Assembly: GCA_944548615.1 (NCBI GenBank)
Contig: OX155967.1
Location: 21,754,752 to 21,818,751, forward strand
Direction of reading: 5' to 3'
Origin: Micropterix aruncella
Lineage: Eukaryota; Arthropoda; Insecta; Lepidoptera; Micropterigidae
DNA length: 64,000 nt
The position numbers and the translations under genes were made by a program. The notes beneath the pieces were generated by a model. It was not told the origin of the DNA and did not search any database. It saw only the letters and a program-made list of their open reading frames with translations. This document shows positions 1-64,000 of the stretch, piece after piece (position 1 is the first letter of the stretch; each line of letters begins with the position of its first letter).

Positions 1-146
1 ACTTTTTGTAGCATCTCCCGGCACCATGTTACACGTCGTGTCATCTGCTCTTCAGTCAGTCGATGCGGCTGTCAGTCAGTCAGTCGATGTATATTAGTTA
101 GTTGTAAGGCGCCTGCTGAAATAATTTGTTTTTGTATTTATTTTAG

Positions 147-1063
147 ATTTGTAAAAGGAGGCTGAGTACACCTTGCCACAATCATGTCAAACAAGTGCTA
201 TACAAAACTGCGTTTTCCTCATCAGATATGGCATACGGCAGAATACATGAAAATGTAGCAATCCAAAGATTCGAAAATGAACATGGCAAAAAAGTGAGTC
301 CCTCGGGACTCTTTGTTGATGTAAAATATGGATTTCTCGGCGCTAGCCCTGACGGTAATTTTTTATTTTTTGCTTTTTTGTGTTCTGCCTAGTCTCATTA
401 TTTTTTTTTTTAAAAGTGGCACATTTTACCAAAGAAAATAATGAAATGGTGTTATGTACATGTACCTTTTTTGTACATGTACCTTTTTTGTACATGATTA
501 TTATATTTCAGGGAAAGTGGTTGATGAAAACGCAATAGTGGAGGTAAAATGTTTTCCATCAATTGCAAGGTTAGAGGAGAAGAATTTAGTTAAAATTGCG
601 GAAACTAAAAAAAATTTTCCATTGAAAAATGAAAATGGGGTACTGGTTATCAATAAACGACATAATTACTATTATCAGGTGTGTATTTTTTTCAACATTT
701 TAAACCCTTAGCTTATTTTAGATACAATAATACTTAATATTAAAGATATTAATTTTTACAGATTCAAGGACAACTTTGCATAACTGGGTAAAATGCTATT
801 TTATCTGCTTTGTGGATGCCTTCACACCGATAGTAGTATTAGAAGTGGTGCCCGATCAAGCCTTTATTAACGACATGATACCAAAATTGGTAAATTTCTA
901 TAAAAAGTGTATCCTACCGGAGATTATCTTACGGAGAATACCCTCGAAAATGAAGTGCCTTGATCCTGCTGAAATGAAGATACTCAGTACACAATCCAGA
1001 GGAGTCAATGTAGCTTCTTCTGGTCCTATAGTTTCTGGACTTTCAACAGAAGTGTCTGAATAG
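147..1063 (+). pseudogene. YqaJ-type exonuclease-like gene, three exons, frameshifted
   Basis: The translation resembles YqaJ-family (phage-recombinase-like) nuclease domains found in many insect proteins of unknown role. I model three exons: 147-354, 512-678 and 762-1063. The first follows a T-rich acceptor and reads CHNHVKQVLYKTAF, then SDMAYGRIHE, then LGASPDG, the motif holding a metal-binding Asp. It ends at a GTAATT donor. Exon 2 begins after TTTCAG and carries AIVEVKC, the second catalytic motif (E.K), then HNYYYQ before a GTGTGT donor. Exon 3 starts IQGQLCITG, the third conserved motif, and then hits an in-frame TAA. The homologous frame resumes one base over (FVDAFTPIVV to LPEI), so the copy carries a one-base frameshift near position 785. 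Upstream exons would lie outside the window. It could be a host pseudogene or part of a mobile element; I see no ends. Confidence 0.6.
457..496. repeat. 17-bp tandem repeat, about 2.4 copies
   Basis: TACATGTACCTTTTTTG occurs twice in a row and begins a third time. It lies inside the first intron of the YqaJ-like gene. Confidence 0.8.
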
Positions 1064-1088
1064 CCTTATATGAATAGAATTATTATTA

Positions 1089-1269
<181 letters not shown>

Positions 1270-1446
1270 ATATGGTTTGTAAAGAAATCCTTTTATAGGA
1301 ATCCTTTTATAGGATTCGATGAAAAATAAAATTCGTAAAAGCTACATAAAAAGCAGCGAAATAATACGACAATGTTATTTATTATAGTACAATTTATTAA
1401 AATAACAAAATGAAATTTTAAAAAATGGTACGGATCATATCTTACA

Positions 1447-1466
1447 GCGGGCCGGATCCGGCCCGC
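1447..1466. repeat. 20-bp GC-only-flanked palindrome, possible hAT terminal remnant
   Basis: GCGGGCCGGATCCGGCCCGC is a perfect palindrome followed by GGGCCGG, in otherwise AT-rich DNA. GC-rich palindromes of this type occur in the subterminal parts of hAT elements. No partner end or target duplication was found, so the hAT link is tentative. Confidence 0.4.
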
Positions 1467-1484
1467 GGGCCGGTTGTTGTCCAT

Positions 1485-2640
1485 ACATGATTTAGGTTAT
1501 ATAACAAAAACATCCTCTTAGCCAAATAATTAATAATTTAACATTTCCTTTTGTTACCTAGATTGGAAAGAGTCAGATCTGATAGTTTATTTATTTATTT
1601 TAGTAATGCAAATATAATATTTTAGTTTACAATTTCAGATAGGCCGTCGGAACTATGCACAATAATATTAAACATTTAATTTTGTAGTTTGTATAGTGGT
1701 AAAATGAATGGTTTACTACCTCACTAGGAATACCTGTATCAAGGTGGTTTTATATTGCCTGTTGAGAAGGCATATTATCTCCGCTATTAGGTTTTTTTTA
1801 ATAACAACTTAAAATCTTGAAGACAGAAAGAAAGGAAAAACTATTTTACTTTAAATATTCTTACATTCTATGCATACAATATACGTTAAATACATTTATA
1901 TAATAAAAACATATTATTATAAATAGGTTTTTACATTGTAACATTCATTTTATATTACATTGGTTTAAAAAACATCCATAAAAATTGCAGACGTAGTCGA
2001 CAGTATAAATGAACAGTAGTAAAAATTGACAGATAAAATATTATAAAATGTACAATATAACAGTATTATAATTACATACAATTGTGAATTAAATGAATTG
2101 TAAATTAAAAATGTTTCTTTTTGATGATCTATCCTTTTCACACATTTTTCCTGTCTTGTGGATTAGTATGTAATGTTCTGATGTCAGTGCTCAAATACGT
2201 CAGTGATGATGTGCAAGATTAGTAAGTAATGTACTCCAGAGCTCGGCGTCCAATTAGAGCGTGGAATCGCCCTGGTCCATCGTTTACGCAGATTATCTTC
2301 CTTCTGGAATGACTGAAACTGGAAGCTCTAGAGAACAGTCGATTTGATTTGCATCAACACAGCATTGTCTCGGCATCTAAAAAATAAAATCTGGTATTAG
2401 CAGTGATATTACACCCTAGCTGGTTCGAATTTGTTTGTTATGTTCAACTACATATCATTGATTCCAGTCAGTCGATAATAGCATCGATGATGATCGTCTT
2501 CATTGAGTGTCGCTTGGTTGATCATCATCGCCGTCTATCGTCTCGGGAAAAGCCACTTACAGATAGCATGCAAGCATATGCTTCAATTTGCTCAATTTTA
2601 AATTCCAATTTGCATATATTTGAAACTTTGTTATTTATTA
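1485..2640. other. AT-rich intergenic stretch
   Basis: I see no reading frame with recognisable motifs, no splice-consistent exon chain and no terminal repeats here. Short open frames look random. Confidence 0.6.
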
Positions 2641-2649
2641 GTTATTGCT

Positions 2650-3012
2650 ACCAGTTATACATTTTTGATTTTTAACATCACCTGACTATTCACCATGCTG
2701 ATTCTGAAATTATTTTTTGTCGGACTCAATAAATAAGAGAGATATAAGTCAAACACCTACATTTCGGTAGGTTAGGTTAGTTATTTTTAAACAATACAAA
2801 AAACTTATACCTACTTCGAACCTTTTGTGTTCGAACTAACCTAAAAAAAACTAACCTACCGAATGTACCTATATAAAGCAACCTACCGAAATGTATAGGT
2901 GTTTGACACCATATCTCTCTTATTTATTGAGTCCGACAAAAGATAATTGCAGTTTCGGAATCAGCGCGGTGAATATAGTCAGATGATGTAAAAAAACAAA
3001 AATGCATAAATT
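2650..3012. repeat. Imperfect long inverted repeat (foldback or two inverted copies)
   Basis: The left arm, about 2650-2780, contains CATTTTTGATTTTTAACATC, GTCGGACTCAATAAATAAG and AACACCTAC. It recurs as a reverse complement in about 2880-3012. The arms are about 130 bp with scattered mismatches and small gaps. The spacer is about 100 bp and contains short TTAGG-like words. No convincing target duplication was seen outside the arms. Confidence 0.65.
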
Positions 3013-4955
3013 GCAGCGAGCAGCATCAGCGAGAATAACGATTTTTTCGCGGAAAAGGATTTGTTTATGTATGTAGGTACGTAAAACAACATTTTTGTGG
3101 AGAAAAAGATCTATATTTACCTTAAATAGTTGTTGCAGATAGGCAGGTGAGTATTTTACATTTTGATCACAATTGTACATAAAAACCACAAAAACGAAAT
3201 AATTGTACAAAAAAACAAGCCGTCACGAAATATGTAGGCCGGTTTACTGACCCACTAATCATATAAATGGTTGCCACATCTAACTTGCGCGCGCCGTTGC
3301 CACATTTCACTTGTGACCTTGGCGAAATTTTGACTGACACACGCACACTACCTTTGACATCACTAACACACTGATACGGATTGGCGGAGCTGGGAAATCG
3401 AAACTTATCCTGTATATTACTAAATATTTACAGTATATACAATTCTCGCAATATTTTAAAAAAATGCTTTATTCTCTTAGGTACTCGCGTTTCAAAATAC
3501 GTAATTTTATTCATAAAGGAGACAAGCTAGTGATTTATTTTCATACGAAAATAATTAAAACTTCACATCAGCGCCATCTATTATAGTGTAAGATTGACAC
3601 AGCTAGGTAGCAACGCCCTTAAGTGAAATTGGCATTGACAGTGATATTGATTGTATTTGAAAATTTAACAAATGTAATATTGTATTTCTTCAACAGTATT
3701 GTTATTACAAATTAAAGCTTTTCAAGAAATGTCTCTTTCCTCTTTCCAATTCCTACATTAAAAAAAATATAAAAATGGTATATTTAATAATTTATTAAAG
3801 TTTAATACAGTTATTATTGTAATAAATCAGGAAACATGTAAAAAATTTCAAAAACTTAAATATGTGCTTGCAAAACCCTAAAACTTCGATTTTTTCATTT
3901 CTTAATATTTCTTTTTACAAAAGTAATTTTTTTGAGAAAACGGTTAGTTATACAAAGAAAGTTGTAAGGACCTTTTCTATGCACAATCTGTCAGGCTACA
4001 TTTTTTATTCAACAACATTTTTCGTATCTTCAACGGTTACTGATATAAATAGGAAAACATGTTTTTGATGGCGGCCATTTTGTTTTTGGCCCGCAGCGCC
4101 CAAACGCACCATTTTTGAGAGTGCCATCATCAAAATTATGTTTCTCCATGGTCAAACGAAGAGATTAAGACTACTTCCACACTTGCATACTGAAGGAGCA
4201 CACGGATGTACATTTGATAGGCGACTATATTGAGAAGCCCTAAAATCTTTCGGCTCCTCGAAAACATTTTGAACACAGCACCTTTATAAGAAAAAAAATG
4301 CAATAACTTGTATTAATTTCATTGATTTAATTGTCATTATAGAAATAACGGTAATTGTTACAACTTTTCACAAAAAACTTTTGTAGTAAACGGAAGTATA
4401 TTAAATTGTTACAACAATTCAATTTTCTTTTATTTAGTAAACTGGAGTATATACAATTGTTACTACAAAGATGTAATATTTTTAAAATTAAACTGAAATA
4501 AATCTAAATATTCCTTCAAAAGTATGCGGGATTTTGAAACTAAACTGAAATAAGTATAAATATTCCAATGCACAAGCTACAATTTTTAAAATGAAAGTGA
4601 AATATAACATAATATTTCAATCTATGAATAAATAAAATTGTATAAATGGACTTACCTCTTATTCATAAACAGCAATATTCGGTTTTATGTCACAACAAAA
4701 CACGTCTTCTAGTACCGGACACTGGCGCATCACTGAATGATTCACTTTTTGACGTACGACATTATCCCCACTTTTGGAAAAAAGAGACGGCCGATCTTCC
4801 ATTTTCGTCAATTTGCTCACAATTCAATGGCTATCGAACTGTACCTATTCTTTTTGAGGAATTAGTGCGTTTTATTACAAAATCTCAGAAAACACGATTT
4901 TTGAGTTATTGCGTTTTATTATTGAGCGTGCGATATGTACATAGGATATTATGTA
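3013..4955. other. Non-coding stretch without recognised features
   Basis: I read both strands and found no motif-bearing frame. An open frame at 4646-5050 runs into the inverted-repeat element that starts at 4956 and is probably spurious. Confidence 0.5.
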
Positions 4956-5907
4956 CCGTAAAACGGGGCTACATTGATAGATTTAGAAATTCAAACTTTT
5001 ATAATTTCCTGAAAAACAATCCAAAAACTATAAAAAAAATACTGTTTTAGCAACTACATAAACAGATTGGGTAAGAATAGTTAAAAATAAAAAAAGATTA
5101 ATATATTTTTAAAAAATCGTGAAAAACATCGCTATCAAACTGATACTTGAAATGGGGTCACTTTGATACCCCCAGTTTTTTTCATTGAAATCGAAAGACA
5201 GCCCTGTTTGGAAACGAAATACAAAAGAAAAAACTTAGTTCATAGTATCCTAAGTGATATATGGTTTTTTTTTTAATTTTGGGGCTACTTTGACTAAAGA
5301 GGTTACTTTGATAGTGGAAATATGATATACCATTTATTAAAGGTTGGTTATTTTAAATAAGAAACATATTCTAATCGGTCTCATTATTTATTGAAATAAT
5401 TCTTATCAAAAATTAACAAAAGCAAAACGTATTCTTATAAAATAAAAGTCTTCAATTCTGAAAGATTTCTGTTCAAAATTCAAAAAAATAAATCTTAGAA
5501 AAATCACTTTTACTCAATTTGTAGGACATTTAAGTTATTAAGTAGTTAGTAGGTACCTATTAAAATTTATGAAGTTTCCTTGGTTAGTTCTGTCGGAAAA
5601 GTGTAAAGGCCGTCTTTAAAAGTCGGTTGTGGCAGGAAAGAAACAATGTCTGTTTCTTCGAAACAAAGAAGTTATTTTGACCACTTTTTGTCGACAAAAT
5701 CAAACCAAATTTCACATTAATATTTTCACAACAACTAGTGATGGTCTTGCGTCGATGCGATGAGAAAACATGGCCGATCTGTCAGTGTTGCCAACTTACG
5801 AAACAAATATTGGCTGCGTTCAATAACTTCAAAGATATTTCGAAAAAACCATAATTTTTATCTATCATCAAAGTCGCCCCAGAAATCAAAGTCGCCCCGT
5901 TTTACGG
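4956..5907. mobile_element. Non-autonomous TA-flanked DNA transposon (mariner-like MITE)
   Basis: The left end reads CCGTAAAACGGGGCTAC and the right end is its reverse complement with one change (CCGTAAAACGGGGCGAC). Both ends are directly flanked by TA. The inverted similarity continues inward for about 25 bp (ATTGAT on the left, CTTTGAT on the right). The 952-bp interior repeats words such as GGTTACTTTGATAG but codes for nothing recognisable. A TA target and short inverted repeats fit the Tc1/mariner class. The terminus itself can form a small hairpin (CCGT..ACGG). Confidence 0.75.
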
Positions 5908-6122
5908 TATGTAGTTCGAAAAATTTCTATTTAAATGAAAGAAATTATATATTAGAATTTTCAAAAAATAACTTTAATGGTAACATTGCACATCACATAC
6001 CTAAATACATAGGTGATGTATATATTACAGTTTGATCAGAGATTACAGTCCATTATGTGCCTACATTCTATGCATGTGAATATTTATTACTGACTTAGAA
6101 AGTCTGTAATTTTAGTTTGTTT

Positions 6123-6298
6123 GTGACCTATTTTTGTTCGATAGTAAGAACTTCATACAGCATTGTGAATACGAGACATCATACTTTTCATTACATCATC
6201 ATCAAATTTTGATGTGACCTATTTTTGTTCGATAGTGTTTGTTCGATACAGCATTGTGAACACGAGACATCATACTTTTCATTACATCATCATCAAAG
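6123..6298. repeat. Tandem duplication, 91-bp period
   Basis: GTGACCTATTTTTGTTCG starts at 6123 and again at 6214. Both units continue into CAGCATTGTGAA and CATCATACTTTTCATTAC. The second copy has a small deletion after the GATAG word. Confidence 0.85.
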
Positions 6299-6738
6299 TT
6301 AGTTTGAACTAACGCGCCTTTGAAACTATACTCGGCGGTACTTGACTCACCGCTATAAAATTTCTCTATTTGGTTAATAAAGAATATTAAACGATAAATG
6401 AAAACTTTATTTATGTAGCAGAGAATGTGTTTTATTTATTACAAATAGATATATAAACGCCTGGCCATAGCATATGGCAGATCCGAAAAGTACAATTACG
6501 ATATTACATGATTAAATTAATACATTTAATGCTTTCGGACGTTCCGGATTTCATAACCGAAATTAAGGGCGATTTGGGATTTTGGAATGAGTTTACGGGA
6601 TATTCAGGATCTGGAATACTTTGGAGAATACACCGCTACCCGTCGAAGTTACATAGGAAGTATTCGAATTCTAATTTTAGCACCTACTTGCTGGATACGA
6701 TTTGATATTTAATTTAATTTTTAAATTAATCTTTGGAT

Positions 6739-7066
6739 CGAGGCTCCTGATGGAAACAGCTTGAGGAAGGTGACGAAAGTTTGATGCTTCAGTACCGGTT
6801 TCTTGGATCGTGGATCCTCTGACCTACCTACATCGATCGTATTCTCAAAATATGATTTCTAAAGATATAAGGAGCCCTGATTTCTTTGACCAACGGAGGC
6901 TCCCGCCTTGAGGAAACAGTTTGAGGAAGGTGACGAAAGTTTGATGCTTCAGTACCAGTTTCTCGGATCGTGGATCCTCTGACCTACCTACATCGATCTT
7001 ATTCTCAAAATATGATTTCTAAAGATATAAGGAGCCCTGATTTCTTTGACCAACGAAGATATGACA
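6739..7066. repeat. Tandem duplication, 160-bp period
   Basis: TTGAGGAAGGTGACGAAAG occurs at 6761 and 6921. The following bases, including GGATCGTGGATCCTCTGACC and TTTCTAAAGATATAAGGAGC, match between units with few differences. Confidence 0.9.
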
Positions 7067-9352
7067 ATTCTTTAATACAGAAGGGATTTGTCTCTAATTC
7101 GAATTTATTAAATTTAAATTTATAACATATCGCAAAGTTGATTTTTAGAAGGGGAAGCTAATGGTTACAATACATTTTGACTTGCCTGTTTTAGGTTCGG
7201 ATGCCGAAGAGGGCCTGCCCGGGTCTTCTGAACTGAGTTTTTAAAATAATTTTCGACACTAAAAACTGAAACTGTGTCGGTAACGTCGACTGATTATTGA
7301 AAGTGAGAATAAAGTGGCGGTAGCCCCCCCCCGCCATAGGCGGGAGCCGGCCGGTTCCCCCGACCGTTCCGCTCGCTTGTTGCTGCCCAAGAAAAAAATA
7401 TAATTTCTCTTCTTTTCACCTAAACTAATTCTACCGTCCTAACTTATAATTTAATAGGGATATACACGATTTTGTCGTTTATATACGACAAACGCACTGT
7501 ATATTATTTCGCGCCTATTACGCGACGCAAAGAAATTGTTATTTATATGTTTTAATTAATCTCTATTTTTAGTAAAATACACGGTCCTAACATTGCCGGA
7601 TAGAGACCTAATCGCCGTCCCCGGTGATCTACATAACTAAAACACTCTTAAAGAAAAAAAAAGCTACGAAGTTTTGAGAATTTCCTACTTTGCTATGATT
7701 ATTTGCTACGATGCGTAGTCGCTAAAATATTAGTTTTCTAAAAGTAATTTGTAATTGTAGTACATATTGATAACGAAAAAAAACTATAGTTGCCCTGTTT
7801 ATAAAGGGTTTGATACAGATTATAATGTTTTGAAAATAATGAATCTCATAATACGAGAGGAAGTGATGAATTGTACAATCTATTATTGTTCTATGAGTCT
7901 TATAAATACCTATAAGTTTTTGTATGTGGTATATGATGCATACATGGTAATAGGATAGGAGTTATGAGCAGTCAGGATGTCAATAAAAAGGAAAAAGAAT
8001 TCGGTCGTGAAAATGCCGCCTGTCCTTAACAGGGTTAACATTGTAGATCGAGAGAATCTTCTTCTGGCGCGTAGCGCGCGCTGGTCCGTCTGGTCGTCGC
8101 TTTGCTTTCTTGCTGGCGTCGCTGCCTGAAGCTCGACGTATGTGTGTCGGAGGGCCTTGACTGACACACCTGCGTGTCTCGTGGTGATTGGATGATGAGT
8201 CGTGCCTTGAAGAATGGGGAAAATTGGCGAGCATTAATAGTTTGCCTAATTTTCAGACGTTGAGACTTGACGAGTTAATTAAGGAAATCCTTGTAATATG
8301 GAAATTTCATGGGCTGCTGCTTGGAAAATGTAATCACTTTGCTTTGATTTAAAGTCCGGTGTAAAGATTTTCGCAAAGCTTCTATTTTGTGACAAAAAAT
8401 TGGTACTACACTAGCTTGTGTGTAAGTCTGTGTGCACTGAAAATTTTGCAGATGTAGAGTTGAGGTCTAGATTTTAGCACGTCGCTTGTATGAAAAGTCC
8501 GGTGTAATTGTGACTGACTAGTGGGTGTTATAAGGGTAGTGATTTTCAAAATCTTCTGTCCTGTCAATTTCAGAAAAAAAAAACACTTCTTAAGCACTTC
8601 ACTGAGGGAAATACTAACTTGATGCTGTATTGGCACTTAAAAGCATCCTTATTGCATTAGCGATGTGAAAATTTATGTGGAGTGTACTTGCGAGTCCGGT
8701 TTTTGTGATGTGACTTCGCGTCATGGTCCACCTGGTTTTACATGATGATTGATGTTCCTAGTGATCGGGGTCGCTCCTGTGGTTCCCGCCTATCGGGTGT
8801 CGTATATCTGGTATGCCGTCCTGGTCGTCTTATAGAGTTAAAGGATAAATACAGCTTTATCTCTATGACTGGATTATCCTGGATTCGGATGTCCCATACT
8901 GGTCGGCTTGAAGATTAAAATCCGTGAGTTTGTGGGCTGGTTAACTCGGTCAGCAATCGCCTTCCTTGCGGTATATCGGTATATAATTCGCCGTTTGTGG
9001 TTGCTTTCCGCCTTGCCAAATGTTACTGGATATGTCTGGTTGACTATCTCGTTTGGTCCAATATTTTCTGGAATGTGAAATGTATGCGGCATCATCTCGT
9101 CGAAGTAACTAGTTTAGTTGCTACTGGATTACTAGGATGGGTGATGAGAGAAGGAAAGGTTCTAATCTATTGTAACCATGTATAGATTGGCATATTTTCG
9201 CTTTACATTTCTTTGACTAACTATTTCTGTCCTATTCCTGAAATATCTATTTTTGACTTTGCTTAAGCTTTTCCTATGTGATTAGCATCGATATACCTAT
9301 GCATACATTATATTTATATGTAAGTTTTGAAACGTTTAAAAAAAATTAGTAC
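7067..9352. other. Unassigned 2.3-kb stretch with a GC-rich block
   Basis: This stretch holds a C-rich, GC-rich block near 7318-7380 and a GC-rich patch near 8060-8170. Several short frames exist on both strands, but none shows a known domain or a coherent splice pattern. The composition would suit an old LTR retroelement remnant, but I found no paired LTRs or polymerase motifs. Confidence 0.4.
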
Positions 9353-9390
9353 ATATCGCACCTAAGGTGCAATAACGTCACTTATGCAAA
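9353..9390. repeat. Element 1 left terminal inverted repeat
   Basis: It contains the 13-bp hairpin GCACCTAAGGTGC followed by AATAACGTCACTTATGCAAA. The outer four bases (ATAT) may be target duplication. Confidence 0.85.
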
Positions 9391-10056
9391 AAGCAGTTTT
9401 TTGAGGAGAAGCATTTGAAAATTTAACATGCTGTAAAGTGATGACAATTCGTAATTCAAACAAAATAAGTGTATAATATCTTTACCACTACTTTTAACTT
9501 TAGATTAAAGAAAAATAGAAATACTTTAAATATTTTAATAAAAAGTTAGGCCATTTTAAAGTGTGGAACCCCCTCAGTAGTGACGTTGTGGCACTAAACT
9601 AAAACTAAAACGTGTAATTGTGACATGGTGAATAGAAACAAAAGTCAAGAAATGATCCCAATAAGTTTTATTTCAACTGAAACAATTTTTTTATTAACTT
9701 TCCAGCAAATTTGCTTACAAAGTTAATATTTGCACTTAATTTTTGGTACCTGCTTCTACTTCTTTGGCGCGTACTCTAGTTTAAAAATACAATCAGACTT
9801 CTTAAATCAAATCAGCTCAATGAAACAGAGATTCTTAATTCTAGTAGCAGCTATAATAGTTATTAATAAAAACATTTCATTAAAAAAATTAGAAAGATAT
9901 TAGAAAACTTAAGCTGAACGCGAAAACTTTCAAAAACAATACTTTTCGTACTGTTACTTAATGCTAATTACAAACTTTGTATTTACCAACACCTAAAATA
10001 ATTATTAAGCACATATACCTAGTTAGTAAAATGTAAAAACTGTAACTTAAGAAGAA

Positions 10057-12633
10057 TTAAATAAGATCTTTAAAGAACTTTTCATAGAATCTTGGCACGA
10101 TGTTGGTCTCAATCAATTGCAATAGATCGTGCTTCTTGCGTTCTGTAATTGCAATTTTAGAAGAATAGGCTGGTCTTAAAGCAATTTCGTCAATCGTTTG
10201 AACATTTCCTCTATTTCCACGTAAATTCTTTCCTCTTGGTTCGATTACACATTTTGCCTCATTCCAATTTACAGTCTGGTACGTGGTGCGATATTTATAA
10301 TTTTCGCATTTTTTTGTGAACTTTATACTTTTGATTTGACTTATTTTAATTACACCCCCATTAACATTTTTTGACATGTTAAAATTCAACTTATCTTCCA
10401 GATACTTAAGATCGAGGAAATCGTTGTTGTTCATTTCTTTCACCACAAATGGTTTTCCAGTCTTCTTTGCCCCTCGTATTAGCATTATGTATTGTTCAGG
10501 GACATAGATAGGCCCTGATTTTTTGGCTTTAGTTAAGGCTTTTTCAATTACTGAATGGGCTACATCGCCTTCATTTTGAGTATGTCCTCTAATCAAAAAG
10601 TTATGTTTTATCGAATTGATGTTCAACGTTGTGACAGCATAGTGGTACATTGCAAACACGAATCGGTTTTTTTGCTGACCACAGCAATTGTCCGAGTAGA
10701 AAATAACGTCACAGCCGGGATTTTTAAGAGCAACTTCCTCCAAGTATGTATACACGCAAGAGCCTATTTCAATGGCTCCTCTATTTCCCAAGCCTTCATG
10801 CCAGAAAAAACATGTTGTTTCCAGGTCTTTCGCGTTTGACATTGTGAAATTATAACAATTTAGCTTAGACTTGTAGAAAAAAGCAGACGAATTTCCGATA
10901 GGGCACGGTAAAACGGCTTGCAAATCATAGGTGACAACAATCAATGTGCTCTCAGGCTCATGACATTTTTTCATATCTCTGCCTTTTTCAAGTCTACTCA
11001 AGCTCTTTTCTTCATGGTGTAGGTTATAACTGGCACGTAATTTATTTTGTTCTTCTTTAGGCGCATTTTCGTATGCTTCGCACTCATCGCATTTATCCTT
11101 TTTAGGCTTGAAAAGGCCTATATTAAAGTCATAGTTGAATATTCTGGAGTACGCATCGTAATTTACAACTGGCTTGTTTTGTTCATTTTGAATTTTAGAG
11201 TAGTTTCTATGCAGTTCTGCGACAGATAAACCACCATCAATAAATTCTCTACTAGTGTTAGCCCTGAGGTAGTGACTTTCAACTTTTGGAATTGATTCTA
11301 TATGATCTTTTACTGCTTGAATAACTTCAGGATCTAATTTGCACTGTTTTCCGTGCTTTCCTCGTAAATCTAAGGAAACAATCCCATCATTGCGTGCTCG
11401 GGAATTAATAACAGTTCTTATAGTCCTTTGTGTGATGCCCAAAGTGTTGATCAGAAAAGTTTTTCAGACGCGGTTGTCTTTGTTTTCATTGAGTAAGTAA
11501 TATGCAGTATTTTCTTTCCTCTCGTATTGTCTATTTGTCTTTATGCGACGGTATGCACATTTAAGTGGTCTCGTACAAGCATTCAAAAAGTCTCGCTGCC
11601 TCTGTAAGCTACCCAACTCCCAGTATGACTTAAATATTGTAGTTCTGTTCTCTTCAGTAAATTTCGATGCACAAGACAACCGACATGTCATAGCACATGG
11701 CGGGCCAATTTTCTTAGCTTGAAATTCTTTTTTAGATTTCTCTGAAATATATCTTTGGCCGGCATTTTTCAATACTTTCGCAATATTCTTTTTCCAGGCT
11801 GTTGGATTACGAGTTCGTTTTCTTCCTCTCATTTTAGATGCTGGTTCTCGTGGCTGGTTAAACTCCTTGCCGCCAGCAGCATTATCAGATTTATTATCTT
11901 CAGACGAACCGCTAGTACTGATATTGAAACTGCTACTGGAACTGCTGCTGGAACTGCTGCTTGAACTAGTGGAACTGCTAGATGAAGACGCTCTTGGGCG
12001 AAGCTTGTATTCGTCGCCAGAATCAGTGCCAGAGAAATCACACGTTAGGAGGTCAATATCTTGTACTTCCGGATCGTGGATAGCATCAATATCAGGCAAA
12101 TTATACGGCGAGTTTAGGTGTGGTAAAACAGGCGTGTCTTGCTCTGAAGGTAATTCTAGCAGTTCGTCTGGATAAGTACAGTTTTCTGATGGTTGATCCT
12201 TCGAGTTTGGATGTGATAAAGCAGTGTTGTCTTGCTCTGAAATTATTGCTTGCGGTTCGTCAGAGTAAGCACAGTTTGCTGATGGTTGAACATTCGAGTG
12301 TGGAAGTGGTAAAACAGTTTTATCTTGCTCTATGGGTAATGCTAGCGGTTCGTCCGAGTAAGTACAGTTTGCTGGTGCTTGATTCTTAGAACTTGGAAGT
12401 GGTAAAACAGTTTTATCTTGCTCTGAAGGTATTGCTAGCTGTTCGTCCGGGTAAGCATGGTTTGCTGGTGCTTCATCCATAGAGTTTGGAAGTGGTAAAA
12501 CACAGTTGTCTTGCTCTGGCGTTAGTGGTAGCGGTTCGCCTGGGTTAGCACAGTTTGCTGGTCCCTTCGAGTTATGAAATGGTAAAACAGTCTTTTCTCG
12601 CTCAGGTTTTTTCTTGCCCATCACAAGTTCCAC
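10057..12633 (-). pseudogene. Element 1 transposase-like protein, interrupted by one TGA
   Basis: One frame of 859 codons is open apart from a TGA at codon 390 (11464-11466), giving apparent pieces of 389 and 461 aa. The TGA lies in NRV-stop-KTFLINTL, exactly where the element 2 protein has Cys (EPVCRGCLL), so one base change would explain it. In order: about five degenerate 35-aa repeats (residues 13-185), a poly-Ser run (about 217-240), a basic patch, a RxxIFKSYWELGS segment shared with element 2, a CDEC knuckle (about 515-518), then candidate catalytic Asp at about 570 (TYDLQ), 648 (YSDNCCGQ) and 690 (NEGD). Codon numbers count the TGA as a residue. The frame's first codons (RGKKLVEL, partly upstream) match element 2's exon 1, but no ATG precedes them; the first ATG is at 12621. 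The start is therefore also degraded or remodelled. Confidence 0.7.
12075..12594 (-). repeat. In-frame repeats of about 35 codons inside the element 1 gene
   Basis: At least five units share a pattern like TVLPLP.S, then ANC.Y.DE, then L.L..EQD. They are Pro-, Glu- and Asp-rich and probably unstructured. Element 2 has no equivalent. Confidence 0.75.
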
Positions 12634-13168
12634 AAGTTTTTTTCCACGTGGTTATTTCTAGTTATTTAAAAAAAATCTAAAACAAATAAGAAATACCACA
12701 ATTAGGTGTAATAACATACAAGTAAGTATATTATTTTAAGATTTTAAAAAATCTAATCATTAATGCAAAAAAGTTATAAAAAACTAAAACCCTACTAGGG
12801 TACTAAAAGAAAGTTCGAAAAACGTGTAAGTAACTAAAATGCACAAAATAATGTTTTTCGAATTTATCAGATACAACTATTGCTTTTATACTGACTTTAT
12901 TAATTTCTTCCATTTCACACTATTGTAATACTACATCATTGTAGCAGTAAACGCAATAGTACCTACATTGGAGAATAAAAGTCATTACGTACATAAGAAC
13001 CGTTGTTGTTTCAAATCCCAACTATTAAACATTAACTTTTTGGAGAAATAATGTCACAACTCATATGCTACGTATTTTAGGTCATTGTTGCTCCAAAATA
13101 AAAAATAAAAATTGTCACAATTACCTTTAGTGACGTTGCAACTCCAAGACACGTCTGCTCATGCGGGC

Positions 13169-14134
13169 GGTCACACGCAACTGACCAATAAGACGTTGTT
13201 TCTCCCGGCGGTCGGCTGATTAGCGCCAAAACCATAACGACACTACTACCCTCACACGGAAACTATTCATACTACACAAGTGACAATTACCCACCATGTG
13301 CAGAGGTACTTTAGGCGTTTTTTTGCATACTCAGCTCATTTTTGACAAATTTGCATAAGTGACGTTATTGCACCGTAGGTGCGATATTGTGTTTTATGTT
13401 AAATTATTATAGAAATTACATCTTTAACCCCTAGAGCCCCGATTGGCCGATATCGGCCAAAACACGATTCAGCGTGACGGCCCCGTTTTAATTTTATTTG
13501 TTTTATTTTATTATGTTTTATTATGTTAATATGTTTTATTTTAATTATGGGTACAGTGGTTTAGCAGTAATTAATGTTTTGGTGAGACAGTGTCATAATT
13601 CAATTTTTTTACTAATTTTTACTAAAAATTTTCGGGACATCAACTTGTCAAGGTCACACGCAACTGACCAATAAGACGTTGTTTCTCCCGGCGGTCGGCT
13701 GATTAGCGCCAAAACCATAACGACACTACTACCCTCACACGGAAACTATTCATACTACACAAGTGACAATTACCCACCATGTGCAGAGGTACTTTAGGCG
13801 TTTTTTTGCATACTCAGCTCATTTTTGACAAATTTGCATAAGTGACGTTATTGCACCGTAGGTGCGATATTGTGTTTTATGTTAAATTATTATAGAAATT
13901 ACATCTTTAACCCCTAGAGCCCCGATTGGCCGATATCGGCCAAAACACGATTCAGCGTGACGGCCCCGTTTTAATTTTATTTGTTTTATTTTATTATGTT
14001 TTATTATGTTAATATGTTTTATTTTAATTATGGGTACAGTGGTTTGGCAGTAATGAATGTTTTGGTGAGACAGTGTCATAATTCAATTTTTTTACTAATT
14101 TTTACTAAAAATTTTCGGGACATCAACTTGTCAA
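13169..14134. repeat. 483-bp tandem duplication across the element 1 right end
   Basis: 13169-13651 and 13652-14134 are nearly identical (for example TTTAGCAGTAATTAATG versus TTTGGCAGTAATGAATG). Each unit contains the last part of element 1, its right inverted repeat, about 40 bp of flank and the left part of a TTAA-flanked element. Confidence 0.92.
13350..13387. repeat. Element 1 right terminal inverted repeat
   Basis: This is the reverse complement of the left end with one mismatch, inside the hairpin loop. A second copy at 13833-13870 results from the local tandem duplication. Confidence 0.85.
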
Positions 14135-14161
14135 TCGGCTGAGGGGCCGAGGCCTGAAGGG
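13911..14161. mobile_element. TTAA-flanked MITE, piggyBac-like
   Basis: TTAA at 13907-13910 precedes CCCCTAGAGCCCC, and the other end reads GGCCTGAAGGG followed by TTAA at 14162-14165. The inner words GATTGGCCGA and CGGCTGAGGGGCC extend the inverted similarity. A perfect palindrome, TTGGCCGATATCGGCCAA, lies next to the left end. A truncated left copy starts at 13428, made by the local duplication. TTAA targets are typical of piggyBac. Confidence 0.65.
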
Positions 14162-14165
14162 TTAA

Positions 14166-14767
14166 TAGGATCCTGCTCACATTACTTTAAAACGCCGCAC
14201 TTCTGGTGCACACAACCTCGCGGATCACTACGCTTTTAGCGGGTTTTTTGTCGCCCAGCCCGAGTCAGAAGTGCTGTTCCTCGCGCCATCTTGGAAACAA
14301 TGTTCCCCCTCAATTGCTGTGGCTAGGATGGACAGACTGGAACTGCCTGTAGTTATACCAACTTTAGGAGATTAAAAAAAACTCATGACAACTCATTTAC
14401 AATAAAATAGTAATATTTTTTGTAATATTTATTACATTTATAAAAAATTCTTTTGAACTTGATTTTTTAAGTAAATCTTTTGTTTTTTTTTGTCATGGCA
14501 GGTACACCAGAAGGGTCACTTTTTATTGTGCCGTGCAATACGGCTATTTCTATTATGACAGGTCCAATGTCAAAGCTTTTAGCGATTTTCATTGTTTTCG
14601 AGATATGCTTTAAGATTTTGAACCATGATTACGAAACAACTCAAAAACTGAGTAAGACCAATATAAAAAAAAACACGAGAAATACACGCGAAACATGTTG
14701 CAATGCGTGCAACATATTTTTGAAACATAACATGCCACGCAAATTTGGATTTTTGTTACAATTGATT
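14166..14767. other. Non-coding stretch without recognised features
   Basis: Mostly AT-rich. An open frame from 14480 continues into the Harbinger-like fragment but shows no motif before about 14760; it may be intron-like sequence. Confidence 0.4.
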
Positions 14768-14907
14768 AAATTCTTTATTCAGGTCATCGCTGCACTGCAT
14801 TTTTTTTGGTCATGGTGGTTACCAGGCAACGGTCGGAAATGGGATGCACCTGGGCTTAAGCCAACCGTCCGTCTCCAAATGTCTTCGGGAAGTAGTGGAT
14901 TTTATTA
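14768..14907 (+). pseudogene. PIF/Harbinger (HARBI1-like) transposase N-terminal fragment
   Basis: The frame reads FFIQVIAALHFF, then after a slip in a T run GHGGYQATVGNGMHLG, then LSQPSVSKCLREVVDFIS. This is the helix-turn-helix part that precedes the DDE domain in PIF/Harbinger transposases. The frame changes within the eight-T tract near 14800, so the copy is broken. It ends abruptly where reverse-transcriptase sequence begins. Confidence 0.65.
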
Positions 14908-15730
14908 GTGGACGCTTTTGCCGACGACCTAACTTTTATCACCAGGAGCCCCAAGCAGCTTTCCCTGCTATTACAGAAAGTGGAGCTGTTCTGCGACTGG
15001 TCAGGTTGTATAAAAGTGAAGCCCTCCAAATGTTTTTGCCTTGGACTCGCCCGCATAGACACAAAATTTACTTCCTATGACCCAAAATTGGTCTATAAGG
15101 GCTGTATTATCTCCCTTATAGACCCAAATAACCACTTCAAATTTCTTGGCAGGAAAATCACCTGCCAGGGAAAAGACCTCTCTGGCGATCATGTTATAGA
15201 ATATTTCAGTAGTTGCCTGGAAAAGATAGATGCATTGCTAATTTCTGGCCCTCGTAAGGCGTGGATCTATGACAACTATCTAACTTCACATTTGTCATGG
15301 CCCTTTCTTATTTACGATTTCACCAAAACCCAACTGTCTCGTCTGGATGCACTGGTGACAGCTAGTCTAAAATCCTGGTTGTCCTTAGCCAAACCAGCTA
15401 ACCCCTCGACTCTTCAGGTCCAAACACAATTTTGGGCTGGCTCTAAAACTGCCCTCTCTGCTCTACGCCAACTCCAGAATAACCAAAAATTCGATTCTAA
15501 GCAATTCCAAGGATCCGGAAATATCGAAGCACGTAGTAAGTGGCCGTAGTGAGTCAAATGATCTACAAGCCCGCGTTGACTTCCACAAAAAGTTCCTGCC
15601 AGAATGGCACTGGTCTGGGGTACAACCATGAGAGATGTGGACTTGAAGAAGTCTCTCTTGCGGGGAGATTACGACAGCAATAGCACGGCCCAACGGACTC
15701 TACAAAAATGGAAACAATCCAATACCGGAT
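14908..15730 (+). pseudogene. Non-LTR retrotransposon reverse transcriptase fragment
   Basis: The first 213 codons include AFADDLTFIT, the FADD catalytic box of reverse transcriptases, then KPSKCFCLGL and FKFLGRKIT, which follow the box in non-LTR enzymes, and a thumb-like region. At about 15545 the frame shifts: homologous-looking sequence (NDLQARVDFHKKF) continues in another frame to a stop and then degrades. No 5' part of the polymerase, endonuclease or poly-A tail was seen, so the ends are unclear. The start is a junction with Harbinger-like sequence. Confidence 0.65.
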
Positions 15731-15767
15731 GTTATTTGGGTCTATTTTTTGAAAAACAACAGTGTTA

Positions 15768-15948
15768 ACCCCGGTGCGCACTTGCGGCCTGGCTGCGGCG
15801 GCCAACGAAATACTGCATAATGTATGGAATTGTCATCGACCGCGCGCACTTAAGCCATGCGACCAAGTGTGTGCGGCCACCGGCGATTCCATACATTTTG
15901 CAGTATCTGGTTGGCCGTCGCAGCCAGGCCACAAGTGCGCACCGGGGC
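15768..15948. mobile_element. 181-bp palindromic MITE with TTA duplication (PIF/Harbinger-type)
   Basis: CCCCGGTGCGCACTTG and its reverse complement mark the ends. The arms stay complementary for about 68 bp (CCTGGCTGCG, GGCCAAC, TACTGCA, TGTATGGAAT). TTA lies directly on both sides (15765-15767 and 15949-15951). A 3-bp TTA/TAA duplication is the PIF/Harbinger habit. Confidence 0.8.
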
Positions 15949-15951
15949 TTA

Positions 15952-16474
15952 GAGGTAAGAATGAGCTAAATAAAAGTTTTTATTATTTCAGGAATGGGGA
16001 ACGAGAAGTGAAACATTCGGGAAATAGTTGAAGATATGTTATTTTTGAATGCGGCTTGAAGGACCCGAGACAACATAACGAGGAGACATTTCGCTTAATA
16101 TTTTATTTCGATGTTGAGAATAAATGATCCGATACTAGAGTAGCTAGGTGGGCCTATTTATTTGTAATAGAATAGTGATAGAGAAGTATAAAGAGGGCTA
16201 AAGGAAACTTTTATCATTTCATAGATGCCGAATGAGGAGCGACACGTCCGGCTTATTTAAGATATGCCAACTTTGAATGCAACAAAAGATAACAAAAGGA
16301 CCCGACAAAAGATGAGACAACATAACGCTGATATTTTTTAATGCGGCCTAAAGCACCCGAGAAAACATTTCCCTTGATATTTTACGAATAAATGTTTGTT
16401 GACAATAAAACAATATAACTTTACCTAGTTTTTTTTAATGGTTCAAGAAAAAATATGAAATAAAGAAAAATAAA
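15952..16474. other. Downstream region of the Myb/SANT-like gene, with degenerate internal repeat
   Basis: Similar words recur near 16050 (GCGGCTTGAAGGACCCGAGA) and near 16345 (GCGGCCTAAAGCACCCGAGA). It may be 3' untranslated sequence of the minus-strand gene that ends at 16475. No coding frame is recognised. Confidence 0.4.
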
Positions 16475-17748
16475 CTAATCGCTTGAACGCGTAAGCGCTT
16501 TGGCGATCATTTCGGCGGCTGCTAAGAGCCGTAGCCCTAAACGATCGATGGCCTGTTCTTGCCTTGCAGCCCCGTCTATCATCGCCCTATTCTGAGAGGC
16601 TCTGGCCCCGCGCGGAGTACGACCCCGAGGAGTGCGAGTCTGCGTGTTGCGCATGTGAACGCTCAGCGGACTGCGTTCTGCTGCAGTGCCAACGTTTTGC
16701 GGACTGCCAACACGAACGTTCTGCGGGCTGTACTCCCGCGCGCTCTGCACACCGCTCACGGAATGGGCTTCCACCATCGTCACCTCCACCTTGACGCCTT
16801 CGGCCGATCCTGCCGGCTCCCACCCCTGCGAGGAAATATTTCACTATTAGATTATGAAACCATTCACCTGTCTACTATTTTGTTTTAATGTAACTTACGT
16901 AGTCTGATGTGTCCTGCCGATGGGCCGACTGGGCTGATGGAGCGACCGGCGAGATGGCTCTTCCCTGCTGCACTTCCATCATCGCCTCGAGTGTTTCCTG
17001 CCAATCAACAAAAATAACTATATATGCTGACAATGCTCATGCTACCGTCCTTTTCCCGCAACGCTTAGCGGTTACCAAAAACATTCTTACTGTAAATGTC
17101 ACTCTGGGCACTTCCCGATCCCACTGCATCGACGGTTCGGCTTCCCGCTCTCCGCTCCCTGGTTTCCGATGCAACGGAGTCATCATGTAAAATAATAAAT
17201 AGCTCAATCTTAAAACTCAATAGTAGAATAGTATTTAAAAATTGTATGTAGTTTAAAAAAAAATACGGATTTTGAAACACCCGTGTCATGCTGCTGTTGC
17301 ATGTTAGACGGCCCAGCCACCGGTTCATTTTGCGAAAGCGTTTGGATACGCTGTAAAATAATTTAATTATATTAGTCATTCGTTTTATTTATTGGCAACC
17401 TGACATGTTGATCACAACAAAGCTTTGGTCGTGGTAACCTCTCAACTGCAATACTCACAGTTTCAGTGGTCCCGCGTAGACCGACTATGCTTGACCACCC
17501 TTCTATGGTGACCACAATGTCTTCCGCATCAGTCAGCTTCGCCTCCTTTGGTGGGCCGCCTCCCGTTCTCTGCTGCTCCTTTGTAATCTTACGCAGCTTT
17601 AGTTTGGTCTTCCTGGCTAGCAATTTATACGTCTGAAAGTTTTAACAAGATTTTATTAAAAAATATTCAAAGAAGATTTCCTTTGAAAACACAAGTACCA
17701 TACCTCAAACCAATCTTTGCATTTTCGTCGCTGAAACCGGTTAGCCAT
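16475..17748 (-). CDS. Myb/SANT-like DNA-binding protein (zeste type), six exons, 268 aa
   Basis: Exons on the minus strand are 17704-17748, 17459-17632, 17281-17350, 17091-17158, 16899-16997 and 16475-16825. All phases agree and every junction has GT/AG. The donor of exon 3 (GTGTTT) is weak; those of exons 2, 4 and 5 are strong (GTGAGT, GTAAGA, GTAAGT). The product starts MANRFQRRKCKDWFE, continues LLARKTKLKLRK and RTGGGPP, a basic helix and Gly-rich turn typical of Myb_DNA-bind_5/zeste-like proteins, then a low-complexity middle (PSNMQQQHD) and a C-terminal helix (AIDRLGLRLLAAAEMIAKAL). Usual family members have more residues before the RFQ segment, and that frame stays open upstream of the ATG, so another 5' exon is possible. 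Such proteins are either host regulators or the DNA-binding partner encoded by PIF/Harbinger elements; a Harbinger fragment lies 1.6 kb away. Confidence 0.72.
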
Positions 17749-19687
17749 TATAAACGAAGTCGTTATATTCGGATTCTACTGCATGTTAATATTGGAAACA
17801 CCGCTCTTAATGATGGATGTTTAGTCCGCATCCCTGGCATGCCCCCAGCACCCTTATATGCCTTAGTTCCCACGTTTTAATAAATAAAATACAAACGGAG
17901 CTGCCATGGAATTTACCGACCGGAGTCGGGCCCATCATAATACTATTATTACACTTCTGGAGGGGTGAGCGGTGGATTGTGGACTAACGACTGGCTGTGG
18001 TAGGTTTAGGACAGCAGTCTTGCCACATGTGAGCGTTCACCTTACCACCCATTCACTTCCCCTTCGAAGCCATAGAATTTGAGATGTGGAAATTGCATTT
18101 TTTTCTGGTTTGTTTTCTGGAAAAGCTCTAATTATCTTCACCGTGAATCAGTCAAAATTTTTACCATGCGACCAGCATGCATGGGAATCGGGAGATTAGA
18201 TACGCCTCCTTTCGCTGAGCATCGTTGATTGTTGGACAATTGCATGTGGGCTGATTTTATAAACTTCGTTAGTATTAGGTCTTGTGAACTCTGTGGTGGA
18301 AAAATAAATTTGGCACAATTGTGCCTAATTCATTTTTCCAATTCATTTTTGTAAATTTTCAACGGTTCTTATTGCAAGGAAAAGAGCCTGGCGCTAATGG
18401 GGTGGTTATGCTGCCACTAGCAGCAGTGCGAGACAAAATATCACGGAGGTTATAAGGTCTCCAGTACACGACTTTGGGTGGGCCTGACAAGAGGCTTTTG
18501 GTTAGCAGGCTTGAAGAAAAGTTACTTATCTAGGTCCTAGTAGACTAGAAACAATCTAACATTAGTTGAAGTCCTTGTTATATATTATAGGGCAATAGTG
18601 CCTGTCTCCGCAACTAGATAACTTAACAAGTATCCTTAGTCATTACAGCCGCGACTCCTTCTGTCCTGATGACTTAATAAGTACTGGAGGATAGTTTCTG
18701 TAACAGGAATGTATGTTAGTAACTAAATTTTGGTGAAATGATTTAATGGAGGATATTTCGACACTAGTCATATTCATCTCAATGACATTTCTAAGATGAA
18801 AGATTAAAAAAAAAAAAAGTCAACATTAAGAAATGGAATAATTTATATTAATTATATTAATTTTTATAATACACTTGTAGGTAGCCTTAAAAAACATCAT
18901 TAATAAATTATTATTTAAAAGAAAATTAATAATTAGTTTTTAGTGAATATATCTGAACAAATATAATTACTGTATTCCTTTTAATTTTACCTATTAGGAC
19001 CAGAGCCCTTGCACGCGCCTAAATTATTTATTAAAGCCAATTCCCAATATTTAACGTCTGTTAAGCTTTTCGCCAAGGCACTTGATAATTTTTACTTTAA
19101 AACATTTATCGAAGGTTACATTGTGTGCACAGATATTGGAAGTTGACTTTCATTGTCCACACTGGCCCTATGATTATTTAATCTACTTTTAAGCGGTGTA
19201 GTAGTTTCCGTAACATAAAACGCATTGCAAGTCCTGCACAGTATTTGGTACATAATATTTTTTGAAAGTAACTACAATTGAAAAAGTACCCTGTAAATAT
19301 TGATAAAGTTAGGACTAATAAAATAAATGCTTCGATCTTATAAAGGACATGTTTTACAACGTGCACAACCTCATGACTGTAGCCCCGAATTATTGTTGTA
19401 ACTAGGATAATTTCGTTTACTTTTATTGTGGTGATTTTAAATTAGGAGGTTTACGGAATGAAAAAAATTGGTGTTGTATCTAATGAACCTTTGGTTAATA
19501 GATTGTTCGCAATAATAGGGAATAAAGCTGCTAAAATAGGTCGCAGTTTCTCAGTGCTGGAAAAGTAGGTAGTAATTAGACATATTTTATTCTGATTTAA
19601 ATTAGAAATCAATTTAGGTTTCAGTGTCAATCAATTTAGTTTCAATGAATGTCCCCCCCCCGAAACTGAAGTCTGGATAGGTGCCTG
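17749..19687. other. Unassigned 1.9-kb stretch
   Basis: No recognised protein motif or terminal repeat. Minor A and C homopolymer runs occur near 18807 and 19650. Confidence 0.5.
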
Positions 19688-20208
19688 CATAGAATGCCGG
19701 GGTTGAGTCAGCAGGCCAGATTCCGGGACACCTGGCGCTGTAGTACTAGGAAAAGTGTAATTTTAATTAATACCGCCAAAGTGTTTTGGAAAAGCTTCAA
19801 ATTCAGCAATAGACAGTGGATGTAATAAAGAACTCGAAACAAATGTTTAGACTGCTTAACAATAGAGCGCGTGGCGTCAGCGTTACTCAATACATGTCAC
19901 AAAAATGGAGCACCTGCCAATACGCTGGTACGTATTTGTTGGTAACTATTTTGCATCGGTCCTATGTGCTACGCAATACAATGGACTTCATTTTTGTGGC
20001 ATGTATAGAGTAATAATGACGGCATGCATTCTATTACTAAGCAGTCTGGCCATTTCTTTCGAGCTCTGTGTTGCATCCACTATCTACTGATGAATTGTCA
20101 GCTTTTCCAAAACACTTTGGGGGTACTAATTAAAATTAAACCTTTCATAGTACGCCAGTGCCAGGTATCCCAGAGTCTGGCCTGCTGACTCTACCCCAGT
20201 ATTCTATG
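19688..20208. mobile_element. Foldback-type element with about 140-bp inverted arms
   Basis: The left arm (about 19688-19830) contains CATAGAAT, GAGTCAGCAGGCCAGA, CACCTGGC, TTTAATTTTAATTA and AAAGTGTTTTGGAAAAGCT. The right arm (about 20075-20208) carries the same words as reverse complement in the same order. Arm identity looks roughly 80 percent or more. The 250-bp centre has no recognised coding sequence. I could not define a target duplication. Confidence 0.75.
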
Positions 20209-20363
20209 GCCAAAATACTGTCTGATTTGAAAGTATTCAATTTTATAAAACTCTTGCACTTTTTTGCGCTGCCTCTTGGACTACTGGCCTTGATCAGTAT
20301 TTTCCATCACAGTTCCTCGCGTCAACCGGAGGGTCAATGAGGTACCCCACCTCTGGACCCGGC

Positions 20364-20418
20364 GGGAAAGAACAATCAAGGTCGACCTTCACCGCATGGA
20401 CCTTGATCGTTCTTTCCC
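20364..20418. repeat. 20-bp inverted repeat hairpin
   Basis: GGGAAAGAACAATCAAGGTC at 20364-20383 pairs with 20399-20418 with one mismatch, separated by 15 bp. It could be the remnant of a small foldback element. Confidence 0.75.
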
Positions 20419-20464
20419 ATCACTCGTTTTCTTCTCTTTTCATTTAAGGGCAGGCTATGATATA

Positions 20465-21041
20465 CAGTACCGAGCAAATTAATTGGAACTAGAGTATTTT
20501 TCTACCAAGACGATCTGTGCAGTAATTCAAGTCTGGTTTCACGATGATGAACTGAAAGGAAGCTGTCAAAACCTGCTAAATTCTATACCTACAAGATGAA
20601 AGGTGTTATCAACGCAAAAGGAGGACACATTCTATATTAAAACTATCAATCTATAAATGTGCAGGTTCTGCCAAGGGGCAGAGGAAACTCCCCTGTACCT
20701 CATGTGTGAGTGGGGCCCGCTGATGGGTAAAAGATACACCCACTTGGGAGGTCATTACCTACAACCTGAGAAGGTAAAACAATCTGGCGCCAAAAGCCTG
20801 TTAAGGTTCTTAAATGACACGAGGCTTAGCGCAGAACTATAGTAGGTGGCGAAAACAATATATCAGCAATGGTCGCAGTGTTACAAGGGTCATAAAGACC
20901 TTAGAAAAGCCCCACACAACAAATAAAATAAAATAAAACAATCTATAACTACCAGTACTGTTTTTGTATGTTTATGTCCGAAAAGTGCTTTACTTTTCGA
21001 ATAAAGATTTTTCTTTGTTCCAATTAATTTGCACGGTACTG
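20465..21041. mobile_element. Mariner-like non-autonomous element
   Basis: The left end reads CAGTACCGAGCAAATTAATT and the right end is its reverse complement with one change. Both continue into GGAAC. TA flanks both ends (20463-20464 and 21042-21043), as in Tc1/mariner. It contains no transposase and carries a nested retrotransposon piece. The repeat array starts about 27 bp beyond its right end. Confidence 0.85.
20657..20938 (+). mobile_element. 5'-truncated non-LTR retrotransposon nested in the mariner-like element
   Basis: CAATCTATAA occurs directly before (20647-20656) and directly after (20939-20948), a perfect 10-bp target duplication. The insert ends in an AAATA/AAATAAAA-type A-rich tail. 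The 61-codon frame at its start (CRFCQGAEETPLYLMCEWG, then KSLLRFLNDTRL) matches the C-terminal CCHC-like end found after the RNase H or reverse transcriptase of R1/Jockey-type elements. This is the usual outcome of incomplete reverse transcription. Confidence 0.85.
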
Positions 21042-21213
21042 TAGATATATGATATAGAAAATATTAAACTAATGCTATTTTAATTGAGATAACGATTTGC
21101 TGAAGGAAAATAGAAGTTTCCAATGGTGCTAACTCTTCCCTTTGCCTATGATTCATATGTTCGTGGTGGTCGTAAACAAAATAAAAATATGTTTAATTAT
21201 ATAAAAATCACTT

Positions 21214-21350
21214 ACTATTGTCGTGAAGGTAAAGCCGAATGGTTATACCATTTCCAGGTGGAAGAAAATTAATTCCATTTGCCATAGTAGTGCACGTACG
21301 CAGTAGGTCTCTAGTTTCTTCATATACCTCATCATCGAGGTGGAGTTTAA
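21214..21350 (-). pseudogene. Leftmost type-B exon copy, interrupted by a TTAA element
   Basis: The donor-side part of the exon is present, but a TTAA-targeted insertion splits it within its TTTAAAC sequence. The remaining few exon bases and the acceptor lie after 21656. This unit lies at the edge of the array and is the only copy with this insertion. Confidence 0.75.
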
Positions 21351-21656
21351 CCCCTTGAGTATGATACGACCAAATCTGGTTGTGAAACAATTATCCGTTG
21401 AGTATGATAAGACCAGATCTGGTTTTGCGTTTTTTTCACTTCTTTGACGTTCTCATATTTATTCATAATTATCTAATTGTTTTACAAAATGATATTTCAA
21501 TATTCTATATTCGAAATTTCAATGCAATCATTGTGCAGTTGTTCTTTTTATGATTGGTGTAGTAGTTTCGTAGTTATAGTACTTTAAGGTCGATGTCGCC
21601 GAAAATCCTGCAAAAGAGACAGATGCATCCATGAAAATACCCATTTACTCCAAGGG
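21351..21656. mobile_element. 306-bp TTAA-flanked MITE (piggyBac-like)
   Basis: TTAA at 21347-21350 and 21657-21660 flanks ends CCCCTTGAGTA and TACTCCAAGGG (inverted). The other array units lack it and have a single TTAA at this place, which confirms the ends precisely. Internally, TTGAGTATGATA.GACCA is repeated twice. Confidence 0.88.
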
Positions 21657-21826
21657 TTAAACGAACTAATAATGATAAATTTAAAAAATAAAATTGACAA
21701 AAAAGAGAATCCGAAACGACGTACAGTATTGTGCAAATTGTTGGAATCATAGGAAATTGTTATAGTAAAATCGTTTATTGCTTGTAAAATAATGGGCCCG
21801 ATTGAGTTTCTTTGTGAACTATAACT

Positions 21827-22067
21827 AAAATTGGTCCAAGCGAACGAGACAGAGCAATACGTTAGAGCGGAATATGAAACGGACGATCGTCGATAAATAC
21901 TACCTGCCGAACTTATATTCGTCCGAATAAATTCGAGCATATTTCGTGCGGTGTAAGATTCAGATGCTTTGACCTTGGCGGGCAATTTTATTGCAAAAAA
22001 GGGACAACCGGTCATCACACATTCCGCTTTAGCGTATTGCCCTGTCTCGTTCACACGGACTAATTTT
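21827..22067. mobile_element. MITE-like inverted-repeat segment of the 755-bp module (first of 17 copies)
   Basis: The left side (AAAATTGGTCC, GAACGAGACAGAGCAATACG, AGCGGAAT) and the right side (ATTCCGCTTTAGCGTATTG, CTGTCTCGTTC, GGACTAATTTT) are imperfect inverted repeats of about 46 bp. Identical segments recur in all later 755-bp modules. It probably inserted in the ancestral intron before amplification. The type-C intron jumps from GGTCC straight to TTGGTTATATAAAAATC, so this segment is absent there. The 92-codon frame across it is not convincing as a gene. Confidence 0.6.
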
Positions 22068-22278
22068 CGATTTTACTTCATGAAGAAACGCAATCGAGCT
22101 CAATATTTTTACAAAATTATGCAACTTATGCAACTTAATGCTATTTTAATTGAGATAACGATTTGCTGAAGGAAAATAGTTTCCAATGGTGCTAACTCTT
22201 CCCTTTGCCTATGATTCATATGTTCGTGGTGGTCGTAAACAAAATAAAAATATGTTTAATTATATAAAAATCACTTAC

Positions 22279-22418
22279 TATTGTCGTGAAGGTAAAGCCG
22301 AATGGTTATACCATTTCCAGGTGGAAGAAAATTAATTCCATTTGCCATAGTAGTGCACGTACGCAGTAGGTCTCTAGTTTCTTCATATACCTCATCATCG
22401 AGGTGGAGTTTAAACGAA
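22279..22418 (-). pseudogene. Type-B exon copy, HORMA-domain-like (representative of 18)
   Basis: On the minus strand a 140-bp segment is bounded by TTATTAG (acceptor) and GTAAGTG (donor). Its frame reads FKLHLDDEVYEETRDLLRTC and then TMANGINFLPPGNGITIRLY, LHDN. The pattern of LLR, M.N, LP and T.RLY..D resembles the C-terminal part of the HORMA domain core in HORMAD1/Hop1-type meiotic chromosome proteins. No other exon of such a gene is in the window, so each copy is an isolated exon fragment. The HORMA assignment rests on pattern recognition alone. Confidence 0.5.
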
Positions 22419-22615
22419 CTAATAATGATAAATTTAAAAAATAAAATTGACAAAAAAGAGAATCCGAAACGACGTACAGTATTGTGCAAATTGTTGGAAT
22501 CATAGGAAATTGTTATAGTAAAATCGTTTATTGCTTGTAAAATAATGGGCCCGATTGAGTTTCTTTGTGAACTATAACTAAAATTGGTCCAATTGGTTAT
22601 ATAAAAATCACTTAC

Positions 22616-22755
22616 TATTGTCGTGAAGGTAAAGCCGAATGGTTATACCATTTCCAGGTGGAAGAAAACCAATTCCATTTGCCATAGTAGTACAGGTACG
22701 CAGTAAGTCTCTAGTTTCTTCATATACCTCATCGTCGAGGTGGAGTTTAAACGAA
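22616..22755 (-). pseudogene. Type-C exon copy (representative of 21)
   Basis: Same boundaries and length as type B. Against type B it differs at four synonymous sites (GAT/GAC, CTA/TTA, ACG/ACC, TGC/TGT) and one codon with two changes (Asn to Gly, giving GIGFLPP). Splice signals are intact. It starts 337 bp after the preceding B exon, so B and C look like a former tandem exon duplication. Confidence 0.5.
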
Positions 22756-22901
22756 CTAATAATGATAAATATAAAAAATAAAATCGACAAAGTAAGTCGT
22801 ACGCAGTAAGTCTCTAGTTTCTTCATATACCTCATCGTCGAGGTGGAGTTTAAACGAACTAATAATGATAAATATAAAAAATAAAATCGACAAAAAAGAG
22901 A
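22696..22901. repeat. 103-bp tandem partial duplication inside the 440-bp module
   Basis: GTACGCAGTAAGTCTC starts at 22696 and again at 22799. The unit contains the acceptor-side part of the exon plus some intron. It recurs in every C module; in seven of them element 2 separates the two halves. Confidence 0.88.
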
Positions 22902-24244
22902 ATCCGAAACGAAGTACAGTATTGTGCAAATTATTGGAATCATAGGAAATTGTTATAGTAAAATCGTTTATTGCTTGTAAAATAATGGGGCGATTGAGTT
23001 TCTTTGTGAACTAAAAATAAAATTGGTCCAAGCGAACGAGACAGAGCAATACGTTAGAGAGGAATATGAAACGGACGATCGTCGATAAATACTACCTGCC
23101 GAACTTATATTCGTCCGAATAAATTCGAGCATATTTCGTGCGGTGTAAGATTCAGATGCTTTGACCTTGGCGGGCAATTTTAATGCGAAAAAGGGACAAC
23201 CGGTCATCACACATTCCGCTTTAGCGTATTGCCCTGTCTCGTTCACACGGACTAATTTTCGATTTTACTTCATGAAGAAACGCAATCGAGCTCAATATTT
23301 TTACAAAATTATGCAACTTATGCAACTTAATGCTATTTTAATTGAGATAACGATTTGCTGAAGGAAAATAGAAGTTTCCAATGGTGCTAACTCTTCCCTT
23401 TGCCTATGATTCATATGTTCGTGGTGGTCGTAAACAAAATAAAAATATGTTTAATTATATAAAAATCACTTACTATTGTCGTGAAGGTAAAGCCGAATGG
23501 TTATACCATTTCCAGGTGGAAGAAAATTAATTCCATTTGCCATAGTAGTGCACGTACGCAGTAGGTCTCTAGTTTCTTCATATACCTCATCATCGAGGTG
23601 GAGTTTAAACGAACTAATAATGATAAATTTAAAAAATAAAATTGACAAAAAAGAGAATCCGAAACGACGTACAGTATTGTGCAAATTGTTGGAATCATAG
23701 GAAATTGTTATAGTAAAATCGTTTATTGCTTGTAAAATAATGGGCCCGATTGAGTTTCTTTGTGAACTATAACTAAAATTGGTCCAATTGGTTATATAAA
23801 AATCACTTACTATTGTCGTGAAGGTAAAGCCGAATGGTTATACCATTTCCAGGTGGAAGAAAACCAATTCCATTTGCCATAGTAGTACAGGTACGCAGTA
23901 AGTCTCTAGTTTCTTCATATACCTCATCGTCGAGGTGGAGTTTAAACGAACTAATAATGCTAGGGTCGGCGGACCCAAACACATAAGTCAAAATGTCAAG
24001 ATTTTCAGGAAAGGAATAAAACGTCATATAAAAAAATTATGATGAGAATTTAATCAACATTTTAAGGGAAAACAAAGTTCACACTCACTATTAACTTGTA
24101 CTTACATATATTTAACATTTAAATTATAAGAACAGCTATTTTAATGACTTATGTGATAAGGGATACTAATGGATCTAAGACTTATGTTAATGAGAACCAG
24201 AACATGTTAAAGAAAGTTTGAATAAGATAAATATACATATTTTG

Positions 24245-26486
24245 TTACTCTTCTTCGCTATCAACTAAATCTGGATCGATATTGGGGATATTATATTTTG
24301 TAGGTAAATCTAAATAAAATTTATGAAACACATCAGGTATTAAAGTTAAAAGTGAAATTAAGTCATCTTTTTTTTCGTTAGATATTGGCAAAGGCAATTG
24401 TGATATAACTGCAATACTATCTGGTATGGTGCAACCTCGGCGTCTCAAATTTAGTGTGTCAAAATCTGGTTCTTTATCTAAGGAGTCTATGTATGATATC
24501 ACTCCAAATTTTTCTTCATACCGAAGCCACCGTTTATCCAACCACTTGAATGGTTTGCCTTTGTCATCTTTGTTTCTTAAAACTAAAGGCCCCTTTAGCA
24601 ATGACGAAAACTCCAGAAAGTCGGTGTTTTTCATTTCAATAACTTGAAATTTTTTACTACTGGATTTGATCAGTTGAATCCAGTCGTGAGGATGATAAAT
24701 CTGTAATTCAGTCTTCTTTTTTTTCTTTTCAATGATACCATGATCTGTATCCACTTCTAAATGACTATGACCTGGTACCATGAACTTGTGCTCAATAACT
24801 TCCAAGCTCAACTTCTGTAAGGCCCAGGTGAACATTGAGCTCACATGCGAATTTCTGTTCTGCCCTCCACAAGTGTCTGAGTAGAATATCACGCGTTTAG
24901 TGCCTGCAGGCAGATTCGTCCTGAGATGCATACACAGACATGAAGCGATTTGATTTGCTCCTCGAGCAGCTATTGTTTCATACCAGATATAGCACACTGC
25001 TTTCCCTGTCTTATTATCGTGGATAGTCAGATTAAATGTCCACAACTGGCGTTTGTAAAAAGCTACAGATGAGCTTAGTGCAGGAGTTGGTAGACATTGT
25101 TGTAAATCAAATGTGTACACTTGTACAGTATTGTCATTTTTATATTTTTCCGTGTCATCTTTCTTCTGTGAGTAAGCTTGATCAGCTGAAATTTTATGTA
25201 GGTCGTGTTGTGAAATAAGTTCAGTTTTTTTCTGTTCGTCCTGGGCGAGTTGAATTTGCATTTTAAACTTGTCACATGTATAGCATGTGTCCACACCTGG
25301 TTTTTTAAAGCATAATCCTAACTTGTGAAATTCCTGACTGTAAATTTTAATTGACGGCGGATTTGTGGAGTTTTCACAAAATAATTCGTACATTTTATTT
25401 ATGGTTAAATGGGACGGTAGATACTTTTTAGATGTTGTCTTCCTTGTGTAGTGACTTTCATAGGAAGGAAAAGATAATATGTGATTTCTAATGGCTTCTC
25501 TTTTTTCGTTCGGTATTTTGTGTTTTGGTACCCTCTTGCCACGCATATCATCCATTTGAGTACCACCAACTGAAGAACGTTTTTTCAACGCAACAGTTTT
25601 AATGAAATTGTCGCTTTCGTCTAATGTTTTTAATAAACATCCCCGGCAAACCGGTTCACGCTTGCCATGAATAACAAAAAAATATTTGTAAGTCATCAGG
25701 CGAAATTTTTGGCTTTCAGGATCATTGGTGCGTTGCCTTTGAGTAGCTTTTTCTTGGATTTCCATTAACGATGCCATGTACGAAGATCTTTTTTCATATG
25801 AGCCCATTTGCCAGTATTCCTCGAACAATGCTTCTCTGTCATTCAAACTTATTCGCTCCTTGCATTTCATGCGACATGAACCAAGTTCTTTTAACATTTT
25901 ACCGGCAATGGCCTTCCCTTTAAGGGTTTTGTATGATAATCCAGAATTCCTTTTAAGTTTCTTTTCCCTCTTTATAACCCGAATACTTTTCTTAGGTGAC
26001 TGGACTGGAGTGGCAATCGACGTTCCATTATTCGCCGATTCATCTTCTGAACTTGAAGAAAGACCTCGGTGGCTCGGTTGTTGGTATGGAGGATCTTGAA
26101 CAGAATCATCGCTTGAAAAATCTATGTCCATAGGCGGCATAAACCCTTCGGAAGAAACCCCTGTCGATGTTGATGGAATGGGTTCTTGATTCACTAACGA
26201 TTGGCTCGAAGTCAAGGGTTGGCTCGTTGGTTCTTCATTCGACTGACCTTTAACAAATTATAACTGTTCACATCTCACGAATACCGAGTACCTACTTTAT
26301 ACAATAATTCCAAAACTTAATTAAATAAATTAAAGAGCAGCTAAATTGAGTAGGTAGAAACTATACCTAAGTTGTGGAACTTAAGTTTCAAATCATTTTA
26401 AGTTAACTGTGGTGATACATACCTTCAATGTTGATGTCTCGTCTCAACGCCAAATCGACGAGTTTTTTTCCTCTGTATGAATCCAT
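24245..26486 (-). CDS. Element 2 transposase-like protein, two exons, 688 aa (copy 1)
   Basis: Exon 1 is 26423-26486 (ATG, MDSYRGKKLVDLALRRDINI) with donor GTATGT. The 175-bp intron ends TTAAAG, and exon 2 is 24245-26247. The frames join. In order: an acidic Ser-rich N terminus (to about 100), a basic KREKKLKR patch (about 114), a CxxxC/EEYWQMGSY segment (146-172), VCRGC (221-225), a DTCYTC knuckle (341-346), then a presumptive RNase H-like core with Asp402 (YTFDLQQ), Asp479 (FYSDTCGGQNRN) and Asp521/523 (HLEVDTDHGIIE), followed by a KKKKK run and an acidic tail (DSEEE). The motif order matches the element 1 protein and, as I know it, DUF7869-type insect proteins. Catalytic assignment is inferred. 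The gene is uninterrupted and could encode an active enzyme. Confidence 0.82.
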
Positions 26487-26871
26487 CGCAGCATTTATTT
26501 CTATACACAACACAATTCTTAGCACGTTACTTCACTTTGGGAATATCAGAACACTACTAACCTTTTTTTAATGTTACCCCAAACATTTCACTAGATTTCA
26601 ACGCAATAAATAACTTTCGAGCGTGCCACTCAAGTGCAAGGTAATAAATATTATTCTCAAGTGTCTACCCTCTAATCGTCAATCATTAGATAACATGATG
26701 CTCTAATCGTACCAAACAACTTAAGTCATAATACGCGAAACAAAAAATAACTCTTCAGCTGATCCTTTCCACATAAGTATAGTTAGGTTATTTATAACGT
26801 CGCATGTTTGAAAATAACGTAAAGGTTGATAGAGTACGCTACTTAGAATCAGAAATAACCCGATCTCCGTG

Positions 26872-26973
26872 ACTTATGTGCCTTAGTCGGTCGACGTATC
26901 GAAAAATATCTAGTTGTTAGGTGTAAGAAAAAAAAAACGCCTTTTTTTGACTTATGTGCTTTAGTCCGCCGAC
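26872..26973. repeat. Element 2 right subterminal direct repeat
   Basis: GACTTATGTGCCTTAGTCGG at 26872 and GACTTATGTGCTTTAGTCCG at 26949 are near-identical, 77 bp apart; the second forms the terminus. This suggests two transposase-binding sites at this end. Further ACTTATGT words lie near the left end (24147, 24180). Confidence 0.75.
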
Positions 26974-26978
26974 CCTAG

Positions 26979-29900
26979 AATGATAAATATAAAAAATAAA
27001 ATCGACAAAGTAAGTCGTACGCAGTAAGTCTCTAGTTTCTTCATATACCTCATCGTCGAGGTGGAGTTTAAACGAACTAATAATGATAAATATAAAAAAT
27101 AAAATCGACAAAAAAGAGAATCCGAAACGACGTACTGTATTGTGCAAATTATTGGAATCATAGGAAATTGTTATAGTAAAATCGTTTATTGCTTGTAAAA
27201 TAATGGGGCGATTGAGTTTCTTTGTGAACTAAAAATAAAATTGGTCCAAGCGAACGAGACAGAGCAATACGTTAGAGCGGAATATGAAACGGACGATCGT
27301 CGATAAATACTACCTGCCGAACTTATATTCGTCCGAATAAATTCGAGCATATTTCGTGCGGTGTAAGATTCAGATGCTTTGACCTTGGCGGGCAATTTTA
27401 ATGCGAAAAAGGGACAACCGGTCATCACACATTCCGCTTTAGCGTATTGCCCTGTCTCGTTCACACGGACTAATTTTCGATTTTACTTCATGAAGAAACG
27501 CAATCGAGCTCAATATTTTTACAAAATTATGCAACTTATGCAACTTAATGCTATTTTAATTGAGATAACGATTTGCTGAAGGAAAATAGAAGTTTCCAAT
27601 GGTGCTAACTCTTCCCTTTGCCTATGATTCATATGTTCGTGGTGGTCGTAAACAAAATAAAAATATGTTTAATTATATAAAAATCACTTACTATTGTCGT
27701 GAAGGTAAAGCCGAATGGTTATACCATTTCCAGGTGGAAGAAAATTAATTCCATTTGCCATAGTAGTGCACGTACGCAGTAGGTCTCTAGTTTCTTCATA
27801 TACCTCATCATCGAGGTGGAGTTTAAACGAACTAATAATGATAAATTTAAAAAATAAAATTGACAAAAAAGAGAATCCGAAACGACGTACAGTATTGTGC
27901 AAATTGTTGGAATCATAGGAAATTGTTATAGTAAAATCGTTTATTGCTTGTAAAATAATGGGCCCGATTGAGTTTCTTTGTGAACTATAACTAAAATTGG
28001 TCCAATTGGTTATATAAAAATCACTTACTATTGTCGTGAAGGTAAAGCCGAATGGTTATACCATTTCCAGGTGGAAGAAAACCAATTCCATTTGCCATAG
28101 TAGTACAGGTACGCAGTAAGTCTCTAGTTTCTTCATATACCTCATCGTCGAGGTGGAGTTTAAACGAACTAATAATGATAAATATAAAAAATAAAATCGA
28201 CAAAGTAAGTCGTACGCAGTAAGTCTCTAGTTTCTTCATATACCTCATCGTCGAGGTGGAGTTTAAACGAACTAATAATGATAAATATAAAAAATAAAAT
28301 CGACAAAAAAGAGAATCCGAAACGACGTACAGTATTGTGCAAATTATTGGAATCATAGGAAATTGTTATAGTAAAATCGTTTATTGCTTGTAAAATAATG
28401 GGGCGATTGAGTTTCTTTGTGAACTAAAAATAAAATTGGTCCAAGCGAACGAGACAGAGCAATACGTTAGAGAGGAATATGAAACGGACGATCGTCGATA
28501 AATACTACCTGCCGAACTTATATTCGTCCGAATAAATTCGAGCATATTTCGTGCGGTGTAAGATTCAGATGCTTTGACCTTGGCGGGCAATTTTAATGCG
28601 AAAAAGGGACAACCGGTCATCACACATTCCGCTTTAGCGTATTGCCCTGTCTCGTTCACACGGACTAATTTTCGATTTTACTTCATGAAGAAACGCAATC
28701 GAGCTCAATATTTTTACAAAATTATGCAACTTATGCAACTTAATGCTATTTTAATTGAGATAACGATTTGCTGAAGGAAAATAGAAGTTTCCAATGGTGC
28801 TAACTCTTCCCTTTGCCTATGATTCATATGTTCGTGGTGGTCGTAAACAAAATAAAAATATGTTTAATTATATAAAAATCACTTACTATTGTCGTGAAGG
28901 TAAAGCCGAATGGTTATACCATTTCCAGGTGGAAGAAAATTAATTCCATTTGCCATAGTAGTGCACGTACGCAGTAGGTCTCTAGTTTCTTCATATACCT
29001 CATCATCGAGGTGGAGTTTAAACGAACTAATAATGATAAATTTAAAAAATAAAATTGACAAAAAAGAGAATCCGAAACGACGTACAGTATTGTGCAAATT
29101 GTTGGAATCATAGGAAATTGTTATAGTAAAATCGTTTATTGCTTGTAAAATAATGGGCCCGATTGAGTTTCTTTGTGAACTATAACTAAAATTGGTCCAA
29201 TTGGTTATATAAAAATCACTTACTATTGTCGTGAAGGTAAAGCCGAATGGTTATACCATTTCCAGGTGGAAGAAAACCAATTCCATTTGCCATAGTAGTA
29301 CAGGTACGCAGTAAGTCTCTAGTTTCTTCATATACCTCATCGTCGAGGTGGAGTTTAAACGAACTAATAATGATAAATATAAAAAATAAAATCGACAAAG
29401 TAAGTCGTACGCAGTAAGTCTCTAGTTTCTTCATATACCTCATCGTCGAGGTGGAGTTTAAACGAACTAATAATGATAAATATAAAAAATAAAATCGACA
29501 AAAAAGAGAATCCGAAACGACGTACAGTATTGTGCAAATTATTGGAATCATAGGAAATTGTTATAGTAAAATCGTTTATTGCTTGTAAAATAATGGGGCG
29601 ATTGAGTTTCTTTGTGAACTAAAAATAAAATTGGTCGAAGCGAACGAGACAGAGCAATACGTTAGAGAGGAATATGAAACGGACGATCGTCGATAAATAC
29701 TACCTGCCGAACTTATATTCGTCCGAATAAATTGGAGCATATTTCGTGCGGTGTAAGATTCAGATGCTTTGACCTTGGCGGGCAATTTTAATGCGAAAAA
29801 GGGACAACCGGTCATCACACATTCCGCTTTAGCGTATTGCCCTGTCTCGTTCACACGGACTAATTTTCGATTTTACTTCATGAAGAAACGCAATCGAGCT

Positions 29901-30567
29901 CAATATTTTTACAAAATTATGCAACTTATGCAACTTAATGCTATTTTAATTGAGATAACGATTTGCTGAAGGAAAATAGAAGTTTCCAATGGTGCTAACT
30001 CTTCCCTTTGCCTATGATTCATATGTTCGTGGTGGTCGTAAACAAAATAAAAATATGTTTAATTATATAAAAATCACTTACTATTGTCGTGAAGGTAAAG
30101 CCGAATGGTTATACCATTTCCAGGTGGAAGAAAATTAATTCCATTTGCCATAGTAGTGCACGTACGCAGTAGGTCTCTAGTTTCTTCATATACCTCATCA
30201 TCGAGGTGGAGTTTAAACGAACTAATAATGATAAATTTAAAAAATAAAATTGACAAAAAAGAGAATCCGAAACGACGTACAGTATTGTGCAAATTGTTGG
30301 AATCATAGGAAATTGTTATAGTAAAATCGTTTATTGCTTGTAAAATAATGGGCCCGATTGAGTTTCTTTGTGAACTATAACTAAAATTGGTCCAATTGGT
30401 TATATAAAAATCACTTACTATTGTCGTGAAGGTAAAGCCGAATGGTTATACCATTTCCAGGTGGAAGAAAACCAATTCCATTTGCCATAGTAGTACAGGT
30501 ACGCAGTAAGTCTCTAGTTTCTTCATATACCTCATCGTCGAGGTGGAGTTTAAACGAACTAATAATG
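26979..30567. repeat. Array interval X (three 1195-bp units)
   Basis: The MITE-like segment variants are a1, a2, a3 in order. After the transposon, TACTGTATT replaces the usual TACAGTATT (about 27133), a mark shared only with the interval at 40635. Confidence 0.9.
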
Positions 30568-33500
30568 CTAGGGTCGGCGGACCCAAACACATAAGTCAAA
30601 ATGTCAAGATTTTCAGGAAAGGAATAAAACGTCATATAAAAAAATTATGATGAGAATTTAATCAACATTTTAAGGGAAAACAAAGTTCACACTCACTATT
30701 AACTTGTACTTACATATATTTAACATTTAAATTATAAGAACAGCTATTTTAATGACTTATGTGATAAGGGATACTAATGGATCTAAGACTTATGTTAATG
30801 AGAACCAGAACATGTTAAAGAAAGTTTGAATAAGATAAATATACATATTTTGTTACTCTTCTTCGCTATCAACTAAATCTGGATCGATATTGGGGATATT
30901 ATATTTTGTAGGTAAATCTAAATAAAATTTATGAAACACATCAGGTATTAAAGTTAAAAGTGAAATTAAGTCATCTTTTTTTTCGTTAGATATTGGCAAA
31001 GGCAATTGTGATATAACTGCAATACTATCTGGTATGGTGCAACCTCGGCGTCTCAAATTTAGTGTGTCAAAATCTGGTTCTTTATCTAAGGAGTCTATGT
31101 ATGATATCACTCCAAATTTTTCTTCATACCGAAGCCACCGTTTATCCAACCACTTGAATGGTTTGCCTTTGTCATCTTTGTTTCTTAAAACTAAAGGCCC
31201 CTTTAGCAATGACGAAAACTCCAGAAAGTCGGTGTTTTTCATTTCAATAACTTGAAATTTTTTACTACTGGATTTGATCAGTTGAATCCAGTCGTGAGGA
31301 TGATAAATCTGTAATTCAGTCTTCTTTTTTTTCTTTTCAATGATACCATGATCTGTATCCACTTCTAAATGACTATGACCTGGTACCATGAACTTGTGCT
31401 CAATAACTTCCAAGCTCAACTTCTGTAAGGCCCAGGTGAACATTGAGCTCACATGCGAATTTCTGTTCTGCCCTCCACAAGTGTCTGAGTAGAATATCAC
31501 GCGTTTAGTGCCTGCAGGCAGATTCGTCCTGAGATGCATACACAGACATGAAGCGATTTGATTTGCTCCTCGAGCAGCTATTGTTTCATACCAGATATAG
31601 CACACTGCTTTCCCTGTCTTATTATCGTGGATAGTCAGATTAAATGTCCACAACTGGCGTTTGTAAAAAGCTACAGATGAGCTTAGTGCAGGAGTTGGTA
31701 GACATTGTTGTAAATCAAATGTGTACACTTGTACAGTATTGTCATTTTTATATTTTTCCGTGTCATCTTTCTTCTGTGAGTAAGCTTGATCAGCTGAAAT
31801 TTTATGTAGGTCGTGTTGTGAAATAAGTTCAGTTTTTTTCTGTTCGTCCTGGGCGAGTTGAATTTGCATTTTAAACTTGTCACATGTATAGCATGTGTCC
31901 ACACCTGGTTTTTTAAAGCATAATCCTAACTTGTGAAATTCCTGACTGTAAATTTTAATTGACGGCGGATTTGTGGAGTTTTCACAAAATAATTCGTACA
32001 TTTTATTTATGGTTAAATGGGACGGTAGATACTTTTTAGATGTTGTCTTCCTTGTGTAGTGACTTTCATAGGAAGGAAAAGATAATATGTGATTTCTAAT
32101 GGCTTCTCTTTTTTCGTTCGGTATTTTGTGTTTTGGTACCCTCTTGCCACGCATATCATCCATTTGAGTACCACCAACTGAAGAACGTTTTTTCAACGCA
32201 ACAGTTTTAATGAAATTGTCGCTTTCGTCTAATGTTTTTAATAAACATCCCCGGCAAACCGGTTCACGCTTGCCATGAATAACAAAAAAATATTTGTAAG
32301 TCATCAGGCGAAATTTTTGGCTTTCAGGATCATTGGTGCGTTGCCTTTGAGTAGCTTTTTCTTGGATTTCCATTAACGATGCCATGTACGAAGATCTTTT
32401 TTCATATGAGCCCATTTGCCAGTATTCCTCGAACAATGCTTCTCTGTCATTCAAACTTATTCGCTCCTTGCATTTCATGCGACATGAACCAAGTTCTTTT
32501 AACATTTTACCGGCAATGGCCTTCCCTTTAAGGGTTTTGTATGATAATCCAGAATTCCTTTTAAGTTTCTTTTCCCTCTTTATAACCCGAATACTTTTCT
32601 TAGGTGACTGGACTGGAGTGGCAATCGACGTTCCATTATTCGCCGATTCATCTTCTGAACTTGAAGAAAGACCTCGGTGGCTCGGTTGTTGGTATGGAGG
32701 ATCTTGAACAGAATCATCGCTTGAAAAATCTATGTCCATAGGCGGCATAAACCCTTCGGAAGAAACCCCTGTCGATGTTGATGGAATGGGTTCTTGATTC
32801 ACTAACGATTGGCTCGAAGTCAAGGGTTGGCTCGTTGGTTCTTCATTCGACTGACCTTTAACAAATTATAACTGTTCACATCTCACGAATACCGAGTACC
32901 TACTTTATACAATAATTCCAAAACTTAATTAAATAAATTAAAGAGCAGCTAAATTGAGTAGGTAGAAACTATACCTAAGTTGTGGAACTTAAGTTTCAAA
33001 TCATTTTAAGTTAACTGTGGTGATACATACCTTCAATGTTGATGTCTCGTCTCAACGCCAAATCGACGAGTTTTTTTCCTCTGTATGAATCCATCGCAGC
33101 ATTTATTTCTATACACAACACAATTCTTAGCACGTTACTTCACTTTGGGAATATCAGAACACTACTAACCTTTTTTTAATGTTACCCCAAACATTTCACT
33201 AGATTTCAACGCAATAAATAACTTTCGAGCGTGCCACTCAAGTGCAAGGTAATAAATATTATTCTCAAGTGTCTACCCTCTAATCGTCAATCATTAGATA
33301 ACATGATGCTCTAATCGTACCAAACAACTTAAGTCATAATACGCGAAACAAAAAATAACTCTTCAGCTGATCCTTTCCACATAAGTATAGTTAGGTTATT
33401 TATAACGTCGCATGTTTGAAAATAACGTAAAGGTTGATAGAGTACGCTACTTAGAATCAGAAATAACCCGATCTCCGTGACTTATGTGCCTTAGTCGGTC

Positions 33501-33586
33501 GACGTATCGAAAAATATCTAGTTGTTAGGTGTAAGAAAAAAAAAACGCCTTTTTTTGACTTATGTGCTTTAGTCCGCCGACCCTAG
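30568..33586. mobile_element. Element 2, copy 2
   Basis: Same length, ends and AATG duplication as copy 1. Confidence 0.93.
30853..33094 (-). CDS. Element 2 transposase-like protein (copy 2)
   Basis: Exons 33031-33094 and 30853-32855. The predicted protein is identical to that of copy 1. Confidence 0.82.
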
Positions 33587-36500
33587 AATGATAAATATAA
33601 AAAATAAAATCGACAAAGTAAGTCGTACGCAGTAAGTCTCTAGTTTCTTCATATACCTCATCGTCGAGGTGGAGTTTAAACGAACTAATAATGATAAATA
33701 TAAAAAATAAAATCGACAAAAAAGAGAATCCGAAACGACGTACAGTATTGTGCAAATTATTGGAATCATAGGAAATTGTTATAGTAAAATCGTTTATTGC
33801 TTGTAAAATAATGGGGCGATTGAGTTTCTTTGTGAACTAAAAATAAAATTGGTCCAAGCGAACGAGACAGAGCAATACGTTAGAGCGGAATATGAAACGG
33901 ACGATCGTCGATAAATACTACCTGCCGAACTTATATTCGTCCGAATAAATTCGAGCATATTTCGTGCGGTGTAAGATTCAGATGCTTTGACCTTGGCGGG
34001 CAATTTTAATGCGAAAAAGGGACAACCGGTCATCACACATTCCGCTTTAGCGTATTGCCCTGTCTCGTTCACACGGACTAATTTTCGATTTTACTTCATG
34101 AAGAAACGCAATCGAGCTCAATATTTTTACAAAATTATGCAACTTATGCAACTTAATGCTATTTTAATTGAGATAACGATTTGCTGAAGGAAAATAGAAG
34201 TTTCCAATGGTGCTAACTCTTCCCTTTGCCTATGATTCATATGTTCGTGGTGGTCATAAACAAAATAAAAATATGTTTAATTATATAAAAATCACTTACT
34301 ATTGTCGTGAAGGTAAAGCCGAATGGTTATACCATTTCCAGGTGGAAGAAAATTAATTCCATTTGCCATAGTAGTGCACGTACGCAGTAGGTCTCTAGTT
34401 TCTTCATATACCTCATCATCGAGGTGGAGTTTAAACGAACTAATAATGATAAATTTAAAAAATAAAATTGACAAAAAAGAGAATCCGAAACGACGTACAG
34501 TATTGTGCAAATTGTTGGAATCATAGGAAATTGTTATAGTAAAATCGTTTATTGCTTGTAAAATAATGGGCCCGATTGAGTTTCTTTGTGAACTATAACT
34601 AAAATTGGTCCAATTGGTTATATAAAAATCACTTACTATTGTCGTGAAGGTAAAGCCGAATGGTTATACCATTTCCAGGTGGAAGAAAACCAATTCCATT
34701 TGCCATAGTAGTACAGGTACGCAGTAAGTCTCTAGTTTCTTCATATACCTCATCGTCGAGGTGGAGTTTAAACGAACTAATAATGATAAATATAAAAAAT
34801 AAAATCGACAAAGTAAGTCGTACGCAGTAAGTCTCTAGTTTCTTCATATACCTCATCGTCGAGGTGGAGTTTAAACGAACTAATAATGATAAATATAAAA
34901 AATAAAATCGACAAAAAAGAGAATCCGAAACGACGTACAGTATTGTGCAAATTGTTGGAATCATAGGAAATTGTTATAGTAAAATCGTTTATTGCTTGTA
35001 AAATAATGGGCCCGATTGAGTTTCTTTGTGAACTATAACTAAAATTGGTCCAATTGGTTATATAAAAATCACTTACTATTGTCGTGAAGGTAAAGCCGAA
35101 TGGTTATACCATTTCCAGGTGGAAGAAAACCAATTCCATTTGCCATAGTAGTACAGGTACGCAGTAAGTCTCTAGTTTCTTCATATACCTCATCGTCGAG
35201 GTGGAGTTTAAACGAACTAATAATGATAAATATAAAAAATAAAATCGACAAAGTAAGTCGTACGCAGTAAGTCTCTAGTTTCTTCATATACCTCATCGTC
35301 GAGGTGGAGTTTAAACGAACTAATAATGATAAATATAAAAAATAAAATCGACAAAAAAGAGAATCCGAAACGACGTACAGTATTGTGCAAATTATTGGAA
35401 TCATAGGAAATTGTTATAGTAAAATCGTTTATTGCTTGTAAAATAATGGGGCGATTGAGTTTCTTTGTGAACTAAAAATAAAATTGGTCCAAGCGAACGA
35501 GACAGAGCAATACGTTAGAGCGGAATATGAAACGGACGATCGTCGATAAATACTACCTGCCGAACTTATATTCGTCCGAATAAATTCGAGCATATTTCGT
35601 GCGGTGTAAGATTCAGATGCTTTGACCTTGGCGGGCAATTTTAATGCGAAAAAGGGACAACCGGTCATCACACATTCCGCTTTAGCGTATTGCCCTGTCT
35701 CGTTCACACGGACTAATTTTCGATTTTACTTCATGAAGAAACGCAATCGAGCTCAATATTTTTACAAAATTATGCAACTTATGCAACTTAATGCTATTTT
35801 AATTGAGATAACGATTTGCTGAAGGAAAATAGAAGTTTCCAATGGTGCTAACTCTTCCCTTTGCCTATGATTCATATGTTCGTGGTGGTCGTAAACAAAA
35901 TAAAAATATGTTTAATTATATAAAAATCACTTACTATTGTCGTGAAGGTAAAGCCGAATGGTTATACCATTTCCAGGTGGAAGAAAATTAATTCCATTTG
36001 CCATAGTAGTGCACGTACGCAGTAGGTCTCTAGTTTCTTCATATACCTCATCATCGAGGTGGAGTTTAAACGAACTAATAATGATAAATTTAAAAAATAA
36101 AATTGACAAAAAAGAGAATCCGAAACGACGTACAGTATTGTGCAAATTGTTGGAATCATAGGAAATTGTTATAGTAAAATCGTTTATTGCTTGTAAAATA
36201 ATGGGCCCGATTGAGTTTCTTTGTGAACTATAACTAAAATTGGTCCAATTGGTTATATAAAAATCACTTACTATTGTCGTGAAGGTAAAGCCGAATGGTT
36301 ATACCATTTCCAGGTGGAAGAAAACCAATTCCATTTGCCATAGTAGTACAGGTACGCAGTAAGTCTCTAGTTTCTTCATATACCTCATCGTCGAGGTGGA
36401 GTTTAAACGAACTAATAATGATAAATATAAAAAATAAAATCGACAAAGTAAGTCGTACGCAGTAAGTCTCTAGTTTCTTCATATACCTCATCGTCGAGGT

Positions 36501-37615
36501 GGAGTTTAAACGAACTAATAATGATAAATATAAAAAATAAAATCGACAAAAAAGAGAATCCGAAACGACGTACAGTATTGTGCAAATTATTGGAATCATA
36601 GGAAATTGTTATAGTAAAATCGTTTATTGCTTGTAAAATAATGGGGCGATTGAGTTTCTTTGTGAACTAAAAATAAAATTGGTCGAAGCGAACGAGACAG
36701 AGCAATACGTTAGAGAGGAATATGAAACGGACGATCGTCGATAAATACTACCTGCCGAACTTATATTCGTCCGAATAAATTGGAGCATATTTCGTGCGGT
36801 GTAAGATTCAGATGCTTTGACCTTGGCGGGCAATTTTAATGCGAAAAAGGGACAACCGGTCATCACACATTCCGCTTTAGCGTATTGCCCTGTCTCGTTC
36901 ACACGGACTAATTTTCGATTTTACTTCATGAAGAAACGCAATCGAGCTCAATATTTTTACAAAATTATGCAACTTATGCAACTTAATGCTATTTTAATTG
37001 AGATAACGATTTGCTGAAGGAAAATAGAAGTTTCCAATGGTGCTAACTCTTCCCTTTGCCTATGATTCATATGTTCGTGGTGGTCGTAAACAAAATAAAA
37101 ATATGTTTAATTATATAAAAATCACTTACTATTGTCGTGAAGGTAAAGCCGAATGGTTATACCATTTCCAGGTGGAAGAAAATTAATTCCATTTGCCATA
37201 GTAGTGCACGTACGCAGTAGGTCTCTAGTTTCTTCATATACCTCATCATCGAGGTGGAGTTTAAACGAACTAATAATGATAAATTTAAAAAATAAAATTG
37301 ACAAAAAAGAGAATCCGAAACGACGTACAGTATTGTGCAAATTGTTGGAATCATAGGAAATTGTTATAGTAAAATCGTTTATTGCTTGTAAAATAATGGG
37401 CCCGATTGAGTTTCTTTGTGAACTATAACTAAAATTGGTCCAATTGGTTATATAAAAATCACTTACTATTGTCGTGAAGGTAAAGCCGAATGGTTATACC
37501 ATTTCCAGGTGGAAGAAAACCAATTCCATTTGCCATAGTAGTACAGGTACGCAGTAAGTCTCTAGTTTCTTCATATACCTCATCGTCGAGGTGGAGTTTA
37601 AACGAACTAATAATG
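33587..37615. repeat. Array interval Y (1635 + 2x1195 bp)
   Basis: Variants a1, a1, a3. The first unit has two consecutive 440-bp modules. GTGGTCATAAAC near 34252 replaces GTGGTCGTAAAC and marks all Y intervals. Confidence 0.9.
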
Positions 37616-40600
37616 CTAGGGTCGGCGGACCCAAACACATAAGTCAAAATGTCAAGATTTTCAGGAAAGGAATAAAACGTCATATAAAAAAATTATGATG
37701 AGAATTTAATCAACATTTTAAGGGAAAACAAAGTTCACACTCACTATTAACTTGTACTTACATATATTTAACATTTAAATTATAAGAACAGCTATTTTAA
37801 TGACTTATGTGATAAGGGATACTAATGGATCTAAGACTTATGTTAATGAGAACCAGAACATGTTAAAGAAAGTTTGAATAAGATAAATATACATATTTTG
37901 TTACTCTTCTTCGCTATCAACTAAATCTGGATCGATATTGGGGATATTATATTTTGTAGGTAAATCTAAATAAAATTTATGAAACACATCAGGTATTAAA
38001 GTTAAAAGTGAAATTAAGTCATCTTTTTTTTCGTTAGATATTGGCAAAGGCAATTGTGATATAACTGCAATACTATCTGGTATGGTGCAACCTCGGCGTC
38101 TCAAATTTAGTGTGTCAAAATCTGGTTCTTTATCTAAGGAGTCTATGTATGATATCACTCCAAATTTTTCTTCATACCGAAGCCACCGTTTATCCAACCA
38201 CTTGAATGGTTTGCCTTTGTCATCTTTGTTTCTTAAAACTAAAGGCCCCTTTAGCAATGACGAAAACTCCAGAAAGTCGGTGTTTTTCATTTCAATAACT
38301 TGAAATTTTTTACTACTGGATTTGATCAGTTGAATCCAGTCGTGAGGATGATAAATCTGTAATTCAGTCTTCTTTTTTTTCTTTTCAATGATACCATGAT
38401 CTGTATCCACTTCTAAATGACTATGACCTGGTACCATGAACTTGTGCTCAATAACTTCCAAGCTCAACTTCTGTAAGGCCCAGGTGAACATTGAGCTCAC
38501 ATGCGAATTTCTGTTCTGCCCTCCACAAGTGTCTGAGTAGAATATCACGCGTTTAGTGCCTGCAGGCAGATTCGTCCTGAGATGCATACACAGACATGAA
38601 GCGATTTGATTTGCTCCTCGAGCAGCTATTGTTTCATACCAGATATAGCACACTGCTTTCCCTGTCTTATTATCGTGGATAGTCAGATTAAATGTCCACA
38701 ACTGGCGTTTGTAAAAAGCTACAGATGAGCTTAGTGCAGGAGTTGGTAGACATTGTTGTAAATCAAATGTGTACACTTGTACAGTATTGTCATTTTTATA
38801 TTTTTCCGTGTCATCTTTCTTCTGTGAGTAAGCTTGATCAGCTGAAATTTTATGTAGGTCGTGTTGTGAAATAAGTTCAGTTTTTTTCTGTTCGTCCTGG
38901 GCGAGTTGAATTTGCATTTTAAACTTGTCACATGTATAGCATGTGTCCACACCTGGTTTTTTAAAGCATAATCCTAACTTGTGAAATTCCTGACTGTAAA
39001 TTTTAATTGACGGCGGATTTGTGGAGTTTTCACAAAATAATTCGTACATTTTATTTATGGTTAAATGGGACGGTAGATACTTTTTAGATGTTGTCTTCCT
39101 TGTGTAGTGACTTTCATAGGAAGGAAAAGATAATATGTGATTTCTAATGGCTTCTCTTTTTTCGTTCGGTATTTTGTGTTTTGGTACCCTCTTGCCACGC
39201 ATATCATCCATTTGAGTACCACCAACTGAAGAACGTTTTTTCAACGCAACAGTTTTAATGAAATTGTCGCTTTCGTCTAATGTTTTTAATAAACATCCCC
39301 GGCAAACCGGTTCACGCTTGCCATGAATAACAAAAAAATATTTGTAAGTCATCAGGCGAAATTTTTGGCTTTCAGGATCATTGGTGCGTTGCCTTTGAGT
39401 AGCTTTTTCTTGGATTTCCATTAACGATGCCATGTACGAAGATCTTTTTTCATATGAGCCCATTTGCCAGTATTCCTCGAACAATGCTTCTCTGTCATTC
39501 AAACTTATTCGCTCCTTGCATTTCATGCGACATGAACCAAGTTCTTTTAACATTTTACCGGCAATGGCCTTCCCTTTAAGGGTTTTGTATGATAATCCAG
39601 AATTCCTTTTAAGTTTCTTTTCCCTCTTTATAACCCGAATACTTTTCTTAGGTGACTGGACTGGAGTGGCAATCGACGTTCCATTATTCGCCGATTCATC
39701 TTCTGAACTTGAAGAAAGACCTCGGTGGCTCGGTTGTTGGTATGGAGGATCTTGAACAGAATCATCGCTTGAAAAATCTATGTCCATAGGCGGCATAAAC
39801 CCTTCGGAAGAAACCCCTGTCGATGTTGATGGAATGGGTTCTTGATTCACTAACGATTGGCTCGAAGTCAAGGGTTGGCTCGTTGGTTCTTCATTCGACT
39901 GACCTTTAACAAATTATAACTGTTCACATCTCACGAATACCGAGTACCTACTTTATACAATAATTCCAAAACTTAATTAAATAAATTAAAGAGCAGCTAA
40001 ATTGAGTAGGTAGAAACTATACCTAAGTTGTGGAACTTAAGTTTCAAATCATTTTAAGTTAACTGTGGTGATACATACCTTCAATGTTGATGTCTCGTCT
40101 CAACGCCAAATCGACGAGTTTTTTTCCTCTGTATGAATCCATCGCAGCATTTATTTCTATACACAACACAATTCTTAGCACGTTACTTCACTTTGGGAAT
40201 ATCAGAACACTACTAACCTTTTTTTAATGTTACCCCAAACATTTCACTAGATTTCAACGCAATAAATAACTTTCGAGCGTGCCACTCAAGTGCAAGGTAA
40301 TAAATATTATTCTCAAGTGTCTACCCTCTAATCGTCAATCATTAGATAACATGATGCTCTAATCGTACCAAACAACTTAAGTCATAATACGCGAAACAAA
40401 AAATAACTCTTCAGCTGATCCTTTCCACATAAGTATAGTTAGGTTATTTATAACGTCGCATGTTTGAAAATAACGTAAAGGTTGATAGAGTACGCTACTT
40501 AGAATCAGAAATAACCCGATCTCCGTGACTTATGTGCCTTAGTCGGTCGACGTATCGAAAAATATCTAGTTGTTAGGTGTAAGAAAAAAAAAACGCCTTT

Positions 40601-40634
40601 TTTTGACTTATGTGCTTTAGTCCGCCGACCCTAG
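37616..40634. mobile_element. Element 2, copy 3
   Basis: Full-length, identical ends and duplication. Confidence 0.93.
37901..40142 (-). CDS. Element 2 transposase-like protein (copy 3)
   Basis: Exons 40079-40142 and 37901-39903, protein identical to copy 1. Confidence 0.82.
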
Positions 40635-43028
40635 AATGATAAATATAAAAAATAAAATCGACAAAGTAAGTCGTACGCAGTAAGTCTCTAGTTTCTTCAT
40701 ATACCTCATCGTCGAGGTGGAGTTTAAACGAACTAATAATGATAAATATAAAAAATAAAATCGACAAAAAAGAGAATCCGAAACGACGTACTGTATTGTG
40801 CAAATTATTGGAATCATAGGAAATTGTTATAGTAAAATCGTTTATTGCTTGTAAAATAATGGGGCGATTGAGTTTCTTTGTGAACTAAAAATAAAATTGG
40901 TCCAAGCGAACGAGACAGAGCAATACGTTAGAGCGGAATATGAAACGGACGATCGTCGATAAATACTACCTGCCGAACTTATATTCGTCCGAATAAATTC
41001 GAGCATATTTCGTGCGGTGTAAGATTCAGATGCTTTGACCTTGGCGGGCAATTTTAATGCGAAAAAGGGACAACCGGTCATCACACATTCCGCTTTAGCG
41101 TATTGCCCTGTCTCGTTCACACGGACTAATTTTCGATTTTACTTCATGAAGAAACGCAATCGAGCTCAATATTTTTACAAAATTATGCAACTTATGCAAC
41201 TTAATGCTATTTTAATTGAGATAACGATTTGCTGAAGGAAAATAGAAGTTTCCAATGGTGCTAACTCTTCCCTTTGCCTATGATTCATATGTTCGTGGTG
41301 GTCGTAAACAAAATAAAAATATGTTTAATTATATAAAAATCACTTACTATTGTCGTGAAGGTAAAGCCGAATGGTTATACCATTTCCAGGTGGAAGAAAA
41401 TTAATTCCATTTGCCATAGTAGTGCACGTACGCAGTAGGTCTCTAGTTTCTTCATATACCTCATCATCGAGGTGGAGTTTAAACGAACTAATAATGATAA
41501 ATTTAAAAAATAAAATTGACAAAAAAGAGAATCCGAAACGACGTACAGTATTGTGCAAATTGTTGGAATCATAGGAAATTGTTATAGTAAAATCGTTTAT
41601 TGCTTGTAAAATAATGGGCCCGATTGAGTTTCTTTGTGAACTATAACTAAAATTGGTCCAATTGGTTATATAAAAATCACTTACTATTGTCGTGAAGGTA
41701 AAGCCGAATGGTTATACCATTTCCAGGTGGAAGAAAACCAATTCCATTTGCCATAGTAGTACAGGTACGCAGTAAGTCTCTAGTTTCTTCATATACCTCA
41801 TCGTCGAGGTGGAGTTTAAACGAACTAATAATGATAAATATAAAAAATAAAATCGACAAAGTAAGTCGTACGCAGTAAGTCTCTAGTTTCTTCATATACC
41901 TCATCGTCGAGGTGGAGTTTAAACGAACTAATAATGATAAATATAAAAAATAAAATCGACAAAAAAGAGAATCCGAAACGACGTACAGTATTGTGCAAAT
42001 TATTGGAATCATAGGAAATTGTTATAGTAAAATCGTTTATTGCTTGTAAAATAATGGGGCGATTGAGTTTCTTTGTGAACTAAAAATAAAATTGGTCCAA
42101 GCGAACGAGACAGAGCAATACGTTAGAGAGGAATATGAAACGGACGATCGTCGATAAATACTACCTGCCGAACTTATATTCGTCCGAATAAATTCGAGCA
42201 TATTTCGTGCGGTGTAAGATTCAGATGCTTTGACCTTGGCGGGCAATTTTAATGCGAAAAAGGGACAACCGGTCATCACACATTCCGCTTTAGCGTATTG
42301 CCCTGTCTCGTTCACACGGACTAATTTTCGATTTTACTTCATGAAGAAACGCAATCGAGCTCAATATTTTTACAAAATTATGCAACTTATGCAACTTAAT
42401 GCTATTTTAATTGAGATAACGATTTGCTGAAGGAAAATAGAAGTTTCCAATGGTGCTAACTCTTCCCTTTGCCTATGATTCATATGTTCGTGGTGGTCGT
42501 AAACAAAATAAAAATATGTTTAATTATATAAAAATCACTTACTATTGTCGTGAAGGTAAAGCCGAATGGTTATACCATTTCCAGGTGGAAGAAAATTAAT
42601 TCCATTTGCCATAGTAGTGCACGTACGCAGTAGGTCTCTAGTTTCTTCATATACCTCATCATCGAGGTGGAGTTTAAACGAACTAATAATGATAAATTTA
42701 AAAAATAAAATTGACAAAAAAGAGAATCCGAAACGACGTACAGTATTGTGCAAATTGTTGGAATCATAGGAAATTGTTATAGTAAAATCGTTTATTGCTT
42801 GTAAAATAATGGGCCCGATTGAGTTTCTTTGTGAACTATAACTAAAATTGGTCCAATTGGTTATATAAAAATCACTTACTATTGTCGTGAAGGTAAAGCC
42901 GAATGGTTATACCATTTCCAGGTGGAAGAAAACCAATTCCATTTGCCATAGTAGTACAGGTACGCAGTAAGTCTCTAGTTTCTTCATATACCTCATCGTC
43001 GAGGTGGAGTTTAAACGAACTAATAATG
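40635..43028. repeat. Array interval X' (two 1195-bp units)
   Basis: Variants a1, a2, with the TACTGTATT mark of X (about 40791). It equals X without its a3 unit. Confidence 0.9.
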
Positions 43029-46000
43029 CTAGGGTCGGCGGACCCAAACACATAAGTCAAAATGTCAAGATTTTCAGGAAAGGAATAAAACGTCATATAA
43101 AAAAATTATGATGAGAATTTAATCAACATTTTAAGGGAAAACAAAGTTCACACTCACTATTAACTTGTACTTACATATATTTAACATTTAAATTATAAGA
43201 ACAGCTATTTTAATGACTTATGTGATAAGGGATACTAATGGATCTAAGACTTATGTTAATGAGAACCAGAACATGTTAAAGAAAGTTTGAATAAGATAAA
43301 TATACATATTTTGTTACTCTTCTTCGCTATCAACTAAATCTGGATCGATATTGGGGATATTATATTTTGTAGGTAAATCTAAATAAAATTTATGAAACAC
43401 ATCAGGTATTAAAGTTAAAAGTGAAATTAAGTCATCTTTTTTTTCGTTAGATATTGGCAAAGGCAATTGTGATATAACTGCAATACTATCTGGTATGGTG
43501 CAACCTCGGCGTCTCAAATTTAGTGTGTCAAAATCTGGTTCTTTATCTAAGGAGTCTATGTATGATATCACTCCAAATTTTTCTTCATACCGAAGCCACC
43601 GTTTATCCAACCACTTGAATGGTTTGCCTTTGTCATCTTTGTTTCTTAAAACTAAAGGCCCCTTTAGCAATGACGAAAACTCCAGAAAGTCGGTGTTTTT
43701 CATTTCAATAACTTGAAATTTTTTACTACTGGATTTGATCAGTTGAATCCAGTCGTGAGGATGATAAATCTGTAATTCAGTCTTCTTTTTTTTCTTTTCA
43801 ATGATACCATGATCTGTATCCACTTCTAAATGACTATGACCTGGTACCATGAACTTGTGCTCAATAACTTCCAAGCTCAACTTCTGTAAGGCCCAGGTGA
43901 ACATTGAGCTCACATGCGAATTTCTGTTCTGCCCTCCACAAGTGTCTGAGTAGAATATCACGCGTTTAGTGCCTGCAGGCAGATTCGTCCTGAGATGCAT
44001 ACACAGACATGAAGCGATTTGATTTGCTCCTCGAGCAGCTATTGTTTCATACCAGATATAGCACACTGCTTTCCCTGTCTTATTATCGTGGATAGTCAGA
44101 TTAAATGTCCACAACTGGCGTTTGTAAAAAGCTACAGATGAGCTTAGTGCAGGAGTTGGTAGACATTGTTGTAAATCAAATGTGTACACTTGTACAGTAT
44201 TGTCATTTTTATATTTTTCCGTGTCATCTTTCTTCTGTGAGTAAGCTTGATCAGCTGAAATTTTATGTAGGTCGTGTTGTGAAATAAGTTCAGTTTTTTT
44301 CTGTTCGTCCTGGGCGAGTTGAATTTGCATTTTAAACTTGTCACATGTATAGCATGTGTCCACACCTGGTTTTTTAAAGCATAATCCTAACTTGTGAAAT
44401 TCCTGACTGTAAATTTTAATTGACGGCGGATTTGTGGAGTTTTCACAAAATAATTCGTACATTTTATTTATGGTTAAATGGGACGGTAGATACTTTTTAG
44501 ATGTTGTCTTCCTTGTGTAGTGACTTTCATAGGAAGGAAAAGATAATATGTGATTTCTAATGGCTTCTCTTTTTTCGTTCGGTATTTTGTGTTTTGGTAC
44601 CCTCTTGCCACGCATATCATCCATTTGAGTACCACCAACTGAAGAACGTTTTTTCAACGCAACAGTTTTAATGAAATTGTCGCTTTCGTCTAATGTTTTT
44701 AATAAACATCCCCGGCAAACCGGTTCACGCTTGCCATGAATAACAAAAAAATATTTGTAAGTCATCAGGCGAAATTTTTGGCTTTCAGGATCATTGGTGC
44801 GTTGCCTTTGAGTAGCTTTTTCTTGGATTTCCATTAACGATGCCATGTACGAAGATCTTTTTTCATATGAGCCCATTTGCCAGTATTCCTCGAACAATGC
44901 TTCTCTGTCATTCAAACTTATTCGCTCCTTGCATTTCATGCGACATGAACCAAGTTCTTTTAACATTTTACCGGCAATGGCCTTCCCTTTAAGGGTTTTG
45001 TATGATAATCCAGAATTCCTTTTAAGTTTCTTTTCCCTCTTTATAACCCGAATACTTTTCTTAGGTGACTGGACTGGAGTGGCAATCGACGTTCCATTAT
45101 TCGCCGATTCATCTTCTGAACTTGAAGAAAGACCTCGGTGGCTCGGTTGTTGGTATGGAGGATCTTGAACAGAATCATCGCTTGAAAAATCTATGTCCAT
45201 AGGCGGCATAAACCCTTCGGAAGAAACCCCTGTCGATGTTGATGGAATGGGTTCTTGATTCACTAACGATTGGCTCGAAGTCAAGGGTTGGCTCGTTGGT
45301 TCTTCATTCGACTGACCTTTAACAAATTATAACTGTTCACATCTCACGAATACCGAGTACCTACTTTATACAATAATTCCAAAACTTAATTAAATAAATT
45401 AAAGAGCAGCTAAATTGAGTAGGTAGAAACTATACCTAAGTTGTGGAACTTAAGTTTCAAATCATTTTAAGTTAACTGTGGTGATACATACCTTCAATGT
45501 TGATGTCTCGTCTCAACGCCAAATCGACGAGTTTTTTTCCTCTGTATGAATCCATCGCAGCATTTATTTCTATACACAACACAATTCTTAGCACGTTACT
45601 TCACTTTGGGAATATCAGAACACTACTAACCTTTTTTTAATGTTACCCCAAACATTTCACTAGATTTCAACGCAATAAATAACTTTCGAGCGTGCCACTC
45701 AAGTGCAAGGTAATAAATATTATTCTCAAGTGTCTACCCTCTAATCGTCAATCATTAGATAACATGATGCTCTAATCGTACCAAACAACTTAAGTCATAA
45801 TACGCGAAACAAAAAATAACTCTTCAGCTGATCCTTTCCACATAAGTATAGTTAGGTTATTTATAACGTCGCATGTTTGAAAATAACGTAAAGGTTGATA
45901 GAGTACGCTACTTAGAATCAGAAATAACCCGATCTCCGTGACTTATGTGCCTTAGTCGGTCGACGTATCGAAAAATATCTAGTTGTTAGGTGTAAGAAAA

Positions 46001-46047
46001 AAAAAACGCCTTTTTTTGACTTATGTGCTTTAGTCCGCCGACCCTAG
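43029..46047. mobile_element. Element 2, copy 4
   Basis: Full-length, identical ends and duplication. Confidence 0.93.
43314..45555 (-). CDS. Element 2 transposase-like protein (copy 4)
   Basis: Exons 45492-45555 and 43314-45316, protein identical to copy 1. Confidence 0.82.
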
Positions 46048-49000
46048 AATGATAAATATAAAAAATAAAATCGACAAAGTAAGTCGTACGCAGTAAGTCT
46101 CTAGTTTCTTCATATACCTCATCGTCGAGGTGGAGTTTAAACGAACTAATAATGATAAATATAAAAAATAAAATCGACAAAAAAGAGAATCCGAAACGAC
46201 GTACAGTATTGTGCAAATTATTGGAATCATAGGAAATTGTTATAGTAAAATCGTTTATTGCTTGTAAAATAATGGGGCGATTGAGTTTCTTTGTGAACTA
46301 AAAATAAAATTGGTCCAAGCGAACGAGACAGAGCAATACGTTAGAGCGGAATATGAAACGGACGATCGTCGATAAATACTACCTGCCGAACTTATATTCG
46401 TCCGAATAAATTCGAGCATATTTCGTGCGGTGTAAGATTCAGATGCTTTGACCTTGGCGGGCAATTTTAATGCGAAAAAGGGACAACCGGTCATCACACA
46501 TTCCGCTTTAGCGTATTGCCCTGTCTCGTTCACACGGACTAATTTTCGATTTTACTTCATGAAGAAACGCAATCGAGCTCAATATTTTTACAAAATTATG
46601 CAACTTATGCAACTTAATGCTATTTTAATTGAGATAACGATTTGCTGAAGGAAAATAGAAGTTTCCAATGGTGCTAACTCTTCCCTTTGCCTATGATTCA
46701 TATGTTCGTGGTGGTCATAAACAAAATAAAAATATGTTTAATTATATAAAAATCACTTACTATTGTCGTGAAGGTAAAGCCGAATGGTTATACCATTTCC
46801 AGGTGGAAGAAAATTAATTCCATTTGCCATAGTAGTGCACGTACGCAGTAGGTCTCTAGTTTCTTCATATACCTCATCATCGAGGTGGAGTTTAAACGAA
46901 CTAATAATGATAAATTTAAAAAATAAAATTGACAAAAAAGAGAATCCGAAACGACGTACAGTATTGTGCAAATTGTTGGAATCATAGGAAATTGTTATAG
47001 TAAAATCGTTTATTGCTTGTAAAATAATGGGCCCGATTGAGTTTCTTTGTGAACTATAACTAAAATTGGTCCAATTGGTTATATAAAAATCACTTACTAT
47101 TGTCGTGAAGGTAAAGCCGAATGGTTATACCATTTCCAGGTGGAAGAAAACCAATTCCATTTGCCATAGTAGTACAGGTACGCAGTAAGTCTCTAGTTTC
47201 TTCATATACCTCATCGTCGAGGTGGAGTTTAAACGAACTAATAATGATAAATATAAAAAATAAAATCGACAAAGTAAGTCGTACGCAGTAAGTCTCTAGT
47301 TTCTTCATATACCTCATCGTCGAGGTGGAGTTTAAACGAACTAATAATGATAAATATAAAAAATAAAATCGACAAAAAAGAGAATCCGAAACGACGTACA
47401 GTATTGTGCAAATTGTTGGAATCATAGGAAATTGTTATAGTAAAATCGTTTATTGCTTGTAAAATAATGGGCCCGATTGAGTTTCTTTGTGAACTATAAC
47501 TAAAATTGGTCCAATTGGTTATATAAAAATCACTTACTATTGTCGTGAAGGTAAAGCCGAATGGTTATACCATTTCCAGGTGGAAGAAAACCAATTCCAT
47601 TTGCCATAGTAGTACAGGTACGCAGTAAGTCTCTAGTTTCTTCATATACCTCATCGTCGAGGTGGAGTTTAAACGAACTAATAATGATAAATATAAAAAA
47701 TAAAATCGACAAAGTAAGTCGTACGCAGTAAGTCTCTAGTTTCTTCATATACCTCATCGTCGAGGTGGAGTTTAAACGAACTAATAATGATAAATATAAA
47801 AAATAAAATCGACAAAAAAGAGAATCCGAAACGACGTACAGTATTGTGCAAATTATTGGAATCATAGGAAATTGTTATAGTAAAATCGTTTATTGCTTGT
47901 AAAATAATGGGGCGATTGAGTTTCTTTGTGAACTAAAAATAAAATTGGTCCAAGCGAACGAGACAGAGCAATACGTTAGAGCGGAATATGAAACGGACGA
48001 TCGTCGATAAATACTACCTGCCGAACTTATATTCGTCCGAATAAATTCGAGCATATTTCGTGCGGTGTAAGATTCAGATGCTTTGACCTTGGCGGGCAAT
48101 TTTAATGCGAAAAAGGGACAACCGGTCATCACACATTCCGCTTTAGCGTATTGCCCTGTCTCGTTCACACGGACTAATTTTCGATTTTACTTCATGAAGA
48201 AACGCAATCGAGCTCAATATTTTTACAAAATTATGCAACTTATGCAACTTAATGCTATTTTAATTGAGATAACGATTTGCTGAAGGAAAATAGAAGTTTC
48301 CAATGGTGCTAACTCTTCCCTTTGCCTATGATTCATATGTTCGTGGTGGTCGTAAACAAAATAAAAATATGTTTAATTATATAAAAATCACTTACTATTG
48401 TCGTGAAGGTAAAGCCGAATGGTTATACCATTTCCAGGTGGAAGAAAATTAATTCCATTTGCCATAGTAGTGCACGTACGCAGTAGGTCTCTAGTTTCTT
48501 CATATACCTCATCATCGAGGTGGAGTTTAAACGAACTAATAATGATAAATTTAAAAAATAAAATTGACAAAAAAGAGAATCCGAAACGACGTACAGTATT
48601 GTGCAAATTGTTGGAATCATAGGAAATTGTTATAGTAAAATCGTTTATTGCTTGTAAAATAATGGGCCCGATTGAGTTTCTTTGTGAACTATAACTAAAA
48701 TTGGTCCAATTGGTTATATAAAAATCACTTACTATTGTCGTGAAGGTAAAGCCGAATGGTTATACCATTTCCAGGTGGAAGAAAACCAATTCCATTTGCC
48801 ATAGTAGTACAGGTACGCAGTAAGTCTCTAGTTTCTTCATATACCTCATCGTCGAGGTGGAGTTTAAACGAACTAATAATGATAAATATAAAAAATAAAA
48901 TCGACAAAGTAAGTCGTACGCAGTAAGTCTCTAGTTTCTTCATATACCTCATCGTCGAGGTGGAGTTTAAACGAACTAATAATGATAAATATAAAAAATA

Positions 49001-50076
49001 AAATCGACAAAAAAGAGAATCCGAAACGACGTACAGTATTGTGCAAATTATTGGAATCATAGGAAATTGTTATAGTAAAATCGTTTATTGCTTGTAAAAT
49101 AATGGGGCGATTGAGTTTCTTTGTGAACTAAAAATAAAATTGGTCGAAGCGAACGAGACAGAGCAATACGTTAGAGAGGAATATGAAACGGACGATCGTC
49201 GATAAATACTACCTGCCGAACTTATATTCGTCCGAATAAATTGGAGCATATTTCGTGCGGTGTAAGATTCAGATGCTTTGACCTTGGCGGGCAATTTTAA
49301 TGCGAAAAAGGGACAACCGGTCATCACACATTCCGCTTTAGCGTATTGCCCTGTCTCGTTCACACGGACTAATTTTCGATTTTACTTCATGAAGAAACGC
49401 AATCGAGCTCAATATTTTTACAAAATTATGCAACTTATGCAACTTAATGCTATTTTAATTGAGATAACGATTTGCTGAAGGAAAATAGAAGTTTCCAATG
49501 GTGCTAACTCTTCCCTTTGCCTATGATTCATATGTTCGTGGTGGTCGTAAACAAAATAAAAATATGTTTAATTATATAAAAATCACTTACTATTGTCGTG
49601 AAGGTAAAGCCGAATGGTTATACCATTTCCAGGTGGAAGAAAATTAATTCCATTTGCCATAGTAGTGCACGTACGCAGTAGGTCTCTAGTTTCTTCATAT
49701 ACCTCATCATCGAGGTGGAGTTTAAACGAACTAATAATGATAAATTTAAAAAATAAAATTGACAAAAAAGAGAATCCGAAACGACGTACAGTATTGTGCA
49801 AATTGTTGGAATCATAGGAAATTGTTATAGTAAAATCGTTTATTGCTTGTAAAATAATGGGCCCGATTGAGTTTCTTTGTGAACTATAACTAAAATTGGT
49901 CCAATTGGTTATATAAAAATCACTTACTATTGTCGTGAAGGTAAAGCCGAATGGTTATACCATTTCCAGGTGGAAGAAAACCAATTCCATTTGCCATAGT
50001 AGTACAGGTACGCAGTAAGTCTCTAGTTTCTTCATATACCTCATCGTCGAGGTGGAGTTTAAACGAACTAATAATG
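46048..50076. repeat. Array interval Y, second occurrence
   Basis: Same length, module order and marks as the interval at 33587. Confidence 0.9.
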
Positions 50077-53000
50077 CTAGGGTCGGCGGACCCAAACACA
50101 TAAGTCAAAATGTCAAGATTTTCAGGAAAGGAATAAAACGTCATATAAAAAAATTATGATGAGAATTTAATCAACATTTTAAGGGAAAACAAAGTTCACA
50201 CTCACTATTAACTTGTACTTACATATATTTAACATTTAAATTATAAGAACAGCTATTTTAATGACTTATGTGATAAGGGATACTAATGGATCTAAGACTT
50301 ATGTTAATGAGAACCAGAACATGTTAAAGAAAGTTTGAATAAGATAAATATACATATTTTGTTACTCTTCTTCGCTATCAACTAAATCTGGATCGATATT
50401 GGGGATATTATATTTTGTAGGTAAATCTAAATAAAATTTATGAAACACATCAGGTATTAAAGTTAAAAGTGAAATTAAGTCATCTTTTTTTTCGTTAGAT
50501 ATTGGCAAAGGCAATTGTGATATAACTGCAATACTATCTGGTATGGTGCAACCTCGGCGTCTCAAATTTAGTGTGTCAAAATCTGGTTCTTTATCTAAGG
50601 AGTCTATGTATGATATCACTCCAAATTTTTCTTCATACCGAAGCCACCGTTTATCCAACCACTTGAATGGTTTGCCTTTGTCATCTTTGTTTCTTAAAAC
50701 TAAAGGCCCCTTTAGCAATGACGAAAACTCCAGAAAGTCGGTGTTTTTCATTTCAATAACTTGAAATTTTTTACTACTGGATTTGATCAGTTGAATCCAG
50801 TCGTGAGGATGATAAATCTGTAATTCAGTCTTCTTTTTTTTCTTTTCAATGATACCATGATCTGTATCCACTTCTAAATGACTATGACCTGGTACCATGA
50901 ACTTGTGCTCAATAACTTCCAAGCTCAACTTCTGTAAGGCCCAGGTGAACATTGAGCTCACATGCGAATTTCTGTTCTGCCCTCCACAAGTGTCTGAGTA
51001 GAATATCACGCGTTTAGTGCCTGCAGGCAGATTCGTCCTGAGATGCATACACAGACATGAAGCGATTTGATTTGCTCCTCGAGCAGCTATTGTTTCATAC
51101 CAGATATAGCACACTGCTTTCCCTGTCTTATTATCGTGGATAGTCAGATTAAATGTCCACAACTGGCGTTTGTAAAAAGCTACAGATGAGCTTAGTGCAG
51201 GAGTTGGTAGACATTGTTGTAAATCAAATGTGTACACTTGTACAGTATTGTCATTTTTATATTTTTCCGTGTCATCTTTCTTCTGTGAGTAAGCTTGATC
51301 AGCTGAAATTTTATGTAGGTCGTGTTGTGAAATAAGTTCAGTTTTTTTCTGTTCGTCCTGGGCGAGTTGAATTTGCATTTTAAACTTGTCACATGTATAG
51401 CATGTGTCCACACCTGGTTTTTTAAAGCATAATCCTAACTTGTGAAATTCCTGACTGTAAATTTTAATTGACGGCGGATTTGTGGAGTTTTCACAAAATA
51501 ATTCGTACATTTTATTTATGGTTAAATGGGACGGTAGATACTTTTTAGATGTTGTCTTCCTTGTGTAGTGACTTTCATAGGAAGGAAAAGATAATATGTG
51601 ATTTCTAATGGCTTCTCTTTTTTCGTTCGGTATTTTGTGTTTTGGTACCCTCTTGCCACGCATATCATCCATTTGAGTACCACCAACTGAAGAACGTTTT
51701 TTCAACGCAACAGTTTTAATGAAATTGTCGCTTTCGTCTAATGTTTTTAATAAACATCCCCGGCAAACCGGTTCACGCTTGCCATGAATAACAAAAAAAT
51801 ATTTGTAAGTCATCAGGCGAAATTTTTGGCTTTCAGGATCATTGGTGCGTTGCCTTTGAGTAGCTTTTTCTTGGATTTCCATTAACGATGCCATGTACGA
51901 AGATCTTTTTTCATATGAGCCCATTTGCCAGTATTCCTCGAACAATGCTTCTCTGTCATTCAAACTTATTCGCTCCTTGCATTTCATGCGACATGAACCA
52001 AGTTCTTTTAACATTTTACCGGCAATGGCCTTCCCTTTAAGGGTTTTGTATGATAATCCAGAATTCCTTTTAAGTTTCTTTTCCCTCTTTATAACCCGAA
52101 TACTTTTCTTAGGTGACTGGACTGGAGTGGCAATCGACGTTCCATTATTCGCCGATTCATCTTCTGAACTTGAAGAAAGACCTCGGTGGCTCGGTTGTTG
52201 GTATGGAGGATCTTGAACAGAATCATCGCTTGAAAAATCTATGTCCATAGGCGGCATAAACCCTTCGGAAGAAACCCCTGTCGATGTTGATGGAATGGGT
52301 TCTTGATTCACTAACGATTGGCTCGAAGTCAAGGGTTGGCTCGTTGGTTCTTCATTCGACTGACCTTTAACAAATTATAACTGTTCACATCTCACGAATA
52401 CCGAGTACCTACTTTATACAATAATTCCAAAACTTAATTAAATAAATTAAAGAGCAGCTAAATTGAGTAGGTAGAAACTATACCTAAGTTGTGGAACTTA
52501 AGTTTCAAATCATTTTAAGTTAACTGTGGTGATACATACCTTCAATGTTGATGTCTCGTCTCAACGCCAAATCGACGAGTTTTTTTCCTCTGTATGAATC
52601 CATCGCAGCATTTATTTCTATACACAACACAATTCTTAGCACGTTACTTCACTTTGGGAATATCAGAACACTACTAACCTTTTTTTAATGTTACCCCAAA
52701 CATTTCACTAGATTTCAACGCAATAAATAACTTTCGAGCGTGCCACTCAAGTGCAAGGTAATAAATATTATTCTCAAGTGTCTACCCTCTAATCGTCAAT
52801 CATTAGATAACATGATGCTCTAATCGTACCAAACAACTTAAGTCATAATACGCGAAACAAAAAATAACTCTTCAGCTGATCCTTTCCACATAAGTATAGT
52901 TAGGTTATTTATAACGTCGCATGTTTGAAAATAACGTAAAGGTTGATAGAGTACGCTACTTAGAATCAGAAATAACCCGATCTCCGTGAATTATGTGCCT

Positions 53001-53095
53001 TAGTCGGTCGACGTATCGAAAAATATCTAGTTGTTAGGTGTAAGAAAAAAAAAACGCCTTTTTTTGACTTATGTGCTTTAGTCCGCCGACCCTAG
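50077..53095. mobile_element. Element 2, copy 5
   Basis: Full-length. It carries a C-to-A change at 52990 (GTGAATTATG for GTGACTTATG), in the inner subterminal repeat, shared only with copy 6. Confidence 0.93.
50362..52603 (-). CDS. Element 2 transposase-like protein (copy 5)
   Basis: Exons 52540-52603 and 50362-52364, protein identical to copy 1. Confidence 0.82.
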
Positions 53096-55929
53096 AATGA
53101 TAAATATAAAAAATAAAATCGACAAAGTAAGTCGTACGCAGTAAGTCTCTAGTTTCTTCATATACCTCATCGTCGAGGTGGAGTTTAAACGAACTAATAA
53201 TGATAAATATAAAAAATAAAATCGACAAAAAAGAGAATCCGAAACGACGTACAGTATTGTGCAAATTATTGGAATCATAGGAAATTGTTATAGTAAAATC
53301 GTTTATTGCTTGTAAAATAATGGGGCGATTGAGTTTCTTTGTGAACTAAAAATAAAATTGGTCCAAGCGAACGAGACAGAGCAATACGTTAGAGCGGAAT
53401 ATGAAACGGACGATCGTCGATAAATACTACCTGCCGAACTTATATTCGTCCGAATAAATTCGAGCATATTTCGTGCGGTGTAAGATTCAGATGCTTTGAC
53501 CTTGGCGGGCAATTTTAATGCGAAAAAGGGACAACCGGTCATCACACATTCCGCTTTAGCGTATTGCCCTGTCTCGTTCACACGGACTAATTTTCGATTT
53601 TACTTCATGAAGAAACGCAATCGAGCTCAATATTTTTACAAAATTATGCAACTTATGCAACTTAATGCTATTTTAATTGAGATAACGATTTGCTGAAGGA
53701 AAATAGAAGTTTCCAATGGTGCTAACTCTTCCCTTTGCCTATGATTCATATGTTCGTGGTGGTCATAAACAAAATAAAAATATGTTTAATTATATAAAAA
53801 TCACTTACTATTGTCGTGAAGGTAAAGCCGAATGGTTATACCATTTCCAGGTGGAAGAAAATTAATTCCATTTGCCATAGTAGTGCACGTACGCAGTAGG
53901 TCTCTAGTTTCTTCATATACCTCATCATCGAGGTGGAGTTTAAACGAACTAATAATGATAAATTTAAAAAATAAAATTGACAAAAAAGAGAATCCGAAAC
54001 GACGTACAGTATTGTGCAAATTGTTGGAATCATAGGAAATTGTTATAGTAAAATCGTTTATTGCTTGTAAAATAATGGGCCCGATTGAGTTTCTTTGTGA
54101 ACTATAACTAAAATTGGTCCAATTGGTTATATAAAAATCACTTACTATTGTCGTGAAGGTAAAGCCGAATGGTTATACCATTTCCAGGTGGAAGAAAACC
54201 AATTCCATTTGCCATAGTAGTACAGGTACGCAGTAAGTCTCTAGTTTCTTCATATACCTCATCGTCGAGGTGGAGTTTAAACGAACTAATAATGATAAAT
54301 ATAAAAAATAAAATCGACAAAGTAAGTCGTACGCAGTAAGTCTCTAGTTTCTTCATATACCTCATCGTCGAGGTGGAGTTTAAACGAACTAATAATGATA
54401 AATATAAAAAATAAAATCGACAAAAAAGAGAATCCGAAACGACGTACAGTATTGTGCAAATTGTTGGAATCATAGGAAATTGTTATAGTAAAATCGTTTA
54501 TTGCTTGTAAAATAATGGGCCCGATTGAGTTTCTTTGTGAACTATAACTAAAATTGGTCCAATTGGTTATATAAAAATCACTTACTATTGTCGTGAAGGT
54601 AAAGCCGAATGGTTATACCATTTCCAGGTGGAAGAAAACCAATTCCATTTGCCATAGTAGTACAGGTACGCAGTAAGTCTCTAGTTTCTTCATATACCTC
54701 ATCGTCGAGGTGGAGTTTAAACGAACTAATAATGATAAATATAAAAAATAAAATCGACAAAGTAAGTCGTACGCAGTAAGTCTCTAGTTTCTTCATATAC
54801 CTCATCGTCGAGGTGGAGTTTAAACGAACTAATAATGATAAATATAAAAAATAAAATCGACAAAAAAGAGAATCCGAAACGACGTACAGTATTGTGCAAA
54901 TTATTGGAATCATAGGAAATTGTTATAGTAAAATCGTTTATTGCTTGTAAAATAATGGGGCGATTGAGTTTCTTTGTGAACTAAAAATAAAATTGGTCCA
55001 AGCGAACGAGACAGAGCAATACGTTAGAGCGGAATATGAAACGGACGATCGTCGATAAATACTACCTGCCGAACTTATATTCGTCCGAATAAATTCGAGC
55101 ATATTTCGTGCGGTGTAAGATTCAGATGCTTTGACCTTGGCGGGCAATTTTAATGCGAAAAAGGGACAACCGGTCATCACACATTCCGCTTTAGCGTATT
55201 GCCCTGTCTCGTTCACACGGACTAATTTTCGATTTTACTTCATGAAGAAACGCAATCGAGCTCAATATTTTTACAAAATTATGCAACTTATGCAACTTAA
55301 TGCTATTTTAATTGAGATAACGATTTGCTGAAGGAAAATAGAAGTTTCCAATGGTGCTAACTCTTCCCTTTGCCTATGATTCATATGTTCGTGGTGGTCG
55401 TAAACAAAATAAAAATATGTTTAATTATATAAAAATCACTTACTATTGTCGTGAAGGTAAAGCCGAATGGTTATACCATTTCCAGGTGGAAGAAAATTAA
55501 TTCCATTTGCCATAGTAGTGCACGTACGCAGTAGGTCTCTAGTTTCTTCATATACCTCATCATCGAGGTGGAGTTTAAACGAACTAATAATGATAAATTT
55601 AAAAAATAAAATTGACAAAAAAGAGAATCCGAAACGACGTACAGTATTGTGCAAATTGTTGGAATCATAGGAAATTGTTATAGTAAAATCGTTTATTGCT
55701 TGTAAAATAATGGGCCCGATTGAGTTTCTTTGTGAACTATAACTAAAATTGGTCCAATTGGTTATATAAAAATCACTTACTATTGTCGTGAAGGTAAAGC
55801 CGAATGGTTATACCATTTCCAGGTGGAAGAAAACCAATTCCATTTGCCATAGTAGTACAGGTACGCAGTAAGTCTCTAGTTTCTTCATATACCTCATCGT
55901 CGAGGTGGAGTTTAAACGAACTAATAATG
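53096..55929. repeat. Array interval Y' (1635 + 1195 bp)
   Basis: Variants a1, a1; equal to Y without the a3 unit. It has the GGTCATAAAC mark. Confidence 0.9.
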
Positions 55930-58900
55930 CTAGGGTCGGCGGACCCAAACACATAAGTCAAAATGTCAAGATTTTCAGGAAAGGAATAAAACGTCATATA
56001 AAAAAATTATGATGAGAATTTAATCAACATTTTAAGGGAAAACAAAGTTCACACTCACTATTAACTTGTACTTACATATATTTAACATTTAAATTATAAG
56101 AACAGCTATTTTAATGACTTATGTGATAAGGGATACTAATGGATCTAAGACTTATGTTAATGAGAACCAGAACATGTTAAAGAAAGTTTGAATAAGATAA
56201 ATATACATATTTTGTTACTCTTCTTCGCTATCAACTAAATCTGGATCGATATTGGGGATATTATATTTTGTAGGTAAATCTAAATAAAATTTATGAAACA
56301 CATCAGGTATTAAAGTTAAAAGTGAAATTAAGTCATCTTTTTTTTCGTTAGATATTGGCAAAGGCAATTGTGATATAACTGCAATACTATCTGGTATGGT
56401 GCAACCTCGGCGTCTCAAATTTAGTGTGTCAAAATCTGGTTCTTTATCTAAGGAGTCTATGTATGATATCACTCCAAATTTTTCTTCATACCGAAGCCAC
56501 CGTTTATCCAACCACTTGAATGGTTTGCCTTTGTCATCTTTGTTTCTTAAAACTAAAGGCCCCTTTAGCAATGACGAAAACTCCAGAAAGTCGGTGTTTT
56601 TCATTTCAATAACTTGAAATTTTTTACTACTGGATTTGATCAGTTGAATCCAGTCGTGAGGATGATAAATCTGTAATTCAGTCTTCTTTTTTTTCTTTTC
56701 AATGATACCATGATCTGTATCCACTTCTAAATGACTATGACCTGGTACCATGAACTTGTGCTCAATAACTTCCAAGCTCAACTTCTGTAAGGCCCAGGTG
56801 AACATTGAGCTCACATGCGAATTTCTGTTCTGCCCTCCACAAGTGTCTGAGTAGAATATCACGCGTTTAGTGCCTGCAGGCAGATTCGTCCTGAGATGCA
56901 TACACAGACATGAAGCGATTTGATTTGCTCCTCGAGCAGCTATTGTTTCATACCAGATATAGCACACTGCTTTCCCTGTCTTATTATCGTGGATAGTCAG
57001 ATTAAATGTCCACAACTGGCGTTTGTAAAAAGCTACAGATGAGCTTAGTGCAGGAGTTGGTAGACATTGTTGTAAATCAAATGTGTACACTTGTACAGTA
57101 TTGTCATTTTTATATTTTTCCGTGTCATCTTTCTTCTGTGAGTAAGCTTGATCAGCTGAAATTTTATGTAGGTCGTGTTGTGAAATAAGTTCAGTTTTTT
57201 TCTGTTCGTCCTGGGCGAGTTGAATTTGCATTTTAAACTTGTCACATGTATAGCATGTGTCCACACCTGGTTTTTTAAAGCATAATCCTAACTTGTGAAA
57301 TTCCTGACTGTAAATTTTAATTGACGGCGGATTTGTGGAGTTTTCACAAAATAATTCGTACATTTTATTTATGGTTAAATGGGACGGTAGATACTTTTTA
57401 GATGTTGTCTTCCTTGTGTAGTGACTTTCATAGGAAGGAAAAGATAATATGTGATTTCTAATGGCTTCTCTTTTTTCGTTCGGTATTTTGTGTTTTGGTA
57501 CCCTCTTGCCACGCATATCATCCATTTGAGTACCACCAACTGAAGAACGTTTTTTCAACGCAACAGTTTTAATGAAATTGTCGCTTTCGTCTAATGTTTT
57601 TAATAAACATCCCCGGCAAACCGGTTCACGCTTGCCATGAATAACAAAAAAATATTTGTAAGTCATCAGGCGAAATTTTTGGCTTTCAGGATCATTGGTG
57701 CGTTGCCTTTGAGTAGCTTTTTCTTGGATTTCCATTAACGATGCCATGTACGAAGATCTTTTTTCATATGAGCCCATTTGCCAGTATTCCTCGAACAATG
57801 CTTCTCTGTCATTCAAACTTATTCGCTCCTTGCATTTCATGCGACATGAACCAAGTTCTTTTAACATTTTACCGGCAATGGCCTTCCCTTTAAGGGTTTT
57901 GTATGATAATCCAGAATTCCTTTTAAGTTTCTTTTCCCTCTTTATAACCCGAATACTTTTCTTAGGTGACTGGACTGGAGTGGCAATCGACGTTCCATTA
58001 TTCGCCGATTCATCTTCTGAACTTGAAGAAAGACCTCGGTGGCTCGGTTGTTGGTATGGAGGATCTTGAACAGAATCATCGCTTGAAAAATCTATGTCCA
58101 TAGGCGGCATAAACCCTTCGGAAGAAACCCCTGTCGATGTTGATGGAATGGGTTCTTGATTCACTAACGATTGGCTCGAAGTCAAGGGTTGGCTCGTTGG
58201 TTCTTCATTCGACTGACCTTTAACAAATTATAACTGTTCACATCTCACGAATACCGAGTACCTACTTTATACAATAATTCCAAAACTTAATTAAATAAAT
58301 TAAAGAGCAGCTAAATTGAGTAGGTAGAAACTATACCTAAGTTGTGGAACTTAAGTTTCAAATCATTTTAAGTTAACTGTGGTGATACATACCTTCAATG
58401 TTGATGTCTCGTCTCAACGCCAAATCGACGAGTTTTTTTCCTCTGTATGAATCCATCGCAGCATTTATTTCTATACACAACACAATTCTTAGCACGTTAC
58501 TTCACTTTGGGAATATCAGAACACTACTAACCTTTTTTTAATGTTACCCCAAACATTTCACTAGATTTCAACGCAATAAATAACTTTCGAGCGTGCCACT
58601 CAAGTGCAAGGTAATAAATATTATTCTCAAGTGTCTACCCTCTAATCGTCAATCATTAGATAACATGATGCTCTAATCGTACCAAACAACTTAAGTCATA
58701 ATACGCGAAACAAAAAATAACTCTTCAGCTGATCCTTTCCACATAAGTATAGTTAGGTTATTTATAACGTCGCATGTTTGAAAATAACGTAAAGGTTGAT
58801 AGAGTACGCTACTTAGAATCAGAAATAACCCGATCTCCGTGAATTATGTGCCTTAGTCGGTCGACGTATCGAAAAATATCTAGTTGTTAGGTGTAAGAAA

Positions 58901-58948
58901 AAAAAAACGCCTTTTTTTGACTTATGTGCTTTAGTCCGCCGACCCTAG
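55930..58948. mobile_element. Element 2, copy 6
   Basis: Full-length, with the A variant at 58843 that links it to copy 5. Confidence 0.93.
56215..58456 (-). CDS. Element 2 transposase-like protein (copy 6)
   Basis: Exons 58393-58456 and 56215-58217, protein identical to copy 1. Confidence 0.82.
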
Positions 58949-61782
58949 AATGATAAATATAAAAAATAAAATCGACAAAGTAAGTCGTACGCAGTAAGTC
59001 TCTAGTTTCTTCATATACCTCATCGTCGAGGTGGAGTTTAAACGAACTAATAATGATAAATATAAAAAATAAAATCGACAAAAAAGAGAATCCGAAACGA
59101 CGTACAGTATTGTGCAAATTATTGGAATCATAGGAAATTGTTATAGTAAAATCGTTTATTGCTTGTAAAATAATGGGGCGATTGAGTTTCTTTGTGAACT
59201 AAAAATAAAATTGGTCCAAGCGAACGAGACAGAGCAATACGTTAGAGCGGAATATGAAACGGACGATCGTCGATAAATACTACCTGCCGAACTTATATTC
59301 GTCCGAATAAATTCGAGCATATTTCGTGCGGTGTAAGATTCAGATGCTTTGACCTTGGCGGGCAATTTTAATGCGAAAAAGGGACAACCGGTCATCACAC
59401 ATTCCGCTTTAGCGTATTGCCCTGTCTCGTTCACACGGACTAATTTTCGATTTTACTTCATGAAGAAACGCAATCGAGCTCAATATTTTTACAAAATTAT
59501 GCAACTTATGCAACTTAATGCTATTTTAATTGAGATAACGATTTGCTGAAGGAAAATAGAAGTTTCCAATGGTGCTAACTCTTCCCTTTGCCTATGATTC
59601 ATATGTTCGTGGTGGTCATAAACAAAATAAAAATATGTTTAATTATATAAAAATCACTTACTATTGTCGTGAAGGTAAAGCCGAATGGTTATACCATTTC
59701 CAGGTGGAAGAAAATTAATTCCATTTGCCATAGTAGTGCACGTACGCAGTAGGTCTCTAGTTTCTTCATATACCTCATCATCGAGGTGGAGTTTAAACGA
59801 ACTAATAATGATAAATTTAAAAAATAAAATTGACAAAAAAGAGAATCCGAAACGACGTACAGTATTGTGCAAATTGTTGGAATCATAGGAAATTGTTATA
59901 GTAAAATCGTTTATTGCTTGTAAAATAATGGGCCCGATTGAGTTTCTTTGTGAACTATAACTAAAATTGGTCCAATTGGTTATATAAAAATCACTTACTA
60001 TTGTCGTGAAGGTAAAGCCGAATGGTTATACCATTTCCAGGTGGAAGAAAACCAATTCCATTTGCCATAGTAGTACAGGTACGCAGTAAGTCTCTAGTTT
60101 CTTCATATACCTCATCGTCGAGGTGGAGTTTAAACGAACTAATAATGATAAATATAAAAAATAAAATCGACAAAGTAAGTCGTACGCAGTAAGTCTCTAG
60201 TTTCTTCATATACCTCATCGTCGAGGTGGAGTTTAAACGAACTAATAATGATAAATATAAAAAATAAAATCGACAAAAAAGAGAATCCGAAACGACGTAC
60301 AGTATTGTGCAAATTGTTGGAATCATAGGAAATTGTTATAGTAAAATCGTTTATTGCTTGTAAAATAATGGGCCCGATTGAGTTTCTTTGTGAACTATAA
60401 CTAAAATTGGTCCAATTGGTTATATAAAAATCACTTACTATTGTCGTGAAGGTAAAGCCGAATGGTTATACCATTTCCAGGTGGAAGAAAACCAATTCCA
60501 TTTGCCATAGTAGTACAGGTACGCAGTAAGTCTCTAGTTTCTTCATATACCTCATCGTCGAGGTGGAGTTTAAACGAACTAATAATGATAAATATAAAAA
60601 ATAAAATCGACAAAGTAAGTCGTACGCAGTAAGTCTCTAGTTTCTTCATATACCTCATCGTCGAGGTGGAGTTTAAACGAACTAATAATGATAAATATAA
60701 AAAATAAAATCGACAAAAAAGAGAATCCGAAACGACGTACAGTATTGTGCAAATTATTGGAATCATAGGAAATTGTTATAGTAAAATCGTTTATTGCTTG
60801 TAAAATAATGGGGCGATTGAGTTTCTTTGTGAACTAAAAATAAAATTGGTCCAAGCGAACGAGACAGAGCAATACGTTAGAGCGGAATATGAAACGGACG
60901 ATCGTCGATAAATACTACCTGCCGAACTTATATTCGTCCGAATAAATTCGAGCATATTTCGTGCGGTGTAAGATTCAGATGCTTTGACCTTGGCGGGCAA
61001 TTTTAATGCGAAAAAGGGACAACCGGTCATCACACATTCCGCTTTAGCGTATTGCCCTGTCTCGTTCACACGGACTAATTTTCGATTTTACTTCATGAAG
61101 AAACGCAATCGAGCTCAATATTTTTACAAAATTATGCAACTTATGCAACTTAATGCTATTTTAATTGAGATAACGATTTGCTGAAGGAAAATAGAAGTTT
61201 CCAATGGTGCTAACTCTTCCCTTTGCCTATGATTCATATGTTCGTGGTGGTCGTAAACAAAATAAAAATATGTTTAATTATATAAAAATCACTTACTATT
61301 GTCGTGAAGGTAAAGCCGAATGGTTATACCATTTCCAGGTGGAAGAAAATTAATTCCATTTGCCATAGTAGTGCACGTACGCAGTAGGTCTCTAGTTTCT
61401 TCATATACCTCATCATCGAGGTGGAGTTTAAACGAACTAATAATGATAAATTTAAAAAATAAAATTGACAAAAAAGAGAATCCGAAACGACGTACAGTAT
61501 TGTGCAAATTGTTGGAATCATAGGAAATTGTTATAGTAAAATCGTTTATTGCTTGTAAAATAATGGGCCCGATTGAGTTTCTTTGTGAACTATAACTAAA
61601 ATTGGTCCAATTGGTTATATAAAAATCACTTACTATTGTCGTGAAGGTAAAGCCGAATGGTTATACCATTTCCAGGTGGAAGAAAACCAATTCCATTTGC
61701 CATAGTAGTACAGGTACGCAGTAAGTCTCTAGTTTCTTCATATACCTCATCGTCGAGGTGGAGTTTAAACGAACTAATAATG
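58949..61782. repeat. Array interval Y', second occurrence
   Basis: Same length and marks as the interval at 53096, so the last two higher-order units (5853 bp each) look like the newest duplication. Confidence 0.9.
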
Positions 61783-63613
61783 CTAGGGTCGGCGGACCCA
61801 AACACATAAGTCAAAATGTCAAGATTTTCAGGAAAGGAATAAAACGTCATATAAAAAAATTATGATGAGAATTTAATCAACATTTTAAGGGAAAACAAAG
61901 TTCACACTCACTATTAACTTGTACTTACATATATTTAACATTTAAATTATAAGAACAGCTATTTTAATGACTTATGTGATAAGGGATACTAATGGATCTA
62001 AGACTTATGTTAATGAGAACCAGAACATGTTAAAGAAAGTTTGAATAAGATAAATATACATATTTTGTTACTCTTCTTCGCTATCAACTAAATCTGGATC
62101 GATATTGGGGATATTATATTTTGTAGGTAAATCTAAATAAAATTTATGAAACACATCAGGTATTAAAGTTAAAAGTGAAATTAAGTCATCTTTTTTTTCG
62201 TTAGATATTGGCAAAGGCAATTGTGATATAACTGCAATACTATCTGGTATGGTGCAACCTCGGCGTCTCAAATTTAGTGTGTCAAAATCTGGTTCTTTAT
62301 CTAAGGAGTCTATGTATGATATCACTCCAAATTTTTCTTCATACCGAAGCCACCGTTTATCCAACCACTTGAATGGTTTGCCTTTGTCATCTTTGTTTCT
62401 TAAAACTAAAGGCCCCTTTAGCAATGACGAAAACTCCAGAAAGTCGGTGTTTTTCATTTCAATAACTTGAAATTTTTTACTACTGGATTTGATCAGTTGA
62501 ATCCAGTCGTGAGGATGATAAATCTGTAATTCAGTCTTCTTTTTTTTCTTTTCAATGATACCATGATCTGTATCCACTTCTAAATGACTATGACCTGGTA
62601 CCATGAACTTGTGCTCAATAACTTCCAAGCTCAACTTCTGTAAGGCCCAGGTGAACATTGAGCTCACATGCGAATTTCTGTTCTGCCCTCCACAAGTGTC
62701 TGAGTAGAATATCACGCGTTTAGTGCCTGCAGGCAGATTCGTCCTGAGATGCATACACAGACATGAAGCGATTTGATTTGCTCCTCGAGCAGCTATTGTT
62801 TCATACCAGATATAGCACACTGCTTTCCCTGTCTTATTATCGTGGATAGTCAGATTAAATGTCCACAACTGGCGTTTGTAAAAAGCTACAGATGAGCTTA
62901 GTGCAGGAGTTGGTAGACATTGTTGTAAATCAAATGTGTACACTTGTACAGTATTGTCATTTTTATATTTTTCCGTGTCATCTTTCTTCTGTGAGTAAGC
63001 TTGATCAGCTGAAATTTTATGTAGGTCGTGTTGTGAAATAAGTTCAGTTTTTTTCTGTTCGTCCTGGGCGAGTTGAATTTGCATTTTAAACTTGTCACAT
63101 GTATAGCATGTGTCCACACCTGGTTTTTTAAAGCATAATCCTAACTTGTGAAATTCCTGACTGTAAATTTTAATTGACGGCGGATTTGTGGAGTTTTCAC
63201 AAAATAATTCGTACATTTTATTTATGGTTAAATGGGACGGTAGATACTTTTTAGATGTTGTCTTCCTTGTGTAGTGACTTTCATAGGAAGGAAAAGATAA
63301 TATGTGATTTCTAATGGCTTCTCTTTTTTCGTTCGGTATTTTGTGTTTTGGTACCCTCTTGCCACGCATATCATCCATTTGAGTACCACCAACTGAAGAA
63401 CGTTTTTTCAACGCAACAGTTTTAATGAAATTGTCGCTTTCGTCTAATGTTTTTAATAAACATCCCCGGCAAACCGGTTCACGCTTGCCATGAATAACAA
63501 AAAAATATTTGTAAGTCATCAGGCGAAATTTTTGGCTTTCAGGATCATTGGTGCGTTGCCTTTGAGTAGCTTTTTCTTGGATTTCCATTAACGATGCCAT
63601 GTACGAAGATCTT
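61783..63613. mobile_element. Element 2, copy 7, truncated
   Basis: The left end and AATG are intact, but similarity stops at GTACGAAGATCTT (63613). The right 1,188 bp, including the right inverted repeat and exon 1, are missing. Confidence 0.92.
62068..63613 (-). pseudogene. Element 2 transposase-like gene, 5'-truncated (copy 7)
   Basis: It lacks exon 1 and the first part of exon 2, about 174 residues of the full protein. The remaining frame is open from an internal Met (63600) for 510 codons and keeps the knuckle and all candidate catalytic residues. Without its start and right end it should not be mobile by itself. Confidence 0.8.
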
Positions 63614-64000
63614 CATAGTTAGTTTTTTCCTGTGACTCATCATATGGCATAGAATACGTTACTCAGAAAGACGCTCTTGTCTACAGTAGGTACAGCTGAG
63701 TACAACTGATGCACATCTATTACTTTTCATTCAATTGTTGTGTTCTTCATCATAGTTGCAGTGTTTTACCACAGTTGTTGTATAGTAGCATTGTAAACGC
63801 ATCCTGATTAAAAATATATACGTATTATCCCACAAAATTATGACGTATTAATCGGATACTAATTCGCCACGATTCATATCAACATATGTTTTTTCTTTGC
63901 AATTTAGCATCCGCTTTAAAATGATACAAGCCAATTGGTTCACAGTAATAGAAACATCTGGTAGGTATCCAACAATCTTCCAAGGTTATACTAATATATT
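63614..64000. other. Unique flank right of the array
   Basis: No similarity to array modules or to element 2, and no recognised coding sequence. Confidence 0.6.

Follow-up and report, generated by a model that had tools for sequence, protein, structure and literature searches.

Seven copies of one DNA transposon lie within a tandem array in the 64,000-nucleotide stretch of the Micropterix aruncella genome analysed here (the window), and they very probably descend from a single insertion into an array of HORMAD-derived repeats, in which blocks of monomers were afterwards copied by unequal exchange or slippage. The preliminary description of the locus had likewise proposed one insertion followed by segmental amplification, and this proposal is borne out by alleles found only in the array, by the pattern of occupied and empty sites, and by haplotypes shared among monomers.

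The array is 42.5 kb long and comprises 18 monomers, all arranged head-to-tail according to a landmark map and the monomer lengths (Table 1). Its units measure 755 bp, and most of them carry add-on modules of 440 bp; monomers m12, m15 and m17 share the 1635-bp type of m7, and the right edge of the array falls within the last transposon copy. The 440-bp module is missing from m1, where a 306-bp TTAA-flanked insertion occurs that we take, from its appearance, to be a piggyBac-like MITE. A genome-wide k-mer count, suggested earlier as a check, places the repeats at this locus: a 26-mer typical of the 440-bp module has 41 exact matches in the genome and one typical of the 755-bp unit has 18, all of them (41/41 and 18/18) in the array. 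To the extent that exact matches can show it, the locus is therefore a local array and not a satellite spread through the genome; the term satellite, used at first, is too strong for one 42.5-kb locus. The number of copies in the array is that given by the assembly.

Table 1. Features of the array and its transposon copies, in positions of the window
Feature	Position	Strand	Basis
Whole array, m1-m18	21071..63613	+	landmark map, monomer lengths, edges
Monomer m1, 755-type without 440 module, with 306-bp insertion	21071..22136	+	
306-bp insertion in m1, flanked by TTAA / TTAA, short inverted ends	21351..21656	none	sequence
Monomer m2, 1192 bp (1195-type minus 3 bp), transposon-free	22137..23328	+	monomer lengths
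133-bp HORMA-domain exon in m2, GT donor	22279..22411	- (sense)	comparison with genomic HORMA loci
103-bp tandem duplication, 1.9 copies, within 440 module	22696..22894	+	
Monomer m3, 4218 bp (755 + 440 + 3023), first transposon-bearing unit along the array	23329..27546	+	
Transposon copy 1 (m3), 3019 bp, AATG on both sides	23960..26978	-	
Transposase exon 2 of copy 1, including stop	24245..26247	-	
Inferred transposase intron of copy 1, 175 bp	26248-26422		
Putative exon 1 of the copy 1 transposase	26423..26486	-	
Transposon copy 2 (m6), identical to copy 1	30568..33586	-	
Monomer m7, example of 1635-bp type (755 + 2 x 440)	34155..35789	+	monomer lengths
Transposon copy 3 (m9), identical to copy 1	37616..40634	-	
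Transposon copy 4 (m11), identical to copy 1	43029..46047	-	
Transposon copy 5 (m14), one substitution, element position 2914	50077..53095	-	
Transposon copy 6 (m16), substitution as in copy 5	55930..58948	-	
Transposon copy 7 (m18), first 1831 bp only, cut at array edge	61783..63613	-	

That the seven transposons share one base, one orientation and one AATG duplication was confirmed by their starts, all preceded by AATG, by the six complete ends, each followed by AATG, and by a comparison of 59 homologous sites in the array, of which seven are occupied, at a single module position, and 52 (34 + 18) are empty. The start-to-start spacings likewise equal whole 755- and 440-bp modules plus 3023 in all six cases, where 3023 counts the element together with one AATG: 6608 (3 x 755 + 3 x 440), 7048 (3 x 755 + 4 x 440) and 5413 (2 x 755 + 2 x 440) between copies 1 and 4, and 7048 (3 x 755 + 4 x 440), 5853 and 5853 (each 2 x 755 + 3 x 440) between copies 4 and 7. 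The six full copies are identical but for one base, the substitution C2914A shared by copies 5 and 6 in the neighbouring transposon-bearing (T-bearing) units m14 and m16, and the 1831 bp of copy 7 match the other array copies exactly.

Outside the array, at least 34 other near-identical copies of the element are present in the same genome, a lower bound in that 40 of 61 candidates were scored with a bias to the least diverged. Full alignment was made for 24 of them, and a further 10 were checked at three diagnostic sites. Target duplications, scored in the 24 aligned copies, follow AWWT in all 23 that retain both ends (15 ATAT, 4 AATT, 3 AAAT and 1 ATTT), the remaining copy having an eroded end and no duplication. 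The aligned copies form a star with 0-3 changes each, and the family appears to have been active recently, with a recent genome-wide burst. Three substitutions common to all seven array copies are absent from all 34 dispersed copies examined, and a 31-mer with two of these three alleles, those at element positions 530 and 556, has exactly seven matches in the genome, every one in the array, so that this genome-wide word revealed no dispersed founder. The three array-only base changes therefore argue for one insertion that was then amplified.

The six full-length copies appear to encode a two-exon DDE-type transposase of 688 aa. The earlier claim of six apparently intact transposase genes and one truncated copy thus stands at the level of sequence, in that frames and ends support apparent intactness, and the truncated copy retains 1831 bp. 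The inverted ends of copy 1 agree at 31 of 34 positions, with the outer 15 bp identical. Pfam assigned the transposase to DUF7869 only, of which no mention was found in the literature searched, and a Foldseek search against the PDB returned nothing at E<=0.001; VIA-align re-aligned Foldseek's own candidates only. Sola2 transposases are of the DDE type, and the predicted transposase of the array element is similarly of the DDE/D type with an RNase H-like fold. Further likeness lies in the 4-bp AWWT target duplications and short inverted ends described for Sola2-type transposons (PMC3627910), both found in the present family, and it concerns target, end and transposase features; the array copy, at AATG, falls outside the AWWT rule. 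The AATG target also deviates from the targets of the dispersed copies.

Comparison within the genome indicates that the monomer derives from one exon and the introns of a HORMAD1-like family, of which a family search detected about ten loci. The repeats had been described as built from exon fragments; they are indeed exon-derived, from a single 133-bp exon with flanking intron rather than from several exons, and this exon recurs, in full or in part, across the array modules. Its peptide shows 38-46% identity to the 16 HORMA loci compared (E 1e-6 to 1e-9), collinear intron-exon-intron DNA of two HORMAD loci is 76.7% and 77.6% identical over 331 bp, and the exon DNA is 65-68% identical to four aligned paralogues. 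As to a founding copy, the HORMAD stretches that were aligned reach at most about 92% identity in the adjoining intron and 68% for the exon itself. The identity of the exon was settled because of the genome's own HORMA loci only, its sequence alone having failed: Pfam matched the peptide to positions 131-170 of the HORMA profile at E 0.16 only, two of nine shuffled peptides reached a similar E with other families, a second variant of the peptide had no Pfam match, the PDB gave no match to the peptide, and a padded query yielded no protein-database candidate. The matching genomic exons on their own also lie below the Pfam cut-off (E 0.8-3.8, profile about 123-183) and adjoin exons that pass it at HORMA loci; the first exon of one locus (C19) has a PDB match to HORMAD1 (8j69, E 1.1e-6). 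Since the family search did not recover the exon of the array itself, its lack of hits on contig C24, which carries the array, is a poor guide to weakly similar sequences on that contig.

The course of events very probably began with a HORMAD1-like piece, comprising the 133-bp exon, introns and an intronic inverted-repeat element, that became a 755-bp tandem repeat, to which internal duplications added the 440-bp module. A cut-and-paste transposon of the recently bursting family inserted once, at AATG, in the 440-bp module of one monomer, and unequal exchange or replication slippage between adjacent monomers probably copied multi-monomer blocks subsequently, with the transposon carried as a passenger to give six complete copies and one cut at the array edge. 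The data show the single insertion, the alleles in common, the arrangement in blocks, the derivation from HORMAD and the dispersed family; unequal exchange is the copying process we infer, and the number of elements in the array would now be set by array dynamics and not by transposition.

The 15 inner monomers (m3-m17) differ at five variable sites without any singleton and collapse to five haplotypes, each held by two to four monomers, in the order Ta B C Td D C Ta B Td D C Td' D Td' D; T-bearing and T-free monomers both recur in shared haplotypes. Because singleton changes are missing, the array was either amplified very recently or extended by an assembler that followed one path more than once. 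An assembler that repeated one or a few transposon-bearing units of a shorter real array would produce such exact repetition of blocks, but it is an unlikely source of the array: five haplotypes, three monomer lengths (the element aside) and the internal C2914A variant do not form a simple loop, the edge monomers m1, m2 and m18 are distinct, both flanks are single-copy within the window and lie inside a 32.4-Mb contig, and at least two units are required to account for the variants. Nor is the array a mis-join of dispersed copies, because its specific alleles are absent from the 34 that were examined.

Amplification driven by the transposase, with breaks arising at the termini of the element or the ends of neighbouring copies being used, is improbable. 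Six copies do have intact ends and transposase frames, and direct-oriented copies 5.4-7 kb apart could behave as composite elements, yet the 755/440 modules and 1635-bp units were multiplied without the element too, and, because exact 26-mers of both modules occur only in the array, the assembly retains no undiverged composite product. Still a little less credible is a silencing locus amplified by selection, which would produce small RNAs against HORMAD relatives, the active transposon or both. Gene-derived repeats with a DNA transposon in many units do resemble Su(Ste) with hoppel (PMC7874207), and about ten HORMAD-like loci and a transposon family that looks recently active are present; against this, exon and transposase both lie on the minus strand, so that read-through would be sense to HORMAD, unlike the antisense of Su(Ste), and the identity of the exon to the four aligned paralogues is poor for small-RNA targeting. 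Independent insertions into several monomers, for which a family favouring short AT-rich targets would have had 59 equivalent sites, can practically be dismissed, as all seven copies occupy one module site in one orientation beside 52 empty equivalents, AATG departs from the AWWT preference, and the shared array-only alleles strongly disfavour them.

A single insertion with passenger amplification thus provides a clean, datable example of a transposon multiplied through array recombination rather than transposition, the two routes being separable because the copies share private alleles. Arrays of this type bias family copy counts and age estimates, and place several potential transposase sources at one locus. 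With a young family and a younger array, the locus allows the speed at which an insertion is taken up and multiplied, and host silencing, to be asked about. There is a small chance that the array acts as a living trap or reservoir, in which the recently active transposon is transcribed along with HORMAD exon sequence into small RNAs, and that these silence it and perhaps also those HORMAD relatives that evolve fast; if so, it would hold six coding copies in a number set by array recombination and be an independent counterpart of Su(Ste).

Such cases had been described as few; close precedents are available in Su(Ste) with hoppel and in tandem hobo. Tandem hobo arrays and double insertion were reportedly treated by McGurk and Barbash in 2018. 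Su(Ste) of Drosophila melanogaster consists of gene-derived tandem repeats with a hoppel/1360 insertion, the hoppel copy being defective, driving antisense RNA and lying on the Y (PMC7874207), hobo is a DNA transposon family that reaches many tandem copies, a tandem arising when the same element inserts at a single site (PMC12628747), and Tetris is a transposon that gave rise to satellite DNA, its sequence entering the repeat unit (PMC4079207). The present array resembles Su(Ste) in its gene-derived tandem repeats with the same DNA-transposon insertion, and differs in that the element is full length, coding, present in 7 of 18 units and on the sense strand of the exon. Unlike hobo tandems, its copies lie at least 2.4 kb apart across a gene-derived repeat and were moved as passengers; as in Tetris, transposon sequence has become part of the repeat unit, here as an intact element lodged in a unit that already existed and had come from a gene, and not as the source of that unit. 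Beside these precedents, it is less usual for the amplified element to be intact and to come from a family that has recently undergone a genome-wide burst.

Eighteen monomers (m1 to m18) lie head-to-tail in the array and are assembled from a 755-bp unit and a 440-bp module, the latter repeating part of the former and carrying a 103-bp tandem duplication. The monomers are of 755-type, 755+440, 755+2x440, and 1195+3023 classes, and those between the first two and the last measure 1195 bp (five monomers), 1635 bp (four), or 4218 bp (six). The 3019-bp transposon is present in seven monomers (m3, m6, m9, m11, m14, m16, and m18), and mapping of all seven copies confirmed the preliminary description in placing them at the identical base of the 440-bp module, in one orientation and each preceded by AATG. 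The same AATG follows the element in 6/6 complete copies; the seventh is cut, as had been proposed, and is identical throughout its 1831 bp before joining sequence that is single within the window. The array also holds equivalent empty sites, 34 with identical downstream sequence and 18 with a one-base variant, and these empty sites show that AATG was the original target. The inverted-repeat ends of the element agree at 31/34 positions, including all of the outermost 15 bp, and four of the six complete copies are identical, the other two having a common substitution at position 2914.

Features of the array and neighboring sequence (window coordinates unless a contig or locus is named)
Feature	Position	Description
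YqaJ-like recombinase fragment	147-392	E 7e-8; near left end of window
(AT)86 run	1095-1266	pure; near left end of window
Second DUF7869 transposase-like gene	10057-12651	diverged, 30% identity to array transposase; upstream long frame, its DNA with a 93-bp tandem repeat
Tandem copies	13169-14134	two of 483 bp, 99% matches
Whole array	21071-63613	18 monomers
m1		1066 bp, 755-type, including the insertion below
Insertion in m1	21351-21656	306 bp, TTAA-flanked, MITE-like
m2		1192 bp
m18		last unit, cut at 63613
Sequence related to m1 insertion	L039 (right flank stretch), around 2440-2560	by eye; ~2.4 kb into right flank
L030, dispersed transposon copy	C24:21738417-21741435	ATAT duplication, ~34 kb left of array

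The element belongs to a family spread through the genome (1.08 Gb, 742 contigs). A DNA search that favored the least diverged copies, with 40 of 61 candidates scored, returned six array copies and at least 34 dispersed ones, nearly full length and on many contigs. The 24 dispersed copies taken into a full alignment form a star, each with 0-3 differences from their own consensus (38 in total, ~1.6 per copy). Both ends are present in 23 of them, each with identical 4-bp duplications fitting AWWT, and one end is eroded in the remaining copy; 22 encode all 688 residues and two have early stops. The family thus looks like the product of a recent burst, though the search prefers just such copies. 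Sola2-type elements are described with an AWWT duplication in PMC3627910, and the dispersed copies resemble them in this duplication. The AATG of the array departs from this rule.

That a single insertion was followed by segmental amplification, as previously suggested, is borne out by alleles found only in the array and by the order of its haplotypes. Three positions of the element, 530, 556, and 1338 (altering residues 608, 599, and 339 of 688), set the array copies apart from the dispersed consensus, and the array alleles occur in 0/34 dispersed copies, 24 aligned fully and 10 checked at these sites. L030 is an independent copy that lacks them, a 31-mer spanning the 530 and 556 alleles has seven exact genome-wide matches, namely the seven array copies, and descent from the array was not seen in any dispersed copy examined. 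When m3-m17 were compared after removal of the element and extra 440-bp modules, five variable positions defined five haplotypes of two to four monomers each, in the order Ta B C Td D C Ta B Td D C Td' D Td' D and then the cut unit (T, transposon-bearing); multi-monomer blocks were therefore copied after the insertion. No singleton changes were present in m3-m17 over 37,823 bp. The mutation rate in Heliconius is 2.9e-9 per site per generation, which by the rule of three would date the most recent copying to no more than roughly 27,000 generations ago, a bound that presumes correct assembly and no erasure of changes by gene conversion.

On the minus strand, the modules contain a 133-bp exon that is open and has GTAAGT after it. 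Against Pfam its peptide reaches the HORMA domain at only E 0.16, and shuffles reach ~0.2 with other families in 2/9 cases. When the whole genome was searched for the HORMA family, 31 matches were listed, with 11 places over cut-off (some perhaps haplotigs) and none on the array's contig, where the array's own exon was also missed. Stretches around the corresponding exon were taken from six of these places, and the array peptide matches 6/6, with identities of 37-46% (E 1e-6 to 1e-9 for a comparison set of 16 loci); intron-exon-intron DNA is collinear over 331 bp with two (77.6% and 76.7%), and at one locus the first exon matches HORMAD1 in PDB (8j69, E 1.1e-6). Against four of the six, DNA identity is 65-68% in the exon, 89-92% in the downstream intron, and 70-78% in the upstream stretch. 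The exon fragments suggested previously correspond to this single 133-bp exon, whole or in part, and to intron on its flanks.

HORMAD1-like genes are multi-copy here (L051-L056, on C19, C14, C37, C1, and C38), and one HOP1 is described in silkworm (PMC10151401). Among these loci the HORMA exon tends to exceed the downstream intron in divergence: L053 and L054 match at 105/118 exon and 145/145 intron positions (Fisher p 2e-5), and other comparisons give 125/133 vs 134/136 (p 0.058) and 110/118 vs 135/137 (p 0.048). dN exceeds dS in 3/3 paralogue pairs, on few changes. Against diversifying selection on the exon, constraint or conversion may have acted on the downstream intron, and silent sites of the array exon have diverged as much as others (dN > dS in 2/3).

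In the simplest account of the array, a gene-fragment tandem repeat would form first, would then take a single transposon insertion, and would grow with it through unequal exchange. Transposase may be produced from the array copies, but nothing observed requires it. Exact 26-mers, one per module type, have all their genome matches (41/41 and 18/18) inside this array, so the assembly retains no undiverged product of composite transposition.

Searches of open-licence papers turned up no precedent for a cut-and-paste element that is intact and recently active and has been multiplied as the passenger of an array derived from a gene. Transposons inside arrays and tandemized transposons are already known, e.g., Su(Ste) with hoppel; whole or partial elements become satellites, and hobo reaches 16 tandem copies (PMC12628747). 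In Su(Ste), hoppel drives antisense RNA (PMC7874207), whereas in the present array exon and transposase share one strand and read-through from the element would therefore be sense to HORMAD, which argues against reading the array as a direct counterpart of Su(Ste).
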